From contig NZ_CAMZCS010000009.1 in NCBI RefSeq assembly GCF_947305105.1, positions 1-64,000 of the forward strand: 64,000 nt of DNA. The letters are read 5' to 3'. This DNA is from an uncultured Fibrobacter sp. Lineage in GTDB: Bacteria > Fibrobacterota > Fibrobacteria > Fibrobacterales > Fibrobacteraceae. The translations under genes were made by a program, and so were the position numbers. Positions within the stretch are counted from its first letter, which is position 1, and every line of letters begins with the position of its first letter. Below are positions 1 to 64,000 of the stretch, piece after piece. Below the pieces are notes generated by a model. It was not told the origin of the DNA. It made no database searches and worked only from the letters and a program-made list of their open reading frames with translations.

Positions 1-2400
1 CCGAAGGCACGCTTCACCGTCGGTATCAACGACGACGTTTGCCACACGAGCCTCACCATCGACCCGAACTTCAAGCTCGAAAGCGACTTCTTCCAGGCTA
101 TGTTCTTCGGTCTGGGTTCCGACGGTACCGTGGGTGCCAACAAGAACTCCATCAAGATTATCGGTAACGAAACCGACAACTACGCTCAGGGCTACTTCGT
201 TTACGACTCCAAGAAGTCCGGCTCCATGACCACCTCTCACCTCCGCTTTGGTAAGAGCATCATCGACGCCCCGTACCTGATTGGCGAAAACGAAGCCGAC
301 TTCGTGGCATGCCACCACACTCCGCACCTGGAATCCGTGAACATGCTGAAGTACGCGAAGGATGGCGCTACCTTCCTCGTGAATACTCCGCACTCCGCCG
401 ACACCGTGTGGGATACCTTCCCGCGTCCGGTGCAGGAAGAAATCATCAAGAAGCACCTCAAGGTGTATGTGATCGACGCCTACGCCGTTGCCGCGAAGAC
501 CGGCATGGGCCGCCGCATCAACACCGTGATGCAGACTTGCTTCTTCTCCAAGCTCGGTAACGTGCTCGATGCCGAAACCGCCATCAAGTACATCAAGAAG
601 TATGCCGAAAAGACTTACGCCAAGAAGGGTCAGGAAGTGGTCCAGAAGAACTGGGACGCTATCGACGCCTCTCTTGCTAACCTGTTCGAAGTCAAGGTTC
701 CGGCTGCTGTCACCAGCACGAAGGAATTCCGCGCTCCGATCCACGGCGACGCTCCGAAGTTCGTGAACGAAGTCACCGCAGAAATCATCAAGGGCAACGG
801 CGAACTGCTCCCCGTTTCCAAGATGCCTTGCGACGGCGTGTTCCCGACCGCTACTACCAAGTACGAAAAGCGCGACCTCGCCCTCAACATCCCGTCCTGG
901 AATCCGGACGCTTGCGTGCAGTGCGGCAAGTGCGCCATGGTCTGCCCGCATGCAGCCATCCGCGTGAAGGTCGTTGACGAATCCGCCGTGAAGAACGCTC
1001 CGGAAGGCTTCAAGTACACCCCGGCCAAGGGCTTCAAGCTCGAAGGTTCCGAAAAGCCGGTGTTCGCCATTTCCGTGTCCAGCTACGACTGTACGGGTTG
1101 CGGCGTCTGTACGCAGGCCTGTATCGGTAAGGACAAGACCGACGAAACCAAGAAGGCCATCAACATGGTGCCGCAGGAACCCATCAAGGTCCAGGAAGGC
1201 AAGTGCTGGGACTTCTTCGTCGATCTCCCGGAATTCGACCGCACCAAGGTCAACAAGAACCTCGTCAAGCAGGCCATGCTCCTCGAACCGCTGTTCGAAT
1301 TCTCTGGCTCTTGCGCAGGCTGCGGCGAAACCGCTTACGTGCGTCTCGTTTCTCAGCTGTTCGGTGACCGCATGGTTGTCGCAAACGCTACGGGTTGCTC
1401 CTCCATTTACGGCGGTAACCTCCCGACCACTCCGTGGGCAAAGAACAAGGAAGGCCGCGGTCCGGCATGGGCCAACAGCCTCTTCGAAGACAACGCTGAA
1501 TTCGGTCTCGGTATGCGCCTCGCTATCACGAAGCATGCCAAGCAGGCTCTCAGCCTCCTCGAAGCCGCGAACGTTCCTGCCGAACTCAAGGAAAAGCTCA
1601 CGACCCAGAAGCAGGACGACGAAGCCGGCATCAAGGCCCAGCGTGAAAACGTCGCCGCCCTTAAGGCAGCTCTCGCCGGTGCTACCGACGAAGCATCCGT
1701 CAGCCTCCGCGACGAATTCGCCGACTACCTCGTGAAGAAGTCCGTGTGGATCTTCGGTGGTGACGGTTGGGCATACGACATCGGTTACGGTGGTCTCGAC
1801 CACGTGATGGCAACCGGTGAAAACGTGAACATCTGCGTCCTCGATACCGAAGTGTACTCCAACACCGGTGGACAGGCTTCCAAGGCCACGAACCGTGGCG
1901 CAGTCGCCCTCTTCGCTGCCGCTGGTAAGCGCGCCGGCAAGAAGGACCTCGGCCTCATCGCCATGAGCTACAAGAACGTGTACGTGGGCCGTATCGCCCT
2001 CGGCGCAAACGACGCTCAGGCCCTGAAGGTTCTCCAGGAAGCAGAAGCACACAATGGTCCGTCCCTGATCATCTGCTACTGCCCCTGCATCAACCACGGT
2101 TTCGATCTCAACAGCCAGCTTCAGCACCAGAAGATGGCCGTGGATTCCGGTTACTGGACTCTGCTCCGTTACAACCCGGCTCTCGCCGCCGAAGGAAAGG
2201 CTCCGCTTATCCTCGACTCCAAGAAGCCGACGATTCCGGTTGCAGAATACATCTACACCGAAAACCGCTACAAGCAGCTCACCCGTAACAATCCGGAAGT
2301 GGCCAAGAAGCTCGCCGACGACCTCCAGAAGGAAGTCGATGCCCGCTACGCATTCTATGATGCCATGTCCAAGGATACCGAAGGGCTGATCAGCCTGTAG
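1..2400 (+). CDS. nifJ: Pyruvate:ferredoxin (flavodoxin) oxidoreductase, 3' part
   Basis: The frame is open from base 1, so the gene starts outside the window; 799 C-terminal residues are present of a protein usually near 1180-1200. It oxidises pyruvate with CoA to acetyl-CoA and CO2, reducing ferredoxin or flavodoxin, in the cytoplasm. Visible: two 4Fe-4S motifs, CVQCGKCAMVCPH near base 912 and DCTGCGVCTQAC near base 1087; the proximal cluster motif CAGCGET near 1314; the thiamine diphosphate motif GDGWAYDIGYGG near 1760; and the late CYCPCINHG segment. A strong terminator follows at 2534-2575. It is a central enzyme of anaerobic fermentation. Identification is secure; only the N-terminal domains are missing. 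Confidence 0.97.
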   Translation, partial: PKARFTVGINDDVCHTSLTIDPNFKLESDFFQAMFFGLGSDGTVGANKNSIKIIGNETDNYAQGYFVYDSKKSGSMTTSHLRFGKSIIDAPYLIGENEADFVACHHTPHLESVNMLKYAKDGATFLVNTPHSADTVWDTFPRPVQEEIIKKHLKVYVIDAYAVAAKTGMGRRINTVMQTCFFSKLGNVLDAETAIKYIKKYAEKTYAKKGQEVVQKNWDAIDASLANLFEVKVPAAVTSTKEFRAPIHGDAPKFVNEVTAEIIKGNGELLPVSKMPCDGVFPTATTKYEKRDLALNIPSWNPDACVQCGKCAMVCPHAAIRVKVVDESAVKNAPEGFKYTPAKGFKLEGSEKPVFAISVSSYDCTGCGVCTQACIGKDKTDETKKAINMVPQEPIKVQEGKCWDFFVDLPEFDRTKVNKNLVKQAMLLEPLFEFSGSCAGCGETAYVRLVSQLFGDRMVVANATGCSSIYGGNLPTTPWAKNKEGRGPAWANSLFEDNAEFGLGMRLAITKHAKQALSLLEAANVPAELKEKLTTQKQDDEAGIKAQRENVAALKAALAGATDEASVSLRDEFADYLVKKSVWIFGGDGWAYDIGYGGLDHVMATGENVNICVLDTEVYSNTGGQASKATNRGAVALFAAAGKRAGKKDLGLIAMSYKNVYVGRIALGANDAQALKVLQEAEAHNGPSLIICYCPCINHGFDLNSQLQHQKMAVDSGYWTLLRYNPALAAEGKAPLILDSKKPTIPVAEYIYTENRYKQLTRNNPEVAKKLADDLQKEVDARYAFYDAMSKDTEGLISL

Positions 2401-2402
2401 GG

Positions 2403-2437
2403 CAAGTAGACAGTAAACAGTAGGCAGTAGACAGGAC
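2403..2437. repeat. Low-complexity TAGACAGTA-type string
   Basis: A run of words AGTAGACAGTAAACAGTAGG directly after the nifJ stop codon. The same kind of string occurs at 3450-3493, 11406-11449, 23917-23938, 33862-33940 and 35208-35249. Confidence 0.6.
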
Positions 2438-2440
2438 ACG

Positions 2441-2501
2441 TCATTGCGAGCCTCTTGTCATTCTGGAGCGAAGCGATAGAATCTAGAGGCGAAGCAATCC
2501 A
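2441..2501. repeat. Nested palindromic element (CATTGCGAG family)
   Basis: The outer element runs from TCATTGCGAGCCTCT to AGAGGCGAAGCAATCC; its ends are imperfect inverted repeats. Between them lies TGTCATTCTGGAGCGAAGCG...AGAATCT, which resembles a related palindromic element, so one copy seems to sit inside another. The same family is found at 38294-38324, 38508-38537, 38688-38720 and 56437-56463. Confidence 0.6.
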
Positions 2502-2533
2502 GACCAACACTACCCTACCGGATACGAAAACTT

Positions 2534-2575
2534 AAAGACGAGAGTCAAGAGAAATCTTGATTCTCGTCTTTTTTT
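2534..2575 (+). terminator. Rho-independent terminator of nifJ
   Basis: Nearly perfect stem AAGACGAGA-G-TCAAGA / TCTTGA-T-TCTCGTCTT with a GAAA loop, followed by a run of seven T. Confidence 0.92.
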
Positions 2576-2650
2576 ATGCTAAAAATAGTTGCAAAGCAAT
2601 CTAATCTTGAATCTTGCTCTATCGAATCTTTTCCTGTGGGAATCAGCGCA

Positions 2651-3370
2651 TTAGCGTTCCCACATGAATATCACATCTACAGGCCCCGAGGCTCCAACTC
2701 TAAAACTCAACGTATAATTCTGGGAGTCATATGTTGCAGAACAGATAACAAGATCCGTTCCTAAGCAAGACCAGCCATACTTAGCCAAATCACTTTCAAT
2801 CTCATCCAAAGATTTGTATGTCGATACTGAGTTCACAAATACAATACCATTTTCAGTAACGGATGAACACACCTTATTCCTGGATAAAGCTTCCGGAGGC
2901 AACAGAACTGGACAAGCAGAAGTTACAAATTTTTTCTGCAAGTCACGGTCGCTCATGGGAGCTGTAACCGAGCGGAAATTACCGACAAATGTTCCCATCG
3001 TATAGGTAAAAGTCAATGTGTCATTAACAGAAATAAACGTTGTATAATCAGAAGCATCTCTTACATAGCGATAAGATTCCTGAACCTGTTCTTCTTTTTG
3101 GAAGCCACTTGCAATCAGCAACGTGTCAAACTTCAGCATTTCGTCCAAGGCAATTTGTTGCTGGGCTTCACAACCACCACTTAATGTCGGCTGCCAAGCA
3201 AGCGAAGATGCAGGAAGTTTTTGAGTGGCGAGGTCGCACTTGGACGCATTATTTTTTGAGTTCGAACAAGAAGCGTCATTGCAAGGTTGCGTTGCACCTC
3301 CAGAATCCGATCAAGAGCAAGCTATCAAAAAGGCAAGCACCACGCCAAATACAACAAACATTTTATTCAT
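2651..3370 (-). pseudogene. Lipoprotein gene interrupted by an in-frame TGA at codon 20
   Basis: Reading from the ATG at 3370 (GGAG seven bases upstream) gives a lipoprotein signal peptide ending in the lipobox LIAC, then Ser, then TGA at 3311-3313. The same frame continues for 219 more codons to the stop at 2651, through a Cys-rich mature region (PCNDASC, KCDLA, GGCEAQQQ) and a 165-residue part that could restart at the ATG at 3148. The mature part includes AKYGWSC, one Tyr-Gly pair. Function not recognised. The intact frame on both sides of the stop suggests a recent nonsense mutation, or a sequencing error, in a real 239-residue lipoprotein. It is the last gene in the direction of the lipoprotein/radical SAM block. 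Confidence 0.7.
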
Positions 3371-3449
3371 AATCATCTCCTTCTATTTGAGAATGTAAGA
3401 AAAAGGACCAACTTTGTCAAACAAACTCACGACCGAAACAAAAAAAATG

Positions 3450-3493
3450 TAGGAAGTAGGAAGTAGACAATGGTTAGTGGTTGGTGGTTAGGA
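3450..3493. repeat. Low-complexity TAGGAAG / TGGTTAG string
   Basis: GTAGGAAGTAGGAAGTAGAC followed by GGTTAGTGGTTGGTGGTTAG, in the spacer between two lipoprotein genes. Confidence 0.6.
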
Positions 3494-3532
3494 TTTTTTT
3501 ATGCACTACAAGCCGGACTTGGCGAATTCCAC

Positions 3533-4291
3533 TTAGGAATCTTCTTCGGCATCAACATCGCAGATAGACTCGTTATACGCCTTTAATTCGCCTTCATCTG
3601 TCGGGTTGAAATCATCCGGATGATTGATACAGGAATCAAGCAATGCGGTGTATTCCGCGACCCGCTTATCGTAAGCCTGTTTGTAATTCTCTTGATAGAT
3701 GGCTAATTTGTTTTCGTACTCTTCAAGCAGTTTTTCGTAGGCACGATATTGTTCAGTGACATACGTCGTGCCGTCATCACATACGAGTTCCTTTATTATG
3801 ATATCGAAACTTGGAGATCCGTACAAATACGTTGCGCTCGAAAATTCAGCTAGAGAATCGGCCATTTTAGAAAGGCAAAAAGGAGTCCCTTTAGGATATT
3901 TGCCAGAACAAGCATTCGGTCTTGAATAAACTTCATGCATAACACGTCCGGCAGCCAAGCTGCGAGCACTGGATTCTGCATTTTTTATTGCGTTAATTTT
4001 GGTTAAGTTGCTTGTTCCTTCTTCAGGAATCCTATTAAATACTGTTTTTTCCGAGCAAGTTCTCTGACGGCTACTTGATGACGCGATGGATGATGAACTT
4101 TCTGATTGTTCGTCCTCCTGACTACTGCTTGATACAGAACTGGAACTTTCTGGTTGTTGAATGTCCTGGCCTTGCGAATCTGGACTTTGTAGATTCACCG
4201 GATTGCTGTTCGAAATATCGTCAGAGCAACTAGCCCAAAAAAACGCTGCCGATATAAAAAAGACTTTATTAAATAATTTGCGAATATTCAT
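3533..4291 (-). CDS. Ser-rich lipoprotein of the YG family (L2), probably shortened
   Basis: Start taken at 4291 (MNIRKLFNK), after AGGGGGTGTT; an upstream extension in the frame is not credible because it runs back through the preceding lipoprotein gene. 252 residues. The signal peptide ends SAAFFWASC, with Cys at about residue 22, then a Ser/Gln-rich linker to about 75. One YG motif (YLYGSP) precedes VCDDGTTYVTEQYRAYE and a charged coiled-coil-like stretch ending in LLDSCINHPDDF. Relatives in this block share that CxDGTxxxTEEYxxYE module (4323-5324, 11435-12286). The stop TAA at 3533 is followed in frame by VEFAKSGL and TAG at 3506, matching the EFAKTGL end of the next gene upstream, so a nonsense change seems to have removed the normal tail. 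Function unknown. Confidence 0.8.
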   Translation of the reverse strand: MNIRKLFNKVFFISAAFFWASCSDDISNSNPVNLQSPDSQGQDIQQPESSSSVSSSSQEDEQSESSSSIASSSSRQRTCSEKTVFNRIPEEGTSNLTKINAIKNAESSARSLAAGRVMHEVYSRPNACSGKYPKGTPFCLSKMADSLAEFSSATYLYGSPSFDIIIKELVCDDGTTYVTEQYRAYEKLLEEYENKLAIYQENYKQAYDKRVAEYTALLDSCINHPDDFNPTDEGELKAYNESICDVDAEEDS

Positions 4292-4322
4292 AACACCCCC
4301 TTTTATTTTCAAAAGACTCTCA

Positions 4323-5324
4323 CTACAAGCCAGTCTTGGCGAATTCTCCATGGAAGTCGCCTTCATTATTTTTCTTGCTGGAACTGGACGACTTTGCCTC
4401 GACAGTCTTTTCGGAACTGGAGGATTCTGCTGGAGCGGAGCTAGACGACTTCGCTTTTTTAGAACTGCTGCTAGTTTCTTCCTCTTCTTCGTATTCATTT
4501 TTTAGGCATATACCGGAATCATAGAATTCCAAGGAATCTCGAGGAGGATGACTTTCTAGTGAATAACAATAGAGTTCTTCTTCATCTTTATCAGCCAGCT
4601 TGAAATCGTCCGGGTGGTTGACGCAGGAATCCAGCAGGGACATGAGCTCAGCGGATCTTTTGCTGCGGTATTTATCATAATACTTGTCGTATGCTTCCTC
4701 ATAGGCCGCTTTCTGTTCCTCGTAAGCCTTGACTTCTTTTTCGTGAGCCTTGAGATCTTCTTCGTAGCTTAGGTATTCTTCCGTGAGACGCGTTGTTCCG
4801 TCGGGGCAATAGACGGACTTTGTTATACTGCCTTCAGTAGAAAGCGCTCCGTATAAGGGTGGGTTACGATGGGCCAGCGTGTCTGCCATTTTAAAGAGGC
4901 AGAATGTTGTCGTATATGGGTAAAAGATCGTTTCGTAACCTTCGTCATAATATTTTACATGAAAAATCCGCTCCAAGACAGAGTCGTGGATGTCGATTTG
5001 CGCCCTCCGCTCGGCAGATTTTTCTGCGTCTTCCTTTGGATCCTTTTTATAGGATTCATCCCGGTAGTCTATCGGCCATATGTGATCAATCGATTGGCAA
5101 TTAGAGTAATTCGAAGAACTGCTGCTTGACGATTTAACGTGGCTCGAACTGCTGGATTTGTTTCCGACGGTTGAGCTTCCGGAGTCTGTTGTTGGGGTGT
5201 CGGAGTTGGCTGTTGCGTCCTCGTTGTCGCTGGCGGCCTTTGTGACAGAATCGTTGGAACACCCCGCCCAGAAGAGCGCAGCCGATATAAGAATAATTTT
5301 ATTCAAGAATTTACGGATGTTCAT
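4323..5324 (-). CDS. Ser-rich lipoprotein of the YG family (L3)
   Basis: 333 residues. The signal peptide ends ISAALFWAGC (Cys near residue 22), followed by Asp/Ser linkers. The middle part has one YG motif (PPLYGALSTE), then CPDGTTRLTEEYLSYEEDL, a long Glu/Lys/Tyr-rich helix suited to a coiled coil, and LLDSCVNHPDDF. The C-terminus is another poly-Ser/Lys linker ending EFAKTGL. It starts 16 bases after the radical SAM gene at 5341-6417, so the two are probably cotranscribed. It is predicted to be anchored in a membrane facing the periplasm or surface. Exact role unknown; being a substrate of the neighbouring radical SAM enzyme is inference. Confidence 0.85.
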   Translation of the reverse strand: MNIRKFLNKIILISAALFWAGCSNDSVTKAASDNEDATANSDTPTTDSGSSTVGNKSSSSSHVKSSSSSSSNYSNCQSIDHIWPIDYRDESYKKDPKEDAEKSAERRAQIDIHDSVLERIFHVKYYDEGYETIFYPYTTTFCLFKMADTLAHRNPPLYGALSTEGSITKSVYCPDGTTRLTEEYLSYEEDLKAHEKEVKAYEEQKAAYEEAYDKYYDKYRSKRSAELMSLLDSCVNHPDDFKLADKDEEELYCYSLESHPPRDSLEFYDSGICLKNEYEEEEETSSSSKKAKSSSSAPAESSSSEKTVEAKSSSSSKKNNEGDFHGEFAKTGL

Positions 5325-5340
5325 AAACGCCTCGTGCCTT

Positions 5341-6417
5341 TTAAGTCCCCGCTTCTTCCAATCGCTTCACGTGGCAGTACATCAGTTCCCCGGTTTTTTC
5401 GTCGCGGAGGTGCAGGCTGGATCCTTCGCAGTAGCGCCAGTACTTGCAGTCCTTGCAATCACCGGTCTTTGCCCAACTGTGGTCGCGCATCACCTGGTAG
5501 CGGTTCTGCCACACGTCCCACAGGTCATCCTTATAGATGTTTCCCTGAATAAAGTCGCCGCGCAGGCTCGGGCATGCCGAGATGCTGCCGTCGCAAAGCA
5601 CGGAGGCGATATTCACGCCCGCCCTGCAAAAGTACGGGTAATCGCGGGCTTCTTTTTCGTAACTCCCGAGGAATCCTTCGCAGTCGGCACTTACTCCGAT
5701 GATTCTCTGCTTCTTGACTTCCCTGATAAAATCGTAAATCTGCCGGAATTCCTTGCTTGTGAGCTGGAAAAGCGGATTGTCCTTGGCTCGGCCCTTCGGG
5801 AACACGGTCGCGACTCGCCAGCGCTTTACTTCGAGCTTGAGGAGCAAATCCAGAATGCGAGGCAGTTCGGCCAAGTTCCTCTTGTTCACGCAAGTCATCA
5901 CGTCGAAGGTGAGCCCCCAGGCATGCGATGCCATGTTGATGGCTCGAACGGCCTTGTCGAAGCTATGCTTGTCGCCACGGAAAAAGTTGTGCGTTTCTTC
6001 GAGGCCGTCGAGGCTAATGGTGAGCGAGCGCAGCCCCGCGTTCATATACTTGGTGAAGCGTTCAGGAGTCATCGCAAGCCCGTTCGTGACCATGCCCCAG
6101 GGGTAGCCGCGCTTCTGGATTTCCTTGCCGCATTCCTCGAGATCGGGGCGCATCAGCGGCTCGCCGCCGGTAATCACCACGATGAACTTTTTCGGGTCGA
6201 TGTGCGGCTTCAGCGAGTCCAGCACCTGCAAGAAGTCTTCGCGGGGCATGTCGGGGATGGCATCCTTGACGCAGTCGCTGCCGCAGTGCTGGCAGTGCAG
6301 GTTGCAGCGCAGCGTGCATTCCCAGAAGAAATATTCGAGCGGATGCGCCTTGGTTTCACCGTGGCGGTAAAGACGGTAGGCCTCGAGGGCGAGTTTCTTC
6401 TTCAGAGATAGCTTCAT
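5341..6417 (-). CDS. Radical SAM/SPASM peptide-modifying enzyme 1 (rSAM/lipoprotein type)
   Basis: 358 residues. The radical SAM cluster motif is C38-NLH-C42-QH-C45 within WECTLRCNLHCQHCGSDC, followed by the SAM-binding TGGEPLMRPDL. The C-terminal SPASM region has CRAGVNIASVLC, CDGSISACPSLRGD, GNIYKDDLWDVW and GDCKDCKYWRYCEGSSLHL with a final Cys near the end, as in maturases that bind extra 4Fe-4S clusters. From memory it fits the family annotated as radical SAM of the rSAM/lipoprotein system (TIGR04133). Its ATG overlaps the stop of the small lipoprotein upstream (ATGA), and a lipoprotein follows 16 bases later. Most residues match the second copy at 9171-10247. Modifying the flanking YG lipoproteins is inference. 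Confidence 0.9.
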   Translation of the reverse strand: MKLSLKKKLALEAYRLYRHGETKAHPLEYFFWECTLRCNLHCQHCGSDCVKDAIPDMPREDFLQVLDSLKPHIDPKKFIVVITGGEPLMRPDLEECGKEIQKRGYPWGMVTNGLAMTPERFTKYMNAGLRSLTISLDGLEETHNFFRGDKHSFDKAVRAINMASHAWGLTFDVMTCVNKRNLAELPRILDLLLKLEVKRWRVATVFPKGRAKDNPLFQLTSKEFRQIYDFIREVKKQRIIGVSADCEGFLGSYEKEARDYPYFCRAGVNIASVLCDGSISACPSLRGDFIQGNIYKDDLWDVWQNRYQVMRDHSWAKTGDCKDCKYWRYCEGSSLHLRDEKTGELMYCHVKRLEEAGT

Positions 6418-6842
6418 TTATTTTCCCCGTTATTTTTTTTCGGACAATCTACGGTGGCGACGCAATCGTTGTATGAATGGATTGTCCCGGCTGAGTCCGT
6501 GTAGTTTACGTCGTAGCAAATTTCAGGCCCGACGAACTGGCAGTTCGTCGCCTCGCACCTTTCGTCCGGGTATGGTGTGTCTTCCCGGAAAAAGAGGTCC
6601 TTGTCTATCATGTCGCGAACTTCGGGATCATCGTAGTAGAGTTTCGGATGTCTCAGGTACTTGTACCTGTTCTCGCATTCGATGATGTCAAAGGTCTTTC
6701 CCGATGGAGTCACGGCGGTGGAATTGTAGCACTTGTAGGAATTGCAGCCGTAGGTCGCTACGCTATCGTCGCTGTTTTCGCAGGCCCCCCAAAAGAGGGC
6801 TAGCATGGAAAGGAAAAGGTATTTGAGGAACTTGTAGGGCAT
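6414..6842 (-). CDS. Small Cys-rich lipoprotein of the YG family (L4)
   Basis: 142 residues, the simplest member of the set. The leader ends MLALFWGAC; the mature part opens with ATYGCNSYKC, a YG followed at once by Cys-x4-Cys. The rest is the shared C-terminal module: CYNSTAV, FDIIECENRYKYLR, then Cys-rich CEATNC, EICYDV and DCVATVDCPKK. The same module ends the lipoproteins at 7998, 12316 and 13349. No Ser linker. The stop overlaps the start of the radical SAM gene (ATGA), so translation of the two is probably coupled. This makes it the most likely direct partner of that enzyme. Confidence 0.87.
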   Translation of the reverse strand: MPYKFLKYLFLSMLALFWGACENSDDSVATYGCNSYKCYNSTAVTPSGKTFDIIECENRYKYLRHPKLYYDDPEVRDMIDKDLFFREDTPYPDERCEATNCQFVGPEICYDVNYTDSAGTIHSYNDCVATVDCPKKNNGENK

Positions 6843-6854
6843 AGAGCTCAGGGG

Positions 6855-7856
6855 CTAGGGAGCTGGGTCTGGTGGGGTGAGGCAGTCGTCAATTTCCCTC
6901 TTGAGGAAATTCTCGATTTTTTCGATTTGCTTTTGATAGTGCGGGTTTACGGTGGTGTCGCCGTCACAGATCTGCTTTTTGGCGAGAACGTTGACTGAAT
7001 GAGAGTCTTTGTTCTTCTTCAAGATGATTTCGCCGCCCAATTCTTGGATATACGAAAGACAACTGGAGTCAGACGGGGATAGCGTTTCGCCTTTTTCAGC
7101 CTTGACGCTGTCCAGGAGGGTTGCCTTGTCCGTTTCGAACAATTCCCTGAGCTCGCCTGTTGTCGCGAAATCCGTTTTTTGGCAAAGCGGGGACGGGGGC
7201 GTTGCGCTGCTGGACTCCGGCTCGGCGCTGGAACTGGACTGGAACTTTTCTGGATACTTGGCCCTGTATTCTTCTTCCGTGTAGAGGGTTCGAATTTCGT
7301 CGCTGTAGAACGAACTTGCGGAATACGTTTCGTTATTTGTGCATTTATATACGGCGTATCCCAAATCCCTATGAGTACAGTCCGGCACACCGTACTCGGG
7401 TGCCCCATAATCAAATCCTACTATCAAATCATCTTCGAGGGAATCAAGTTCTGCCAATGTGCGGGTCTGGTTTTCTTCCAGCATTTTTTTACGAGTTTCC
7501 GTCCAAGAGCGTTTATCTTCGGCATCGAGGCAATTGTTGGTACCGGGAACGTTGGACCGTATACAGGTGATGTCTGGATTGCTACCCATCCGGTACTGGT
7601 CGCCTCTGAGGCTGGAACTGGACTGCTCCACTACGGCAGAGCTTGAACTTTCGGCAATGCCTTCGCTGGAACTTGATTCGGCGATACCACTGGAGTTTGA
7701 CGTTTCGGAACTCGACGAGAACGCAGCGTTGTCGGAAGAAGATACTGGTGGTGGGGCAACTCCGTACAGGGGTTGTGCTTCGTCTTCGTAGGTGCAGCTT
7801 ACCCAAAAAAAAGCGGTCAGCGCAAGAACGATTTTTTTCCAATGCCTGTAAAACAT
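6855..7856 (-). CDS. Ser-rich lipoprotein of the YG family (L5)
   Basis: 333 residues. Leader MFYRHWKKIVLALTAFFWVSC, as in most genes upstream. Three YG motifs: QPLYGVAP right after the lipidation site, and the pair FDYGAPEYGVPDC in the middle. Two poly-Ser linkers surround a segment with CIRSNVPGTNNC, and a C-terminal region with CQKTDF and two further Cys ends in DDCLTPPDPAP. It is the first gene after a recognisable promoter at 7903-7930 and lies 12 bases before the small lipoprotein L4. Function unknown. Confidence 0.85.
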   Translation of the reverse strand: MFYRHWKKIVLALTAFFWVSCTYEDEAQPLYGVAPPPVSSSDNAAFSSSSETSNSSGIAESSSSEGIAESSSSAVVEQSSSSLRGDQYRMGSNPDITCIRSNVPGTNNCLDAEDKRSWTETRKKMLEENQTRTLAELDSLEDDLIVGFDYGAPEYGVPDCTHRDLGYAVYKCTNNETYSASSFYSDEIRTLYTEEEYRAKYPEKFQSSSSAEPESSSATPPSPLCQKTDFATTGELRELFETDKATLLDSVKAEKGETLSPSDSSCLSYIQELGGEIILKKNKDSHSVNVLAKKQICDGDTTVNPHYQKQIEKIENFLKREIDDCLTPPDPAP

Positions 7857-7902
7857 ATTTTCTCCCGTATCGCAAGATGCCTTAACTTGAACGTTTCTTT
7901 TT

Positions 7903-7930
7903 AATATATAATAAGTTGCGATGATTGTAA
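7903..7930 (-). promoter_or_regulatory. Promoter for the L5-L4-rSAM1-L3-L2 unit
   Basis: On the minus strand TTACAA (7930-7925), 16 bases, then TATATT (7908-7903), about 45 bases before the start at 7856. The rest of the 140-base spacer shows nothing else clear. Confidence 0.5.
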
Positions 7931-7997
7931 GCGTTTTTCCCGTTTTAGAGGCACATGGCGTTGGTTTTGTCAGTCAAGCTGTTTCTTATGGTTCGCG

Positions 7998-9011
7998 CTA
8001 TTGAACCGGCCTAGAGGGGCATTCGGTCGTAGGAACACACCCACCGTTATTTCGCGGGTTCCCGAACTCATCTAGGACAACATTGTCGATGCAGACCGAA
8101 GACGGTGTGCAGTTGGCGGCGTAAGATGCCGTAGGCTGCGGAGCCGTTCTCTCGACGCCTTCGGGCAACGGAAGGCGACTTTCCGATACGTTCACGATAG
8201 GTTCGCGCAGGTACTTTTTCCCGTCGTCGCATTCGATGATGTCGAAAGAAGTTCCCGCTGCATTCTTGGCGGTATCGTTGTAGCACAGGACCGCTTCGGA
8301 AGAATCCTTGATGCCGAGGCAGTTATCGATTTGTTCACCAAGTTTCTTTTTTATTCTTTCGCGGTCCTTGTCGCATTGTTCTGATTTCTGGACAGCTTCT
8401 TCCGGGGTTATTTGACTTTGTTCTGCATATTTTTTGAGTGACTGCGAAAAAAAAGTGGATCCGTCGCTGCATTTGATATCAAGAGTAATCTCGGAGGAAG
8501 GGCCATAGAGCATTACCGGCTTCTGTATGGTGTCCAGTATGCTTTTTAGGCATTCCTTGGTTTCTTCGGAAATAGGATTGGCGGATCCGGAATCGGATAG
8601 CAGGATTGCCTGGATTCTAGAATGTGCAGATTGTTCCGCCAACTGTTCCGCACTCATACCAAATGACGGGTTGCACCCGTTTCGGTTCGGCTCGCAGGAA
8701 TCCGGAACGATTTCCGCTTGGTCCCTTATGTTGATGATCTTCGATATATTCAAGTTGCCTGACGATGAAGATTCTTCCTGAATAATCAAACTCAGAGACG
8801 ATTCTGACGAAGATGAAGCTTTTTCTGACGAAGAAAGCGGCTGCGACGAGCTGGTTTCTGTCGCCGAAGAACTTTCGATGCTGCTAGAACTGATAGACGA
8901 TCCTTCCGTGTCGTTCTTCGGAGAACTGATATCGCCGTCGTTGCTGCAATTGGCCCAAAACAGTGCTGTCGAAACAAGGAATAAATTTCTTAAATGCTTG
9001 CGAATATTCAT
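7998..9011 (-). CDS. Ser-rich lipoprotein of the YG family (L6)
   Basis: 337 residues. Leader MNIRKHLRNLFLVSTALFWANC, then a Ser/Glu linker to about residue 85. One YG motif (VMLYGPSSEI) precedes CSDGSTFFSQSLKKY, a form of the module in L2 and L3. The C-terminus carries the other shared module: CYNDTAKNAAG, FDIIECDDGKKYLREP, LPEGV and CVPTTECPSRP. The two C-terminal module types are therefore joined in one protein, which links the subfamilies. It probably has its own promoter (TATATT, minus strand, 9037-9032). Confidence 0.84.
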   Translation of the reverse strand: MNIRKHLRNLFLVSTALFWANCSNDGDISSPKNDTEGSSISSSSIESSSATETSSSQPLSSSEKASSSSESSLSLIIQEESSSSGNLNISKIINIRDQAEIVPDSCEPNRNGCNPSFGMSAEQLAEQSAHSRIQAILLSDSGSANPISEETKECLKSILDTIQKPVMLYGPSSEITLDIKCSDGSTFFSQSLKKYAEQSQITPEEAVQKSEQCDKDRERIKKKLGEQIDNCLGIKDSSEAVLCYNDTAKNAAGTSFDIIECDDGKKYLREPIVNVSESRLPLPEGVERTAPQPTASYAANCTPSSVCIDNVVLDEFGNPRNNGGCVPTTECPSRPVQ

Positions 9012-9110
9012 AAAACATCCCTTTTTTCAGCAATATACCTTTTTTTCCCGAGTTTTACAGGCAATTACAAATTCCGTATTTTTCCGTGATTGAGGGCATG
9101 TTTTTTGAAC

Positions 9111-9147
9111 AAGAAACGGGGCCCGAACCCGAACCCCGTTTCTTTTC
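9111..9147 (-). terminator. Terminator-like hairpin after rSAM2
   Basis: AAGAAACGGGG and CCCCGTTTCTT form an 11-bp stem between the radical SAM gene and L6. The T-rich tail is clearer on the plus strand (TTTCTTTT) than on the minus strand, so termination of rSAM2 is likely but not certain. Confidence 0.55.
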
Positions 9148-9170
9148 TCATAGCTCATCGCTCACTGCTA

Positions 9171-10247
9171 TTATGCTCCCGCGTCTTCGAGACGCTGCAC
9201 ATGGCAATAGGCCAGTTCCTTAGTCTTTTCGTCGCGCAAATGCAGGCTCGAGCCTTCGCAGTAGCGCCAGTACTTGCACTTCTTGCAGTCGCCAATCTTG
9301 GCCCAGCTGCGGTCACGCATCACCTGGTAACGCTTCTGCCACACATCCCAGAGGTCATCCTTGTAGATGTTGCCCTGAATGTAGTCGCCGCGCAAGCTCG
9401 GGCATGCCGAAATGCTGCCATCGCAAAGCACCGAGGACACGTTCACGCCGGCACGGCAGAAGAACGGGTAGTTGCGTGCATCCTTCTCGTAGCTGCCGAG
9501 GAAGCCTTCGCAACCGTAGTTCACACTGATGACGTTCAACTTCTTGACTTCGCGGATAAAGTCGAATACCTGGCGGAATTCCTGATTCGTCATCTGGAAC
9601 AGCGGATTGTCCTTGGCACGGCCCTTCGGGAACACCGTCGCGATACGCCAGCGTTTCACTCCGATTTTCAGGAGCATATCGAGAATCTTCGGGAGTTCCT
9701 TGAGGTTCTGGCGGTTCACGCAGGTCATCACGTCGTAAGTAAGCCCCGGCGTGTGCGCCGCCATGTCGATGGCGCGCAGCGCTCGCTCAAAGCTATGCGG
9801 GTCGCCACGGAAATGGTTGTGGCTATCTTGCAAGCCGTCGAGGCTGATGGTGATTGAGCGGAGCCCCGCGTTCAAAAGCTTCACGAATCGTTCGGGCGTC
9901 ATGGCAAGCCCGTTAGTCACCATGCCCCAGGGGTAGCCGCGCTTCTTGATTTCTTGACCGCATTCCTCGAGGTCGGGGCGCATGAGCGGTTCGCCACCAG
10001 TAATCACCACGATAAAGTGCTTGGGGTCGATGTGCGGGGCGAGCTTGTCCAGCACGTTCATGAAGTCTTCACGAGGCATGTCGGGGATGGCATCCTTGAC
10101 ACAGTCGCTACCGCAATGCAGGCAGTGCAAGTTGCAGCGCAACGTGCATTCCCAGAAAAAATAAGTGAGGGGGTGAGCCTTGATTTCGTTATGACGATAA
10201 AGGCGGTAAGCTTCGAGAGCGAGTCGTTTTTTAAGAGAGAGTTTCAT
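9171..10247 (-). CDS. Radical SAM/SPASM peptide-modifying enzyme 2 (rSAM/lipoprotein type)
   Basis: 358 residues, the same length as the copy at 5341-6417 and identical at most positions, including the N-terminal FFWECTLRCNLHCLHCGSDC with the CX3CX2C cluster motif, TGGEPLMRPDLEECG and the SPASM cysteines (CRAGVN, LCDGSISACPS, GDCKKCKYWRYCEGSS). Differences cluster in middle helices and in segments such as VISVNYGCEG versus IIGVSADCEG. It lies 74 bases after L7 and is probably the last gene of a long unit beginning at 16812 with eight lipoproteins. A weak extra promoter may exist in the AT-rich spacer 10290-10320. Retention of both enzymes, one per lipoprotein set, suggests specialisation (inference). 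Confidence 0.9.
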   Translation of the reverse strand: MKLSLKKRLALEAYRLYRHNEIKAHPLTYFFWECTLRCNLHCLHCGSDCVKDAIPDMPREDFMNVLDKLAPHIDPKHFIVVITGGEPLMRPDLEECGQEIKKRGYPWGMVTNGLAMTPERFVKLLNAGLRSITISLDGLQDSHNHFRGDPHSFERALRAIDMAAHTPGLTYDVMTCVNRQNLKELPKILDMLLKIGVKRWRIATVFPKGRAKDNPLFQMTNQEFRQVFDFIREVKKLNVISVNYGCEGFLGSYEKDARNYPFFCRAGVNVSSVLCDGSISACPSLRGDYIQGNIYKDDLWDVWQKRYQVMRDRSWAKIGDCKKCKYWRYCEGSSLHLRDEKTKELAYCHVQRLEDAGA

Positions 10248-10321
10248 AGGCTTTTAGGATCTAGGGGCTAGAGGTTAAAGTGAAAAAAAAGCAAATTCAA
10301 TCTTTAATATAATATCTAAAT

Positions 10322-11023
10322 TCAATTTTTGTCCTCGTTGATGCGGTATCTTGTATTAAACTCGATTTGGTCATAAGTTTTTCCGTCGCTACAGGTGTAT
10401 TTCTTTTGTGTAGAAGATAATAAACTGTAATCTACGCAACCATTTTCATTGCATTCAGAAGGGGGATTGTGTTCTGAATCGACCTGTGCCGTTGCTTCGG
10501 TACATGTTTTTGAATCGCATTTATATTGTTTGCAAGATATGGCGTAAATCTTGTTTGTGTATTCTGAGCTTTTGCTGCTAAACAGGGAGTCGAAATCGCA
10601 GGTGGCTGCGGTGTCGGTCAGGTTGCATGGTGTTTGTGGCGCGTAAACCGCGGAAAAACTGCTGTAGGAGAGTGCCTCGCTGCTGGAACTGTAAGCTTCA
10701 ATGCTGCTGGAACTGCTTAAGTCGAGTGAAGGGGGGCATTCTATCGCTCCGCAACCATATGTCGGCACAGGAGTTTCGTAGCTTGAGCTTGATTCTACAA
10801 AGCTAGAACTTGTTTCTACAAAACTAGAGCTTGATTCCTCGCCATTTGCCTCGCTGCTCACGGGAATCGACGAGCAGAGTCCAGTGTCGCAGGGCACTTC
10901 GATTCCGTATAGGGCTGGGGACACTTGGGGGTCATCTTCTGCTGAAGACGAAGTGTTGTCACAACTGGCCCAGAAAAATCCGGTCAGTGCGAGTGCAATC
11001 TTTTTCCAATGTTTGTAGAACAT
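10322..11023 (-). CDS. Ser-rich lipoprotein of the YG family (L7)
   Basis: 233 residues. Leader MFYKHWKKIALALTGFFWASC. Two YG motifs, both joined to Cys-x4-Cys: LYGIEVPCDTGLC and TYGCGAIEC, separated and followed by poly-Ser. The C-terminal half has several Cys (CNLTDTAATC, SCKQYKC, KTCTEA) and ends with the module CSDGKTYDQIEFNTRYR, which matches CDNGKVYNEAEF of the three genes at the far end of the block. Fifteen bases separate it from L8. Confidence 0.85.
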   Translation of the reverse strand: MFYKHWKKIALALTGFFWASCDNTSSSAEDDPQVSPALYGIEVPCDTGLCSSIPVSSEANGEESSSSFVETSSSFVESSSSYETPVPTYGCGAIECPPSLDLSSSSSIEAYSSSSEALSYSSFSAVYAPQTPCNLTDTAATCDFDSLFSSKSSEYTNKIYAISCKQYKCDSKTCTEATAQVDSEHNPPSECNENGCVDYSLLSSTQKKYTCSDGKTYDQIEFNTRYRINEDKN

Positions 11024-11038
11024 AGATATGGTTATTGT

Positions 11039-11404
11039 CTAGTGGGTGTCTTCTTTTTCGTAATATCTTGACTCGATTTCGTCTTGGGGGATAGGGTTGC
11101 CTTGAGCATCGTAGCAGCTCATAACCGTTTCGTTTTCTTGTTTGTAGCAAGAAGCTCCATCTTCACATTTGTAATAATCGGTACATGGATCACGAGGGAT
11201 GAATGTGCATTTTTCATCTTTGTCAGGAGATTCATAATCTTCTGGGTTCTCGCAAAAATAAAAGTCGATACCATATTCAGGGCAACCTCCCCCTTTAAAG
11301 GTGCATGCGGTTTTCTCATCGCTGGATGACGAATCGTCGCCACAACCGAACCAGAACAGGGCTGCTATTGCAAGAACAAATTTTTTCCAATGTTTTCGAA
11401 ACAT
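11039..11404 (-). CDS. Small Cys-rich lipoprotein of the YG family (L8)
   Basis: 121 residues, without a Ser linker apart from DDSSSSDE. Leader MFRKHWKKFVLAIAALFWFGC. One YG motif of the CPxYG type (GGCPEYGIDFYFC). The rest is Cys-rich and acidic: CTFIPRDPCTDYYKCEDGASC, then CYDAQGNPIPQDEIESRYYE. The start codon directly follows a repeat string (ACTGTTTACTAACC on the coding strand), so there is no normal Shine-Dalgarno sequence of its own. Confidence 0.82.
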   Translation of the reverse strand: MFRKHWKKFVLAIAALFWFGCGDDSSSSDEKTACTFKGGGCPEYGIDFYFCENPEDYESPDKDEKCTFIPRDPCTDYYKCEDGASCYKQENETVMSCYDAQGNPIPQDEIESRYYEKEDTH

Positions 11405-11405
11405 G

Positions 11406-11449
11406 GTTAGTAAACAGTGGTTAGTGGTTGGTGGTTAGGAATTAGGAGT
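11406..11449. repeat. Low-complexity TGGTTAG string next to the L8 start codon
   Basis: GGTTAGTAAACAGTGGTTAG followed by TGGTTGGTGGTTAGG. It also covers the last codons of L9. Almost the same words sit next to the trpB start at 35208-35249. Confidence 0.6.
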
Positions 11450-12286
11450 TGATTGTGCGTTGTTTGTTTCTCTGGCGAGACATTGCTTGAGCTGCTGTTC
11501 AAGTTCCTTGAACCTGTCCTCGAAAATCTTATTGATTTCTTCGTCCAGAGCGGGCTTGTTTGCTTCCCATTCTTCCATCATCTTCTGGTATTTCTTGTAT
11601 TCTTCCGTAGGCTGTTTGGTGCCGTCGCTGCAAACCTCTTCTACGGTAACTGCTACAGGGGCGCCGTACAGGGCGACAAAGCGCTCAAGCGAGTCTTTCA
11701 TTTCCTTGAGGCATTGGGGGAAGTTGCTCCAGTTGATTCTGTCAAGAGGCGCTTCGGCCCGTTCTGCCTTTGGACGCGGGTCGACAATGCTGTCGATGAC
11801 GTCTACCATTTCCATCTCAGCCTGCTGTTTTGCGTTCATCTTCAAAATGTCGGCCGAATAGGCTGGCGGGTAATAGCTTACGATCGAATCGCCGGGCACA
11901 CAAGTCTTTTCCGTTACAGATACACCATAAAGTGTATCTGACGGCACGCTATTCGGATCAATGCTTGAACTCGATTCTCCGAATACGGGTAAATCTCCGT
12001 AAAGAGGGGCGAAATCTTCGATGCTGGAACTTTCGGGCTTGGCCGCCTTGGAACTGGACGATGCAATCGTTGTGCTGGAACCGGATCCTGCCGCATTGCC
12101 GGATGCGGATTCTTCCGAACTGGACGAAGGTGTCGTTTCGTCGGGACCGGGTACGGGAGTGCCGCAAACATCCGACGGGCAGCCGTATTCGGGAGCGCTG
12201 TAACTGACAGAGGAAGAATCGTCGCAACTGGCCCAGAAGAGGGCGACCGTGGTGAGCAGAACTTTTTTCAAGTATTTGTTTAACAT
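11435..12286 (-). CDS. Ser-rich lipoprotein of the YG family (L9)
   Basis: 283 residues. Leader MLNKYLKKVLLTTVALFWASC. Four YG motifs: APEYGCPSDVCG with Cys-x4-Cys soon after lipidation, APLYGDLPVFG, DTLYGVSVTEKTC and VALYGAPVAV. The last leads straight into VCSDGTKQPTEEYKKYQKMM and a charged helical end (EEINKIFEDRFKELEQQL), the same module as L2 and L3. Its final codons lie in a repeat string, so the exact C-terminus may vary between strains. Confidence 0.85.
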   Translation of the reverse strand: MLNKYLKKVLLTTVALFWASCDDSSSVSYSAPEYGCPSDVCGTPVPGPDETTPSSSSEESASGNAAGSGSSTTIASSSSKAAKPESSSIEDFAPLYGDLPVFGESSSSIDPNSVPSDTLYGVSVTEKTCVPGDSIVSYYPPAYSADILKMNAKQQAEMEMVDVIDSIVDPRPKAERAEAPLDRINWSNFPQCLKEMKDSLERFVALYGAPVAVTVEEVCSDGTKQPTEEYKKYQKMMEEWEANKPALDEEINKIFEDRFKELEQQLKQCLARETNNAQSTPNS

Positions 12287-12315
12287 AATGGTGTTCGGTT
12301 GAAATAAAGAGTCTG

Positions 12316-13323
12316 TTAAGTTTCGGGTTTTTCAGGGCAGTTGATGGATGGGTAGCATCCACCGATGGGTTGTTCGTTCCCGTTTTCATCTATGGTAAAT
12401 GCGTCAATGCAAATGTCCGCTTCTCTAGTGCAGTTTTGGGCATAACCGTAACCTGACGCTGGAGTAGGTGGAACAGGATTAACACCTTCGGGCAATTCCT
12501 TTTGCGTTTCGGGAAGGTCCATGTATAGGTTTTGGAATCTCAGGTATTTTTTTCCGTCTTTGCATGCAATGATGTCGAATACCTTGCCCGAATCGTTTAC
12601 GGCAGTATCGTTGTAACAATATACAGCCATTCCACCATAAGTCGGTACAGGGACTTCGAAACTGGAACTGGATTCTGCAACATCGCTAGAACTTGAAATA
12701 GTCCCTTCGGAGCTGGAACTGCTGGGAAACTCGGCTAAATACTCTTCCAGTGTATAGAGCTTATCGCGACCTTGCTTATCGCGACCTTGTACTAGGGCCC
12801 CGTCGCCCTCTTTTAGGACCGATATACTACTATGCGCTTTGCGTTGAATCCCGTCGGAGCATATATAGTTCGCAATATAATCATATCGGAGACAATTGGG
12901 AACTGTAAGGGTTCCATAAATTGCATTTGCATTGGTAAAAGCTAGTAGAGTTTCTGTTTTTAGCTGTTTTTTGGAGTGTGCCTGGTTTCTGTACTGTAAA
13001 CATTCGCCTGTTTCGTTCAAGCCTATTGAGGAACAAACTACGTTCGTATCACTGGCAAGATGATGAGTGCCAGAAAATTTTATGCTGGAACTTTCGGGCT
13101 TGGCGGCCTCGGAACTTGACGATGCAATAGCCTCGCTAGAACTAGACTGCGCATCATTTGCCCCGCTGCTTTCGGGAATTTCCATACAAGTATCCGAGTC
13201 GCAGACCACCCCGTATGTGGGAGCTTCAACAACAAGGCTTTTTGCAGATGAGGAATCATCGCAACTGGTCCAAAACATTGCGGCCAACGTAAGAGCAAAT
13301 TTTTTCCAGTGATTATAGAACAT
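12316..13323 (-). CDS. Ser-rich lipoprotein of the YG family (L10)
   Basis: 335 residues. Leader MFYNHWKKFALTLAAMFWTSC. YG motifs: APTYGVVCDSDTC (with Cys-x4-Cys), NAIYGTLTVPNC and PVPTYGGMAVYC, plus a GYGYA. The middle region (residues about 80-200) holds CSSIGLNETGEC, CLRYDYIANYIC and a short duplication GRDKQGRDKLYT. The last part is the shared module CYNDTAVNDSG, FDIIACKDGKKYLR, LPEGV, CTREADIC, GCYPSINCPEKP, as in L4, L6 and L11. Confidence 0.85.
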   Translation of the reverse strand: MFYNHWKKFALTLAAMFWTSCDDSSSAKSLVVEAPTYGVVCDSDTCMEIPESSGANDAQSSSSEAIASSSSEAAKPESSSIKFSGTHHLASDTNVVCSSIGLNETGECLQYRNQAHSKKQLKTETLLAFTNANAIYGTLTVPNCLRYDYIANYICSDGIQRKAHSSISVLKEGDGALVQGRDKQGRDKLYTLEEYLAEFPSSSSSEGTISSSSDVAESSSSFEVPVPTYGGMAVYCYNDTAVNDSGKVFDIIACKDGKKYLRFQNLYMDLPETQKELPEGVNPVPPTPASGYGYAQNCTREADICIDAFTIDENGNEQPIGGCYPSINCPEKPET

Positions 13324-13348
13324 ATATTTTCTCAGTTATGTGTAATAA

Positions 13349-14161
13349 TTAATTCGGCTTTTCGGGGCAGTCGATGATGGGGTGGCAGCCGGCAAGCGAA
13401 TCTTGCTCGGCTGGAATGTTGGGATTCCGTTCGATGCAAATGTCCGATTCGCTTGTGCAGTTCGCTGCTCTGGTTGTACCGGCCGTGGGCGCAAAGACCT
13501 GGACTCCGTCTGGAAGGGGCGTGTCCTTGGTTGCATCATAGGGATTCCTTAGGTATTTTTTCTTGGATGACTCGATGATGCCATCGCCCGACTTTGGCCC
13601 GCATTCGATAATCTCGAATTCAACCCCTTCCGCATTGTTTTCGGTAGTGTTGAAACAGTTGTATGTAATTCCGTACAACGTGGAACTCATGCGGAGTTCG
13701 CTGCTGGAACTGGTGGAGGGAACTCCGTACGCCGGCACACTCATGCGGATTACACTGCTGGAACTTTCGGTTGAGGAACTGCTTTTGGGCCTGATGCTGG
13801 AACTGGTGGAGGGAACTCCGTACGCCGGCACACTCATGCGGATTACACTGCTGGAACTTTCGGTTGAGGAACTGCTTTTGGGCCTGATGCTGGAACTGGT
13901 GGAGGGAACTCCGTACGCCGGCACACTCATGCGGATTTCGCTGCTGGAACTTTCGGCAGAAGAACTGCTTTCGGGCCTGATGCTGGAACTGGTGAAGGGG
14001 ATCCCGTACATCGTGGAACTCATGCGGATTTCGCTGCTGGACGAACTGTATTCCGGATTCGAATTGTTATCACCGCCCGTGACGGATATTGTGTCTCCGC
14101 AACTGCTCCAAAAGAATGCAGTCAGCGCGACGGCGAATTTTTCAAAGTGTTTGTAGAACAT
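13349..14161 (-). CDS. YG lipoprotein with near-perfect tandem repeats (L11)
   Basis: 270 residues. Leader MFYKHFEKFAVALTAFFWSSC. Residues about 45-165 are a tandem array: a 31-residue unit (RMSVPAYGVPSTSSSIRPK, then SSSSTESSSSV) with AYGVP in each of three copies, flanked by MYGIP and LYGIT in degenerate copies, five YG motifs in all. At the DNA level the period is 93 bp. After the array comes CFNTTENNAEGVEFEIIECG, KKYLRNP, LPDGV, CTSESDIC and GCHPIIDCPEKP, the module of L4, L6 and L10. Such an array presents repeated identical YG sites between Ser linkers, as expected of a repeated substrate core (inference). Confidence 0.87.
   Translation of the reverse strand: MFYKHFEKFAVALTAFFWSSCGDTISVTGGDNNSNPEYSSSSSEIRMSSTMYGIPFTSSSIRPESSSSAESSSSEIRMSVPAYGVPSTSSSIRPKSSSSTESSSSVIRMSVPAYGVPSTSSSIRPKSSSSTESSSSVIRMSVPAYGVPSTSSSSELRMSSTLYGITYNCFNTTENNAEGVEFEIIECGPKSGDGIIESSKKKYLRNPYDATKDTPLPDGVQVFAPTAGTTRAANCTSESDICIERNPNIPAEQDSLAGCHPIIDCPEKPN
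13741..14019. repeat. 93-bp tandem repeat, three copies
   Basis: Copies start at 13741, 13834 and 13927 (TCATGCGGATT...). The first two are practically identical; the third differs at a few positions. Each encodes 31 residues with one AYGVP motif. Confidence 0.9.
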
Positions 14162-14214
14162 GGCTTATTTCCTCCTATCCTCAAATCTACCCGATTGATA
14201 ATCTTTATTTGTTC

Positions 14215-14904
14215 TTAGTTGTCCTGCTTATTCACGGGAGCGTCGTAGTACATCTGGAATTCGGCTTCGTTGTAGACTTTGCCGTTGTCGCACTTGTATT
14301 GCTTTTCGGAAATGGAGACCACTCCGTACGCGGGGCAAACGTCTCCCGAACAAGGTAGGGACTGGTAGGCTTCCTTGGTCTCTTCCTCGCAGGTTACGCC
14401 GTCTTCGCACTTATATACCGTGTTTCCGTTGTTGTTTTGGGTGGCTTGACAGGCCGTTTTACTCGACACTCCGTATTTGGCGATGATTTCGCCGAGGGAA
14501 TCAAGTGCTATGGGGGCGACTACGCCGTATTTGGCCGCGATTACGCCGTACAGGGCGACCATGGAATCGGCAGTAAACGGACCGCAAATATCCGACGGGC
14601 AACCGTACAGATCGATGGGCTCGTCTAGCAGGGAACTGCTGCTGCGCGGATTATCCACACTTGTGCTGCTTTCGGTGGCTACGCTGTTCGGCTCCGAGGT
14701 GCTGGATGCCGCGCTTGTGGCTTCGCCGGATGATGCGGCCTCGTTTCCTGAGGTTGCGTTGGAACTGGATGAGGCTCCTCCGGTTACGGAACTGGAGGGA
14801 GTCTCGTTTTCAACCGAGACCGGACTAGAAGATGTGTCGTCGCAACTGACCCAGAAGAATCCGGCCAGGGCGAGTACGATTTTTTTCCAGTGCTTGTAAA
14901 ACAT
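14215..14904 (-). CDS. YG lipoprotein with Ala/Ser linker (L12)
   Basis: 229 residues. Leader MFYKHWKKIVLALAGFFWVSC, then an Ala/Ser/Thr linker to about residue 88. Five YG motifs: DLYGCPSDICGPF (Cys-x4-Cys), VALYGVIAAKYGVV (two), IIAKYGVSSKTAC and VCPAYGVVSISEK. The last begins the module YGVVSISEKQYKCDNGKVYNEAEFQ that L13 and L14 share. Other cysteines: CQATQNN, KCEDGVTCEEE and PCSGDVC. Closely related to the next gene, L13, so the two look like a tandem duplication. Confidence 0.86.
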   Translation of the reverse strand: MFYKHWKKIVLALAGFFWVSCDDTSSSPVSVENETPSSSVTGGASSSSNATSGNEAASSGEATSAASSTSEPNSVATESSTSVDNPRSSSSLLDEPIDLYGCPSDICGPFTADSMVALYGVIAAKYGVVAPIALDSLGEIIAKYGVSSKTACQATQNNNGNTVYKCEDGVTCEEETKEAYQSLPCSGDVCPAYGVVSISEKQYKCDNGKVYNEAEFQMYYDAPVNKQDN

Positions 14905-14921
14905 TCAACTCCTCCTTTTTT

Positions 14922-15965
14922 TTATTTCTCTTTGTTACAGGTCCCGTCGAACACGCAGGGCGGGCCGTACAGGGCAATGGGAGCTTGGATAGAATCCTTG
15001 TGAATGACTATTTCCTTGATTTCGGGCAGCGTGTCGTAGAGCATCTGGAATTCGGCCTCGTTGTAGACTTGGCCATTGTCGCATGTGTACGTTTTCTTGG
15101 AAATCTTGACCACTCCGTACTTGGGGCAAACATCGCCGTTGCATGCAGGAGCTTGCGTTCCTGTAGTCGTTTCTTCTACGCAAGTCACTCCGTCACTGCA
15201 TTTGTATGTAACAGTTCCGTCTTTGGACATGGATGGTTCGCAAGTCGGTTTGTTCGGCACCCCATACTTAGCGATGATTTGAGTAAATGAACTTGAACTT
15301 TCAGGGCGTATTACGCCATATTTTGCAACAATCTGGGAGAAGGAACTAGAACTGGAACTCTTGGGGCGAATTACGCCGTATTTGGCGGCAATCTGGGAGA
15401 TGGAGTCGGAGATGGTGACGGAATCGGTGATAAACGGACCGCAGATGTCCGAGGGGCATCCGTACAGGTCGACAGGCTCGTCCAAATGACTGTTGCTGGA
15501 ACGGGGCTTTTTGACACTGGAACTGCTTTTGGCACTGCTGGCAGGCTCGGAGCTAGAACTCGAAACGCTGCTGGCGGTGCTTTCGGCGCTGGATTCCTCG
15601 CTTGCTTCTTCTGCGCTGGACGCTGCGCTCTTGGCTGATTCGCTGGATGCGGCGCTTGTTGTGCTAGAAGCAGCATTGCCGTGAGATTCACTACTCGGGT
15701 TCGAGGAACTGCTGGCCGCACTTTTTGCGCTGGACGTTGCACTTGCGGCTGCAACACTGGAAGTGGCACTCTTGGCCGTTTCGCTAGAGGCTGCACTTTT
15801 CGCTTTAGAACTAGAAGAGCCCCCCTCCCCTTCGGTATTCTCGTTGATGGAACTGGACGGAGTATCCTCGTTCACTGCAACGGGACCGGATGCGGTTTCG
15901 TCGCAGCTGGCCCAGAAGAACCCGGTCAGGGCAATGGCAATTTTTTTCCAGTGTTTGTAAAGCAT
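14922..15965 (-). CDS. YG lipoprotein with long Ala/Ser linker (L13)
   Basis: 347 residues. Leader MLYKHWKKIAIALTGFFWASC, then about 130 residues made almost only of Ala, Ser, Glu and Lys. Six YG motifs: DLYGCPSDICGPF; three of the form AKYGV (IAAKYGVIRPK, IVAKYGVIRPE, IIAKYGVPNKP) spaced by Ser runs; VCPKYGVVKISKKTY; and IALYGPPC near the end. The C-terminal module CDNGQVYNEAEFQ matches L12 and L14. The array and linker resemble L11 in design but not in sequence, so repeats of YG arose more than once (inference). Confidence 0.86.
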   Translation of the reverse strand: MLYKHWKKIAIALTGFFWASCDETASGPVAVNEDTPSSSINENTEGEGGSSSSKAKSAASSETAKSATSSVAAASATSSAKSAASSSSNPSSESHGNAASSTTSAASSESAKSAASSAEEASEESSAESTASSVSSSSSEPASSAKSSSSVKKPRSSNSHLDEPVDLYGCPSDICGPFITDSVTISDSISQIAAKYGVIRPKSSSSSSFSQIVAKYGVIRPESSSSFTQIIAKYGVPNKPTCEPSMSKDGTVTYKCSDGVTCVEETTTGTQAPACNGDVCPKYGVVKISKKTYTCDNGQVYNEAEFQMLYDTLPEIKEIVIHKDSIQAPIALYGPPCVFDGTCNKEK

Positions 15966-15993
15966 TTTTTTTGTTCCTTTCGGTTTGTTGACG

Positions 15994-16812
15994 TTACAAA
16001 TCCTTTTTAACGAACACGCCGTAGAGCGGAGCAGGAAGAGGTTCCGTTATTTCGTACTTGTCGTTGAATTCCTCTTCGGTAAGATCAGCAAACAGACTCT
16101 TGTAGGTTTTCTTCCCATCTTTTTCTTCAATGATGAATGAATCGCCATTGGCACATTCTACTTCGGTCCCGAATACTTCGCATGAAATTTTTCTTGTTTT
16201 CTTGGAATAACGGGTCAGGAATTCGGCCTCGTTATAGACTTTACCGTCACACATATAGGTCTTTTCGCTGATGGAGACAATTCCATAATCAGGACAAATT
16301 GTTAAGAGACCTTCTTCTGTTTCCTCGGTATCGCAGGGAAGACTTCCACTAATTTCTCTCTCTGATTCAACGCAGATTACGCCGTCTTCACAACGGAGTG
16401 TGGTTTGGCGAGTCGACGAATTTACATTTGTAGCATCGTTTGTTTCGGTTGTTAAATTGTCTGGATAGCAGGGCGTTCTTGCTGGTTCGGTAGATGACGA
16501 TGATACGTCCATGTCAATTCTAACCCCATAAAGAGCAATTGCATGCATGCCTTCAAAGCTGTCGCTGGAAGATTGCACTTGCTCTGCCGAGCTGGATGCA
16601 GCACTAGAACTCGAAGTTTGACTCGCTTCGCCTGTATTACCTGTTTCGGAACTAGAACTGGGAGTTAAGGTATTCTCGATGCTGGAACTGGATTGCTCAG
16701 GATCGGGATTATTAGCTACTGCAACTGGAGCAACAGAAGTAGAGTCATCACAGCCCACCCAAAAAAACGCAGTCAACGCTAACGCGACCTTTTTCCAGTG
16801 TCTGTAGAACAT
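15994..16812 (-). CDS. Ser-rich lipoprotein of the YG family (L14), first of the unit
   Basis: 272 residues. Leader MFYRHWKKVALALTAFFWVGC. Three YG motifs: IALYGVRIDMD, TICPDYGIVSISEK (start of the shared module with CDGKVYNEAEFLTRY) and APLYGVFVKKDL as the very C-terminus. Cys pairs include CYPDN, LRCEDGVIC, PCDTEE and SCEVFGTEVEC. It is the promoter-proximal gene of the run L14 to L7 plus rSAM2; gaps between these genes are 15-53 bases, with no clear terminator seen within. Confidence 0.85.
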   Translation of the reverse strand: MFYRHWKKVALALTAFFWVGCDDSTSVAPVAVANNPDPEQSSSSIENTLTPSSSSETGNTGEASQTSSSSAASSSAEQVQSSSDSFEGMHAIALYGVRIDMDVSSSSTEPARTPCYPDNLTTETNDATNVNSSTRQTTLRCEDGVICVESEREISGSLPCDTEETEEGLLTICPDYGIVSISEKTYMCDGKVYNEAEFLTRYSKKTRKISCEVFGTEVECANGDSFIIEEKDGKKTYKSLFADLTEEEFNDKYEITEPLPAPLYGVFVKKDL

Positions 16813-17109
16813 GTCGAAAACTCACTTTCTCTCTCTAACATACAATATAACTTCTCTATTCCATAAAAAAACAAAAAAAAACATTTTAATGACCTAAATC
16901 ATGCTTTTTTGCATGTAGATTGTTTCTGAAAAACATTTTCTAAAAAATTCCATTGCTCTATCATGCGTTTTGCTTAATAAATGGCAAATTTGCGCTCCCG
17001 CTATGACAAAATGCAATGGAAAAAAATATAAACAAGCCTATTTCTTTAAATCCGGTTAATATATTATTAGCAATATTGTCAACACTTCAAATCCTACAAG
17101 GGGTTGGTT
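16813..17109. promoter_or_regulatory. Divergent AT-rich control region between L14 and the CE15 gene
   Basis: 297 bases, very AT-rich. On the minus strand TATATT lies about 35 bases before L14. At 16900-16915 CATGC-TTTTTT-GCATG is a small inverted repeat that could be an operator. On the plus strand TTAATATATTATTAG near 17053-17067 could serve as -10 for the esterase. No -35 box is convincing. Confidence 0.4.
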
Positions 17110-18816
17110 ATGAGAAAAAGATATCTGTTGCCGCTTGCTTCGGCGTTTTTCGCCCTATGGGCATGCGGTAGTGAAGAAGATTCCAACGTTACACAGCCAC
17201 AGCAAGATCCCGTTGAACAGCAGGTCGTTGATGCTGTCAAGGCCGCTTTAGGGCCCAACGTAAACATGGATTCACTCAAGACTGCTAATCCGGGCTTTAT
17301 TGATTCTATTCGCTCCGTTATCACTTTGATGGCAAATTTTGAGACGAATTTAAATTCTTCGTCTTCGGTTGACGCCATTGATGGATTGTCCTCTGGGACC
17401 CAGAATCCTTTAGAAACAGGCTCCTCGAGCTCAGACGCATCAACTCCCGCCAATCCAGCATCTTCGGGGATAAATCCTGCATCTTCTAGCGGAATTTCCA
17501 GCCCGGCATCTTCGGGCAACGCCCCTGTTGCAGGGAGTTCTTCGTCTAGCGAGCGCGGTCATCACCATCATGGCAGTTCCTCCTCGTCCGGCCCGGCTGC
17601 GGATCCGGCTTCCTCGTCGGTGGCTCCTTCGCCCACTTCGACTCCCTCTACGCAGGCTGGTTCGGACTTCGTGGAAGACCACCGCAGCGAATGCCAGATC
17701 GGCAATATCCCCTCTAGCGTAAACAACGCCAAGCTCCCGGACCCGTTTATGGGCCTCGACGGCAAGAGAATTTCCTCGAAGGCCGACTGGAAGTGCCGTC
17801 GTGAAGAACTCGGTGCCATGTTCGAAAAGCTCATGTTCGGTACAAAGCCGCGTAACCCGGAAAAGGTCGAAGGTTCTTACTCCGGCGGAAAGCTCACCAT
17901 CAAGGTGACGGACAAGGGCAAATCCGGCAGTTTCTCCGTGAAAATCAGCAACGCGGGTACGAAGGACAAGCCGAAGCCGGCCATGATTGGTTTTGGCGGT
18001 GGCATGATGGGCGGTTGCGGAAGCCTTGGCAATGCAACGAACGGTCTCGACATCGCTCAGATTACTTTCAACCCGGATGACGTCGCCCCGGAAAGCGGTG
18101 GCGGCATGTTCTTCCAGCTTTATAACCAGGGCCAGGGCACCATCATTGCATGGGCATGGGGCGTGAGCCGCATTATTGACGCTCTTGAAAAGACTCCGGA
18201 AGCGGGTATCGACGTGAAGCACCTCGCCATGACAGGTTGCTCTCGCTGGGGCAAGGGTACGCTCGCTGTGGGTGCATTTGACGAACGTATCGCTCTCACG
18301 ATTCCGCAGGAATCCGGTTCTGGTGGCGCTTCCCTCTGGCGTGTGGGCGCCCAGGTCAACAGGCAGAAGGGCAAGCAGTTCGTGCAGGGCCTGAACAGCG
18401 CCGGTACCGAAGGTAAGTGGATGATTTCTTCCTTCAAGAACTACGACGGCAAGGAAAATACGCTCCCGTTCGACCAGCACATGTTGGTTGCCATGGTTGC
18501 CCCGCGTGCGCTTCTCATCTTGGATAACGCCGGCCAGGAATGGCTTGGCGAAGTTCCGTCGAACTACTGCGGACAAGCTTCTAAGGAAGTCTATGACGCT
18601 CTCGGTGCAACAGAAAATTACACCTACAGCCAGGAAGGCGGCCATGGTCACTGCCAGCTTCCGAACGGACAGTTCGACGAAGTCAAGGACTTCATGAACA
18701 AGTTCTTGCTCGGCAAGGATGCCAAGACGGGTAAGATTGATTACAGCAAAAACACTCAGACCATCGATTTCAAGAAGTCTGAATGGATTGACTGGGATAC
18801 CCCGACACTGAACTAA
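17110..18816 (+). CDS. CE15 glucuronoyl esterase, lipoprotein
   Basis: 568 residues. It hydrolyses the ester between 4-O-methylglucuronic acid of xylan and lignin alcohols. The start is the ATG at 17110, since AAGGGG lies six bases upstream; a TTG six bases earlier is less likely. The signal peptide ends FFALWAC, lipidated Cys near residue 17. Residues about 80-190 are Ser/Pro/Gly linkers with a short His run. The catalytic domain follows, with the CE15 signature GCSRWGKG (nucleophile Ser about 378), an acidic residue in IPQESGSGG and a late His in EGGHGHCQLPNGQ. A hairpin terminator follows, so it is probably a single-gene unit. It is likely to work at the cell surface on plant cell wall. 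Confidence 0.92.
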   Translation: MRKRYLLPLASAFFALWACGSEEDSNVTQPQQDPVEQQVVDAVKAALGPNVNMDSLKTANPGFIDSIRSVITLMANFETNLNSSSSVDAIDGLSSGTQNPLETGSSSSDASTPANPASSGINPASSSGISSPASSGNAPVAGSSSSSERGHHHHGSSSSSGPAADPASSSVAPSPTSTPSTQAGSDFVEDHRSECQIGNIPSSVNNAKLPDPFMGLDGKRISSKADWKCRREELGAMFEKLMFGTKPRNPEKVEGSYSGGKLTIKVTDKGKSGSFSVKISNAGTKDKPKPAMIGFGGGMMGGCGSLGNATNGLDIAQITFNPDDVAPESGGGMFFQLYNQGQGTIIAWAWGVSRIIDALEKTPEAGIDVKHLAMTGCSRWGKGTLAVGAFDERIALTIPQESGSGGASLWRVGAQVNRQKGKQFVQGLNSAGTEGKWMISSFKNYDGKENTLPFDQHMLVAMVAPRALLILDNAGQEWLGEVPSNYCGQASKEVYDALGATENYTYSQEGGHGHCQLPNGQFDEVKDFMNKFLLGKDAKTGKIDYSKNTQTIDFKKSEWIDWDTPTLN

Positions 18817-18841
18817 AAGATATTTTTTTGTCTCCCCATAT

Positions 18842-18880
18842 AAAGGCATAGGCTCATAGAGGCTTATGCCTTTTCTGTTT
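18842..18880 (+). terminator. Terminator after the CE15 gene
   Basis: AAGGCATA...TATGCCTT stem with a partly paired inner part, followed by TTTTC and more T. Confidence 0.7.
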
Positions 18881-18931
18881 TACCCCTTTTTTCTATCTTT
18901 ACGCTCGTAAGAAAAAATAACGAGGTGACTA

Positions 18932-21900
18932 ATGCTTATTCTTCGTGGTACGCCGGCTCTGTCGGATTTCCGTCTCCAGAAACTTTCTTCCGATTTCAAG
19001 GCTGCGGGGCTCTCTGTTGCTTCCGTTTACGCTGAATTCCTGCACGTGGTGGATTTGTCCGCCGACTTGACCGATGCAGAAACCGAAACCTTGAAGAAGG
19101 TGCTGCACTACGGTCCGGCCCGCGAACCCAAGGCTCTCGAAGGCGAACTCTTTGTGGTGTGCCCGCGTCCGGGTACCATCAGCCCGTGGAGCTCCAAGGC
19201 GACCGATATCGCTCACATCTGCGGTCTCCCGGCCATCAAGCGCATCGAACGCGCGATTGCCTACTACGTGAAGTTTGACGGCGCTGTTCCGGCTGGCGCT
19301 CGCGAAAAGATTTCTGCTAAGATTCACGACCGCATGACGCAGGCCGTTTTCGCTGACACCGCTTCGCTCGAAGTCCTCTTCAGCAAGGAAGAACCGCGTC
19401 CGCTGAACGTGATTCCGGTGCTCGACCAGGGCCGCGACGCCCTCGTGAAGGCCGACAAGGAAATGGGCCTCGCGCTTTCTCCGGACGAAATCGACTACCT
19501 CGTGAAGAACTTCACCGAGCTCAAGCGCAACCCGACCGACGTGGAACTCTACATGTTCGCGCAGGCCAACTCGGAACACTGCCGCCACAAGGTGTTCGGT
19601 GCCGAATGGACCATCGACGGCGTGAAGCAGGACAAGTCCTTGTTCCAGATGATCAAGAACACCTACCAGCTCCACAACTCCAACATCTTTAGCGCCTACA
19701 AGGACAACGCCGCCGTGATGAAGGGCGCTGTCGCCGGCCGCTACTACGCCGACCCGCGCAACAACAAGTACGACTTCCACAACGAAGAAGTCGACATCCT
19801 CATGAAGGTCGAGACCCACAACCACCCGACGGCCATTTCTCCGTTCCCGGGTGCCGCTACCGGTAGTGGTGGCGAAATCCGTGACGAAGGTGCCACGGGT
19901 AAGGGGTCCAAGCCGAAGGCCGGCCTCACGGGCTTCAGCGTCTCGAACCTCAAGCTTCCGGGTGCAGTCCAGCCTTGGGAAAAGGACTTTGGTAGCCCGT
20001 CCCGCATTGCTTCCGCCCTCGACATTATGATTGAAGGCCCGCTCGGCGGTGCCGCGTTCAACAACGAATACGGCCGTCCGAACATCCTCGGTTACTTCCG
20101 CACTTTCGAACAGGAAGTCGACGCCCAGAACGGCAAGGAAGTCCGCGGTTACCACAAGCCGATTATGTTGGCCGGTGGCTTGGGCAACATCAAGCACCAG
20201 CATATCGAGAAGGGCCACATCGACCCGGGTGACCACCTGATTGTGCTCGGCGGTCCGGCGATGCTTATCGGCCTCGGTGGTGGTGCTGCCAGCTCCGTGC
20301 AGAATGGTGCCGGTAACGAATCTCTCGACTTTGCCTCCGTGCAGCGTGAAAACCCGGAAATGGAACGCCGCTGCCAGGAAGTCATCGACCGCTGCTGGGC
20401 GATGGACGAAGAAAACCCGATTACCTTTATTCACGACGTGGGTGCAGGTGGACTTTCCAACGCCTTCCCGGAACTCGTGAACGATGGCGGCTTGGGCGGT
20501 AAGTTTGAACTCCGCAACGTTCCCAACGACGAGCCGGGTATGAGCCCGTTCGAAATCTGGAGTAACGAATCCCAGGAACGTTACGTTATCGCTATTGCGG
20601 GTGACAAGCTCGACGTGTTCGATGCGATTTGTAAGCGTGAACGCTGCCCGTACGCTGTGGTTGGCGAAGCCATTCCTGAAAAGCACCTGACGCTTACCGA
20701 CAAGCACTTCGGCACGACACCGATTGACATGCCGCTCGGCGTTCTCCTCGGCAAGCCGCCCCGCATGATCCGTAACGAAAAGAGCCAGAAGCGCCCGCTG
20801 AACTCTACCGTGGTTCCGGCCGATGCCTCCATCAAGGATGTGGCTCACCGCGTGCTTGCAAACCCGACCGTCGCCGACAAGACGTTCCTTATCTCCATCG
20901 GTGACCGTTCCGTGACGGGTATGATTTGCCGCGACCAGATGGTTGGCCCGTGGCAGGTTCCGGTTGCTGACTGCGCTGTGACGAGCGCAACTCTCAATAC
21001 TTACGAAGGTGAAGTCATGAGCATGGGCGAACGCGCTCCGATTGCCTTGATTTCTCCGGCTGCCGCTGCTCGCATGACGGTGGCTGAATCCCTCACGAAC
21101 ATGGCTGCCGCCTGCGTGCCCGATATGGGCCGCGTAAACTTGTCCGCAAACTGGATGGCTACGCCGAACTACGAAGGCGACGGCGCCGACCTTTACGAAG
21201 CCGTGAAGTCCATCGGTATGGAACTCTGCCCGGATCTCGGCATTACGATTCCGGTGGGTAAGGACTCCATGAGCATGAGCACGGTCTGGTCCGACGACAA
21301 GGGCAACCACCGCGTGACGGCTCCGATTTCGCTGGTCATCAGTGCCTTTGCTCCTTGTGCAGACGTGCGCAAGACGCTCACTCCGCAGTTGCTGCAGGAT
21401 AAGGATTCGACGCTCGTGCTCGTTGACCTCGCTCGCGGCAAGAATCGTATGGGCGCCTCCATCGCAGCTCAGGTTTACAACAACCTCGGTGACAAGGCTC
21501 CGGATGTGGACAGCGCCAAGGAACTCCGCGCCTTCTTCGAGACCATCCAGAAACTCAATGCGGCCGGCAAGATTATGGCCTACCACGACAAGAGCGATGG
21601 CGGCCTCTACACGACTCTCGCCGAAATGGCGTTCGCTGGCCACGTTGGCGTGACGCTCGACGCAGCCTCTCTCAAGGGCAACCTCATTGACGCTTTGTTC
21701 AACGAAGAACTCGGTGCCGTTCTCCAGGTGAAGAATGCCGACCTCGCTGCTGTGCGCGACGCATTTGCCGCTGCCGGTCTCGGTGATACGGTTTCTGAAA
21801 TCGCGACGCTCAACGACACTTACAACCTGGTCATCGGCGACTACGCCGAAGGCCTCTCGGATCTCCGCGCCATCTGGAGCGACACGACCCGCCGCATCGC

Positions 21901-22807
21901 GGCCCTCCGCGATAACCCGGATTGTGCCGAAAGTGAATACACGCTCAAGCTGGAACAGGACAATCCGGGTATCACGCCGAAGGTTACCTTCGACGTGGCG
22001 GCGGGTGCAAAGGTCGTGAAGGACTACGCCAGCCGCCCGAAGATGGCTATCCTGCGTGAACAGGGCGTGAATGGCGAACTCGAAATGGCTGCCGCCTTCC
22101 AGAAGGCTGGCTTCGAATCCATCGACGTTCACATGACCGACATTCTCGAAGGCCGCGTAAGCCTCAAGGACTTCAACGGTCTCGTGGCATGCGGTGGCTT
22201 CAGCTACGGTGACGTTCTCGGTGCTGGCGAAGGCTGGGCCAAGAGCATCCTCTTCAACCCGAAGGCCCGCGCTGAATTCGAGGCCTACTTCAACCGCAAG
22301 GATACTTTCACGCTCGGCGTTTGCAACGGCTGCCAGATGGTCTCCAACCTCAAGGACTTGATTCCGGGCGCCAAGCACTGGCCGCGCTTTGTGCAGAACC
22401 TCTCCGAACGCTTCGAAGCCCGCTTCTGCACGCTCAAGGTCGATGACACTCCGGCCGTGCTCCTCAAGGGCATGGCAGGCTCTGTACTCCCGATTGCGGT
22501 CGCACACGGCGAAGGCCGCGCGGAATTCGCTAGCCGCGAAGCCGCCGAAGCCTGCCTCAAGACTGGTCTCGTGGCGCTGCGCTATGTGGACGGCAAGCAC
22601 GAATACACCGAACGCTACCCGCTGAACCCCAACGGCTCTCCGTTCGGCATCAACGGCCTCTGCTCCGAAGACGGCCGCGCCCTCGTGATGATGCCGCACC
22701 CGGAACGCGTATTCCGTACCTGCCAGTACTCTTGGCACCCGGCAGACTGGGGCGAAGACGGTCCGTGGATGCAGCTGTTCCGCAACGGCCGCATTTTCGT
22801 GAGCTAA
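18932..22807 (+). CDS. purL: Phosphoribosylformylglycinamidine synthase, single-chain
   Basis: 1291 residues, the usual length of the one-chain enzyme. It converts FGAR, glutamine and ATP to FGAM in purine synthesis, in the cytoplasm. GAGGTGA precedes the start. Seen: [10 protein letters not shown] near 210, the ATP/substrate loop [18 protein letters not shown] near 293, a second synthetase half with VGKDSMSMS, and the C-terminal glutaminase domain with nucleophile Cys (GVCNGCQMV, about residue 1131) and His/Glu in PHPERVFRT (about 1256). It stands alone between a lipoprotein esterase and an unrelated lipoprotein and has its own terminator. Confidence 0.97.
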
Positions 22808-22848
22808 GGCACCAGAGCCAGCCCAAAAAACACGCCCAAACAACACAA

Positions 22849-22888
22849 AAAAATCCGTTCCTCGCCCATTGCGAAACGGATTTTTTAT
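22849..22888 (+). terminator. Terminator of purL
   Basis: AAATCCGTT / AACGGATTT stem followed by TTTTTT. Confidence 0.88.
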
Positions 22889-22984
22889 TTCTACGAAAAA
22901 AAGATGTTCTCGTTTAAATTACATCTTCTTAAAATACAATCTATTTGTATTTTATTAAATAAGATAAAAGCTATATGGTATTGT

Positions 22985-23725
22985 ATGAAAAAATTCTTTT
23001 TTAGTCTGCTAATATTTTTACCGTTTACATTTTGGGGCTGTACTTATGGCGAACGCTGCGATGTGACAAATCAGGCCGATCTAGAGTATTTGTGGTGCCC
23101 GAAATTAGACACTGCAATTGTGGACTGGATGCCGAAATTAGAGCTTTTAACTCCATATTACAAAAATTGGGCTGATTGCGAGCGATTTGAGAACATCTAT
23201 GTACCCCAGCATGAGCAAATACATCTATGTGAAAACAATTCCGTAGTGGGAAAAATGAGTTTAAATCTAGGCGCACTAATGGGATCTTATAAAAATGATA
23301 GCAATGTCGTCACATTACAGATATATGCCGGAGTCATTCATGATAATGGAGCAGAAAGTAACTTTTATGACGATATCGCAAAAGTATTCTTCGATATATA
23401 CGGTTGCACGGAATATGGATGTCAAAACGCAAAGAAAGTCCATGTTTATATAAAAGAAGGTCTTTCCTTCTATTTCCACTGGTTTTATGACCAGCCTGAG
23501 GAAGAAAAACGGATTACATTTGACAAGTGGTTTCCCCCAGACAGTTTTAAAATTGTTGAAACGAATTCTAAACCGCCATCGGCCTCAGATGGCTATTACC
23601 GATATCTTCATTTCCGCTTAAATGTTGATGCACCATCAATAAAAACGACAATTAAAGTATGGTGTGACAGTAATTGCTATAACACTTGGAACACTCCAAA
23701 TACAAGTTTCCCAATAGGGGGATAA
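22985..23725 (+). CDS. Hypothetical lipoprotein
   Basis: 246 residues from the ATG at 22985 (MKKFFFSLLIFLPFTFWGC); the longer open frame upstream lacks a ribosome site and would hide the signal peptide. Lipidated Cys near residue 19, followed by TYGERCD. The mature protein has about ten Cys and many aromatic residues, no Ser linker and no known domain that I recognise. Codon use is more AT-rich than purL, as for other accessory lipoproteins here. It has its own terminator. It is not part of the lipoprotein/radical SAM block. Confidence 0.75.
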   Translation: MKKFFFSLLIFLPFTFWGCTYGERCDVTNQADLEYLWCPKLDTAIVDWMPKLELLTPYYKNWADCERFENIYVPQHEQIHLCENNSVVGKMSLNLGALMGSYKNDSNVVTLQIYAGVIHDNGAESNFYDDIAKVFFDIYGCTEYGCQNAKKVHVYIKEGLSFYFHWFYDQPEEEKRITFDKWFPPDSFKIVETNSKPPSASDGYYRYLHFRLNVDAPSIKTTIKVWCDSNCYNTWNTPNTSFPIGG

Positions 23726-23760
23726 ACAGCAAGGAATCGTCTTTCTTTTAAGGCAAAACA

Positions 23761-23793
23761 CCCCGCCACTTTTTAAGTGACGGGGCATTTTTT
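23761..23793 (+). terminator. Terminator after the 22985 lipoprotein gene
   Basis: CCCCGCCACTT / AAGTGACGGGG with one mismatch, then TTTTTT. Confidence 0.85.
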
Positions 23794-23802
23794 AAAGGTT
23801 TG

Positions 23803-23938
23803 TCATTCTGACACCGAAGGTGGTATAGAATTGTTGCCAATTCATTGGCATACAATTCTTAAGCTCACCTGGGCTAAGAATCCAAGACTGAAATTGGGGT
23901 TCGCAATGACAATCCTGCCTACTGTCTACTTCCTACTC
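23803..23938. repeat. Degenerate palindromic element and TAGACAGTAGG string
   Basis: Begins GTCATTCTGACACCGAAGG, has TTGCCAATTCATTGGCA with dyad symmetry, and ends GGTTCGCAATGACAATCC, the flank words of the CATTGCGAG family. Then CTGCCTACTGTCTACTTCCT, the reverse complement of the low-complexity words seen elsewhere. Confidence 0.45.
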
Positions 23939-23947
23939 GTAGCACCG

Positions 23948-24403
23948 CTACGACACCAGCATCATGGAGAACACCATGACGAACAGCGCGACGGTTTCGC
24001 CGACGCCCAAGACCATCAGGTAGTTCACGAGGCCCTTGCCGGTTTCGCCGAGGGCGTTGCAGGCGTCCGCAGCGGACTTGCCCACGTACCAGGCAGAAGC
24101 CATCATGCCGATGCCACCGAAGATGCCGACACCCAGGTATGCAGCCCAGTTGGCCGGAGCCGCCTGGGACTTGTTCAGGATGTACATCATCAGGAGCATG
24201 CCGTAGATTGTCTGCGCAATCGGCGCGCCCACGAAGATGAGCAGCGTAAACAGCGCGTTCTTACCCTTGAGATACGCCTTCTTCCAGGCCCCGATGGCCG
24301 CCATGCCGGCAGTCCCGCAGCCCAGCGCAGAACCCACCGCGGCAAGGCCCAAGGCCGCCACCGCGCCGAGTTTCGCGAGCGTTAAAAGTTGAGCTTGATC
24401 CAT
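23948..24403 (-). CDS. ntpK: V-type ATPase subunit K, second copy
   Basis: 151 residues, four membrane helices formed by two hairpins. It forms the ion-carrying ring of the membrane rotor. The essential carboxylate appears in helix 4 (LGVGETVALFVMV); the matching place in helix 2 has Gln (GAPIAQTIYGMLL), so there is one ion-binding acid per four helices. It is the last gene of the V-ATPase unit, 18 bases after the first K copy and very similar to it. Two different K proteins could give a mixed ring (inference). Confidence 0.93.
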   Translation of the reverse strand: MDQAQLLTLAKLGAVAALGLAAVGSALGCGTAGMAAIGAWKKAYLKGKNALFTLLIFVGAPIAQTIYGMLLMMYILNKSQAAPANWAAYLGVGIFGGIGMMASAWYVGKSAADACNALGETGKGLVNYLMVLGVGETVALFVMVFSMMLVS

Positions 24404-24421
24404 ACGTGTTACCTCGCTGGA

Positions 24422-24877
24422 TTAAAGCACCATCATGGAGAACACGAGAACGAACAGGGCCACGGTTTCCACGATACCGAGCACCATCAGGTAGTTCACC
24501 ATGCCCTTGCCGGTTTCACCGAGGGCGTCGCAAGCCACAGCTGCGGACTTGCCCTGGTACCAGGCAGAAGCCATCATGCCGAGACCGCCGAAGATACCGG
24601 CGCCGAGGCAGCCGCCCCAGTTGGTAAAGCCGGATTCAGCAGCCTTGCTCAGGATGAAGTTCATCAAAAGCATGCCGTAAATCGTCTGGGAAATCGGGGC
24701 ACCCACGAACACCAGGAGTGTGAAGAGGGCGGACTTGCCCTGGGCATAAGCCTTCTTCCACATCGTGATGGCGGACATACCGGCCGTTCCGCAACCAAGG
24801 GCAGAGCCCATAGCCGCAATGCCAAGCGCAGCTGCAGCACCCATTTTAGCGAGAGTCACCATTGTATTCGGTTCCAT
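24422..24877 (-). CDS. ntpK: V-type ATPase subunit K, first copy
   Basis: 151 residues, four helices. Ion-binding Glu in VLGIVETVALFVLV (helix 4), Gln in VGAPISQTIYGMLL (helix 2). It differs from the second copy mainly in loop residues such as KAAESGFTNWGGC. It lies 39 bases after subunit I. Confidence 0.93.
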   Translation of the reverse strand: MEPNTMVTLAKMGAAAALGIAAMGSALGCGTAGMSAITMWKKAYAQGKSALFTLLVFVGAPISQTIYGMLLMNFILSKAAESGFTNWGGCLGAGIFGGLGMMASAWYQGKSAAVACDALGETGKGMVNYLMVLGIVETVALFVLVFSMMVL

Positions 24878-24916
24878 TGTTTTTTCCTCATTAAGTAGCG
24901 GGAATCATCCCTTGGT

Positions 24917-26845
24917 TTAATTTTTTTGCTTGGCGAAGGGGGCGAAGGCAAATCCGCTCCATTCCTGGCCAAGTCCATTTGAAAATTCGAGTGTATTCAG
25001 ACGTACCGCGTGGACCGCGACGCCCATGACCGCAAGCGCGATGTTCAGGCCATGCACGAAGAGCAGCAAGAAGGCTGCACCGGCGATACCGACAGCGGAG
25101 CCAAACAGCGGCGAAAGCATGTCGTTGAACGCCTCGGCGATGGCAGCACCGGACATGCCCACAGCGAACAGACGGATGTAACTGATCACGTCGGTAAAGC
25201 TGTTCACCACGTCGAGCACGAGCATCGGGATGCTGATGAAGTCCTGTTTGAGGCGCTTCGGCGGAACGGTAAAGAGCACCAGGAGAACGGCTTCCACGAT
25301 GAACATCGGGATGACGAACTTCGGCATGTCGATACCGAGCACCATCTGGCACGCAAGGAAGAACATCACCCAGCAGCCGATAAGCCAGCCCACCTGCGCC
25401 ATGAACGTGGAGTCCTTGCGCTTGATGCGCACGCAGACGTTCCACACGTGAGCGATACTCAGGTGGACCACGGCGATGCAGAAGCAGAACAGCTGGATAT
25501 GCTGCATCTGGGAAGCACCTGCGGCCTTCGGCACGAAGCTTTCGGGCAGAATCGTGATCGACTGGGCGAAGGCCTTGTAGGCTTCGAACTTCGCAGGGTC
25601 AGTCGGGGCACTGGTGCGGATCCAGAGCATCGCGTTCTTCAGCGGTTCAGGCAACCAGCCGTAGTTGGTGATGTCCAGGTAATACGTCCACCCCGCAAGC
25701 GCCGGAGAAAGCCCGAGGAAGCTTGCGTTGATGACACCCCACACGATGGTGGCGATGCTCATGAGGTAGATAAAGTGGAAACCAGCAGGGTTCGCCTTCG
25801 GCATCTTTTTGCGGGCAAAGAGAGCCAGACCGAGGAACAACAGGCCGTAAGCCGAGTCGCCCACAATCATCGCAAAGAAGATGCTGAAGAAGCAAAGGAA
25901 CACGGCCGACACGTCCACTTCCTTGTACCCCGGCGAAATGCCGATGATGTCGTACAGGAACTGCATGGGGCGGCTGAGTTTGCTGTAGGTCAACAGCGTC
26001 GGGATATCGTCGCCGTCGGCGGGGTCGTCCACCAGGAGGCCCCAGCCGTGTTCGCGGGCGGCCTTCTCGAGTTCGCCGACACGCGGAGCCGGGCAGAAGC
26101 CCTGCACGGCAGCGACGTTCTTGTCGCCCACCATCGAGGCCTCGGCTTCGACCATGCGGTAGTCGTCACCCACTTCGAGGAGTTTGTCTTCGATAGATTC
26201 CCTGACGCCCGAAAGTTCACCCAGGCGTTTTTCGACGCGGGCAAGCGTTTCCTTGGCTTTCGCTTCCATTTCGCGGTATTCGGCAAGCGACTTCTGCGGC
26301 ATCGAGATTTCGGTGAAGTTGCCCTTCACGGCGACAGGGGCTTCTCCCCTGCTCACGACAGCCACGTACTTGCCGTTTTCATCCTGGCCGAATTCCTCGA
26401 CGACACCTTCGCCATCGACTTCGAACGGGATTTTACCGGCATGGAGCTGGTAGAGTTTGACAAAGATACCCTTCGCCTGCAGGGCTGCTGCCGTTGCAGG
26501 GTCCAGGTTCTTGAACATGGAAAGTTTGGTGAGTTCCTCTTCGGCCTGTTCCTTGTCGATTTCCGCCTGCTTGCTTTCGGCAACCAGGTTCTGGATTTCA
26601 TCGATAAGGCTTGCAGCCGGAGCGGCATCCTTCACGGGAGTCACACCCTTCGGGGCTTTTTCGGGCACCACTTCCAAGGCCTTCTGCACACGGTTCATCT
26701 CGCCGCGGGCCTTGTTCAGCTTGGCGCCTGCTGCCGCCTGCAAGGGCGTGAGGTGCAAAATTTCAAGCGTACGGAGCGCCTGGAGCGTCTCTTCAACTGC
26801 ACCTGCAACCGTCAGCACCGTCACTTTCTTCATAGGAGTAATCAT
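24917..26845 (-). CDS. ntpI: V-type ATPase subunit I (a subunit)
   Basis: 642 residues. The N-terminal half (to about 320) is soluble with helical coiled-coil parts, forming the peripheral stator. The C-terminal half has about seven or eight membrane helices, with the typical FAMIVGDSAYGLLFLGLAL start and a conserved GxxRLFAVGMSGA-like stretch (YIRLFAVGMSGAAIAEAF) bearing the Arg needed for ion passage. Its start overlaps the stop of subunit D (ATGA). Confidence 0.94.
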   Translation of the reverse strand: MITPMKKVTVLTVAGAVEETLQALRTLEILHLTPLQAAAGAKLNKARGEMNRVQKALEVVPEKAPKGVTPVKDAAPAASLIDEIQNLVAESKQAEIDKEQAEEELTKLSMFKNLDPATAAALQAKGIFVKLYQLHAGKIPFEVDGEGVVEEFGQDENGKYVAVVSRGEAPVAVKGNFTEISMPQKSLAEYREMEAKAKETLARVEKRLGELSGVRESIEDKLLEVGDDYRMVEAEASMVGDKNVAAVQGFCPAPRVGELEKAAREHGWGLLVDDPADGDDIPTLLTYSKLSRPMQFLYDIIGISPGYKEVDVSAVFLCFFSIFFAMIVGDSAYGLLFLGLALFARKKMPKANPAGFHFIYLMSIATIVWGVINASFLGLSPALAGWTYYLDITNYGWLPEPLKNAMLWIRTSAPTDPAKFEAYKAFAQSITILPESFVPKAAGASQMQHIQLFCFCIAVVHLSIAHVWNVCVRIKRKDSTFMAQVGWLIGCWVMFFLACQMVLGIDMPKFVIPMFIVEAVLLVLFTVPPKRLKQDFISIPMLVLDVVNSFTDVISYIRLFAVGMSGAAIAEAFNDMLSPLFGSAVGIAGAAFLLLFVHGLNIALAVMGVAVHAVRLNTLEFSNGLGQEWSGFAFAPFAKQKN

Positions 26846-27474
26846 GCGGCGGCCTCCTTCGCGAGTGCATCCTGGGCAGCGGTACGGGCGGTGGCCTTAC
26901 CCTTCGCAAGCTTGCTGCGGGCAACGCCGGACGTCTGCTGGTCGCCCAGGAAGATGTTGATGACGCGGATATTTTCCTTCGCTTCGGGAATCTTCACCTT
27001 TTCGAACAGGTTCACGCGCTGGCTCGTGGTACGCAGTTCCTTCGAGAGGAGTTCGTACTGCTTTTCGAGCACGCGGCGTTCGAGACGCAGCGATATCAGG
27101 CCCTGGAGGCTTCTGATACCGTCGTCCAGCCACACGGGCGTGGTGAAGAAATCCGGAATGGCGATATTAAAGTCTACCCCGTCGTATGTCGGAATCTTCA
27201 CGCCGGCGATGTTACCTTCGCCCTGGCGCACTTCCTTCACCGACAGGTACTTTGACCATTCGATGGGTTCGGCAAACAGCGAAATCCAGGAAGCCATGCT
27301 CTTGCGGAGCTTGTCCTCCTCTTCTCGCTTAGCCATCACCCTCTCTTGGAGCGTGCGCATTTCCATCTGCAGCTGCTGCTTTTTGAGCAGCAACGTCGGC
27401 AGATAGCGCTGGAAGCGCTTCAATGCGTCGCGTTCCGCCTTGAGGGCGTTTTTAGTTAACTTGACCTTCGCCAT
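26842..27474 (-). CDS. ntpD: V-type ATPase subunit D (central shaft)
   Basis: 210 residues, mostly two long helices (KLTKNALKAERDALKRFQRY at the start; VNLFEKVKIPEAKENIRVIN near the end), as in the rotating central stalk. It follows subunit B by one base and overlaps subunit I by four. No gene for subunit F, the usual partner of D, is present in the unit. Confidence 0.92.
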   Translation of the reverse strand: MAKVKLTKNALKAERDALKRFQRYLPTLLLKKQQLQMEMRTLQERVMAKREEEDKLRKSMASWISLFAEPIEWSKYLSVKEVRQGEGNIAGVKIPTYDGVDFNIAIPDFFTTPVWLDDGIRSLQGLISLRLERRVLEKQYELLSKELRTTSQRVNLFEKVKIPEAKENIRVINIFLGDQQTSGVARSKLAKGKATARTAAQDALAKEAAA

Positions 27475-27475
27475 A

Positions 27476-28777
27476 TTACCCCTTCTTGGGCCAATATTCG
27501 TTGATCATCTTGGTCGGAATACCCGTTTCTTCGGGTGCGAAACAGTCGGCAAGGATTTCCCAGCCAAGGTCCAGAGCCTTTTCCAGCGGAATGTTGACGG
27601 AAAGGTCCATCATTTCGCTTTCGAAACGCTGGCCATACTTCAACAGCTTCTGGTCCCAGTTACTCATGTTGAAGCCCATGGACTGCTTTTCCAAAGTTTC
27701 CTTGTAGCTTGCGTACAGCTGGATCATGGTGTTCATGATGGTACGGTGGTCGCTACGGGTCTTGCCGTTCACCTGCTGTTTCAAACGAGACAGGGAACCG
27801 AACGGTTCGATACGGCCCTTACGCAGGTAGAACTGACCTTCGGTAATGTAACCGGTGTTGTCCGGAACCGGGTGGGTCACGTCGTCGCCAGGCATGGTCG
27901 TCACGGCAAGGATAGTGATGGAGCCCGAACCTTCGAAGTCCACAGCCTTTTCGTAACGGCTGGCAAGCTGAGAGTAAAGGTCGCCAGGATAACCACGGTT
28001 CGACGGAATCTGTTCCATCGTAATGGCGATTTCCTTCATGGCGTCTGCAAAGTTCGTCATGTCGGTGAGGAGCACGAGCACGTTCTTGCCTTCGGTAGCG
28101 AACTTTTCAGCCACAGCGAGGGATGCATCCGGCACGAGCAAGCATTCCACGATCGGGTCAGAGGCGGTGTGCATGAACATCACCGTACGGGAAAGAGCAC
28201 CGTTCTTTTCGAGGAAGTCCTTCAGGTACAGGTAGTCATCGTGCTTCAGGCCCATGCCGCCGAGGATAATCACGTCCACTTCGGCCTGCAATGCGATACG
28301 GGCCAAAAGTTCGTTGTACGGTTCACCGGCAATGGAGAAAATCGGGAGCTTCTGCGAAACCACGAGCGTGTTGAACACGTCGATCATCGGGATACCCGTA
28401 CGCACCATCGTCTTCGGGATGATACGCTTGGCGGGGTTCACGGAAGGGCCGCCGATAGTAATGCGTTCGCCATCCACTTCGGGGCCGTTGTCGCGGGGCT
28501 TGCCGGCACCGTTAAACACGCGGCCTAGCAAGGCTTCGCTGTACGGGACCTTCATCGGTTCACCAAGGAAGCGCACTTCGGAGTCGGTCGAAATACCACG
28601 GGCACCTGCGAACACCTGCAAGTCCACCATGTCGCCGTCAATGCGGATCACGCGGGCAAGGGATGTTCCGAACGAGCTTGTCACCTGGGCAAGTTCCTGG
28701 TTTGCTACACCTTCGGCGCGGAGCGTAATCACGGAACCGGCGATGCGTTCAATACGATGGTATGCCACATTATGCAT
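27476..28777 (-). CDS. ntpB: V-type ATPase subunit B
   Basis: 433 residues. Non-catalytic nucleotide-binding subunit of the hexameric head. Seen: [16 protein letters not shown], the region DVIILGGMG with no Walker [20 protein letters not shown], and [20 protein letters not shown]. It overlaps the end of subunit A by eight bases. Confidence 0.95.
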
Positions 28778-30527
28778 TAGCGGAAACCTCCTTCACGGAA
28801 GCGAAAATACTTTGTTCAAGGTCCTTGAATTCCTGGGAATCGAACTTGACGCGGTTCCAGTCCTTCGTCGATTGAGTGAGCTTGAGGAAGAACGTACGGG
28901 CGACGTCCTTCTCGCTGAACTTCATCGGGGTCTTGAGGATGGTGTAAACCTTGTCGAACACGTACTTCTGACGTTCGGCGGAGCAGGCGGCGTCGATTTC
29001 GTTATAGGCGTCCTGCTGCAGGTAAACGGCATCGAGGTATTCGGACTTCAGGTAAATCACGAAATCATCGATAGAAGTACCTTCTTCGCCCACCACCTTC
29101 ATCATGTTGTTCACGTCCACGCCGTTCGCGAGGATGTGACGGGCTTCGGCAACCTTCTTGCTATCGATGATGCCTTCATACTTGGACCAGGAATCCAGCG
29201 GGTGGATTGCCGGGAAGCGGCGCTGGTCGGAACGTTCACGGCTAAGGCCGAGGAATGCGCCCACCACCTTCAAGGTAGCCTGGGTCACCGGTTCTTCGAA
29301 GTTACCACCTGCAGGCGACACGGAACCGCAAATCGTTACGGAACCGGTAGAGCCGTCCTTCAGGCGAACCACACCACCGCGTTCATAGAAGGCGGCAATC
29401 ACGGATTCAAGGTAAGCCGGGAAGGCTTCTTCGCCCGGAATTTCTTCCAGACGGCCGCTCATTTCACGCAAGGCCTGTGCCCAACGAGAGGTAGAGTCAG
29501 CCAAGAGGAGCACGTTCAGGCCCATCTGGCGGTAGTATTCGGCGAGAGTCACGCCCGTGTACACGGAAGCTTCACGAGCAGCCACCGGCATCGAAGACGT
29601 GTTACAAATAATCAGCGTACGTTCCATGAGGGACTTGCCGGTACGCGGGTCAATCAGTTCAGGGAATTCGCGGAGGGTTTCCACCACTTCACCTGCACGT
29701 TCACCGCAAGCGGCCAAGATCACGATATCCACGTCGGCGTAGCGACTCATGAGCTGCTGGAGCACGGTCTTGCCGGCACCGAACGGGCCCGGCGTACAGA
29801 ACGTACCGCCCTGCATCACGGGGAAGAACGTATCGATAATGCGCTGCTGCATGGTCAGAGGCTTGCTCGGACGGAGGCGTTCTTCGAAGGCCTTGATCGG
29901 CATCTTCACCGGCCAGGTCTGCACCATCGTCACGTCCTGGGTTTCGCCCTTGTCGTTCTTGAGCTTGGCGACCACATCTTCAACCACATGTTCGCCAGCG
30001 GCAGCAACCGATTCAACAGTCCACTTGCCGAGCAGGCGGAACGGCACCATGATGCGGTGCGTGAACACGCCTTCGGGAACAGTGCCGAGCGTATCGCCCG
30101 CAACAACCACATCGCCCACCTTGGCGACCGGGGTAAATGCCCACTTTTTATCGCGCGGGAGCGCCTTCAAATATTTACCGCGCTGCAGGAAGAAGCCGCA
30201 TTCTTCGGCAAGCTTCGGGAGCGGGTTCTGCAGACCGTCAAAGACCTGGGTCAAAAGGCCGGGGCCAAGTTCTACGGACAAAAGTTCGCCGGTGAATTCC
30301 ACCTCGTCACCCGTCTTGAGCCCCGTGGTGTCTTCGAACACCTGGAGTTCGGCGTAGTCACCGCGAATACGGATGACTTCGCTCTTAAGGGGGATAACTT
30401 CGGACTTGCCGTCCTTGTTTTTCTGGGTAAGCTTGGCATACGCCACTTCGTTCTGGGACACGGCGGTTTCGAACTTGACGCGGATCAAGTTTCCGTTCAC
30501 GCCGATGATTTTTCCGATACTAGCCAT
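28770..30527 (-). CDS. ntpA: V-type ATPase subunit A (catalytic)
   Basis: 585 residues from the ATG at 30527 ([13 protein letters not shown]); the seven-residue longer start would put the GGAGGT ribosome site inside the gene. It hydrolyses or makes ATP in the soluble head. Walker [13 protein letters not shown] about residue 240-250, the A-specific non-homologous insertion before it, Walker [14 protein letters not shown], and [19 protein letters not shown]. It lies 17 bases after the DUF2764 gene. Confidence 0.96.
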
Positions 30528-30544
30528 TGAAAATGGACCTCCGG

Positions 30545-31102
30545 TCATTCCTGCTCAGCCGTAGAGGCGTATGCAGGGTCGTTTGCATTAATAACATTCA
30601 AAACAGCGCTGTCGCCGGCTTCTTCAGTCAGGCGGGCCCAGCGTTCACAAATTTTCAGCTTGATCGCATATGCGTAAACATGCTTGACAGTCCCCTCGCC
30701 TACACCGGCAAGGCAGTCCACAAGCCAGAAACGGGCCTTGTCGATATCCTGCTCTTTTTCCATAGGATTCGACTTGGCAAACGCGTCCTGAATCATCTTC
30801 GCGAAAGTGACATCGTAGCCCGGGAAGGACTTGTCCGTAAAACGGACATCGGGCCCCCACGCAGCAGCGCGGAGCCTGCCCGAAACGTTCTTCATCTGGA
30901 TTTCGTGGGCCTTGTAGGCACGAACGAACTCGTCGTCACATTCTTCGCATTCACCGTCATCGAGCACGGCGTCCAGGGCCGCAAGTTCCGGCTCGGACAG
31001 CACACCGACGCAGCGGTGACGGAACTCTTCCATGGAGAGGGGCGGAACATCGCCCATCTCAAGCATCGGAAGAGACGCCATCAGGTAAGAAGGAGAGCTC
31101 AT
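30545..31102 (-). CDS. V-type ATPase-associated protein, DUF2764 (C-like subunit)
   Basis: 185 residues with the N-terminal SYLMASLPMLEMGDVPPLSM typical of DUF2764 proteins, which stand in the place of the C subunit in V-ATPase units of Chlamydiae, Bacteroidetes and spirochaetes. The rest is helical with a conserved WGPDVRFTDKSF and a C-terminal LKICERWARL. It sits between E and A. Taking it as the stator-rotor connector is inference from gene position. Confidence 0.85.
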   Translation of the reverse strand: MSSPSYLMASLPMLEMGDVPPLSMEEFRHRCVGVLSEPELAALDAVLDDGECEECDDEFVRAYKAHEIQMKNVSGRLRAAAWGPDVRFTDKSFPGYDVTFAKMIQDAFAKSNPMEKEQDIDKARFWLVDCLAGVGEGTVKHVYAYAIKLKICERWARLTEEAGDSAVLNVINANDPAYASTAEQE

Positions 31103-31109
31103 CGCTAAC

Positions 31110-31712
31110 CTACTTGGCCTGGGCAGCGGCGTTTACAACGCGGGAAAGTTGAGGACGGAGCAGGGCCGAGAGAGCATCGGCCATGGCAGCTTCGGTAAAT
31201 TCGTGGGTGACCTTTCCGCCGTCGAGCTTGATGCGGAAGCCGAACTTGACGCCCTTGTCGCTTTCGACCTTGACGCCCTTGCCGAGTTCCTTGGCAAATT
31301 CGCCCGTAACAAAGGATGTAAGCTTCTTGGCATCGGCTTCGGAGAAGTCCACTTCGATGTCGGAGGAATAGTTCTTCGCAAGGGTCTTGAGCATGTCCTT
31401 CACGGTAGATTCGTCGAGGGACTTTTCCACCTGGAGGTTGAGCAGGTCCAAAATCATCTTTTCAAGATTCTTGCCCACAGAAAGGAGAAGGTCGCGGGCA
31501 GACTGTTCCAGGGTGCGTTCGCTGCGTTCGGTGAACGCTTCGGCGTCCTTGTCCGCCTTTTCAAGCTTTGCCGCGGCTTCGGCTTCGGCAGCCTTCACGA
31601 TTTCGGCTGCTTTTTCCTTGGCGCGAGCGATAATAGCCGCTGCCTCGTTTTCTGCTTTATCTACGGCATCCTTCTGGATGCGTTGCATAAGGGCTTGCAA
31701 ATCTTCTGCCAT
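31110..31712 (-). CDS. ntpE: V-type ATPase subunit E (peripheral stalk)
   Basis: 200 residues from the ATG at 31712, six bases after GGAG; four more codons upstream are less likely. The N-terminal half is a long Ala/Lys/Glu-rich coiled coil, the C-terminal half globular (FVTGEFAKELGKGVKVESDK). First gene of the ATPase unit. No subunit G gene is seen. Confidence 0.9.
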   Translation of the reverse strand: MAEDLQALMQRIQKDAVDKAENEAAAIIARAKEKAAEIVKAAEAEAAAKLEKADKDAEAFTERSERTLEQSARDLLLSVGKNLEKMILDLLNLQVEKSLDESTVKDMLKTLAKNYSSDIEVDFSEADAKKLTSFVTGEFAKELGKGVKVESDKGVKFGFRIKLDGGKVTHEFTEAAMADALSALLRPQLSRVVNAAAQAK

Positions 31713-31775
31713 ATATATCTCCAATATTCTTTTTCAGGCACGGGAAAAAACGTTTTCCCGAAAAAAGCCAAAAAG

Positions 31776-31805
31776 AATATACAAGCAAAAAAAACAAAAA
31801 GACAA
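31776..31805 (-). promoter_or_regulatory. Promoter of the V-ATPase unit
   Basis: On the minus strand TTGTCT (31805-31800), 18 bases, TATATT (31781-31776). Between it and the gene lies the inverted repeat GGGAAAA...TTTTCCC at 31742-31759, a possible control site. Confidence 0.55.
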
Positions 31806-31872
31806 AGTTTTTTTCGCAAAAAAACGGATGAATCAAAAAAGAATTTCCGCTTTTCGGATAAAAACGCAAAAA

Positions 31873-31929
31873 ATGGCGAAGAAACGCAAAAAATGCAACC
31901 GAGTTGTCAAGGTGCACAGCCACAAGTAA
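31873..31929 (+). CDS. Possible very small basic peptide gene
   Basis: ATG at 31873 opens an 18-residue frame, MAKKRKKCNRVVKVHSHK, ending at TAA 31929, followed by a perfect TATAAT. It is strongly basic, but no ribosome site is visible and the surroundings are poly-A rich, so it may be chance. The remaining 338-base spacer 31713-32050 holds the V-ATPase promoter and nothing else clear. Confidence 0.2.
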   Translation: MAKKRKKCNRVVKVHSHK

Positions 31930-32050
31930 CTATAATTTTACCTTTTAAAGGGCGAAATTTCGGGAAAAACGGCCAAAAAAGTCAAAAATGCCCATTGCTC
32001 CGGAGTAAATTCAAAGTGCTTTTAATGGTACGTTTTACATTCATTTTAAA

Positions 32051-33076
32051 ATGGACCGTATATCAAATTATATTTACGGCATGTTCTGGAAAAACAAAAG
32101 AGTAATCTGCGGTATAGCCGCAACATGTGTGGTCGTGGCGGTGAGTCTGGCCGTGTTTTGTGAACATATAAACGGGGAATTTTCCCGGCACGAGACGTTG
32201 CCACTCCTAAAAGCCCTGGACAGCGCAAACATGATGCTCGTGACACCCGAAGGGCTCGGGAAATATGCAAAAGGCAAGGTCATCGACGAACGCACTTACC
32301 AGAACTTTGTGCAGATGTTGCGCCTTGCCGACGCGAAGGAATCCCTGCAGGATACGTTCCATACAGAATGTTCGACAGGTCTGCGCGTACAGCTATTCAA
32401 CGATACCTTGCCCGTCGCCGAGTTCCGCATTGCCGAAAAAATAGGTCGCATCGGGAACGATATCGGCGTATGGGAACCCGAGAAATCGGTCATAATGAAG
32501 AAAATCAACCAGTTCATGCGCAATCAGGGGGTAATCTTCAGGCCCTGTGCCGTTCGCGAAGATTCCACCTCGATGCAAGACGTGCTGGAAAGCATGATTT
32601 TTGAGTCCGATACCGCAATCAGAACTCCTCTCCTGGACATTGTGAAAAACGTAGACAGGGCGACACTCTCTTTCCCTAAAATTCTTTCACACGCCAATGA
32701 ACTTGACAAGGAAAACATGAAGTCGCACCGCGTGGAACTTTCGCAAGAGCAGCTCACGGAATTTCTCAGCCTCCTCCGAGATTCCAAGAAGGAGTCTTTT
32801 GCCGGGGGGTGCCTGTGCCTCTCGAAAGCAACAGTCACGATGTACCGTGATTCCGTAAAAGTCTTAGAACTTAAAGTAGTCGGAACCCACTACGAGCAAC
32901 TGGAAAAGCACCTTTTTGAAAGCAATTTCGGGGCAAGCGGGATATGGGAATCCTCAAACCCAGAGGCCATAGAATCATTCTTCAGGCGATTCAATCCTCA
33001 GCAAAAAGTGCACAACGATTCGGGCAAAGTGAATCACCCGAAGCACAGAGTCCGGGTGGGCGAAAAAGACCTTTAA
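32051..33076 (+). CDS. Hypothetical membrane-anchored protein
   Basis: 341 residues. One membrane helix near residues 18-36 (VICGIAATCVVVAVSLAVF); the rest is probably outside the cytoplasm. Two halves start similarly (LLKALDSANMMLVTPEGL... and LLDIVKNVDRATLSFPKIL...), each followed by a segment giving a short Cys-containing strand (HTECSTGLRVQLFND; GGCLCLSKATVTMYRDS) and an 'E..L' helix, so it looks like an internal duplication. No known family recognised. The stop codon overlaps that of trpA, which converges from the other strand. Confidence 0.75.
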   Translation: MDRISNYIYGMFWKNKRVICGIAATCVVVAVSLAVFCEHINGEFSRHETLPLLKALDSANMMLVTPEGLGKYAKGKVIDERTYQNFVQMLRLADAKESLQDTFHTECSTGLRVQLFNDTLPVAEFRIAEKIGRIGNDIGVWEPEKSVIMKKINQFMRNQGVIFRPCAVREDSTSMQDVLESMIFESDTAIRTPLLDIVKNVDRATLSFPKILSHANELDKENMKSHRVELSQEQLTEFLSLLRDSKKESFAGGCLCLSKATVTMYRDSVKVLELKVVGTHYEQLEKHLFESNFGASGIWESSNPEAIESFFRRFNPQQKVHNDSGKVNHPKHRVRVGEKDL

Positions 33077-33825
33077 ATTCCAGCAATTTCCTTAGCCTTC
33101 GCCTCGATCTCGGCGATGGCTTTTTTGCGGCCTTCGGCAGAGTCTTCGTTGCCGAGCACGATGTTCACAAACACGGAACCTGCGACCACGGCGTACACGT
33201 GCTTGGAAAGCACCTTGGACTGCTCGCCGTTGCGGATGCCGAAACCGCCGAGCACCTTCGCGCCACCCTTACCCACAGTGTCGATAAAGTCGAGCGTTGC
33301 CTGGTCAATCGTGGTTTCGCTGCCGGTCGTGCCTGCACGGAGAGCCGCATAGATGTACTTGAACCCTGCAGAAGCCATCGTTTCGAGGCGTTCCTTCGTC
33401 ATGCTGGGTGCTGCCACCGGGATGTTCTCGAGTCCGTGCTTCTTGCAGGCTTCGGTGAGGCCTTCGTCGCAATCGAACGGCAGGTCCGGAATGATGCAGG
33501 CGGAAACGCCCGCGTCCTTGCACATCTTCACGAAATTCTCAACGCCAGGCGTAAAAGCGAGCGAGCCGTAGGTCATGATGTAGATAGGCGTTTCGGGGTG
33601 GCGTTCGTGAATCTTCTTCACAACTTCAAGCCCTTGCTTGGTGGAGTAGCCCTTTTCAAGCGCGACAGTAGATGCCGTCTGGATAGCGGGACCGTCAGCA
33701 CTCGGATCGCTGAAAGCAAGCTGGATTTCAAGGATGTTCGCGCCACCCTTCACGAGGGCATCGGCGATGGCGATAGAAGTTTCTGCGTCCGGGAACCCGG
33801 CAATGAGATGAGACATTAGGTTCAT
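33073..33825 (-). CDS. trpA: Tryptophan synthase alpha chain
   Basis: 250 residues, slightly shorter than the usual ~268 because the N-terminal helix is trimmed (starts MNLMSHLIAGFPD). It cleaves indole-3-glycerol phosphate to indole and glyceraldehyde 3-phosphate. Catalytic Glu33 (LEIQLAFSD) and Asp44 (DPSADGP) are 11 apart as in the family; the phosphate site appears as GFGIRNGEQ. The gene is 113 bases downstream of trpB and uses the same attenuator. Confidence 0.95.
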   Translation of the reverse strand: MNLMSHLIAGFPDAETSIAIADALVKGGANILEIQLAFSDPSADGPAIQTASTVALEKGYSTKQGLEVVKKIHERHPETPIYIMTYGSLAFTPGVENFVKMCKDAGVSACIIPDLPFDCDEGLTEACKKHGLENIPVAAPSMTKERLETMASAGFKYIYAALRAGTTGSETTIDQATLDFIDTVGKGGAKVLGGFGIRNGEQSKVLSKHVYAVVAGSVFVNIVLGNEDSAEGRKKAIAEIEAKAKEIAGI

Positions 33826-33861
33826 AATAAATTCTCGCGGCTTTGCCGCTGTTAAAAGGTT

Positions 33862-33940
33862 TTAGTAGGAAGTAGGAAGTTAGAAGTAGGAAGTGGGATA
33901 CGGGACATCACTGTCTACTGTCTACTTCCTACTGTCTACT
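33862..33940. repeat. Low-complexity string with inverted halves between trpB and trpA
   Basis: TAGTAGGAAGTAGGAAG on the left and CTACTTCCTACTGTCTACTA on the right are largely complementary, so the spacer can fold into a hairpin between the two genes. Just before it GCGGCTTTGCCGC is another small hairpin. Confidence 0.6.
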
Positions 33941-35207
33941 ATTTATTCATTATCTCCGCGTCATGGATATCTTCGTTGTTTTCGAGGCGCTTGAGTTCCG
34001 CCTTCAGGAATTCCTTCCACTTTTCGGGGCGGAACACCGGGCTCGTGATAAAGATGTCCTTGTCACCGCGGCCACTCATGTTGATGACGAGCGCCTTGTC
34101 TTTCGGGAGTTCCTTCGCAATCTTCATGGCGGCGGCACCGGCGTGTGCGCTTTCGAGTGCGAACAAAATGCCTTCGTTGCGGGCGAAGAACTTGACCGCA
34201 TCCAAGGCTTCCTTGTCAAGGATGCTCGTGAATTCCACACGTCCCGATTCACCGAGGGCGGCAAGCTGCGGGCCGATACCCATGTAGTCAAGCCCTGCAG
34301 AAATGGAGCGGGTCGGCAGCGACTGGCCGTCTTCGTCGATGAGGAAGCGGCTCTTGTAACCCTGCACAATTCCTTCGCGGCTCGCGTTACCCGTCATGCG
34401 GGAGGCGTTTTCGCCCATGTTCGGGCCAATGCCACCGGCTTCGGCACCGATCAGGCGCACGTTCTTGTCTTCGATAAACGGAGTGAACACGCCGATGGAG
34501 TTGCTTCCGCCACCCACGCAGGCGACGATCGCGGCAATGTTGATGTTACGTTCGGCAGCCTGGCGCTTGACTTCTTCGCCGATGATGGACTGGAACGTAC
34601 GGACAATATCCGGGAACGGAGCAGGGCCGAGGGCAGAACCAAGCACATAATGAGTGTTCTGGAAGTTCGTGGCCCAGTCGCGCATCGCCTCGTTCACGGC
34701 ATCCTTCAGGGTGCGGCTGCCGCTCGTGACCGGCACGACCTTCGCACCGTACATTTCCATGGTGGCCACGTTCGGTTGCTGACGGCGAACGTCAACCTCG
34801 CCCATGTACACGACGCATTCAAGGCCGAGCTTCGCACAAGCGGCGGCGGTGGCGAGCCCGTGCTGACCTGCACCCGTTTCGGCGATGATGCGGGTCTTGC
34901 CCATCTTCTTAGCAAGCAAGCACTGACCGATGGCGTTGTTGATCTTGTGGGCGCCCGTGTTGGCGAGGCCTTCGAGCTTGATGTAGATCTGCGCACCGCC
35001 CAGGAGTTCGGTCGCCGTCGGGGCGAAGTACAGCGGAGTCTCGCGCCCGATGTAGTCGCGCTGGATGATGCGGAGCTCCTCGAGGAATTCCGGATCGTGG
35101 ATGTACTTGTTGAATGCCGTTTCGAGGTCGTCGAGCGGGCGGCGGATGATTTCGGCAACATACTTGCCGCCGAACTTGTCAAAGAAACCGTTGTTGGAGG
35201 TAATCAT
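33939..35207 (-). CDS. trpB: Tryptophan synthase beta chain
   Basis: 422 residues. It joins indole and serine with PLP. Lys88 in NTGAHKINNA binds PLP, GGGSNSIGVF holds its phosphate, and AETGAGQHGLA is the active-site loop. It has an acidic C-terminal tail (NNEDIHDAEIMNK) longer than in most homologues. The start codon directly follows the repeat string ACTGTTTACTAACC, leaving no ordinary ribosome site. The attenuator at 35256-35350 precedes it. Confidence 0.96.
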   Translation of the reverse strand: MITSNNGFFDKFGGKYVAEIIRRPLDDLETAFNKYIHDPEFLEELRIIQRDYIGRETPLYFAPTATELLGGAQIYIKLEGLANTGAHKINNAIGQCLLAKKMGKTRIIAETGAGQHGLATAAACAKLGLECVVYMGEVDVRRQQPNVATMEMYGAKVVPVTSGSRTLKDAVNEAMRDWATNFQNTHYVLGSALGPAPFPDIVRTFQSIIGEEVKRQAAERNINIAAIVACVGGGSNSIGVFTPFIEDKNVRLIGAEAGGIGPNMGENASRMTGNASREGIVQGYKSRFLIDEDGQSLPTRSISAGLDYMGIGPQLAALGESGRVEFTSILDKEALDAVKFFARNEGILFALESAHAGAAAMKIAKELPKDKALVINMSGRGDKDIFITSPVFRPEKWKEFLKAELKRLENNEDIHDAEIMNK

Positions 35208-35249
35208 AGTGGTTAGTAAACAGTGGTTGGTGATTAGTGGCTGGGGTTA
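35208..35249. repeat. Low-complexity TGGTTAG string against the trpB start
   Basis: GGTTAGTAAACAGTGGTTGG and TGATTAGTGGCTGG, occupying the ribosome-binding region of trpB. Very similar to 11406-11449 next to L8. Confidence 0.6.
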
Positions 35250-35255
35250 AACGGG

Positions 35256-35350
35256 AAAAAAATTAAGGCTTCCGGAGAGTCCGAAAGCCTTTTGCAAACA
35301 CTTGATGAAATCGGCAAAACCGGACTCTATGTTCTAGAGCCCCACCACCA
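35256..35350 (-). promoter_or_regulatory. trp attenuator before trpBA
   Basis: Right after three Trp codons (35342-35350) an RNA hairpin GGGCUCUA / UAGAGUCC can form (1:2). Its second arm can instead pair with CGGACUCU (35276-35283; 8 bp with 35321-35328), which would break the terminator GGCTTTCGG / CCGGAAGCC followed by a T run (3:4; 35256-35291). This is the classical arrangement: ribosome stalling at Trp codons would favour read-through. Confidence 0.88.
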
Positions 35351-35383
35351 ACGGTTGAAACGGATTGCTTCATTCATCTTCAT
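35327..35383 (-). CDS. trpL: trp leader peptide (WWW) before trpBA
   Basis: 18 residues: MKMNEAIRFNRWWWGSRT, stop TAG. Three consecutive Trp codons are placed just before the attenuator hairpins. The NRWWWGS core recurs in the leader before trpCF. The -10 box ends about eight bases before the ATG, so the message should begin at or next to the AUG. Confidence 0.85.
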   Translation of the reverse strand: MKMNEAIRFNRWWWGSRT

Positions 35384-35390
35384 GGCGCAT

Positions 35391-35419
35391 AATTTAGGAA
35401 TGTCTTTTTTCGCTGGCAA
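35391..35419 (-). promoter_or_regulatory. Promoter of trpL-trpBA
   Basis: Minus strand TTGCCA (35419-35414), 17 bases, TAAATT (35396-35391). The same two hexamers with the same spacing and the same flank ATTCC precede the trpCF leader. Confidence 0.8.
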
Positions 35420-35445
35420 GGGGTTGCCTTTAGAAAAACGAAAAA

Positions 35446-35613
35446 AAGGAAGGCTTCCGGTGTGTCCGGAAGCCTTCTGTTAAACACTTGATGAAATTGG
35501 CAAAGCCAAAATCCCGTTTCGAGAACTTCATCGCAAGCTGCGCAAGCGTCGAAGCGGATTGCCAATTTCATCTTTATGGTAAGCAATATATATACTAATT
35601 CGTTGTCTGTCAA
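35446..35613 (-). ncRNA. Trp-poor third copy of the leader: short terminated transcript
   Basis: A near-consensus promoter TTGACA (35613-35608), 17 bases, TATATT (35590-35585) drives a segment similar to the trpBA leader: both share GCAATCCGYTTC near the start and ATTTCATCAAGTGTTT before the terminator. Here the Trp codons are replaced by a Cys/Ala-rich stretch. A perfect 14-bp stem (35490-35503 with 35559-35572) closes the body, and a strong terminator (GGCTTCCGG / CCGGAAGCC plus T run, 35446-35480) ends it. A frame from the ATG at 35571 runs 64 codons through the terminator to a TGA overlapping the trpL ATG. It may be a small RNA, a diverged attenuator, or a relic. Confidence 0.6.
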
Positions 35614-35665
35614 TAGGTTATAAACAGATTTTTGTAAAAAAATATTACGATTACGTCCAAATTAC

Positions 35666-35676
35666 GCATTAAATGC
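35666..35676. promoter_or_regulatory. Small palindrome in the divergent spacer
   Basis: GCATT-A-AATGC, with similar GCATTTT and GCATTAA words downstream to 35706, ahead of an AT-rich -10 candidate (TTAATATATATT) for the gene at 35743. Possible operator. Confidence 0.3.
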
Positions 35677-35742
35677 AATAAAACGCATTTTCTTTTTTTT
35701 GCATTAATATATATTTACAACTACTTCGTTTGGAGCCCGCCC

Positions 35743-37263
35743 ATGAACAAGACCTTGTTTATATTGGTCATCGCATTAACCATAGTCACATCCTACGCAG
35801 ACAATCCTTGCGTGCAGCTATGCGTAGATTGCACCTCAACCCCCGAAAACGAGACCTGTCAAAAAGTAGACCAAGTCTGCGGCAGTTGCACCCTCATTCT
35901 CGACAGCCTGCAAAAGCGAAGCGACTCTCTGGAACAAGTAAGAGTGCAAGATTCCATCGCACAAGAACAAAAACTCGCCTTCCGAAAAGAGCAAATCCGA
36001 GCCCTTGCCACTGCGATACGGGAAAACAGCACCGCAAGCACAAACCTGTTCAAAGTAAACATCACTAATGGCACATTTCTAAACCTGACCAAGGAAAACG
36101 GGACCCAAGAAAAAGCAAAGACAACTCCTGTACAAGAGAAAACAGACACAATCAGTTTCCTCCCACCCCTAAGCGAAGAATGCAGAAACCTCTGTGAAAC
36201 ATGCGAGAACACAGCCGACAAAAACAATCCCGTTTGCACAAAAGTTGAAGAACAATGCCTTTGCAGCATCCATGCGGAAGAAGAAAAAAAAGCACAAGAA
36301 AAAGCCATTGCCGATAGCATTGCCGCCGTGGAGAAAAGCCTTGCCGACATGGAAGCTTCATTTGAGTCTGCTAGCAAAATTTTCAATTTTTGCGATAACC
36401 TGCCACAAGCACGAGCTTGCTCTGTAAAAGTCAGTATAAAGCAGGACAACTTTACCATTGCAGGAATCAAAGAACTTGAGCCTCCCCCGCCACCCAAGCC
36501 GGATACAGTTTTTATAAATAACACAACTGCACCCATGGCGGTCCAAGACACAAGCAAAGCAAAAGATTCAACGGCAACAAGAGATTCTACAAAAAAAGAA
36601 AAAAATGTATATCATGGCATAACTTTAGCAATTGAAGGTTTCTACGAAAAATACGTTGCGGGCTACGAAACAAAGGATAAAGATGACAGCAATGATGACT
36701 TCGGTTTAATCCTCGGCTTCTTTAAACGCACATACTTCTACCGATGGGGATCGTACCAAATAGGCTTTAATGCCCTCTACCATGGAGCTACTTATGTCCT
36801 CAAAAACAACATGATATATTCTAACAACAATAAAGAAACTAGTACATATTATGACGATGTTCTGAGTTGGGGGGTGTCAACATTAAGTGGTGGAAAAATG
36901 GTCTATCATACAATTGACGACGAAATCTCAGAAGAAATCATGTATCATAACGCCATGATAGAAGTTCCTCTACAAATGAGACTCGGAATACCCCTATTGT
37001 TCTTTAGCACCAGCGTCCACATCCGCAAACCCATTTACGGCTGGGTTAAATACGAAAGGTCATGGGATGATGACTACAACATCAACCATGGATTTTTCAA
37101 GATTACCGATTGGGAATTCTTATTTAATATCGGTATCGGTTTTGAACTCACAAGGCATTTTTCCTTGCAGATTCAAGGATTGCCTTTAGGGATTGTCACT
37201 TATGCTGAAGAAATCCAGAATTATGCAGATTATGTAAAATTCAGCATGGATATCGCTTGGTAA
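35743..37263 (+). CDS. Secreted protein with Cys repeats and a C-terminal beta-barrel-like domain
   Basis: 506 residues. Signal peptide MNKTLFILVIALTIVTSYA. Two similar Cys modules, CVQLCVDC...CQKVDQVCGSC (about 24-50) and CRNLCETC...CTKVEEQCLC (about 147-173), each followed by a charged helical stretch. From about 290 to the end the sequence alternates polar and aromatic residues and finishes in Trp (FSMDIAW), as in outer membrane beta-barrels. GGAG precedes the start. It is followed after 12 bases by a lipoprotein gene, so the two probably act together at the outer membrane. No known family recognised. Confidence 0.8.
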   Translation: MNKTLFILVIALTIVTSYADNPCVQLCVDCTSTPENETCQKVDQVCGSCTLILDSLQKRSDSLEQVRVQDSIAQEQKLAFRKEQIRALATAIRENSTASTNLFKVNITNGTFLNLTKENGTQEKAKTTPVQEKTDTISFLPPLSEECRNLCETCENTADKNNPVCTKVEEQCLCSIHAEEEKKAQEKAIADSIAAVEKSLADMEASFESASKIFNFCDNLPQARACSVKVSIKQDNFTIAGIKELEPPPPPKPDTVFINNTTAPMAVQDTSKAKDSTATRDSTKKEKNVYHGITLAIEGFYEKYVAGYETKDKDDSNDDFGLILGFFKRTYFYRWGSYQIGFNALYHGATYVLKNNMIYSNNNKETSTYYDDVLSWGVSTLSGGKMVYHTIDDEISEEIMYHNAMIEVPLQMRLGIPLLFFSTSVHIRKPIYGWVKYERSWDDDYNINHGFFKITDWEFLFNIGIGFELTRHFSLQIQGLPLGIVTYAEEIQNYADYVKFSMDIAW

Positions 37264-37275
37264 GGAGCAAAGAGA

Positions 37276-37947
37276 ATGTATTTATTCAACAAAACAGCAT
37301 CAAAAAATTTCATTTGCGCAATCTCTTTCTTGGCATGTTTCTTTACTGCTTGCAGCGACGCAAACCCATTTGACAAAACGGAAGACGATATTGCAGACAC
37401 TCGATATAAAATAGACAGAGATTACAATTCAAAAGAAAGCAACTCTACTACAAATTCTTCTAAGAGCCAAAGCGGTTCCTATTCACAAAGCAATTATAAC
37501 AGCGGAGCTAATTCAACGCTTAACAGCAATTTTTCCATCCTAATTGACTTAACAAAGTTCAAACAGCTTTCGGCCAATTGGGAGGAGGAGCAAAGCAACA
37601 AAAATAATTACAGTGATGGGGATCCAAGCATATCTTTTGTGATTAGGACATACACCAATAACATCCTAAAAGACTCCGTCAGAACGAACGCAATTAGACT
37701 AAACGACAATATTGGAAGTTGGAGTGGACATGAAAATTTATCAAAAAAATTGAATGGTGGAATTGACCAAATCAGCATCTGTCCAATCGTATATGAACGC
37801 AATCTAATATTAAGCGATGTATGGAAATCTTCTGGAAAATGCTACGACATTAACAATGTCGGAAAAAAAGTCAACACGATTATCCCACAAAGCGATACTT
37901 GGGCCAAAAATTACGAGCTCAAATGGGATGTCACAATCAAATATTAA
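37276..37947 (+). CDS. Hypothetical lipoprotein, partner of the 35743 protein
   Basis: 223 residues. AAGGAG precedes the start. Signal peptide ending CFFTAC (Cys near residue 26), an Asp-rich then Asn/Ser-rich linker to about 85, and a beta-rich domain (FSILIDLTKF ... NYELKWDVTIKY) with two Cys. No family recognised. It ends five bases before the convergent trpCF stop. Confidence 0.75.
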   Translation: MYLFNKTASKNFICAISFLACFFTACSDANPFDKTEDDIADTRYKIDRDYNSKESNSTTNSSKSQSGSYSQSNYNSGANSTLNSNFSILIDLTKFKQLSANWEEEQSNKNNYSDGDPSISFVIRTYTNNILKDSVRTNAIRLNDNIGSWSGHENLSKKLNGGIDQISICPIVYERNLILSDVWKSSGKCYDINNVGKKVNTIIPQSDTWAKNYELKWDVTIKY

Positions 37948-37952
37948 TCAGA

Positions 37953-39611
37953 TTAAGACAACGTAGCAAACAGCGCCCTCATTTTTTCATGGTTCTTGAT
38001 TCCGGGGGCGTCTTCGACACCGCTGGAAACGTCAATGAGTTCAGGATGGAACTTTTCGCAAATCGTGCCCACATTTTCGGGCGTGATGCCGCCCGCAAGC
38101 CAGAGCGGAAGATCGCTCGTCTGTTCGCGCAGCAATGACTCAGGAATAGTTTTGCCTGTACCGCCGGGAATGCCCTCAACTTTTGCGTCTAGCAAGATGC
38201 GGGGTTCCCCGTTCTTACGGAGGTTGGCGACTTGTTCGAAGTCGGAGGCTTCGCCCACGCGGACGGCTGCATAGCAAGGAATATCCGGATAGAGATTGCT
38301 TCGCACTTCGTGCTCGCAATGACATGCTTGGTTTGATTGCGCAGGAGCTTGCTTTGACAGCACGGGGGTCGGGATTCCATGGAACTGCACGGCATCGAGG
38401 ACGCCTTCCTGCGCGAGCTTGATGGCTGTCTTGCCTTCTTCGGAATTCAGGTCGGTAATGACACCGACGAGGAGCGGGATTGAACAAGCGAGACAAGCGT
38501 TTTGATTGTCATTGCGAGCAAGGCGAAGCAATCGCTCTTTAAAGCTGCGCACAAACGTTTCGGTCGTGAGCCGTTTTGTGGTGCTGAATACAAACCCGAG
38601 CATGTCTGCGCCGAGTTCGGCGGCCAGCATGCCGTCTTCAACGCGCGTGATGCCACAGATTTTGACCAAAGGACGATTCTTGCCAAAGATTGCTTCGTCA
38701 CTTTGTTCCTCGCAATGACAAGTGACGTTAGACGATGCGTGAATGTGTTTCAGCACTTTTCGTTCCGCAAACTTTTTCCAGAACTTGCCTCGCGCATTTT
38801 CGCAGCCCGCTTCAAAGGCGCCAACCACTTCTTTCGCCAGCGGAGGATTCTTCGCAACGGCCTCCCCCACAAGGATTCCCGTGAATCCGAGGCTGCGCGC
38901 ATAGGCAGCATCGCCAGCACTCAAAATGCCTGATTCAAAGACAGCCTTGGCCGGGAGCTTGCTGCGAACCGATGCCGGCACCAGCGGATCCGTATGGAAC
39001 GTAGCCAGGTCGCGCGAATTCACGCCCGCGACAACCGTCTTTGCAGCTGCATCGCCAAGCGCTTCCAGCACGAGGTTCAGCTTGCGGAAATCATCCTTCT
39101 CCCGGACCTCAACAAATGCCTGGATCCCAAACTTCTGTGCACGGCGAGCCATTTTCACGAGTTGTTCGTCATCAAGAATTCGAGCAATCAAGAGGACCGC
39201 ATCGGCACCGCAGCGATAAGCGATATCGATTTCGTCTTCGAACAAGAGAAAATCCTTGCGGAGCACTGCGCACGCATGCAAGCCCTGTTGACGACGGCGT
39301 TCCATAAGGTCGGCCACCGCAATCAGGTCACGGAGAGAGCCCTTGAAAAAATTCCCTTCGGTGAGCACCGAAACCGCCTGCGCATGAGCTTCGGCATAAG
39401 TCGTCGCCAAAGCCACAGGGTCCAAATCAGGCGCAATATCACCCTTCGATGGCGATGCACGCTTGACTTCAAGTATCGCCCCCGCATTGCCGAGAAATTC
39501 TGTATGGCCACCACGGCGCCGTTCCGGGATTTCTATTCCAAAATTCAAGCCTAACCGCTCGATATCCTCACGGCGCATCCGCACTATCTTGCTCAGAATG
39601 TCTTCACTCAT
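37953..39611 (-). CDS. trpCF: Fused indole-3-glycerol phosphate synthase / phosphoribosylanthranilate isomerase
   Basis: 552 residues from the ATG at 39611, after AAAGAGGAAAAG. The N-terminal TrpC half has EVKRASPSKGDIAP, VLRKDFLLFEDEID, GVNSRDLATF and ESGILSAGDA; the C-terminal TrpF half has VKICGITRVEDG, DMLGFVFSTTKR, VQFHG and LAGGITPENV. It makes indole-3-glycerol phosphate from N-(5-phosphoribosyl)anthranilate via CdRP. Three short palindromic repeats are inserted in frame: in the linker (NVTCHCEEQSDEAI), in the TrpF helix region (LLRLARNDN) and in a loop (ACHCEHEVRSN). All motifs I can see remain, so it is probably active. Controlled by the WWW attenuator upstream. Confidence 0.94.
   Translation of the reverse strand: MSEDILSKIVRMRREDIERLGLNFGIEIPERRRGGHTEFLGNAGAILEVKRASPSKGDIAPDLDPVALATTYAEAHAQAVSVLTEGNFFKGSLRDLIAVADLMERRRQQGLHACAVLRKDFLLFEDEIDIAYRCGADAVLLIARILDDEQLVKMARRAQKFGIQAFVEVREKDDFRKLNLVLEALGDAAAKTVVAGVNSRDLATFHTDPLVPASVRSKLPAKAVFESGILSAGDAAYARSLGFTGILVGEAVAKNPPLAKEVVGAFEAGCENARGKFWKKFAERKVLKHIHASSNVTCHCEEQSDEAIFGKNRPLVKICGITRVEDGMLAAELGADMLGFVFSTTKRLTTETFVRSFKERLLRLARNDNQNACLACSIPLLVGVITDLNSEEGKTAIKLAQEGVLDAVQFHGIPTPVLSKQAPAQSNQACHCEHEVRSNLYPDIPCYAAVRVGEASDFEQVANLRKNGEPRILLDAKVEGIPGGTGKTIPESLLREQTSDLPLWLAGGITPENVGTICEKFHPELIDVSSGVEDAPGIKNHEKMRALFATLS
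38294..38324 (-). repeat. Palindromic element in trpCF, copy 3 (TrpF loop)
   Basis: On the coding strand TGTCATTGCGAG-CACGAAGTG-CGAAGCAATC; the CACGAAGTG centre is near-palindromic. It is translated as part of ACHCEHEVRSN. Confidence 0.75.
38508..38537 (+). repeat. Palindromic element in trpCF, copy 2 (TrpF helix region)
   Basis: TCATTGCGAGCAAGGCGAAGCAATC, in the opposite orientation to the other two copies. On the coding strand it reads LLRLARNDN. Confidence 0.75.
38688..38720 (-). repeat. Palindromic element in trpCF, copy 1 (interdomain linker)
   Basis: Coding strand TGTCATTGCGAGGAACAAAG then TGACGAAGCAATC, read as CHCEEQSDEAI. It lies between the TrpC and TrpF halves. Confidence 0.78.
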
Positions 39612-39644
39612 CTTTTCCTCTTTGGCACCATGGTCCCGGAACCT

Positions 39645-39735
39645 AAAAAAGGCATCCGGTGAGTCCGAATGCCTTTGTAAACCTTTCCAGATTAAACGCA
39701 AACACGGACTCTATCCAATAGAGCCCCACCACCAG
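39645..39735 (-). promoter_or_regulatory. trp attenuator before trpCF
   Basis: Trp codons at 39726-39734 are followed by the hairpin GGGCUCUAU / AUAGAGUCC (1:2), then an alternative pairing GAGUCCG / CGGACUC (39705-39711 with 39661-39667), and the terminator GGCATTCGG / CCGGATGCC with a T run (39645-39676). Same logic as 35256-35350; arms differ by paired changes (ATT/GAT versus TTT/GAA in the terminator), which supports a selected structure. Confidence 0.88.
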
Positions 39736-39782
39736 CGGTTGGCAAAAAATTCTTTTGCTGTACTTGCCACTTTAATCTGCAT
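39711..39782 (-). CDS. trpL: trp leader peptide (WWW) before trpCF
   Basis: 23 residues: MQIKVASTAKEFFANRWWWG then SIG, stop TAG. It shares NRWWWGS with the trpBA leader while the rest differs. The -10 box ends seven bases before its ATG, so a leaderless message is predicted. Confidence 0.85.
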   Translation of the reverse strand: MQIKVASTAKEFFANRWWWGSIG

Positions 39783-39788
39783 ACCCGC

Positions 39789-39817
39789 AATTTAGGAATC
39801 GTAAAACTCATTGGCAA
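39789..39817 (-). promoter_or_regulatory. Promoter of trpL-trpCF
   Basis: Minus strand TTGCCA (39817-39812), 17 bases, TAAATT (39794-39789), identical in both hexamers and spacing to the trpBA promoter. Confidence 0.8.
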
Positions 39818-39865
39818 GTGAGTTACACTCAAGACACCGCAATTAAAGGCAAATACAATTACGTA

Positions 39866-39893
39866 TTTACACCAAAGAGGTGAAAATTATAGT
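39866..39893 (+). promoter_or_regulatory. Possible promoter of the GH9 gene
   Basis: TTTACA (39866-39871), 16 bases, TATAGT (39888-39893), 57 bases before the start codon. Confidence 0.45.
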
Positions 39894-39949
39894 ACATTTA
39901 TGTTACATACAAACCACTTTATTCGCTCTATGTGAAGGAGAGTAAGCCG

Positions 39950-42900
39950 ATGAAAAGCATGTTCAAATATGCAATTTTCGGAACTACAGCCATGGGCATG
40001 GCTGTTTCTGCACTCGCAGCCGACACCCCCTACGACTTGATTCGGCCGGTTTATCCACTCAGTTGGAACGACACGATCATTGGCACATACGATACGACCG
40101 TGACGGAATTGCACGACATACTCCCCAAAGACGCAACACCGGCATCGTACAAGGCAAACGCCTTTATTCCCGACACCTTGGACCAAGCCTACCTCGACGC
40201 CTTGAACACCCACATTTCGCCTATCCGCGTGAACCAGGCGGGCTACCTGACCTCCGATACCGAGCGCCAGTTCTACCATGTCGGCAAGGCTACCGAATTT
40301 GAGGTCGTCGATGAAGACGGCAAGTCGCTCAGCCCGGCAGTAAAGGCTGAATTCATAACGACAAACACCGCAACAGCATCCGATTGGACCATCATCGCCG
40401 GAACGAGCGTCACAGAATACATCAAATATCGCTACCAAATTGATTTCACCGGTCCCTCGGGCACCATCCGCATCGGACACATCCCGCAAGGGGTCCCGAC
40501 CGACAAGCGTCTGCGCATCAAGGTGGGCCAGGAATTTTCCAGCACATTCATTGTCAGCGACGACGTGTACACAATGGTTCGCGACGCCGTGCTCAAGTTC
40601 TACGGCATCCAGCGCAGCGGCAACTCGGAATCCTGGTTCCATGGTCCGAGCCACACCCTGGACGGTGGCGGACCAGTTGTAACCGAAGCAGAAGATGTCC
40701 GCGGGCCATTCGACAAATCGCAAGCAGGCACTCTGGAAGGCGGCTGGTACGATTGCGGAGACCACCTCAAGGAATCACAGACGCAAATGTACGCTTTCAT
40801 GGTTGCAGCAGTCATGGCAGCGACAAACGCCGACAAGGACAATGACCACTACGCCTACAACCAAGGCGAAATAGCAAATACCGACGGAATCCCCGACATG
40901 CTCCGCGAAGCAAAACACGGCGCCGACTTTGTACTCCGTTCCTTCAAACGTGCCAAGGGCGTCATTGACGACATGGCCCTCTCGGTAGGAAACATTGCTT
41001 CGGACCACAACTGGTGGGAAATTCCTGAAATTCAAGACCTTTTACCGACAGACTCCTCCAGTGCGGGAGCAAACCGCGGAGGACCTGCAGCTAGAACTGT
41101 ACGCTTGGGAGAAATCGGTTCAAACATCGGTGGCGAAACCGCGGCCGGCCTTGCGCTCGTGGGCAAGCTATACGCCCCGTACGACAAGGATTTTGCCGAC
41201 AGCTGCCTGATGGTCGCCGAAAAAATGTACGACTTCGCCAAGGCTCTCGCCCAAGGCAAAAGCGAATACGACGGGGGCAAGACCTTCAAGAACAACAAAT
41301 TCGCCGCCGGTTGGAACTCCCCCGCCTATACCGGCACCATCGATTTTTTTGAAGACATGGCACTTGCATCCGTCGCGCTCCTTTACGCAACAGGCAAAAA
41401 ACAGTATGCCGACGACGCCCTCCGCGCCAAAGACCTGCACAAAGACCAAGCCTTCATGGACAGTTGCGCAGGATGCTTCGACGGCGGTTGGTTCATGTCC
41501 AAAGATAGGGGTCTACTAAAGCGCATCAATACAGGCTGGGCAGGGGCCCACACCTACGCCCTTTATGCATTATACAAACTGATCCTTTCCGACAAGGCCA
41601 AAGCGACCAAGGAATTCGGCCTGACCGAAGCAGAATGGCTGAGCGCCATCGAAGACTGCGTCATCGACATGATTGCCAACCTAGGCTATGTATCGGAGGA
41701 AGGCACCGAAACAATCACTCTGCCGCAAGGCGATATCGGATGGACGTCAAATTCCATCCGCTACGCCCCCCCATGGTACACAATGCACAACGCAAGCATC
41801 TGGATTGTCAACCGCGGCCATGTCGGCAACATTTTTGATGTCCTCGCTTATGCAGACGTAGCAGCAGACCTCGAAAAGAACAATATAAAATTGCCCACCC
41901 TCGGAACCCCTAACTGGAAAGCCGGCGAAACTCGTCAACTCGGCATCAACCAGCTCAACTACATGCTCGGCATGAACCCCTGGGATATTTCGTTTGTCTA
42001 CGGCATCGGCGACAAGAACGATGCCCACCCGCATCACCGTGCATCGAACCCCGAAGGGCGCACTGGTCCGGCCCCCAAATACAAATACCGTCCGCCCGTT
42101 GGAGGCGTTTTCGGTGGAAAGGAACCAAACGACGTAAATTCCATGGTACCTTCCTCTTTGAGCTGGGAAGATTATCGTATATCCGAAACTTGCCTCGACG
42201 TATCGGCGACACTCATGTCGTCCACAGCCATCGTGGCAAAGAGTTTCAACCGCACCGCCGCACCTAGCGGTATCAAGGTGAACGTCAGCTATGTAGGCAA
42301 GGATTCCGCCATCGTCCATGTCGCAAGCGACAGGAACAGCAACATCACCCTTACCTATTCTACCCAACAGGATTTGTCTTCGGCCAAGACGGTGACCACC
42401 AAAGGTAAAAAGGAGACTATCGTCCTCAATCAATTAACGGCCGACAAAACATACTATTTCAACGTAACACTGACCAACATCCTTGACGATAGCTCTACCA
42501 CGACAAAGTGGAAAGACGACAAGAAGACTCCTTTCAGTTTCAAGACGCTCAAGGAAATCACACCTGTAGATATCACGAATCTCGAAGTTTCCCTCTCGGG
42601 CGACAGTGCCGACATCACCTGGAGAACCAGCATACAATTGAATTCTAAGGTTTACTGGAGCCAAAGTTCAACCAAGCCCAAGGATATGGAAAATACAGGC
42701 GATGGCAACGCCGATCTCGTAGACCGCCCCGTCATAAATCACCACGTTCGCCTGCATAACCTGAAAGCGCTGACAACCTACAATTATTGCGTCGAAAGCG
42801 ACGGAACCCCCTTATGCACAGACACTTCGGGAGCGCAGCTGCAATTCACGACACCGGCAAGCAAGCGCAACATCGAAGTCACCGCATACCAGTACGATTA

Positions 42901-43810
42901 CTCCGATATGGACTTCCTGAGCCTAACAGTCCACAACAACGAACGCGAGGCATACGACAGTCTTTCCCTCAGGCTTTACATGACTGCCAAGCCCGATGAA
43001 ATTGAAAAATGCCAAATACACACTTTTTACGATTTGTGTACAGTCACTGACCAAGCAGGGTTCATGACGATATGTAACGACCAAAATGATTTATCAAGCA
43101 CCATGAAACACAACCACCCCATCCGCATAGAAAGCACCTACGACAAAAAGGCAGGTACATACACATACTATTTCCCAATTCCAATCAATTTCAACGAAAT
43201 GAGTCCAATGACAGTAAGAAGCATCGATATTTTCTTCTCTACTGCGATAACCACGGACAATTACGTCACCTGTGATGTTATGCTGACCAAAATTAAAAAG
43301 GAACTCTCGGCAACCACAGCTGATTGGTCCTGGATGGCTCATTCCGCCAAGGACGGTGCCGAATATGCCGGTCTACCTTTCGAAAAGAAAAATTACAGCA
43401 TTGACTACATCCCCGTCAATCCCTACATTACGATTTTCCGCAATGACGAGTACATTTCGGGATTCGGGCCAGAAACTCCCGTTCTGGAAGGCTATTACAA
43501 GCCTGCCCTCCACGAACCACCACCGGAAAAAACCGACGACTACGGCACAAAGCCGCTATCAGTTCCTGCACAGAAGGGTTCTATCGCCCTCGTCACGAAC
43601 ACACTGCAAATTTACGCCCCCGGCAAAGGCACGAAATCCGTGCGCATCTTCGATATGCTCGGGAACACGCTTTACAAAACGCAATTTGAAAGCGAAAACA
43701 TGAGCATCCCGCAAGAAGAATTGCGCTCGTTACGCCGCACCGGTGCCCTGCACGTGCTTGTCACAACAGGCTCCACGAGGCTTGTCTCAAAGACAATCCG
43801 CATAAAATAG
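39950..43810 (+). CDS. GH9 endoglucanase, multidomain, secreted
   Basis: 1286 residues from the ATG at 39950 (GAAGGAG upstream; the GTG at 39932 overlaps that site). Signal peptide ending VSALAA. It hydrolyses beta-1,4-glucan. Order: Ig-like cellulase N-terminal domain (PIRVNQAGYLTSDTERQFY, about 88-190); GH9 catalytic domain with the Asp pair in WYDCGDHLK (about 268), GMNPWDISFVYGIG, HPHHR, and the acid Glu in RISETCLDV (about 746); two fibronectin III-like domains (about 775-960); a beta domain; and a C-terminal module VRIFDMLGNTLYKTQF...LVSKTIRIK resembling type IX (Por) secretion tails. A terminator follows. It fits plant cell wall breakdown. Confidence 0.93.
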   Translation: MKSMFKYAIFGTTAMGMAVSALAADTPYDLIRPVYPLSWNDTIIGTYDTTVTELHDILPKDATPASYKANAFIPDTLDQAYLDALNTHISPIRVNQAGYLTSDTERQFYHVGKATEFEVVDEDGKSLSPAVKAEFITTNTATASDWTIIAGTSVTEYIKYRYQIDFTGPSGTIRIGHIPQGVPTDKRLRIKVGQEFSSTFIVSDDVYTMVRDAVLKFYGIQRSGNSESWFHGPSHTLDGGGPVVTEAEDVRGPFDKSQAGTLEGGWYDCGDHLKESQTQMYAFMVAAVMAATNADKDNDHYAYNQGEIANTDGIPDMLREAKHGADFVLRSFKRAKGVIDDMALSVGNIASDHNWWEIPEIQDLLPTDSSSAGANRGGPAARTVRLGEIGSNIGGETAAGLALVGKLYAPYDKDFADSCLMVAEKMYDFAKALAQGKSEYDGGKTFKNNKFAAGWNSPAYTGTIDFFEDMALASVALLYATGKKQYADDALRAKDLHKDQAFMDSCAGCFDGGWFMSKDRGLLKRINTGWAGAHTYALYALYKLILSDKAKATKEFGLTEAEWLSAIEDCVIDMIANLGYVSEEGTETITLPQGDIGWTSNSIRYAPPWYTMHNASIWIVNRGHVGNIFDVLAYADVAADLEKNNIKLPTLGTPNWKAGETRQLGINQLNYMLGMNPWDISFVYGIGDKNDAHPHHRASNPEGRTGPAPKYKYRPPVGGVFGGKEPNDVNSMVPSSLSWEDYRISETCLDVSATLMSSTAIVAKSFNRTAAPSGIKVNVSYVGKDSAIVHVASDRNSNITLTYSTQQDLSSAKTVTTKGKKETIVLNQLTADKTYYFNVTLTNILDDSSTTTKWKDDKKTPFSFKTLKEITPVDITNLEVSLSGDSADITWRTSIQLNSKVYWSQSSTKPKDMENTGDGNADLVDRPVINHHVRLHNLKALTTYNYCVESDGTPLCTDTSGAQLQFTTPASKRNIEVTAYQYDYSDMDFLSLTVHNNEREAYDSLSLRLYMTAKPDEIEKCQIHTFYDLCTVTDQAGFMTICNDQNDLSSTMKHNHPIRIESTYDKKAGTYTYYFPIPINFNEMSPMTVRSIDIFFSTAITTDNYVTCDVMLTKIKKELSATTADWSWMAHSAKDGAEYAGLPFEKKNYSIDYIPVNPYITIFRNDEYISGFGPETPVLEGYYKPALHEPPPEKTDDYGTKPLSVPAQKGSIALVTNTLQIYAPGKGTKSVRIFDMLGNTLYKTQFESENMSIPQEELRSLRRTGALHVLVTTGSTRLVSKTIRIK

Positions 43811-43836
43811 CCAGCCATAAACATTCATACAAGGAT

Positions 43837-43866
43837 GGCTCCCGCAAAAACGGGAGCCTTTTTTGT
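43837..43866 (+). terminator. Terminator of the GH9 gene
   Basis: GGCTCCCG-CAAAAA-CGGGAGCC followed by TTTTTT. Confidence 0.93.
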
Positions 43867-43872
43867 TAGCAT

Positions 43873-43907
43873 ATAAAAAGCCCGGCAGGTTCAACCTGCC
43901 GGACTTA
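43873..43907 (-). terminator. Terminator of the PAS-protein unit
   Basis: Minus strand GTCCGGCAGG-TTGAA-CCTGCCGGGC followed by TTTTTA. Confidence 0.9.
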
Positions 43908-43955
43908 GGAGATATGATGAAGTACTAAAATGAATTGGGCATTTAGTAAACGCCG

Positions 43956-44480
43956 CTACATTTGCGCAGCGACTGCGGATATATGAAATGCTTCGGGATA
44001 AGCCTTGGCGGTACAACTGCCGCAAAGCATGCGCATACGAGTCTCGGCAAGGGTCGACACGCGAATCTGTTCGCCACAGTGAGCGCACTTGGCCAAGAAC
44101 ACCACCGAGGAAGTATTCACCTCGTTCTGTTCCACAACCTGCACAACTTCCTTATCGCCCAGGCGACGAATCGTGTTACGGAAAATCATCCTGCCTTCGG
44201 CATCCTGGACAATTTCGCGAACGATGCTGCACTTGAAGCTGCGGCCCTTACGGTTACGCATGCGGGACACAAAATGGTGTTGTGCCGTGCTGTTGCAATT
44301 ACGGAATTCGTCCCAATCCTTTTCGTAGCGGTACAAGTCCGTGACGTAATGCCACATCACTTCGTCTTCGCTCTTGAAGCCGAACATGCGGCAGAAACGC
44401 TTGTTCCCGCTGATCAGGCGGCCATGTTCGTTAACTTCGAAACAGGCCGTTTCCAATGAATTTAGATCCATGCCCATCAT
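43956..44480 (-). CDS. Small PAS-domain protein with a C-terminal zinc ribbon
   Basis: 174 residues. Residues about 5-115 form a PAS-like domain (FEVNEHGRLISGNKRFCRMF, then FRNTIRRLGD). The end has CAHCGEQ and MLCGSCTAKAYPE, two CxxC knuckles 25-30 residues apart, likely binding zinc. There is no output domain, so it may signal through protein contact. Its start overlaps the stop of the LamG lipoprotein, with AAAGGAGGA inside that gene; the three genes from 46745 to 43956 form one unit. Confidence 0.8.
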   Translation of the reverse strand: MMGMDLNSLETACFEVNEHGRLISGNKRFCRMFGFKSEDEVMWHYVTDLYRYEKDWDEFRNCNSTAQHHFVSRMRNRKGRSFKCSIVREIVQDAEGRMIFRNTIRRLGDKEVVQVVEQNEVNTSSVVFLAKCAHCGEQIRVSTLAETRMRMLCGSCTAKAYPEAFHISAVAAQM

Positions 44481-45913
44481 AGTGCTCCTCCTTTAAGATA
44501 GTAGCGATAGAGAACGTCTGCACCATTAATCACAGTCTTGCTCAATCGCACATCATCCAATTGAATATTCAGTTTTTCCTTACCGAAGATAATAGGTTCG
44601 GTAGAAGGATTAATTTTCTTGACCGACGTCTTCGCAGTATCGACCAGCTGGCCATCCACGTACATCGAAAGTGTAGAACCGTTCCAAACTACGGCGACAT
44701 ACATCCACTTGTCCGTTTCGACAACGTCCGAGAAGACGGCATTTTCGCAGCCCAGGGAATCTTCTTCGGAACCGGCCGCAATGAAGAATGCCAGTTTCGG
44801 CTTCTTCACGCCGCATTCGCCCCTGACAAGCGACAAACTGAACACATCCTGGTCGCCGCTGGAGCCGAACCCGAGCTTACCCACAATGTTCCTGCGGTAA
44901 ACGGAATCCGACGGCAGCTTCGCCACGTCAATCCAAGCTTCAAGCGTCATTTCGGTAGCGTCATCCAAGGCATTGCGGTCGTTTTCGACCACGCCATACT
45001 GATTCGCTCCCTTGAGTACAATCGCATTGCGGGACACGCCTTCCGTGAGTTCGGGGTCCCCATAGAAAATCACGCCTTCGGTACGCCCACGGGCATCGCT
45101 CGAAACCTTCGTACCGGCAAACCCTTCGGTAAGGTAATCCAGCGGCCACAAGCAAAGCGTCCCATACTCCGGAGAGAGCGGCAAGAGCATATTCTTCGAC
45201 TTTTCGGAGTTCACAAGACGAACATCGGCATCCTCGGAGTCTTCAGAAGAATCAGCCACGGCATTGGCGGAATCGGGAGCCGCCTTCGCCATGACAGCGT
45301 CGATCATATCCACCGGATAAGGACCGTTAAAATCGGCCTTTCCATCTTCGAACGTACCCACGTAGAACACATCGACAAAGCGAACCGGATCCGGGGACTT
45401 CGCAAGCACCGGATAAGTGCCTTCCGGAACGCCCTTAAAGCTGAACTTGCCCTTGTCCGAGGTCTTGGCTTCCCACGGGCTGCCAGGAATATAAACTACC
45501 ACATCCGAAGCCAACGTATCTTCACGGAGGTTGACCTTGCCCGAGACATCGGTCGAAGCGACCATGCGAGCCTTCACTTCCATGCTCTGGCCATAATAAT
45601 TGACCCTCTTGTACATGGCCGATTTGCCCTTAGTGGCAGAAAGGCCATAGGAGCCCTGGCGCACCAAGGAGAATTCGAACTTACCATCGGCATCCGTCGT
45701 ATCGACAAGATCGGAGATGTTCGCCTTAGTATGGCGAGCAAATACGCGAACATTAGCCTGCGGTTCACCCTTCTCGTTCACGAGGATACCAGCCAGTGCA
45801 TTCGTCTCCTCCCCGAATCCACCGGCCGTATCCTCAGGAGTACAAGCCGCAAAGAAGGCAATCGCCGCAACAACGCCCCAGCTCACCAGCATGCAAAGGT
45901 TCTTCTTACTCAT
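44477..45913 (-). CDS. Lipoprotein with carboxypeptidase-regulatory-like and LamG domains
   Basis: 478 residues from the ATG at 45913 (MSKKNLCMLV). Signal peptide ending AIAFFAAC. Two beta-sandwich repeats of carboxypeptidase-regulatory type follow (ALAGILVNEKGEPQANVRVF; TDVSGKVNLREDTLASDVVV), then an Asp/Ser spacer, and a C-terminal LamG/concanavalin-like domain (about 275-475) with DATEMTLEAWIDV, WMYVAVVWNGSTLSMYVDG and LNIQLDDVRLS. It probably binds carbohydrate or protein at the surface. The start lies within the end of the regulator gene upstream (overlap 8 bases). Confidence 0.83.
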   Translation of the reverse strand: MSKKNLCMLVSWGVVAAIAFFAACTPEDTAGGFGEETNALAGILVNEKGEPQANVRVFARHTKANISDLVDTTDADGKFEFSLVRQGSYGLSATKGKSAMYKRVNYYGQSMEVKARMVASTDVSGKVNLREDTLASDVVVYIPGSPWEAKTSDKGKFSFKGVPEGTYPVLAKSPDPVRFVDVFYVGTFEDGKADFNGPYPVDMIDAVMAKAAPDSANAVADSSEDSEDADVRLVNSEKSKNMLLPLSPEYGTLCLWPLDYLTEGFAGTKVSSDARGRTEGVIFYGDPELTEGVSRNAIVLKGANQYGVVENDRNALDDATEMTLEAWIDVAKLPSDSVYRRNIVGKLGFGSSGDQDVFSLSLVRGECGVKKPKLAFFIAAGSEEDSLGCENAVFSDVVETDKWMYVAVVWNGSTLSMYVDGQLVDTAKTSVKKINPSTEPIIFGKEKLNIQLDDVRLSKTVINGADVLYRYYLKGGAL

Positions 45914-46745
45914 GGTCCCCTCCGTCAATAAAATCTTTGGTCAGGGGGAAGAGTTGAACATTCATGCGGTAGACACGTTCGGCACCCGAATCGTCCATGA
46001 CGATGGCGCCAATGCGGCGGCGGAAATCGGCGATTTCCTTCACAATCTTGTGGAACGCCACCTCGGAAACACCGAGGGTCATTCCAGAGAAATCTCTTTC
46101 GTCCACGGGGACTTCGTCAATGGCCTTGACAGCGAGGCTGCCCATCTGGCGGTGCATATCGCGAACGGCAAGCGCGGTGACATCGATATCGCCCGTCGTC
46201 ACGGACTTGCTGGCCTGCACATATTCACCATTTTCATTCTTCTTGAGGAGGCCGAGTTCGGTCAACATGGCCAAAGCCTTCTTGACCTCGGCAGTGCTGA
46301 CGCCGAACTTGATTTGTTCGGCCATCTTGGCCGGGGTAGCCCCCTTCATTTTCGGAGCGAGTTCACGAAGAACCGGATTGTGCCAAGTTTCAAAATAATC
46401 GTACTGATCGGCACCGACAAGGCTCACGGAATTTTCTTCGGCAATAGAGCGCATCTGCTTATAGGCCGCTTTTTTCGTCGCGGAATCCTTGCTCTGGTTG
46501 AACGTCACCAAAAGGCGGAAATACTGCAGATCTACACCAACCAAACCCATCGCAGCAGCAACACGTTCAACACCGACATCGCTCAAATTCGCTTTGCCAT
46601 CGCACACAAGTTTCAAAAATACAGGGGAAGAATAACCGGCAGCTTTAGCAAAATCACGCCAAGTATACCCGGAACGGTCCTTGCGTTCCGAATAGAAGTC
46701 GCGTACATAAATGCGAAAATTATTGTATTCCATCACGGGTTTCAT
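45906..46745 (-). CDS. TIGR02147-family protein (Fibrobacter paralogous, HTH-like; DUF4423)
   Basis: 279 residues from the ATG at 46745 (AAGGA just upstream). The N-terminus NFRIYVRDFYSERKDRSGYT, then WRDFAKAAGYSSPVFLKLVC, is the hallmark of this Fibrobacter paralogous family, with an HTH-like part; the C-terminal half (DUF4423) has AVRDMHRQMGSLAVKAID and FRRRIGAIVMDD. Family members are taken to be regulators and often precede a lipoprotein gene, as here. That it controls its own unit is inference. Confidence 0.85.
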   Translation of the reverse strand: MKPVMEYNNFRIYVRDFYSERKDRSGYTWRDFAKAAGYSSPVFLKLVCDGKANLSDVGVERVAAAMGLVGVDLQYFRLLVTFNQSKDSATKKAAYKQMRSIAEENSVSLVGADQYDYFETWHNPVLRELAPKMKGATPAKMAEQIKFGVSTAEVKKALAMLTELGLLKKNENGEYVQASKSVTTGDIDVTALAVRDMHRQMGSLAVKAIDEVPVDERDFSGMTLGVSEVAFHKIVKEIADFRRRIGAIVMDDSGAERVYRMNVQLFPLTKDFIDGGDHE

Positions 46746-46939
46746 AGTCCTTAATTTATATTCATCTTTTTCAAAAAGCAATAGGTTCATGATACAAAAA
46801 TCAAAATTTTTTAACATAAGGCGTATTTTTGCCGATTTTTTATCAAAAACCGCAAAAAAGTTATGATACAAGATTCAAAAAAACAGTGATTTAGCGCACA
46901 AACTGGAATATTCCGTTTGGTAACGGCAAATGGAGGCAT

Positions 46940-46981
46940 AAAAAAAAGGACCCCGGGCGAAAAACCCGAAAAGTCCCTTTT
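46940..46981 (-). terminator. Terminator of the GH5 gene
   Basis: Minus strand GGGACTTTTCGGG...CCCGGGGTCC with an inner mismatch, followed by eight T. Confidence 0.8.
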
Positions 46982-47006
46982 TTGAGGAAAAAAGCGAAAA
47001 ATCGCC

Positions 47007-48620
47007 CTAAATGTCCTTGATAACCATGATTCCGCTGCGTTCAATCTTAGGATACTGACGCATCCCTTCCCCGCCATGGCCATGGTCAAGCACCTCGAGG
47101 AGTTCGCCGGTCGCAGAATACAAATGGAGTTCCCAAGGGCCGTTCGGGGCATTGAAGAACCCGGAATTCTTCTGGACGTTACGCTGGAACGTACGGTTCA
47201 GGCGGTCGGCCACGCTGCGGGCATGCACGAGCGAGATATCGGCCAGCGTCCACGAAATAGGTACGCCACCCATATCGTAAATGAGGAGGGCGTCCGTATC
47301 GGAATCTTCCTTCATCGTGAACTTCCAGCTAAAATTCTGCCAGCTCGTGCTCAAGTCAAGGATACGACCGTTCGCATAAGGGACGTAATTTTCGCAATCC
47401 TTCTTGATATTCACGTTCAATGTGCGCGGTTTGTCGGCCTTGGCACGCATGCTAAAGATGTAGGTAAGGCCTTTGCGCAAGGTGAGCCTCTGCTTGAACT
47501 GCAAGCTCCAAGTTTCCTTGCCGGCAGACTTCACGTCGAAGCGGACTTCGCCACCATGGACAACCACATCGGCCTTGCCACCCCAGAAATCGGTGGTCCA
47601 GCCGCTGAGGGGCGGATCTGCCGAGAAATCACCGTTCTCGATAAGGTTTGCACCCGTGCCCTGGGAGCCCGTCGTGTAGTTCTTGTTCTGGATAAACGCC
47701 GGGATAACGCTCGTATTCTGGATACCGAGCGGGCTATCGACCGCGACTTCCTTGCCCCACCCAATCAAGGTGTTGTAGGAACCGTGGGCCGTCATGTCCA
47801 TTTCGGGACTGTCGAAGTTACCCGGGCCCCAGCTCCAGGCGAGCCAGCCGATATTGAGGCGTTCGCATTCCGCCATGATGTGCCGGTACGGGATTTCCTT
47901 CACGTCGCCGGCGGCCACCGGGGCAAATTCACCCACGATAAGGGGCAGCTTGAGTTCCACGGACTTTTCGAGGACGCCCGTGACACGCCCTTCCACGGTC
48001 TCGTAGCCGCAGGAAACGTTATGCCTTTCGGAAGGCCACCACATGTGGATGGAGAACACGAGGTTATGTTCGGGGTCGGCCTGCAAAAGTTGGTGGCCCA
48101 TGCGGAAGATGTTCTTTTCGCTCTGGCCCCAGAAGTCGGCATCGATCATGATAGGCACGCGAATGCCTGCGGCACGCATCTTGATGACAATCGTGCTGTA
48201 CGCTTCAAAAAAGTCGTTCGGGTCTTGCTCGACATCGCTCGGCTCGTTACCGATATTGATGATGAGATATTCCTGGTGGTTGCTGATGACCTGGAGCGTC
48301 TCGTCGCGGAGCCAGAAGTCAAGAGCATCGGGCAGGCGGCGCCAGTTACCCGTCGTATCGTGGATTTCGGGAATAGGAATCATCCCATTTGCAATCGCAA
48401 GGCCGATGATGTTGTCCAAGTCGCTGATGCGGCCACGGGTGTTCCAGACAATACGGACGCAATTGGCTCCCGTCTTCGCAATTTCGGGAATCGTTTTGCC
48501 ATCCCGATCCGTCCAAATAAACATGTGGTTGATACCGCGCAAGACAACCTTCTCGTTGTCCTTGCTGTACAAAAAGCGGTCTTGTACAAAAAAGCCAGGT
48601 TTGGCAGGAGCCCTATTCAT
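47007..48620 (-). CDS. GH5 family beta-mannanase with CBM, no signal peptide
   Basis: 537 residues from the ATG at 48620 (AAGAGG nine bases upstream; another ATG 12 codons earlier is possible). Residues 1-310: GH5 domain with VLRGINHMFIW, NCVRIVWN, the acid/base in INIGNEPSD, SIHMWW, the nucleophile in LIVGEFAPV and GWLAWSWGPGN, close to GH5_8 mannanases. About 330-475: a beta-sandwich CBM (NLIENGDFSADPPLSGWTTD). The last 70 residues look like part of a secretion tail (LYSATGELLEVLD). No signal peptide is visible from either start, and a stop codon lies five codons before the longer one. Substrate is inferred from motifs. Confidence 0.85.
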   Translation of the reverse strand: MNRAPAKPGFFVQDRFLYSKDNEKVVLRGINHMFIWTDRDGKTIPEIAKTGANCVRIVWNTRGRISDLDNIIGLAIANGMIPIPEIHDTTGNWRRLPDALDFWLRDETLQVISNHQEYLIINIGNEPSDVEQDPNDFFEAYSTIVIKMRAAGIRVPIMIDADFWGQSEKNIFRMGHQLLQADPEHNLVFSIHMWWPSERHNVSCGYETVEGRVTGVLEKSVELKLPLIVGEFAPVAAGDVKEIPYRHIMAECERLNIGWLAWSWGPGNFDSPEMDMTAHGSYNTLIGWGKEVAVDSPLGIQNTSVIPAFIQNKNYTTGSQGTGANLIENGDFSADPPLSGWTTDFWGGKADVVVHGGEVRFDVKSAGKETWSLQFKQRLTLRKGLTYIFSMRAKADKPRTLNVNIKKDCENYVPYANGRILDLSTSWQNFSWKFTMKEDSDTDALLIYDMGGVPISWTLADISLVHARSVADRLNRTFQRNVQKNSGFFNAPNGPWELHLYSATGELLEVLDHGHGGEGMRQYPKIERSGIMVIKDI

Positions 48621-48765
48621 CTCTAAAAACCTCTTCAATGCCCCAGAGGGAAACATTTCATCGAAAAATTACTTCGTAAAAAATACAAAAAAAATCTAAT
48701 AAAAAGAAAGAAAAAAGCGAAGGAAAACGCAGCAATATTTTTTACAAAGTAGCGTGTGATAAAAA

Positions 48766-49653
48766 TCACATGCCGCTATGGGACAACGCTAGCGAACGGC
48801 CCTGCGCCACGGCAGAAGGCAAATTAGCTCCACCTAGACCATTATCACCCCGTTTCTCTGAATTCCTGCCGCCAATCACCAGAGAAGAAGCATCCACCTG
48901 GCGCTCAGGCAAGTGCTTCCAATAACGCACAGGCAGGCAACGCCTCAAAAGTTCCGGGTTCAGGCGTTCCTTGATAGCCATCGAATCGTAGTACGATTTC
49001 CACATCCGCGCGACACTATCGGCCCGCTCAATCCCCGCAATTGCTTCCGGGTCGGCGACCGACACCAACTGCGTCCGCGAATTTTCGTAGCAAATTCCGT
49101 AACGGCGCACCATATCGACAATGGCCCAGCGCCCGTTGGGGAAGCGCGAGCGGAAATGAGGCGCCAACAAGTCGACAACGTTGTACTTGGGCTCGACCGC
49201 GGCAATGTACATGCCGTCGGGAGCCTTGCAAAAACGCACCGCCCCGAGCATGAACCCCTGTTCGCGACGGACAGAACGGGCAATACAGAACAGCGGCAAC
49301 ATCTCCTCGCTCGTCGGGTTCCTGGCATAAGCGGGATCGTCCCCCGCAAAGAGCTTGCGCAGGTAAGCGAAAATCTTCATCTCGACGCCCGACTCCTCCG
49401 ACCGGAAGGCCGCATCCAACACAGCAAACACATCCTCGCCTGCCAAGTTCAATATAGCCCGGCGGAGCCTCCGGGCAGATTCCTCGTCTGATTCGACCCG
49501 GAACGGCTGCAAAAACAAATCCGTCGGCACCGATTGGGCAGCCCCGTAAGGCCGGACCGGGACAATATCGCCCACGTCGAGATGCTGGCGGTAAATCTCG
49601 AAAACGACACTCAGGAATCCGTCAAAAGTAGAATCATAATGAATAACTAGCAT
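48766..49653 (-). CDS. TIGR03915-type DNA-metabolism protein (DUF4130)
   Basis: 295 residues, beginning LVIHYDSTFDGFLSVVFEIY as in this family, with ARSVRREQGFMLGAVRF and the C-terminal GRWAIVDMVRRYGICYE. Family members are always found beside the radical SAM partner present here (49666-50928), and in other bacteria the pair is fused or linked to uracil-DNA glycosylase. The last 40 residues (ASSLVIGGRNSEKRG...) are Gly/Ser-rich and look like a non-conserved tail. Confidence 0.85.
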   Translation of the reverse strand: MLVIHYDSTFDGFLSVVFEIYRQHLDVGDIVPVRPYGAAQSVPTDLFLQPFRVESDEESARRLRRAILNLAGEDVFAVLDAAFRSEESGVEMKIFAYLRKLFAGDDPAYARNPTSEEMLPLFCIARSVRREQGFMLGAVRFCKAPDGMYIAAVEPKYNVVDLLAPHFRSRFPNGRWAIVDMVRRYGICYENSRTQLVSVADPEAIAGIERADSVARMWKSYYDSMAIKERLNPELLRRCLPVRYWKHLPERQVDASSLVIGGRNSEKRGDNGLGGANLPSAVAQGRSLALSHSGM

Positions 49654-49665
49654 GGCCTTCCCCGC

Positions 49666-50928
49666 CTATCGCGAAAGCGCTCCCGGCAAAGCGGGAACAT
49701 AGTTGTCGAACAGGCCCAGTTGTTCGGGCCTTTTTTTGGCCACAAGGAACGGGCGCACCATCTCGGGATAAAGCCTGCGGAGGCTCGCCGGAGTATCGGG
49801 ATGGTAAATAAAGTACTTGGCCCGTTTCAGCACCACCCCCATCTTTTTCAGGGTTTCAAGACGGACGCGAGTAAAGCGCCGCCCGCTCACAATGAGCCTT
49901 GCCGACTTGACCCCGATTCCCGGAACGCGGAGGATAGACTCGTAATCTGCCGTCTGCAAGTCGACCGGGAAAAATTCAGGATGGCGGAGCGCCCACATGG
50001 CCTTGGGATCCAAATCCACATCCAAATTGGGATTGGATTCGTCTAAGATTTCGTCGTGCCGGAAGTTGTAGAAACGCATGAGCCAGTCCGCCTGATAAAG
50101 GCGATGTTCGCGCAGCAGAGGCGGCTTGCTCGAAATTGCGGGCAGGCGCTTGTCCGCATTAATAGGGACATAGCCCGAAAAATACACGCGTTTCATCTGC
50201 TGTTGCTGATAGAACCCCGCGGAAAGCCTCAAAATCTGCAAGTCCGTCTCCCCCGACGCACCGACAATCATCTGCGTGCTCTGCCCCGCCGGCAAGAACT
50301 TGGGGGAATGCCGGGCATGGTCGGAATCGTAGCCGATCTTGCGCTCGGCAAGGAAGTTCATGGGGCGGTAAATGGACTCGTAGTTCTTTTCGGGGGCCAG
50401 GTACTGCAAGGCGGAATCCGAGGGAATCTCGATGTTGACACTGCTGCGGTCGGCATAAAGCCCCGCCTCGAAAAGCAGGCGTGCGCTGGCCCCGGGAATC
50501 GCCTTCAAGTGGATGTAACCGCCAAAATGGTGGACCGTCCGCAATTCCTTTGCCACGCGGACAAGCAATTCCATCGTGTTGTCCGGCGAACCGACAACCG
50601 CCGAACTCAGGAAAAGCCCCTCGATGTAGTTGCGCCGATAAAATTCCATCGTCAAATCAATCAGTTCCTTGGGAGTAAACGTCGCCCGAGGAATATCGTT
50701 GCTGCGCCGATTCACACAGTAGGCGCAGTCGTACTTGCAAGCGTTGCTGAACAAGACCTTCAAAAGGGAAATGCAGCGCCCGTCGGCGGCCCAAGTGTGG
50801 CAAATACCCGCATCGCAGCCACTGCCGAAGCCCCCCTTCGGGGCGCAGCGCGACGACCCGCTCGACGAACACGACACATCGTACTTGGCCGCATCGCCCA
50901 AAATATTCAACTTTTCACGCAAATCCAT
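49666..50928 (-). CDS. TIGR03916-type putative DNA modification/repair radical SAM protein
   Basis: 420 residues. N-terminal Cys-rich leader SCSSSGSSRCAPKGGFGSGC, then the cluster motif CKYDCAYCVNRRSND (CX3CX2C), with the HFGGYIHLKAIPG segment. The C-terminal part has a helix-hairpin-helix (ILRVPGIGVKSARLIVSGRR), a DNA-binding element. The stop lies 12 bases before its partner gene. Likely a DNA lesion or base modification enzyme; substrate unknown. Confidence 0.88.
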   Translation of the reverse strand: MDLREKLNILGDAAKYDVSCSSSGSSRCAPKGGFGSGCDAGICHTWAADGRCISLLKVLFSNACKYDCAYCVNRRSNDIPRATFTPKELIDLTMEFYRRNYIEGLFLSSAVVGSPDNTMELLVRVAKELRTVHHFGGYIHLKAIPGASARLLFEAGLYADRSSVNIEIPSDSALQYLAPEKNYESIYRPMNFLAERKIGYDSDHARHSPKFLPAGQSTQMIVGASGETDLQILRLSAGFYQQQQMKRVYFSGYVPINADKRLPAISSKPPLLREHRLYQADWLMRFYNFRHDEILDESNPNLDVDLDPKAMWALRHPEFFPVDLQTADYESILRVPGIGVKSARLIVSGRRFTRVRLETLKKMGVVLKRAKYFIYHPDTPASLRRLYPEMVRPFLVAKKRPEQLGLFDNYVPALPGALSR

Positions 50929-51030
50929 GATTTTAGCCTATTACACGCAAAATACTACACAACAAAGCATTTGCTTGTTTGTTCACCATTAATTTAACAA
51001 ATACTGCTCAAAAATGCAATAGATTTTCAC

Positions 51031-51060
51031 AAAAAAAGGCTCGCCGTCGCCGGCGGGCCC
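51031..51060 (-). terminator. Terminator of the esterase gene
   Basis: Minus strand GGCCCGCCG...CGGCGAGCC followed by seven T. Confidence 0.85.
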
Positions 51061-51083
51061 TGGGGGTTGGTTATGGAGACTTT

Positions 51084-52616
51084 TTAGAATTGCTCAAAGA
51101 ACTTGTGGACCTCTTCGGGGACCCAGGTGCCCTGCCAGTCCCAACCGACACTCATGTTGCCAGTGTCGTGCGCAGTCCACTGGTGGCTACCAGGCCAGCT
51201 GCACCACTTGACGGGGAAACGCGGATCCACTTCCGTGAAGTCATAACAGACATGTCCCGTATTGCCTTTGATTTCGTCGGGCTTTTCTTTTTCAGCTTCG
51301 GCACGTTGTCCATTTTCGTCAACTTTCGCGTTCCGCTTGAGGATTCTCGGGAGAGCGCTGTTCTTGGCAAGGTTGTAGTCGCAGCGGTCGTCATTGACGC
51401 CGTGTACGTTCATCCAGGCAATCGGCAATTCCTTCATGGCATCGCCTTCGGGCAGCCAGATGTTGTAATCGGCGACGGCATAGGTCGCAGCGGCGCGAAC
51501 GCGGTCCTGCATGTCTTGGGCCAGCGAGTAGCTGAACATGGCGCCGTAGCTAAATCCCGTAATGAACACGCGGCTCGTGTCGATGCAGTAGTTCTCGTTC
51601 AGGGTGGTGAGCGTCTGGGCGAAGAAATCGTGGTCGGCCTGGCCCTTGTTCCACAGGCCGCCAATCGCATCGAGAGAGACAAAGATGTAGTCGCCGTTCT
51701 TGTCGAGAACCTGTTGGCCGTAGTACGGAGTCGGGTGGTCGTAGTCAGCGGCATGGTGTACGAAGTCCTCGCCGTTGCTGCCGTAGCAGTGCAGCGCGAA
51801 CAGTACCTTGTGCGGCTTGGTGTTGTCGTAGTTTTTGGGCAGGGTGATAAAGTAGGTGCGGTTGTCGCTGCCGACCTTGATCTGGAACTGGTCGCCGTTC
51901 TCGACGCTCTTGACCTTCTGCAACTTGGATGCCGAGCCACACCCCTTGCTCGGTGTCGGCTCGTTTTTGAGCGCATACCCGAACTTGAACTGCGGAGCCG
52001 AAGCCTTGAGTTTCACATCGAGGGTGGTGTCAAGCGTGCCAAGCGGCACGGTGAGCGTGTCAAAGCCATCGGCGACAAAGCGGATTGCCTCACCCTGGGC
52101 GGCAGCTTTCAAGAGGGCATGTTCTGCCGAAGCGGTCAAGGAACCGGCAAAGCTACCATCGGCGGTAAATCTGAAATTCTGTTGGGCGTTCCCCACGGAT
52201 ACATGCGCGAAATACGTACCGCGAGCCTTGATTGCCCTACTCAAGTCATACGTACCGGAGCCCTGCATGGTCTTCTTGAAAACCTGGTGGCCAAGGGAAT
52301 TGAACACCTTGATCTGCACAGGCGAAGAACTTCCCTGCGAATACGAAAGCACGCCATTGCTCACACCGATGTACCCGACAGAATTCTTGAACGCAGGATG
52401 GACGGACAAACTGATAGAATCTTGCTCGTCTTCGTGGATGGTGAATTTCCCCAGGTCATCCGTTGTCGCGGTCTTCCCCTCTTTAAGAAGGCTGACAGCG
52501 ACATCCTTGAGGGCCTTACCCTGGTCGTCGGAAACCAAACCCGTTACGGTATATGCGGAAGTAACCCCGCAACATGCCAAAAAGCATGCGGTCGTAAGCA
52601 GATGAGATGTTTTCAT
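51084..52616 (-). CDS. CE1-like (feruloyl/acetyl) esterase with N-terminal accessory modules
   Basis: 510 residues from the ATG at 52616 (AAGGAG upstream). Signal peptide ending GVTSA. Order: a carboxypeptidase-regulatory-like beta sandwich (YTVTGLVSDDQGKALKDVAV, about 22-85); a module VQIKVFNSLGHQVFKKT ... FAHVSVGNAQQNFRF (about 98-155) like the type IX secretion tail but placed inside the protein; and an esterase domain from about 245 with LHCYGSNGED, nucleophile Ser in FITGFSYGAMFSY, and a late His in WPGSHQWTAHD. It likely removes ferulate or acetate from xylan; the exact ester is uncertain. Confidence 0.87.
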   Translation of the reverse strand: MKTSHLLTTACFLACCGVTSAYTVTGLVSDDQGKALKDVAVSLLKEGKTATTDDLGKFTIHEDEQDSISLSVHPAFKNSVGYIGVSNGVLSYSQGSSSPVQIKVFNSLGHQVFKKTMQGSGTYDLSRAIKARGTYFAHVSVGNAQQNFRFTADGSFAGSLTASAEHALLKAAAQGEAIRFVADGFDTLTVPLGTLDTTLDVKLKASAPQFKFGYALKNEPTPSKGCGSASKLQKVKSVENGDQFQIKVGSDNRTYFITLPKNYDNTKPHKVLFALHCYGSNGEDFVHHAADYDHPTPYYGQQVLDKNGDYIFVSLDAIGGLWNKGQADHDFFAQTLTTLNENYCIDTSRVFITGFSYGAMFSYSLAQDMQDRVRAAATYAVADYNIWLPEGDAMKELPIAWMNVHGVNDDRCDYNLAKNSALPRILKRNAKVDENGQRAEAEKEKPDEIKGNTGHVCYDFTEVDPRFPVKWCSWPGSHQWTAHDTGNMSVGWDWQGTWVPEEVHKFFEQF

Positions 52617-52961
52617 GTGTACTCCTTTTTCCCTAATCCTCATTACAGACTAATCTAACCCGCAATGTGACGAAGATTACACCGAAAAACCGCCTGCTTA
52701 TGGATGAATTGTCTATAAAAACTTTTTTACGCTCGTTCGCGGAACAAAAACTTCTGATTTCAATGAAAACTTGCTACCACATTCTTCCGCACCCCACCCC
52801 AAAGAGCCATTCCGAATGATATTCACTATACATTTTTTAAAAGAGACCTCTTTTTTTTCTTATTTTTTACGCAAATGTTATTTTTTTGATGTTTTTTGTT
52901 ATTATCTTGCTATTTTCATAATAAATTATACTTGTAATGATTTGTAAATTTAGAGGCGGTT
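52617..52961. promoter_or_regulatory. Divergent spacer between esterase and HD-GYP genes
   Basis: 345 bases. For the HD-GYP gene TTGTTA (52896-52901), 17 bases, TAATAA (52919-52924), followed by AGAGGCGG before the ATG. The part 52640-52860 shows no gene or strong hairpin. Confidence 0.45.
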
Positions 52962-55124
52962 ATGAAACAGCTCTCTTTGACTAAATCGAGAAAATTCTTG
53001 TCCGCAGTGGGTTTGATAGTTGTTTCGCTCTTAGCGAACATAATCCCTGCAAAAATAGCCTTAGCCACTGAAATTCCCGTATTCCTAGACAATGTCGGCA
53101 CACTGCTTTCCGCCATGCTCGGCGGTACGCTCCCCGCAGTTATTGTCGGTTTCTTTTCTAACGTCATCAATGGTTTTTCCAACTGGGAAACGCTCTACTA
53201 CGGCATCATCAGTATTCTCATTGGCGTGGCGGCCGCACTCTTCCAGCAATATGGATTTTACAAGACCATTTCCAGGATATGCATCGTCATAGTTACATTC
53301 GCCCTCCTGGGTGGTGGGCTCGGCTCCATACTCACCTACTTCTTGTACGGTTACGACTTCGGTGAAGGCATCTCGGCCCCGTTCTCCCTCGCCATCTACC
53401 AGCACCTCGGGTTCTCGAAATTCTTTTCCCAGCTTTCGGCAGACTTTGTCATCGACATGATTGACAAGACAATCGTAGTCGCCACATCTCTACTCATCTA
53501 CCGCAACATTCCCGTCAAATTCAAGAGCCTTTTCAGCAACGTATTCCTGTTCGACCCGCACCTCGGTGAACATTCCAGAAAGTCCGGCAGCCACCTCATC
53601 AAGCGTTCCCTGCTGCGCAAGGTTGTCGTCATGGTTATCGTTGCCGAAATCCTGCTCGGAGCCCTGGCCAGCACCACCGGATTCATCCTGTACCGCCAGG
53701 TCACGATTGCCAGGAACAAGGCCATCGCTCAAGGTGTGGGGGCTTCGGCCGCAGCAATCATCGACGGCGACCGGATCAAGGAGTGGGAGACCCTGGGGCA
53801 CGATGCACAAGGTTACGACGACATCGAGAAAGACTTGTACCGTATCCGCGATGGGTTCCCACAGGTATTCTACCTCTACGTCTACAGGATTACCAACGAC
53901 AGCAGTGTCGTCGTATTCGACTTGGAGGCGCGCGACACGAGCGGTGTTCTGCCGGACAAGCCTGGCGACCGAGTTGCGTTCAACCAAGGCTTTGCACCCG
54001 TGCGCGAGAACCTCCTCCGGGGTGAACATGTCGAGCCGATTGTCACGATTGACGAATACGGCTGGCTGCTGACTGCTTACGAACCGCTGAAGAACTCCTT
54101 AGGGAATACAGTCGCCTACGTGGGTGTCGACATTTCGATGGGAGACCTCATCTACGAGGAGGCCAAGTTCTTCATCAAGCTCCTGTCCATGTTCTTCGGG
54201 CTTTCCATCATCATCATGAGCATCGTCCTCGAACTTGTGAACCGGGGTATCGTGCATCCAGTGAACCGCATGGCGGCAGCCTCGATTCACTTTGCCTACA
54301 GTTTGGAACAAGGCCGCGTCAACGGGCTCAAGGAACTCGAATCCCTGCAGATCCGCACCTTCGACGAAATCGAATACCTCTACAAAGCGCTCACAAAAAC
54401 TTGTAAGGACTCGCTGGAATTCATCGAAAGGTTAGAGGCCGCAGCAGCCCGCATCACCCGGATGCAAGATGAAATCATTATCAACTTCGCCGAAATGGTC
54501 GAAGCAAGAGACACGAGTACGGGAGACCATATTAAAAAGACGGCGTTCTACGTGGAAGCCATTGCCGAAGAACTCCAAAAAGAAGGCAAGTTCAGCGACA
54601 TATTGACCGACACCTACAAAGACAAGCTCAAACGCTCCGCGCCGCTCCACGATATCGGCAAGATTGCCGTGTCCGACTTGATTTTGAACAAGCCGGGCAA
54701 GCTCACCGACGAAGAATTCGCCATCATGAAGAGCCACACCACGCAGGGCATGAAGATCCTTTCCAAGATCGAGGCAAACGCGAACAACACGATGGACGAC
54801 AACTACCTGAAGGAATCCATCGAAATGGCACACTACCACCACGAGAAATGGGACGGCTCAGGCTACCCCACTGGAATCAAGGGCGAAGAGATTCCTTTGT
54901 CTGCAAGAATCATGGCTGTTGCCGATGTGTTCGATGCGCTTGTGGCCGAACGCGTGTACAAGAAGCCGTTCACCTACGAAAAGGCCATGGCCATCATTAC
55001 CGAGGGTTCTGGCAAACATTTCGACCCCGTGGTCGTAGAAGCCTTCTGCCACATTTCCGAAAAGCTCTACAACGAACGTACCAAACTGAACAAGTCAGAA
55101 CAGCCACCGGAAACGCAAGCCTAA
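52962..55124 (+). CDS. HD-GYP cyclic-di-GMP phosphodiesterase with membrane sensor
   Basis: 720 residues. Residues 1-175: about six membrane helices resembling an ECF transporter substrate-binding component (FLDNVGTLLSAMLGGTLPAV). A further helix near 222-245, then a periplasmic Cache-like domain (about 250-395: GVGASAAAIIDGDRIKEWE, FPQVFYLYVYRI), another helix (LLSMFFGLSIIIMSIVLEL), a HAMP-like link, and the C-terminal HD-GYP domain: EARDTSTGDHIKKTA, LHDIGKIAVSD (about 563), HYHHEKWDGSGYPTG (about 633). All metal ligands and the GYP are present, so it should cleave c-di-GMP. Confidence 0.92.
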   Translation: MKQLSLTKSRKFLSAVGLIVVSLLANIIPAKIALATEIPVFLDNVGTLLSAMLGGTLPAVIVGFFSNVINGFSNWETLYYGIISILIGVAAALFQQYGFYKTISRICIVIVTFALLGGGLGSILTYFLYGYDFGEGISAPFSLAIYQHLGFSKFFSQLSADFVIDMIDKTIVVATSLLIYRNIPVKFKSLFSNVFLFDPHLGEHSRKSGSHLIKRSLLRKVVVMVIVAEILLGALASTTGFILYRQVTIARNKAIAQGVGASAAAIIDGDRIKEWETLGHDAQGYDDIEKDLYRIRDGFPQVFYLYVYRITNDSSVVVFDLEARDTSGVLPDKPGDRVAFNQGFAPVRENLLRGEHVEPIVTIDEYGWLLTAYEPLKNSLGNTVAYVGVDISMGDLIYEEAKFFIKLLSMFFGLSIIIMSIVLELVNRGIVHPVNRMAAASIHFAYSLEQGRVNGLKELESLQIRTFDEIEYLYKALTKTCKDSLEFIERLEAAAARITRMQDEIIINFAEMVEARDTSTGDHIKKTAFYVEAIAEELQKEGKFSDILTDTYKDKLKRSAPLHDIGKIAVSDLILNKPGKLTDEEFAIMKSHTTQGMKILSKIEANANNTMDDNYLKESIEMAHYHHEKWDGSGYPTGIKGEEIPLSARIMAVADVFDALVAERVYKKPFTYEKAMAIITEGSGKHFDPVVVEAFCHISEKLYNERTKLNKSEQPPETQA

Positions 55125-55146
55125 TCCATTGAACATACTACAAAGA

Positions 55147-55170
55147 ACGCGGTCCCTAAAGGGGCCGCGA
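55147..55170. terminator. Hairpin between the convergent HD-GYP and BtuG-like genes
   Basis: CGCGGTCCC-TAAA-GGGGCCGCG stem, no clear T run; may serve both strands. Confidence 0.5.
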
Positions 55171-55205
55171 TTCAATTATACAAGCATCAATCGCTTAATC
55201 AGCAA

Positions 55206-56483
55206 TTAAAACAAAGCGATATTGTAAGGAGGAAGGGCACCCTTCGGCTGCTTGATGGTATTCTTCTTCTTGCCGTTCCACGTGACAACAGCAGGAACGG
55301 AGCGGTCACCGACATAGAGCAAACCATCGTCAATAGCCATGGAGCCGGACATGTCGGTAAATCCTTCGACATCATCCACCTTCTTAGCCGAAATGTCGAC
55401 CTTCTTCAAGGCCTGTATTGCAGCATAATTTTCGTCGTAGCCGAGGTTGATGCTCACGTAGACAACTTCGCCATCGACAACCATAGAAGCAATGCCACCA
55501 CCCAGATCTTCACCGGAAATCAGCAATTCGGATTTTTTCTTGGAGACATTCACCTTCTCGATACCGCGCTGGCTGTCGGCATCGGTGCCGTAAGCAGCAT
55601 TGTATTCGCCATGAGTCGCCACATAGACATTACCACCAATAACAGCGACGTTCGAGGGATTCTTGCTCTTGAGCTGGATCGTATCCTTCAGGTCGCCCGT
55701 AGAGGCATCGTAGATAGCGAGCAGGCCCTTGGGATAAGTAACCACATAGTTTTCATCCTGCGTGTAGCGCTGCATCAACACATAGAGGGAGCCGTCATCG
55801 AGTTCGATGTCGGCCACATACGGAGAATGTTCGCCTTCGTAAGCAAACTTTCCGATTTTGATGGATTTTTTAACCTTGCCGTCTTCCGTCGAAATTTTCA
55901 CCAGGGAGTCGGCATTCTGCAAAGCGACCCAGGCCTGATCTCCATCAAAAGCCATGTCAACCGGATTCGCTTCATCGTCCAAAGAAACCTGCCAAACTAC
56001 GGCCTTCTTGCCTTTGGATTCCAACTTCTCGGGGTCAATCTTTGTAATGTTATCCGCACCCTTGCGTTCCAGCACATAGAGGTCGGCTCCGTTCGTAACG
56101 ACCTTGGAATCTTGGTGGAAGGAGAGGGAACTTTCAGAAATCTTTCCGTCCTTGTCAATCCAGCGGAGTTCGCCAGTCGAGTAGTCGGAACCAAAGACCA
56201 CACCCGTCAAGGAAACACTTATTTCCGAAGAGCTGCTGGATTCTTCAACAGAAGAACTGCTGGCTTCTTCGACAGAAGAGGAACTCTTGTCCTTCTTCTT
56301 CGAAGAGCTGCTGCCTTCGTCATCGTTAGACGACGAACTGAGTTCCGGTTCATCGCCTGTAGAAGACGGGCCCGAACTGGAGTCGTCGCCGCAAGCCGTC
56401 ATAAAGACGAGAGAGGCAATGGACAATGCGGCGAAAGATTGCTTCGCCACACTCGCAATGACATTCTTTTTCATTTTATTCAT
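55206..56483 (-). CDS. BtuG-like beta-propeller lipoprotein (cobalamin binding)
   Basis: 425 residues. AAGGAAC precedes the start. The signal peptide MNKMKKNVIASVAKQSFAAL...MTAC contains VIASVAKQS, the translation of an inserted palindromic element. Poly-Ser/Lys linker to about 95. The rest is a YncE/DUF5074-like propeller with repeated blades (GADLYVLERKGADNITKID; DQAWVALQNADSLVKIS; GNVYVATHG; GGIASMVVDGEVVYVSI; DGLLYVGDRSVPAVVTW). It directly follows a TonB receptor gene under a B12 riboswitch, the arrangement of btuB-btuG in Bacteroides, where BtuG holds B12 on the surface lid of BtuB. Function by context and fold; ligand inferred. Confidence 0.82.
   Translation of the reverse strand: MNKMKKNVIASVAKQSFAALSIASLVFMTACGDDSSSGPSSTGDEPELSSSSNDDEGSSSSKKKDKSSSSVEEASSSSVEESSSSSEISVSLTGVVFGSDYSTGELRWIDKDGKISESSLSFHQDSKVVTNGADLYVLERKGADNITKIDPEKLESKGKKAVVWQVSLDDEANPVDMAFDGDQAWVALQNADSLVKISTEDGKVKKSIKIGKFAYEGEHSPYVADIELDDGSLYVLMQRYTQDENYVVTYPKGLLAIYDASTGDLKDTIQLKSKNPSNVAVIGGNVYVATHGEYNAAYGTDADSQRGIEKVNVSKKKSELLISGEDLGGGIASMVVDGEVVYVSINLGYDENYAAIQALKKVDISAKKVDDVEGFTDMSGSMAIDDGLLYVGDRSVPAVVTWNGKKKNTIKQPKGALPPYNIALF
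56437..56463 (-). repeat. Palindromic element in a signal peptide
   Basis: On the coding strand TGTCATTGCGAG-TGTG-GCGAAGCAATC, encoding VIASVAKQS inside the BtuG-like leader. Confidence 0.75.
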
Positions 56484-56526
56484 TTTGTGTTCCTTTTCTG
56501 GCTTTACGCATTTTTTTGCGCGGGGG

Positions 56527-58590
56527 CTAGAACCCCTGTATTATGGTGAACTTGTATTCCCTCCCCGGCATGGGGAATGGGGTATAAAAATTGCGGTATT
56601 TTTCGTCGGTGATGTTATCCACAGAAAAAGCGAGGCGCGTCTTTTCGAACGGATTGTACGAGAGCATGGCGCGATGGTTTGCCACAGCCGGCTGGTCCAT
56701 ACGGTTCGCACGGTCGCTGTACATGATGCTGCGCCATTCCGACGCCCACATCAAATCCAGATGCAGCGGCAAGTGGAGCGTGGCCTCGGCAAAATAGCTG
56801 CGGTCAGGTTCCCCGGGGAGTTTGTTCCCGTTATACGTATCCGATTTCGAACGGTCTTCTGTTTTCTGGAATGTGGCTCGCAACACGACATCCAGGAATT
56901 TTGCAGGCGTGCTGTTGAGTTCGAATTCGGCACCGCGCACCCGCGAACGGGCGATGTTTTCGGCATGCAGGTGTTCCACGACAATCACCCAGCAAATACC
57001 GTCTTCGATATGCGATTCAAAGTACGCAGCCCTCAAAGATGTGTGGCCTCCCGGCACCTTGAACAAGCCAGAGGCCTCGAACTTGGTCGCCTTTTCCCGT
57101 TTGAGTTTCGGGTTCGACAAGGCTCCCGGGAAAGTCCCGTAAAGTTCCATCAGGGCGGGCTGCTGGTAAAAACGGCCCAGCGAGACCTCCCCCGTCACCG
57201 GTATTTCGGAATTCCCGAGGCGAGTGTAGGCGCGCCCCGAAAGAGTCAAATCACGGTCTTCAGCTTCATCCAGGGTACGGCCTCCCGTGGGCAAAACAAA
57301 GGTTCCCTCGTCCAGATGGTCCTTCAGAAAATGCACCGAGCCCTCGCCACCGAGCCCCGCATACTTGAAAAACTGGTAATACAGGTCTCCAGAGCCTACC
57401 AAGTTCAAGCGGTCCAGCGCCCAATCCTTAGAAACGCCACGCGCTTCGGCGCGTTCCCACTCCGCAGCCACACGGGCAGCACCCTTCAGACGGTTCCACA
57501 AAGCCCATTCAGCCGAGACTTCAGGGACAAACTTGTAGACCGCCGCACCGTATTCCAGATATTCGTTGATCGAATAGCCCAGGTGATCCAACGGATAATA
57601 GGAACTCGAAACGTTCTTGTCGAACCGGTACGAAAGCCCGCCATACAAGAAAAGCGCATCGTCAAAAAAGCCGGGCGATTCCAAGCCATAGCGGATAAGC
57701 GCCGACTCCCCGACAAAATCGGCCACGACCGTCTGCTGTTCTTCTTTGCCGGGGTTCCCGCCTTCGAACCGGGTCGCCGTCACAGACAAAGTCGAGAATG
57801 AGCCGTTCCCGTGCAGCATGCGGAACTGCGCGTTGCCCGACACGTCGGTATATTCTGCATTTTGGCGCGTTGCCGTATAATCATCGTCGTCGTTGTATTG
57901 CGTCCCGTTGCGGTTCGTGTACTCGTAGTCGTTGTCGGAATGCCTGGTGGCAAACGAAGAGGCAAACATGATGCTGTCGGTCACCGGAGAGCTCACCTGG
58001 AAGGCACCCTCCCATGTGTTGTGGTTCCCGTAAGCAAGCAAGACGCGCCCGCCCTTCTTCACGGCATTCTTCGTCACGAAATTGACTGCACCGCCGAGCC
58101 CCGTCACGCCGAACTTCGCAGGGACATTCCCCTTGAACACCTCGACTTTTTCCATCTGGTTCAGGTCGATAGACGCGAGGTTCACCGCGCCGCCGCTCGC
58201 ATCGTTCAGCGGGACGCCATCCACGCAAATCAAAATGTTCCTCGCCGCAATCCCACGAATGGACACCGACTGGAAACTCCCTAAACCGCCCTGCTTGTAC
58301 GACTGGATCCCAGGCAGCGTCGAAAGGAGGTCTGCCGCCGTCAGCGACTTGCCCTCCCAAGCCGACGAATTGATTTCGGTATAGCTTACATCTTGTGCGG
58401 GCAGATAACCGGTGGCGCTTACCACATCCGAAGAGCCCAAATCTTGCACAGGGTCGTTTGCAGAAACGATAGACACATCCTCCGGGGAACCTTCCGAAGG
58501 AGGGACTGCGGCACCGCCCGCCCAGGCAAGGGCGCAGCACCAAAAAGCTGCAACACATGCAACCTTAAAGAATGACGTCTTTCGCATCAA
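56527..58590 (-). CDS. btuB: TonB-dependent outer membrane receptor, BtuB-like
   Basis: 687 residues. Signal peptide ending ALAWAGG. A short region with DVVSATGYLPAQ acts as TonB box/plug start; the plug includes LLSTLPGIQSY, VSIRGIAARNILICVDGVPL and GVTGLGGAVNFVTKN; the rest is a 22-strand barrel ending REYKFTIIQGF, with the terminal Phe usual for outer membrane proteins. The gene is preceded by a cobalamin riboswitch and followed after 43 bases by the BtuG-like lipoprotein, so it most likely imports cobalamin or a related corrinoid. Confidence 0.88.
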   Translation of the reverse strand: MMRKTSFFKVACVAAFWCCALAWAGGAAVPPSEGSPEDVSIVSANDPVQDLGSSDVVSATGYLPAQDVSYTEINSSAWEGKSLTAADLLSTLPGIQSYKQGGLGSFQSVSIRGIAARNILICVDGVPLNDASGGAVNLASIDLNQMEKVEVFKGNVPAKFGVTGLGGAVNFVTKNAVKKGGRVLLAYGNHNTWEGAFQVSSPVTDSIMFASSFATRHSDNDYEYTNRNGTQYNDDDDYTATRQNAEYTDVSGNAQFRMLHGNGSFSTLSVTATRFEGGNPGKEEQQTVVADFVGESALIRYGLESPGFFDDALFLYGGLSYRFDKNVSSSYYPLDHLGYSINEYLEYGAAVYKFVPEVSAEWALWNRLKGAARVAAEWERAEARGVSKDWALDRLNLVGSGDLYYQFFKYAGLGGEGSVHFLKDHLDEGTFVLPTGGRTLDEAEDRDLTLSGRAYTRLGNSEIPVTGEVSLGRFYQQPALMELYGTFPGALSNPKLKREKATKFEASGLFKVPGGHTSLRAAYFESHIEDGICWVIVVEHLHAENIARSRVRGAEFELNSTPAKFLDVVLRATFQKTEDRSKSDTYNGNKLPGEPDRSYFAEATLHLPLHLDLMWASEWRSIMYSDRANRMDQPAVANHRAMLSYNPFEKTRLAFSVDNITDEKYRNFYTPFPMPGREYKFTIIQGF

Positions 58591-58605
58591 ACCTCTAAGA
58601 AACGT

Positions 58606-58780
58606 TTTTGCAGTTCTTCTGGCTCGGGGATCGTCCTACGCCGGCTCCTTCGCATGCAAGCACACTGGTTTTGAAATTCTGCCGGTTTCGTCCACCCTTA
58701 CAGCGGCGGGACCGCTCCGGTTTTTCACCGGATTCTCTCCGACTTGGCTTACGCCAAATCGGGCTTTTCGGGGCACAAAA
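58606..58780 (-). ncRNA. Cobalamin (B12) riboswitch
   Basis: On the minus strand the core CCGGAGCGGTCCCGCCGCTG then TAA (58698-58720), preceded by the GGAGAGAATCCGGTGAAAA helix and followed by a B12 box GAGCCAGAAGAACTGC at 58610-58625. It precedes the TonB receptor by about 15-20 bases, so it probably acts on ribosome access. TATATT at about 58806-58801 (minus strand) is a fitting -10. Confidence 0.92.
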
Positions 58781-58814
58781 ACTATTTGCGAAAAATTTAA
58801 ATATATGAGGGGGT

Positions 58815-58854
58815 ATTGTAAAGGGCCGTCCAAACGGCGGCCCTCTTTACAATC
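58815..58854. terminator. Long hairpin terminator, both directions
   Basis: ATTGTAAAGGGCCG and CGGCCCTCTTTACAAT form a stem of about 14 bp with a small bulge, after the FKBP_N-like gene and before the riboswitch. Confidence 0.65.
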
Positions 58855-58868
58855 GACAATGTCAAGGA

Positions 58869-59714
58869 TTACTTTTGTTCTGGAGCAGGAGCTTCTGCCG
58901 CAGGGGCCTTGGCGGCCGCGGTATCCTTCGCCGTAGAATCGTTGGCGGCAGCTGCGGAATCCTGCGCAGCCTGCTGCTGCCTCATGAACTCTTCACGCTT
59001 TTTCTCCATGTGCTCACGAATCTTCACGACGTAGCGGTCGTTGACGGCCTTGATGGAATCCATCGGGAACTGAGTCTTGTAGTTTGTGTCCAGCACGTTC
59101 AGGCAAGCCTCGCGAAGGCCCTGGATAAAGTAATTGAGGTCGAATTCCTGGTCGAACTGCCTTTCGACACCATGGAACATGATGTCGAGCTGGGTACCCA
59201 TGACATAGGAATACTTCTGGATAGGTGTCGACTTTTCGCCAAGCGTGACCGTGGTGTTCAGATACTTCGCAGCCGGCTTGATGGGGAGCGTCTTCATGGC
59301 AGAATCCACGTAAGCGCGGAGTTTCGAGAAGTCGCCTTCGAAAGACATTTCGGTTGCACTGTCGGGCCTTGCAAGCTTCTGGCGTTCGGCAGCCTGTGCA
59401 GCAAAATAGGCATCAATCGCCGGCATGGAATCGCGCGGAATCTGGAGTTTGAAGTTCGTGTCCTTGAAAGCCTTCGAATTGTCGAGAACGCCCTGGACAA
59501 GGTAATCGATTTCAAAATACTCGCCAAGTTGCATCCCGATGTTCTGGAAGCTCGGCCCACCGAACTGAGAACCCAGCATGTAAGAGAACTTCTGGTCGTC
59601 GGTCGTGTTCGCGTCAATTTTGACATCGGGGGCAGCGGTCTGACGGGGCTGCTGCATATCGCAGGCCGAAAGGGCCAGCAAAGCAATACCAAAGGCAATT
59701 ATTTTTGATTTCAT
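58869..59714 (-). CDS. Lipoprotein with two FKBP-type N-terminal (Mip-like) domains
   Basis: 281 residues. Signal peptide ending ALLALSAC. Two related halves: QKFSYMLGSQFGGPSFQNIG...EYFEIDYLVQGVLDN (about 40-130) and QKYSYVMGTQLDIMFHGVER...EFDLNYFIQGLREA (about 165-245), each like the dimerising N-terminal helices of FKBP-type prolyl isomerases. No FKBP catalytic domain follows; the C-terminus is an Ala/Glu/Lys-rich tail. It could be a chaperone-like or scaffold lipoprotein. Function uncertain. Confidence 0.7.
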   Translation of the reverse strand: MKSKIIAFGIALLALSACDMQQPRQTAAPDVKIDANTTDDQKFSYMLGSQFGGPSFQNIGMQLGEYFEIDYLVQGVLDNSKAFKDTNFKLQIPRDSMPAIDAYFAAQAAERQKLARPDSATEMSFEGDFSKLRAYVDSAMKTLPIKPAAKYLNTTVTLGEKSTPIQKYSYVMGTQLDIMFHGVERQFDQEFDLNYFIQGLREACLNVLDTNYKTQFPMDSIKAVNDRYVVKIREHMEKKREEFMRQQQAAQDSAAAANDSTAKDTAAAKAPAAEAPAPEQK

Positions 59715-59978
59715 AGATCCTTCCGAGGTGAAAATTTCAAATAAAATATAGTAATATGAGTACTACAGAAGGAACTGTGAATCGTGCATTTCAAAATTCA
59801 AAGAAAATCTGGAACCACAGGCGAGTTCAACATCATGTCCGTCGGCTCCTACGTGGAGCTGTAAGACAGCACCTAGCAAAATCATCGCAGGAGAGGCTTT
59901 CATCCTTAAAAATGAACAAAAAGTGGTAAAAAATCAAGAGTTTTTGATTTTTCCATACTTTTTAGTTATATTTAGGGT
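59715..59978. other. Spacer with a possible gene remnant
   Basis: 264 bases. A 26-codon frame from GTG 59784 to TAA 59864 reads VHFKIQRKSGTTGEFNIMSV and then GSYVEL, which looks protein-like but too short; possibly the start of a lost gene. AAAATATAGTAATAT just upstream is promoter-like. TTAGTTATATTTAGGG before 59979 may serve the ATPase gene. Confidence 0.3.
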
Positions 59979-61274
59979 ATGGAGAGGAAAATCGAACATA
60001 AGCTCGTCGAATGGGCGGAATCGTCGGAACGCCAGCCGCTCCTGCTGCAAGGCGCGCGCCAGGTTGGCAAGTCATACCTTCTCGACTGGCTCGGAGAGAC
60101 CTACTTTGAAAACACGGTCCATGTGAACCTGGAAACCCAGCTTTCCATCGCCAAGATGTTCGACGGGGACATCAATCCCCAAAAGATAGTCCATGCGCTC
60201 GAGTCGGTTTCCGGGATTCAGATCAAGCCGCACAAGACCCTGATTATCCTGGACGAGATTCAAAGTTGCGAAAGGGCGCTCATGTCGCTCAAGGCGTTCT
60301 GCGAAGAGGCACCCCAGTATGCGGTCAGCGCGGCGGGCAGTCTGCTCGGTGTCGCCATCAACCGCGAAAAATTTTCTTTCCCCGTAGGCAAGGTCCACGA
60401 GATAACGGTTTTCCCGCTCGATTTCGAGGAGTTCCTCTGGGCTTGCGGCGACAAGATTCTCGCCGATTCGATTCGGGAACATTACGCATCGATGACCCCC
60501 ATGGAAGAACCCGCTCACAACAAGGCCATCGAGCGCTACAAACAGTATCTTGTCCTTGGCGGAATGCCTGCGGTCATACAAAAATTTATCGATACAAGCA
60601 GCATTGTTGCCCCGACCGAAATCCAGAACAGAATCCTGAACGACTATTCTGCCGACATGTCGAAATATGCAACTCCCAGTCTCGCTGTAAAAATTCGCAG
60701 ATGCTACGATTCCATTCCCGTCCAGCTCGCCAAGGAGAATCGAAAATTCCAGTACAAGCTTGTGCAACGGGGCGGCACCGCGACCATATTCGGAGAATCG
60801 CTGGATTGGCTTTCATTTGCCGGGCTCATTTCCAGATGCAGCCTTGTAAGCAACGGTTTTATGCCGCTGGCGGCGTATGTAGACATGTCAGACTTCAAAA
60901 TATACATGGGCGACGTCGGCCTGCTCACGTTCAAGTCGGGAATGGCCTCGCAAGTCATACTGTCCGAGACGGAGCCTGACAACGGCTTTATGGGCGGTCT
61001 TACCGAGAATTACGTAGCCCAGGCTTTTGCAACCAATGGCCACCGCCTCTTCTACTGGAAAAACAAGAACACTGCCGAGGTGGATTTCGTCCTTCAACTC
61101 CAGGATAAAATAGTACCTGTTGAAGTAAAGAAGGGTGTTCACACAAAATCTACCAGCATGAGCATCTTCCGCAAACAATTCAATTGCGAGACGTCTATCC
61201 GGATTTCAAAGAAGAACTTCGGATGCACGGACGGCATCATGTCTGTGCCATGTTACGCCGTTTTTTGCATTTGA
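59979..61274 (+). CDS. AAA+ ATPase with DUF4143 domain
   Basis: 431 residues. N-terminal Walker A LLLQGARQVGKSYLL (about 20-34) and Walker B KTLIILDEIQ (about 87-96), sensor segment AVSAAGSLLGVA; C-terminal DUF4143 with FKIYMGDVGLL, GGLTENYVAQAF and a nuclease-like FYWKNKNTAEVDFVLQ...IVPVEVKKG (the E-V-D and E-V-K pattern of PD-(D/E)xK enzymes). Members are common stand-alone genes in mobile or accessory regions. Biological role unknown. Confidence 0.9.
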   Translation: MERKIEHKLVEWAESSERQPLLLQGARQVGKSYLLDWLGETYFENTVHVNLETQLSIAKMFDGDINPQKIVHALESVSGIQIKPHKTLIILDEIQSCERALMSLKAFCEEAPQYAVSAAGSLLGVAINREKFSFPVGKVHEITVFPLDFEEFLWACGDKILADSIREHYASMTPMEEPAHNKAIERYKQYLVLGGMPAVIQKFIDTSSIVAPTEIQNRILNDYSADMSKYATPSLAVKIRRCYDSIPVQLAKENRKFQYKLVQRGGTATIFGESLDWLSFAGLISRCSLVSNGFMPLAAYVDMSDFKIYMGDVGLLTFKSGMASQVILSETEPDNGFMGGLTENYVAQAFATNGHRLFYWKNKNTAEVDFVLQLQDKIVPVEVKKGVHTKSTSMSIFRKQFNCETSIRISKKNFGCTDGIMSVPCYAVFCI

Positions 61275-61393
61275 TAAAAAAGGGGTAAGCCTCCCCCTGG
61301 TTCCCTCATAAAAAATAACGCCGGGGAAGAGCCCAGCGCAATCAGTCAATTGAAATGTCATCGTGTAGGATGGAGTCGGGAGCCTGCGCTACA

Positions 61394-62635
61394 CTAATTC
61401 TTTACGCAGCGTACAGGCAATGCTTCAACGGCAGATTTTGACTCAGTTTGAAACATAACGACATCTTTTCTCACTTGACTATAATTAAACTGGGCGCATT
61501 GCGCAGAATAATTATCATGATCCGTTGCTGTCCATAAATAACTCTTATTGCCACGGTTGGAAAATGAAGCATTGTGAACAACTCCTGACGGAAGAACAGA
61601 AAAACCATACGAGTCAATTCCAGGCCAATTCTCCCAATCAGAGAAACTCTTTAAAACATCGCCAGCTTTAGAAACGCCAACAAAGTTTACCAATTTCTCC
61701 CATTCTTTTTGATTGGGAAGATGCCAACCATTAGGACACACGCCCTTTATTTTAACAGTATCAGATGGGGAACATTTTTTTCCTGCTCCACATTGTATGG
61801 AATACTGTGTATATAACGAAATAGAATCTATGGCGGCAGTCCATGTGTAATAACGCCCATATTTTATTACGCAAGAATCAGCACCTCCTTTGTAGCATGT
61901 AGACCAAATAGATGTATTGGAAATTATTGACACTTCATAATTGAGATTTTCCGCCATCCATTCCTGTTCGCCAATTTTTACTGTTTTATAAGTTTTTCCA
62001 TCACGGTCATCATACAATGTACCATAGATGCAATTGTCTTCAGTCCTTGTTTTGCAAACACCTGTTGCCACTAAACTACTTGAAGAAGTTTCAATTACAC
62101 TTGATGAACTTTCTTCTGACGAGGATGATTCTTCCAGCTTTACACTTGACGAACTTTCCGATGACGATGATTCTGCCGGTTTCACGCTGGAAGAACTGAT
62201 TTCTGATGAAGATGATTTCGCCTTGCTGCTGCTAGATTCTACAGGTTTGTCTGAACTAGATGATTGAACATTCTTGGAACTTGAGGACACCTCGTTCTTA
62301 CTGCTGCTAGACTCTACCTTACCGGAACTAGAGGATTCCTTGTTTTTAGCTGAACTCGAAGAAACTTCGTCCTTGACGCTGCTAGAAGATTTCTTGTCAT
62401 TGCGAGGAGTCGAAGACGACGAAGCAATCTTTTTACTTGACGAAGTGGAAGCAATCTTTTTATTGCTAGACGAAGACGCATCAGCCTTTTCGCTCGACGA
62501 AGATACTTCGGTTTCGATGCCGGTTTCCTCGTTTTTTGAGGGACCACTTGAACTTTCGTCGCCACAGGCAACAAAACCGACCACTGCCGCGCAAAATCCA
62601 AAAGCAATCAGACCTTTTATGAAGGACTTTTTCAT
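61394..62635 (-). CDS. Lipoprotein with Fibrobacter major paralogous domain (TIGR02145)
   Basis: 413 residues from the ATG at 62635 (GAGGAG upstream). Signal peptide ending VVGFVAC, a poly-Ser linker of about 150 residues, then the paralogous domain: YKTVKIGEQEWMAENLNYEV, GRYYTWTAAID, CPNGWHLPNQKEWEKLVNFV, SYGFSVLPSG, YLWTATDHD and a final LPVRCVKN. The family is highly expanded in Fibrobacter and probably acts on the cell surface; the exact function is not known. Confidence 0.92.
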   Translation of the reverse strand: MKKSFIKGLIAFGFCAAVVGFVACGDESSSGPSKNEETGIETEVSSSSEKADASSSSNKKIASTSSSKKIASSSSTPRNDKKSSSSVKDEVSSSSAKNKESSSSGKVESSSSKNEVSSSSKNVQSSSSDKPVESSSSKAKSSSSEISSSSVKPAESSSSESSSSVKLEESSSSEESSSSVIETSSSSLVATGVCKTRTEDNCIYGTLYDDRDGKTYKTVKIGEQEWMAENLNYEVSIISNTSIWSTCYKGGADSCVIKYGRYYTWTAAIDSISLYTQYSIQCGAGKKCSPSDTVKIKGVCPNGWHLPNQKEWEKLVNFVGVSKAGDVLKSFSDWENWPGIDSYGFSVLPSGVVHNASFSNRGNKSYLWTATDHDNYSAQCAQFNYSQVRKDVVMFQTESKSAVEALPVRCVKN

Positions 62636-62698
62636 AAAATTCTCCTCTCGGTCAAGAGTCCGCATATCAATATAATTAAAGGCCTGCGTTACAGTAAA

Positions 62699-63034
62699 TT
62701 ATTTCTTCGCGCAAGGGAAAAACATATCGAAATCGCGCTGTATTTGCTCCCCCGTGGACCTGTAGAAATTATCCCCAAGGTAGTAGTCGCAGACAGTTTC
62801 CCTCATTCGCGTGAATTCCTTGAGGCTATGCTTGCCACGCTGAGCCTCAATCGTAAGGTCGATTAGTTCCAGGGCCCTGAAAACAGCCCTTTCAACCTGG
62901 TTCTGGTTTCCCTTAGCCTTCCAACGGTTTGCACGCGAGATTTCACTGCCGATATTCAGCATCTGCATCGACAACGGCATTTCGGCCCATCGTCCCGCTG
63001 CAAGTTCCTTGTGTTGAGCGTTCTCTACTTGCAT
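62699..63034 (-). CDS. Small conserved hypothetical protein
   Basis: 111 residues with AGRWAEMPLSMQMLNIGSEI, KWKAKGNQNQVERA-like text (RWKAKGNQNQVERAVFRALE), LIDLTIEAQR and CDYYLGDNF. I recall similar short proteins in many bacteria without a known role. Its start lies within the end of the DUF5674 gene (10-base overlap), so they are one unit. All-helical by appearance. Confidence 0.75.
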   Translation of the reverse strand: MQVENAQHKELAAGRWAEMPLSMQMLNIGSEISRANRWKAKGNQNQVERAVFRALELIDLTIEAQRGKHSLKEFTRMRETVCDYYLGDNFYRSTGEQIQRDFDMFFPCAKK

Positions 63035-63363
63035 AAGGAATTGATTATATCCTTGATTTTTTCCTGAATAGCAGGATCCTCGACGCCACGGCTACGATTT
63101 CCCTGATTAGGACGAATATTAATCAACGAATCAAATTCAAGGAAGTCTTCCCCATCCATTTCTGGATAAAGGTTAAAGCCCCAAAGATTTTCTTGTTTGG
63201 ACCCTTCCTGCAAAAGAAGAGTTTCCAAGTCGGCATGCATTTCCGCATCCAAAGCAATTTTTCTTTCAGAAACATCGACAACACCCTTGACCATATCGCC
63301 AAAGTAATGCGCCTGCAATTCCAACAGAATTTTCTTGTCAAACGATTCAGAATAGATTACCAT
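63025..63363 (-). CDS. DUF5674 family protein
   Basis: 112 residues from the ATG at 63363 (three codons inside a longer open frame). Seen: FGDMVKGVVDVSERKIALDA, HADLETLLLQEGSKQENLWG, and LINIRPNQGNRSRGVEDPAI, all typical of DUF5674. TATAAT on the minus strand at 63377-63372 would start transcription almost at the ATG. Function unknown. Confidence 0.82.
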   Translation of the reverse strand: MVIYSESFDKKILLELQAHYFGDMVKGVVDVSERKIALDAEMHADLETLLLQEGSKQENLWGFNLYPEMDGEDFLEFDSLINIRPNQGNRSRGVEDPAIQEKIKDIINSLCK

Positions 63364-63399
63364 ACAACACAATTATAATAAAAAAACACACTACATCCT

Positions 63400-63600
63400 C
63401 GGGAAGCCGTTAGGGGTCTTAGGGGCGGGGCCCCACCTTGGTGGCCATGCGCACTAAGCACTTCCCCAAAGAGGATAACTCTACTAAGGTGCTAAAGCAC
63501 CTAGTATCGTATAAAAGTGCTAAGTGCTGTCCGCCCTAGGCGAGGGGGTGCCGGAAGACCCTTTTGGGGCTGCAGGCAGGGGGATTCTTCCCCCTTTTTA
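63400..63600. other. GC-rich structured segment
   Basis: Gene-free. Contains several hairpins: CCACC-TT-GGTGG (63430-63441), TACTAAGGTGC-TAAA-GCACCTAGTA (63482-63507), a loose inverted pair GCACTAAGCACTT / AAGTGCTAAGTGC, and GGGGGA-TTC-TTCCCCC with TTTTT at 63579-63600, a terminator shape for the plus strand. Could be a small RNA or a mobile palindrome. Then 63601-63720 is an ACGAAAG / CTCTCGTC low-complexity string. Confidence 0.45.
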
Positions 63601-63756
63601 GACGAAAGAACGGCTCTTTGAGCCTACAGACTAAAGACGAAAGTGAAATAATGGCGCTTCGCGCTTGTTAAGGCATAAAATCTTTCGCCTTTCGTCTCTC
63701 GTCTCTCGTCTAATTTCTATATTTTGCCCCGAAAAATTATCTTCAAGGATACTAAC

Positions 63757-64000
63757 ATGAAACGTACTCATAACTGCGGCCAGCTGCGCAAGGCAGATGT
63801 TGGCCAGACCGTAACACTCGCCGGTTGGGTGGATCGCCGCCGCGACCATGGTGGTGTGATTTTTGTTGACCTCCGCGACAAGTATGGCAAGACCCAGATC
63901 GTCTTCAACCCGGACTACAACGCCGACGTGATGAAGACCGCCGAACAGCTCCGCAACGAATACGTGATTACTGTGACCGGCAAGGTCTACGCCCGCGAAG
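63757..64000 (+). CDS. aspS: Aspartyl-tRNA synthetase, 5' part
   Basis: 81 codons, cut by the window end. AAGGAT precedes the [23 protein letters not shown], then [20 protein letters not shown] is the OB-fold anticodon-binding domain of bacterial AspRS. TATATT lies about 40 bases upstream. Confidence 0.93.

Follow-up and report, generated by a model that had tools for sequence, protein, structure and literature searches.

Tyramine splicing has been described for PlpXY, which acts on XYG (naturally MYG and LYG) and removes C8H9NO (PMC10533398). Published splicease tags are PIRPLYGLPI and AVAAGYGVVFP, and Scott et al. 2022 (Chem) are cited for 939 predicted and 27 other characterised splicease systems (PMC10533398). 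In Pleurocapsa and Nostoc, the substrates of PlpXY are peptides led by Nif11/NHLP domains, and PlpX pairs with a small partner, PlpY. The TIGR04133/TIGR04134 pair (NCBIfam; Bacteroidales and Treponema) joins a single enzyme to one or two adjoining lipoproteins, which carry XYG close to the lipid Cys, in most cases as XYGxP. Besides, the GDL-motif maturases (TIGR03913) go with short DUF1843 precursors that have no signal peptide; most of these carry YG, and some have Y-A or Y-M in its place. In the literature searched, which did not extend to the list of Scott et al. 2022, neither TIGR04133 nor TIGR04134 was named and tyramine splicing was not joined to lipoproteins.

The present analysis concerns a window of Fibrobacter DNA (the whole stretch of 64,000 nucleotides analysed). 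Positions 3533-16812 of this window hold 13 intact lipoprotein genes around 2 SPASM-type radical SAM genes, all on the minus strand (Table 1), in agreement with the preliminary description. Lipoprotein genes flank both enzyme genes on each side, with gaps of -4 to 159 bases. The run had been said to start at 2651; however, a stop interrupts the reading frame of the gene at 2651-3148 behind the lipobox, and this gene is not part of the set. At the locus, the majority of other genomes in the genus carry 1 to 5 YG lipoproteins; the window has 13, and two close relatives have 15-17. Thus, the form is greatly expanded, as had been proposed. We suggest that the locus probably encodes a lipoprotein-directed tyramine-splicing system in which the conserved signal peptide would serve as the leader. 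We infer the splicing chemistry from the clade of the enzymes, the motif and the neighbourhood.

Table 1. Features of the lipoprotein and radical SAM run in the window
Feature	Coordinates	Strand	Sites and remarks
YG lipoprotein, 252 aa	3533..4291	-	1 site: TYLYGSPS; leader-model match
YG lipoprotein, 333 aa	4323..5324	-	1 site: PPLYGALS; leader-model match
Radical SAM/SPASM enzyme 1, TIGR04133, 358 aa	5341..6417	-	predicted lipoprotein tyramine splicease
YG lipoprotein, 142 aa	6414..6842	-	1 site: VATYGCNS; 4-base overlap with enzyme 1
YG lipoprotein, 333 aa	6855..7856	-	3 sites: QPLYGVAP, GFDYGAPE, APEYGVPD; leader match E 6e-13
YG lipoprotein, 337 aa	7998..9011	-	1 site: VMLYGPSS; leader-model match
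Radical SAM/SPASM enzyme 2, TIGR04133, 358 aa	9171..10247	-	predicted lipoprotein tyramine splicease
YG lipoprotein, 233 aa	10322..11023	-	2 sites: PALYGIEV, VPTYGCGA; leader-model match
YG lipoprotein, 121 aa	11039..11404	-	1 site: CPEYGIDF; leader-model match
YG lipoprotein, 283 aa	11435..12286	-	4 sites: APEYGCPS, APLYGDLP, DTLYGVSV, VALYGAPV; leader-model match
YG lipoprotein, 335 aa	12316..13323	-	4 sites: APTYGVVC, NAIYGTLT, VPTYGGMA, ASGYGYAQ; leader-model match
YG lipoprotein, 270 aa	13349..14161	-	array of 5: STMYGIPF, 3x VPAYGVPS, STLYGITY; leader-model match
YG lipoprotein, 229 aa	14215..14904	-	5 sites: IDLYGCPS, VALYGVIA, AAKYGVVA, IAKYGVSS, CPAYGVVS; leader-model match
YG lipoprotein, 347 aa	14922..15965	-	6 sites: VDLYGCPS, AAKYGVIR, VAKYGVIR, IAKYGVPN, CPKYGVVK, IALYGPPC; leader-model match
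YG lipoprotein, 272 aa, first gene of the run	15994..16812	-	3 sites: IALYGVRI, CPDYGIVS, APLYGVFV; leader-model match
Conserved signal peptide, proposed leader (example)	16750..16812	-	MFYRHWKKVALALTAFFWVGC; leader model A2, E 8.4e-13

The window and the TIGR04133/TIGR04134 pair have the same enzyme family and adjoining lipoproteins with XYG near the lipid Cys. In contrast to the pair, the window combines two enzymes with 13 substrates of up to six sites each, and its signal peptide is MFYKHWKKIALALTAFFWASC where that of the pair is ...LLGFSSC. With PlpXY the window shares the clade, CxHCGS, SPASM and X-Tyr-Gly in a similar surround; the published tags resemble its APLYGVPx and IAAKYGVIRP types. 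However, its substrates are full-size envelope lipoproteins, and no PlpY-like partner was found. A Nostoc PlpY-like ORF used as query gave no credible match in three genomes, G000, G001 and G061, a search that a short diverged protein could escape.

Both enzymes belong to TIGR04133, as the preliminary description had anticipated. Enzymes 1 and 2 score 594.5 and 624.6 bits, respectively, over a cut-off of 425, and align to the model end to end (positions 1-350 of 350). They have the radical SAM CxxxCxxC and the SPASM auxiliary cluster domain; Pfam gives Radical_SAM and SPASM for enzyme 1. Enzyme 2 is 82% identical to enzyme 1, and the enzymes evolve under purifying selection (dN/dS 0.05-0.06 for enzyme 1 and 0.01-0.02 for enzyme 2). 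The structure model of enzyme 2 (pLDDT 92) has an N-terminal helix at 5-24. This helix, ahead of the radical SAM domain, goes with TIGR04133, whereas the Nostoc enzyme is shorter there. Searched by sequence, the PDB yielded remote radical SAM enzymes only, and an IMG/VR scan yielded no copy of the enzyme.

In the tree, TIGR04133, TIGR04103 and TIGR03913 form one clade (support 98/95), with TIGR03913 neighbouring TIGR04103, apart from NirJ-type, TIGR04053, TIGR04347 and MftC enzymes. From annotation, locus architecture and InterPro, we take TIGR04103 to be the PlpX class, which the tree samples by one TIGR04103 sequence over the cut-off and one relative, PlpX itself being absent. CxHCGS and Trp at position 200 are common to the 25 clade members; among seven outgroup enzymes, the Gly of CxHCGS occurs in none and the Trp in one. 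The window enzymes are only ~28% identical to the PlpX-type family. Heme-pathway and PQQ/mycofactocin relatives were rejected from the TIGR04133 scores, the tree and the outgroup identities.

Every branch of this clade has members with adjoining YG substrates. Beside clade enzymes lie a Nif11 precursor with ALYGLPPELF in Nostoc, GDL-type precursors with LYGG, PYGV or PYGA, and a peptide with VMYGTG in Agathobacter; no YG precursor was seen alongside the Tropicibacter member. Proteins with 14-21 YG, mostly KYGYPC repeats, adjoin an enzyme of 30% identity, and YGPPI occurs in zinc-ribbon proteins that adjoin a paralogue of 37% identity. In Bacteroidales, a YG lipoprotein is nearby at 67 of 80 TIGR04133 loci, and Pro stands at +2 in 99 of at least 140 sites. 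The MYGxP-like site mentioned earlier for the Bacteroidales pair is indeed there, as [M/E/L/C]YGxP directly behind the lipidated Cys. Bacteroidales also have 50-aa lipopeptides with YG arrays. TIGR04134 occurs in 14 of 28 Bacteroidales genomes with the enzyme and in 0 of 91 without it (Fisher 7e-11).

The 13 mature lipoproteins contain 37 Tyr-Gly pairs (1,1,1,3,1,2,1,4,4,5,5,6,3 in the order of Table 1). The observation made previously holds, while the earlier count of 36 had missed one of four sites in the lipoprotein at 12316-13323. The residue behind YG is V/I/C/A/P/G, as stated before, at 33 of the 37 sites; the remaining four have S, D, T and Y. Across 20,000 shuffles that preserved the composition of the mature parts, YG occurred 7.5 times on average and 20 times at most, and YG is their top over-represented dipeptide (4.8x). 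The remainder of the window has no clear excess (37 observed vs 30.6 expected). In alignments at <=70% identity, YG was retained at 86% of positions against 56% for other Tyr, 52% for other Gly and 36% for remaining residues. Thus, the sites are conserved beyond mere repetition. Two relatives preserve 60/62 aligned sites; specifically, 5/5 sites of the lipoprotein at 13349..14161 are preserved in L075, and 5/5 of that at 14215..14904 and 6/6 of that at 14922..15965 in both L075 and L076. Shuffles and conservation together rule out chance or low complexity. Most sites appear to be in Ser-rich linkers, between small modules and at C-terminal tails. The one weak model, of the lipoprotein at 15994..16812 (mean pLDDT 66, sites 1 and 3 within low-confidence stretches), suggests that they may lie outside folded parts.

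Leader model A2 recovers 13/13 lipoproteins, each of which starts with a like element. It also matches lipoproteins elsewhere in the genome, and eight of the nine read there carry YG. Pfam and NCBIfam scans found no Nif11- or NHLP-type leader domain in the 13; there is a lipoprotein signal peptide instead. This absence bears more on the RiPP class than on the reaction. At E<=10, none of the 13 matched TIGR04134 (cut-off 39.8 bits); lipoproteins next to the enzyme in Bacteroidales and Treponema score 44-207 bits. Membership of the 13 in TIGR04134 was therefore rejected: they share its site, not its family. For the lipoproteins, Pfam and PHROGs gave no meaningful match, and a fold search with one modelled lipoprotein gave none at E<=0.001.

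Radical SAM/SPASM enzymes catalyse many different reactions, and these two might modify X-Tyr-Gly by other radical chemistry, for example a cross-link at Tyr or X, a thioether to one of the many conserved Cys or oxidation at Tyr. The nearest solved structures include the cross-link makers SkfB, SuiB and PqqE. Furthermore, Cys is conserved in the lipoproteins to a like degree as YG (91% retained), often right behind it (LYGCPSDICG, LYGPPCVFDGTC). However, the trees group TIGR04133 with the PlpX-type family and not with PqqE or MftC, many sites, in Bacteroidales above all, have no Cys nearby, and X-Y-G-x-P is the motif of known splicease substrates. Such chemistry appears unlikely to us. The preliminary description had allowed modification at Tyr or a nearby Cys and left the chemistry open; the evidence points to Tyr, with tyramine excision at X-Tyr-Gly. 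It is also conceivable that a true splicease makes a RiPP natural product that is released as a peptide, in which case the lipoproteins would be carriers only. Related clade members do serve classical leader-bearing RiPP precursors (Nostoc, GDL type), and the YG-array lipopeptides of Bacteroidales would fit as well. But the run has no evident protease or peptidase-transporter gene, the proteins are 121-347 aa long with conserved modules and lipid anchors, and their sites are distributed along the whole chain, which makes a released product very improbable.

The 13 lipoproteins share signal peptides and modules through duplication. YG might thus be a structural turn of a tandemly duplicated family, with other residues, or something else altogether, as the target of the enzymes. 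G057, a genome of the same genus, has no enzyme and yet retains a few leader-type YG lipoproteins; its genome is in ~150 contigs, and the absence could possibly be an assembly gap. Against a structural turn, the motif is constant although its positions range all the way from the N-terminal stalk to the C-terminal tail. The motif also recurs beside related enzymes and, in three phyla, beside the same enzyme family in unrelated proteins (carboxypeptidase-regulatory-like lipoproteins, 50-aa lipopeptides, zinc ribbons). Enzyme and lipoproteins are gained and lost together: across genomes of the window's family, 32 have both the enzyme and leader-type lipoproteins, 27 have neither, and each occurs without the other in one (Fisher 5e-15). 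YG lipoproteins are thus not equally common in enzyme-less genomes, G057 being the sole exception, and this favours the link. We regard the structural-turn explanation as improbable.

If tyramine splicing is the reaction, the enzymes would act in the cytoplasm before export, recognising the pre-lipoproteins via the conserved signal peptide as a RiPP-style leader. They would excise part of the tyrosine from the backbone at X-Tyr-Gly and rejoin the ends. The spliced proteins would then be exported and lipidated, and each would present up to six electrophilic ketoamides at the cell envelope. In the most speculative step, the ketoamides might act in the gut as protease inhibitors or lend protease resistance, or might form reversible bonds with amines and thiols, in adhesion or cross-linking. 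Whether TIGR04133 as a whole is a lipoprotein splicease lineage, writing alpha-ketoamide beta-residues with the signal peptide as leader and without PlpY, we consider evenly balanced. On that reading, the window would rank among the natural cases with the most sites in this analysis (37, and more in lipoproteins elsewhere in the genome). The proposed lineage spans Bacteroidota, the phylum of the window and Spirochaetota.

On the splicing reading, known chemistry would account for a so far unexplained enzyme/lipoprotein pair, TIGR04133/TIGR04134, which would thereby gain a specific, testable reaction. Backbone splicing, known from small secreted peptides, would also extend to surface proteins anchored on common bacteria of the gut and rumen, and protein labelling would gain a compact enzyme along with many natural protein substrates. 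If true, the envelope of these bacteria would carry many electrophilic ketoamides, with possible roles in stiffening surface proteins, in blocking proteases or in bonding to material from the host or from plants.

Our analysis predicts that the TIGR04133 enzymes are most likely PlpX-type spliceases of lipoproteins, acting at X-Tyr-Gly (XYG) sites. By their model scores (594 and 625 against a cut-off of 425), both radical SAM/SPASM enzymes of the run belong to TIGR04133, as the preliminary description had supposed. The second-best family for both was TIGR04103 ('nif11-class peptide radical SAM maturase 3'), which we take to be the PlpX class IPR026482, about level with TIGR04053. PlpX, of class IPR026482, is the first tyramine splicease (PMC11002830). 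In a Nostoc TIGR04103 locus, the enzyme gene sits between that of a Nif11 precursor ending in ALYGLPPELF and a 71-aa ORF that follows it directly; this arrangement fits the PlpX class, since the precursor bears YG and the ORF occupies the place expected for PlpY, the small partner of PlpX. Maximum-likelihood analysis united TIGR04133 and its 37%-identical paralogue with TIGR04103, TIGR03913, and two unnamed groups in one clade (support 98/95; 81/81 in a first tree with longer branches), with NirJ1, NirJ2, NirJ, TIGR04053, TIGR04347, and MftC outside it. A C-x-H-C-G-S signature was common to all 25 clade members and its Gly occurred in none of seven outgroup enzymes; since this outgroup is small, we treat the signature as indicative rather than conclusive. 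SkfB, SuiB, and PqqE are among the solved structures closest to the enzyme model, a likeness that shows the fold but not the reaction.

The genes of the run are separated by -4 to 159 bases. The preliminary description had placed 13 intact lipoproteins and two SPASM genes at 2651-16812; these genes are present, and the lipoprotein with the lowest coordinates in that range carries a stop directly after its lipobox (MNKMFVVFGVVLAFLIACS*) and lacks the family signal peptide. The YG richness described earlier is real, the recount giving 37 sites rather than 36. These lie in mature parts totaling 3,224 aa, against a mean of 7.5 and a maximum of 20 in 20,000 shuffles. YG was the most over-represented dipeptide there, Gly directly followed a quarter of all Tyr, and the rest of the window's proteins showed no clear YG excess. 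Among the 37 sites, Pro or Ala preceded X in 28, X was most commonly Leu, Lys, Thr, or Ala, Val followed Gly in 17, and Pro stood at +2 in 13.

Positions of the features discussed
Feature	Location	Strand
Run of 13 lipoprotein and two radical SAM/SPASM genes	window 3533-16812	minus
Modelled lipoprotein	window 15994-16812	minus
Interrupted lipoprotein	window 2651-3400	
Further lipoprotein	window 22985-23725	plus
purL	window 18932-22807	
37%-identical paralogue with zinc-ribbon protein, window's genome	G000:C7:68811-69860 (L037:9461-11345)	
Enzyme and YG-repeat protein beside purL, other genomes of the genus	L042:8698-11166; L043:9223-11957	
68-aa ORF locus, Agathobacter rectalis plasmid	L092:2710-4152	
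GDL-motif DUF1843 precursors	L089:4156-4869; L090:4028-4743	
Lipoprotein with X as lipidated Cys	L087:7622-8011	
Paralogue lacking YG	L206:3439-4011	

In all 13 lipoproteins of the run, the signal peptide closes with F/L-W-x-x-C. Sequence conservation is ordinarily low in signal peptides, whereas those of this type retain His -16 in 86%, Trp -15 in 83%, and Leu -10 in 96%; conservation of Trp -3 is partly an effect of the selection filter. The signal peptide would thus serve as a leader for enzyme recognition, since its sequence is conserved, the leader model also finds YG lipoproteins elsewhere in the genome, and the Bacteroidales XYGxP lipoproteins keep an ending of their own (LLGFSSC, not conserved in other lipobox ORFs there). 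Those elsewhere lie far from the enzymes, on contigs C38, C1, C2, and C18 (stretches L203-L206); one paralogue with a like signal peptide lacks YG. The further lipoprotein of the window, with lipobox TFWGC immediately followed by TYGERC and three YG altogether, gave no match to the leader model and is an uncertain candidate substrate.

Leader-type lipoproteins from many genomes of the family were selected by an aromatic residue at position -3 relative to the lipid Cys, with no requirement for YG, and compared pairwise. YG was present in 133 of 134 distinct proteins. Across 1,468 alignments with an identity of ≤70%, conservation was 86% for YG, against 56% for other Tyr, 52% for other Gly, and 36% for remaining residues; for Cys it was 91%. 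On such sequence comparison, the YG sites are under selection. Comparison with two close relatives that have the same large cluster gave dN/dS values of 0.01-0.06 (enzymes) and, where dS was computable, 0.12-0.40 (lipoproteins); of 62 aligned YG sites, 60 were conserved. When 11 proteins were aligned, their YG columns coincided in the stalk, in the segment separating two small modules (CPxYGVV), and, for most of the sequences, in the C-terminal tail (LYGPPC). In one modelled lipoprotein (a weak model, mean pLDDT 66), the first and last sites fell outside the folded parts, where model confidence was low.

YG lipoproteins were not equally common without the enzyme. Taking a score over the cut-off as presence, 32 of 61 family genomes had both enzyme and leader-type lipoproteins, 27 had neither, and one each had either alone (Fisher 5e-15, which overstates independence because the leader model was built from enzyme-near lipoproteins and the genomes are related). 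Both states occurred within three genera. The exception, G057 of the window's genus, had no detected enzyme and YG lipoproteins with ALYGSS, CLYGAG/VLYGAP, and VLYGTM/CLYGCH. Among 119 Bacteroidales genomes, TIGR04133 was found in 28 and TIGR04134 in 14, all with TIGR04133 and none among the 91 lacking it (p = 7e-11). The run's lipoproteins are not TIGR04134: none of the 13 matched that model at E ≤ 10.

YG stood beside the enzyme in every branch of the clade; for a Tropicibacter member, no YG precursor was found in the stretch read. Among 80 Bacteroidales TIGR04133 loci, 59 had, no more than 400 bases from the enzyme, a lipoprotein whose YG lay 30 residues or fewer from the lipid Cys, and 67 passed a looser test, several of the remainder being cut by contig ends; Pro stood at +2 in 99 of at least 140 sites. 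Zinc-ribbon proteins with conserved [I/L]YGPPI, which look like cytosolic XYG substrates, adjoin the 37%-identical paralogue (L037, L040, L041); the window's own genome has this pair. Proteins of 312-400 aa with 14 and 21 YG, most of them within tandem KYGYPCGVQDA-like repeats that follow a weak I42-inhibitor/chagasin-like domain, adjoin a 30%-identical splicease-like enzyme of 486-495 aa (best NCBIfam TIGR04103, 229 bits for L042) and may be protein-size ketoamide arrays. These pairs lie beside purL, a gene also present in the window. The A. rectalis ORF, ending in NLFGPVMYGTGVRM, precedes an unnamed clade radical SAM gene and an MFS transporter; this gut Firmicute locus is likely a small spliceotide-type system. 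GDL-type precursors beside clade enzymes mostly contain YG; those of TIGR03913 type in L089 and L090, whose enzymes group next to TIGR04103, come in threes, some with PYGA, LYGG, or PYGV and others with Y-A or Y-M at the equivalent place.

Judged by its genes, the whole system would work like a PlpX-type splicease system, with TIGR04133 performing tyramine splicing on pre-lipoproteins in the cytoplasm. We refrain from classifying it as a spliceotide system, since its leader is a lipoprotein signal peptide, PlpY was not found in three genomes (G000, G001, G061) with the Nostoc PlpY-like ORF as query, and splicing is a prediction. TIGR04133 has an N-terminal helix (residues 5-24, modelled with high confidence) for which the shorter Nostoc N-terminus has no room; speculatively, this helix might replace PlpY. 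The enzyme/lipoprotein pairing (NCBIfam) and tyramine splicing are already known. In the literature searched, we found no TIGR04133-XYG splicing link, no lipoproteins as tyramine-splicing substrates, and no cluster of comparable size. A survey of 939 predicted splicease systems, as cited in PMC10533398, covers peptides and proteins by its title; if its list includes TIGR04133, the chemistry link is already known. Spliceotide products are protease inhibitors (PMC11117315), and the ketoamides here may, speculatively, act as protease inhibitors or as reversible anchors. In Treponema and some Prevotella/Bacteroidales lipoproteins, the lipidated Cys itself takes the X position (SCYGMP, ACYGPAP; L087, L109, L116, L117), and there splicing would alter the lipid-bearing residue.

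Follow-up and report, generated by a model that had tools for sequence, protein, structure and literature searches.

The analysed window, a stretch of 64,000 nucleotides from an uncultured Fibrobacter sp., carries on its minus strand trpCF (37953–39611), the gene for a bifunctional indole-3-glycerol phosphate synthase/phosphoribosylanthranilate isomerase. The open frame covers 37953–39701 (-) with a likely ATG start at 39611, and its product matches the Pfam domains of IGPS (PF00218, E = 3.4e-46) and PRAI (PF00697, E = 1.9e-22). The KICG and LLDA motifs of TrpF are conserved and align to solved PRAI enzymes, and an orthologue is present in 64 of the 80 genomes of the genus. Judged from the codon comparison, strong purifying selection acts on both the TrpC and the TrpF domain (dN/dS 0.03–0.14). 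The open frame and these low ratios rule out that trpCF is a pseudogene.

Upstream of trpCF, a short frame with three tandem Trp codons (MQIKVASTAKEFFANRWWWGSIG; 39711–39782, -) precedes a strong hairpin and a T run (about 39640–39680, -). The arrangement resembles a classical trp transcription attenuator, and a similar leader peptide was found in three of the other relatives examined. The window holds terminator-like hairpins of similar sequence, AAGGCTTCCGG...CCGAAAGCCTT, at 35255–35294, 35440–35479, and 39639–39678.

Three exact copies of the palindrome GTCATTGCGAG-N-CGAAGCAATC lie within trpCF, all in frame. As the first-pass annotation had described, one falls in the linker between TrpC and TrpF, the other two fall within TrpF, and both orientations occur. 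Their peptides are read through: site 1, in the linker (38688–38719, -), gives CHCEEQSDEAI, and site 2, within TrpF (38508–38533, +, opposite to the gene), gives LLRLARND, or LLRLARNDN as first noted. Site 3, also within TrpF (38294–38323, -), adds CHCEHEVRSNL. The gene assignment is confirmed by the two Pfam domains, and dinucleotide shuffles of the window produced 0 matches to the strict family-A pattern, GTCATTGCGAGN{1,20}CGAAGCAATC, thereby excluding a chance origin of the three palindromes.

Alignment to 1dl3 puts site 2 of TrpF in the connection from helix alpha2 to strand beta3, and site 3 in the segment from beta4 to beta5, with strands and helices named as in the PRAI fold. The alpha-beta connections of (beta-alpha)8 barrels face away from the active site, on the opposite side. 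The insert peptides might be surface-exposed, as the alignment to known PRAI enzymes suggests; we relied on this alignment because a single-sequence AlphaFold model of TrpF alone failed (pLDDT 36).

Comparison with trpCF genes of relatives

We aligned 62 trpCF genes from relatives within the genus. Between the same landmarks, the linker of the window gene measures 36 residues, compared with 12–14 in several element-free relatives. Its site-2 segment measures 26 residues, compared with 13–18, and its site-3 segment 34, compared with 10–13. In L035, a 90%-identical relative, the site-2 element is absent, and the site-3 element has a 12-nt in-frame deletion. The corresponding sites of relatives are empty, or hold the same family, or hold another palindrome family: B (GTCATCCTGAG), C (GTCATTCCCGC), or D (GGTGAGCCTGTCGAA and its partner), of which B and C are also abundant across the genus. 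By strict definitions, which we also used for the changes on the tree given below, site 1 is occupied by family A in 10 genes and by D in 6; site 2 by A in 13, B in 17, C in 2, and D in 6; and site 3 by A in 7, C in 1, and D in 4. At least one element of the four families occupies the three sites in 39 of the 62 genes.

Because relatives lack the palindromes or hold other families at the same site, the sequence comparison identifies the trpCF palindromes as genuine inserts. Such an alignment with element-free relatives had been proposed at the outset, and the empty or differently filled sites bear out the insertion. The pattern that would speak for native residues, namely relatives with the same residues and no repeat DNA, was not observed: the residues are present where the repeat DNA is and missing where it is not. 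No palindrome elements were found in the TrpC and TrpF catalytic cores of the 62 genes. Occupation of three positions only, and never of these cores, supports the initial suggestion of selection for tolerable sites. Five further matches fall in the N-terminal part of the aligned reading frames, and at least some of them are probably upstream of the true start.

The repeat family, its long form, and other target genes

The family-A consensus reads T/C-GTC-ATTGC-GA-(variable hairpin)-GAA-GCAAT-CTC: a T/CGTC tag precedes an outer stem of ATTGC/GCAAT, the internal loop is GA/GAA, and the inner stem varies. This genome has 40 strict copies, and 957 strict copies were counted across the 80 genus genomes, 72 of which are positive. 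Since the spacer length varies, a fixed-spacing version of the pattern gave 0 matches in the genome. ATTGC/GCAAT is present in every strict copy, and the outer stem formed in four of five folded copies; the linker copy at site 1 folds poorly as a single strand. The inner stems vary between copies with their complementarity kept: when 3' halves were swapped among copies, the observed pairing was reached in 0/2000, 3/2000, 0/2000, and 6/2000 trials for inner lengths of 13, 14, 15, and 17, respectively. Of 30 copies of this genome, 26 have T and 4 have C immediately before GTC; among 110 copies from other genomes, 65 have C and 41 have T. The tail is CTC in most copies of this genome, and CCAG in 44 of the 110 copies elsewhere. 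Among the matches listed, family A occurs in Alphaproteobacteria, Chloroflexi, Bacteroidia, Cyanobacteria, Patescibacteria, Omnitrophota, a Rickettsia, and others. A literature search by the repeat sequence returned no relevant match.

The site-3 insert extends past its palindrome, and its 5' extension (38316–38353, -), which includes the first palindrome bases, is part of a dispersed sequence. The pattern AGCAAGCTCCYGCGCN{4,30}GTCATTGC is found in 8 of the 80 genus genomes, at loci including trpCF site 3 of G018, trpCF site 1 of G067, and others. In full form, at trpCF site 3 of G018, trpCF site 1 of G067, and other loci, bases of this type belong to the 5' portion of an element of about 104–112 nt with three hairpins (L346–L353). 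There they lie between a GTCAT...ATGAC hairpin, an GGTTATCCA...TGGATAACC hairpin, and the family-A hairpin, the last of which is at the 3' end. Window site 3 (38294–38353) is a truncated copy of this long form. Full-length copies were taken from the alignment, as a regular expression for the full length gave none; compared with shuffles, one of them folds significantly (z = -5.29), whereas the result is not significant for two others (z = -0.77 and -1.00). Rfam gave no match in the trpCF region, nor at the long-form loci at gathering scores.

About 13 of the 40 strict copies of this genome are intragenic, some of them within Pfam-supported genes. The genes hit include truB (L003), a topoisomerase with two copies, an aminotransferase, siroheme genes, and a Fib_succ_major protein, whose domain suggests that the genus is Fibrobacter-like. 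The topoisomerase loop (L029) bears two family-A elements separated by some 60 bp, and this loop and TruB around residue 98 show recurrent multi-family insertion, as in trpCF. truB has been reported as a REP/RPE target in Rickettsia, Stenotrophomonas, and others (PMC3733652). We therefore rejected trpCF as a unique target; it is a rich case of a general habit. As for the claim that three copies in one gene are unusual, three is the highest number per gene here, but intragenic insertion itself is common and TruB and the topoisomerase are hit recurrently as well.

Family-A elements also occur in two predicted lipoproteins of the window. One lies in a signal peptide (56437–56462, -; MNKMKKN-VIASVAKQS-FAALSIASLVFMTAC), and a similar VIASVAKQSL is found in the signal peptides of other lipoproteins (L006, L121, and L131). 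The other lies in a Ser-rich linker (62396–62429), where the minus-strand reading is IASSSSTPRND.

Explanations for the recurrent insertions

We consider it probable, at roughly 0.78, that the inserts are non-autonomous GTCAT-tagged hairpin repeats tolerated as loop peptides, with turnover by gain, in-frame decay, and exchange. The repeat would act like the CGTC-tagged REPs and the Rickettsia elements RPE-4/6/7. The copies in trpCF are in frame at three positions outside the catalytic core, which are the linker, the alpha2-beta3 connection, and the beta4-beta5 segment, within an open frame under purifying selection. Selection would purge out-of-frame insertions and those at other places in the gene, and the recurrence would thus be explained by the tolerance of loops rather than by a benefit. 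Exchange between species might spread some copies, and the insert peptides would be translated, surface-exposed, and nearly neutral. A bolder generalization is that, in this genus, GTCAT-tagged palindromes of several families, together with the three-hairpin relative of about 110 nt, repeatedly reach the same loops of conserved enzymes, and that loop peptides evolve by the exchange of palindromic modules and not by point mutation and ordinary indels. We offer this only tentatively and regard it as rather doubtful.

Targeting instead of tolerance would be at work if these DNA sites were preferred by integration guided by hairpins or by template switching at small homologies. Four families share site 2, where the native AAGATTCGC resembles the arm AGATTGCTTCGC, and the authors of the R. 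japonica study kept such hotspots as a possibility (PMC3767692). However, the insertion points at one site shift by a few codons between families, the empty-site sequences differ between sites, and no constant target duplication was visible by eye in the flanks of 30 copies. Of the marks of a MITE, namely terminal inverted repeats with a target-site duplication, the inverted repeats are present, and clean empty sites in which to look for the duplication are few. Site-directed hotspots seem unlikely to us on this evidence.

Nor do we favour a few ancient insertions with vertical inheritance, many losses, and no recent gain, which we judge improbable. In several species, site 2 holds family A and then family B with a shared GTAGC spacer; this composite points to older insertions with partial loss, as far as it can be read from the sequences, and one old insertion was the origin favoured for RPE-4/6/7 in the R. 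japonica paper (PMC3767692). Against this, sister species carry different families at one site (for example, C in L073/L074 versus A in L069/L088), and sites 1 and 3 are unlike between L037 and L056. In a core-codon tree, the minimum number of changes was 6 for family A at site 1; 9, 11, and 4 for families A, B, and D at site 2; and 4 each for A and D at site 3. The many changes that several families need, such as A and B at site 2, count against the favoured reading. Gain, loss, and horizontal exchange are mixed in the history of the trpCF sites, and these data do not tell them apart.

Across the 80 genus genomes, trpCF holds 25 strict family-A copies where about 0.5 would be expected from a uniform distribution, an excess of about 50-fold that is inflated because the species share ancestry and the 25 copies are not independent. 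The excess could reflect target preference or benefit. As a benefit, palindromes in the trpCF mRNA or their peptides might help the host through mRNA stability, the TrpC:TrpF expression ratio, or enzyme properties, and the structural conservation of the hairpins would fit such co-option. Nevertheless, the same site is empty or holds other families in many relatives, unrelated genes show the same insertion behaviour, and the elements decay in place, all of which makes co-option very improbable. Most improbable of all is movement in trans by a Y1 (IS200/RAYT-like) transposase, the mechanism proposed for GTAG REPs. Such transposases are present in 27 of the 80 genus genomes, but the Y1_Tnp profile, the only transposase family searched, found none in this genome despite its 40 copies. 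Genomes with and without Y1 do not differ in family-A copy number (Mann-Whitney p = 0.98), and CGTC REPs are reported without a dedicated transposase (PMC3733652), leaving a Y1 mover unsupported.

How REP-like repeats enter genes and settle at the same loops is a question dating from the work on Rickettsia. Here, dozens of sequenced species show three positions of one enzyme empty, filled by one family or another, or decaying, and tolerance versus targeting therefore becomes testable. The palindrome route to new loop peptides reaches beyond reduced intracellular genomes. For annotation, peptides like CHCEEQSDEAI or LLRSARND flag inserted repeats and not conserved motifs.

Relation to known palindromic repeats

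The GTAG REPs with their RAYT transposases are likewise short multi-copy hairpins, some of them intragenic, but this genome has neither the GTAG tag on its repeat nor a Y1 transposase. Closer are the CGTC-tagged REPs, CGTC-1 to CGTC-4 (PMC3733652), which share with family A the CGTC/TGTC tag, AT as the first bases of the stem, intragenic copies, and the lack of a dedicated transposase, for which only Y1_Tnp was checked here. Their stem is 8–9 bp with a loop of 4–5 nt, whereas family A has an outer stem of only 5 bp, then the GA/GAA internal loop and an inner stem of variable length; we therefore did not file family A in CGTC-1 to CGTC-4. Their unpaired 3' tail is mostly CCA, and the family-A tail may correspond to it, with CTC prevailing in this genome and CCAG in a good part of the copies elsewhere. 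The host phylum is absent from the phyla given for these REPs (PMC3733652).

The parallel with Rickettsia palindromic elements, drawn already in the first-pass annotation, is apt. Rickettsia palindromes of the ATGAC/CGTC type are reported in solvent-exposed parts of proteins, and orthologues carry different groups at the same locus (PMC3767692, PMC3733652). RPE-4/6/7 (PMC3767692) share with the trpCF inserts the in-frame intragenic position, the different groups per locus in orthologues, and the GTCAT/ATGAC motif, the ATGAC end being the reverse complement of GTCAT; they are reported in solvent-exposed regions, as we infer for the trpCF inserts. We base this likeness on the described behaviour and the motif. 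In contrast to RPE-4/6/7, the repeat described here resides in a Fibrobacter-like host with a 3.57-Mb genome, has a core unit of 26–36 nt, and has many intergenic copies. The behaviour is already known from RPE-4/6/7, whereas the Fibrobacter-like lineage, the unusually rich turnover, the four families sharing sites, and the three-hairpin long form of about 110 nt are added here.
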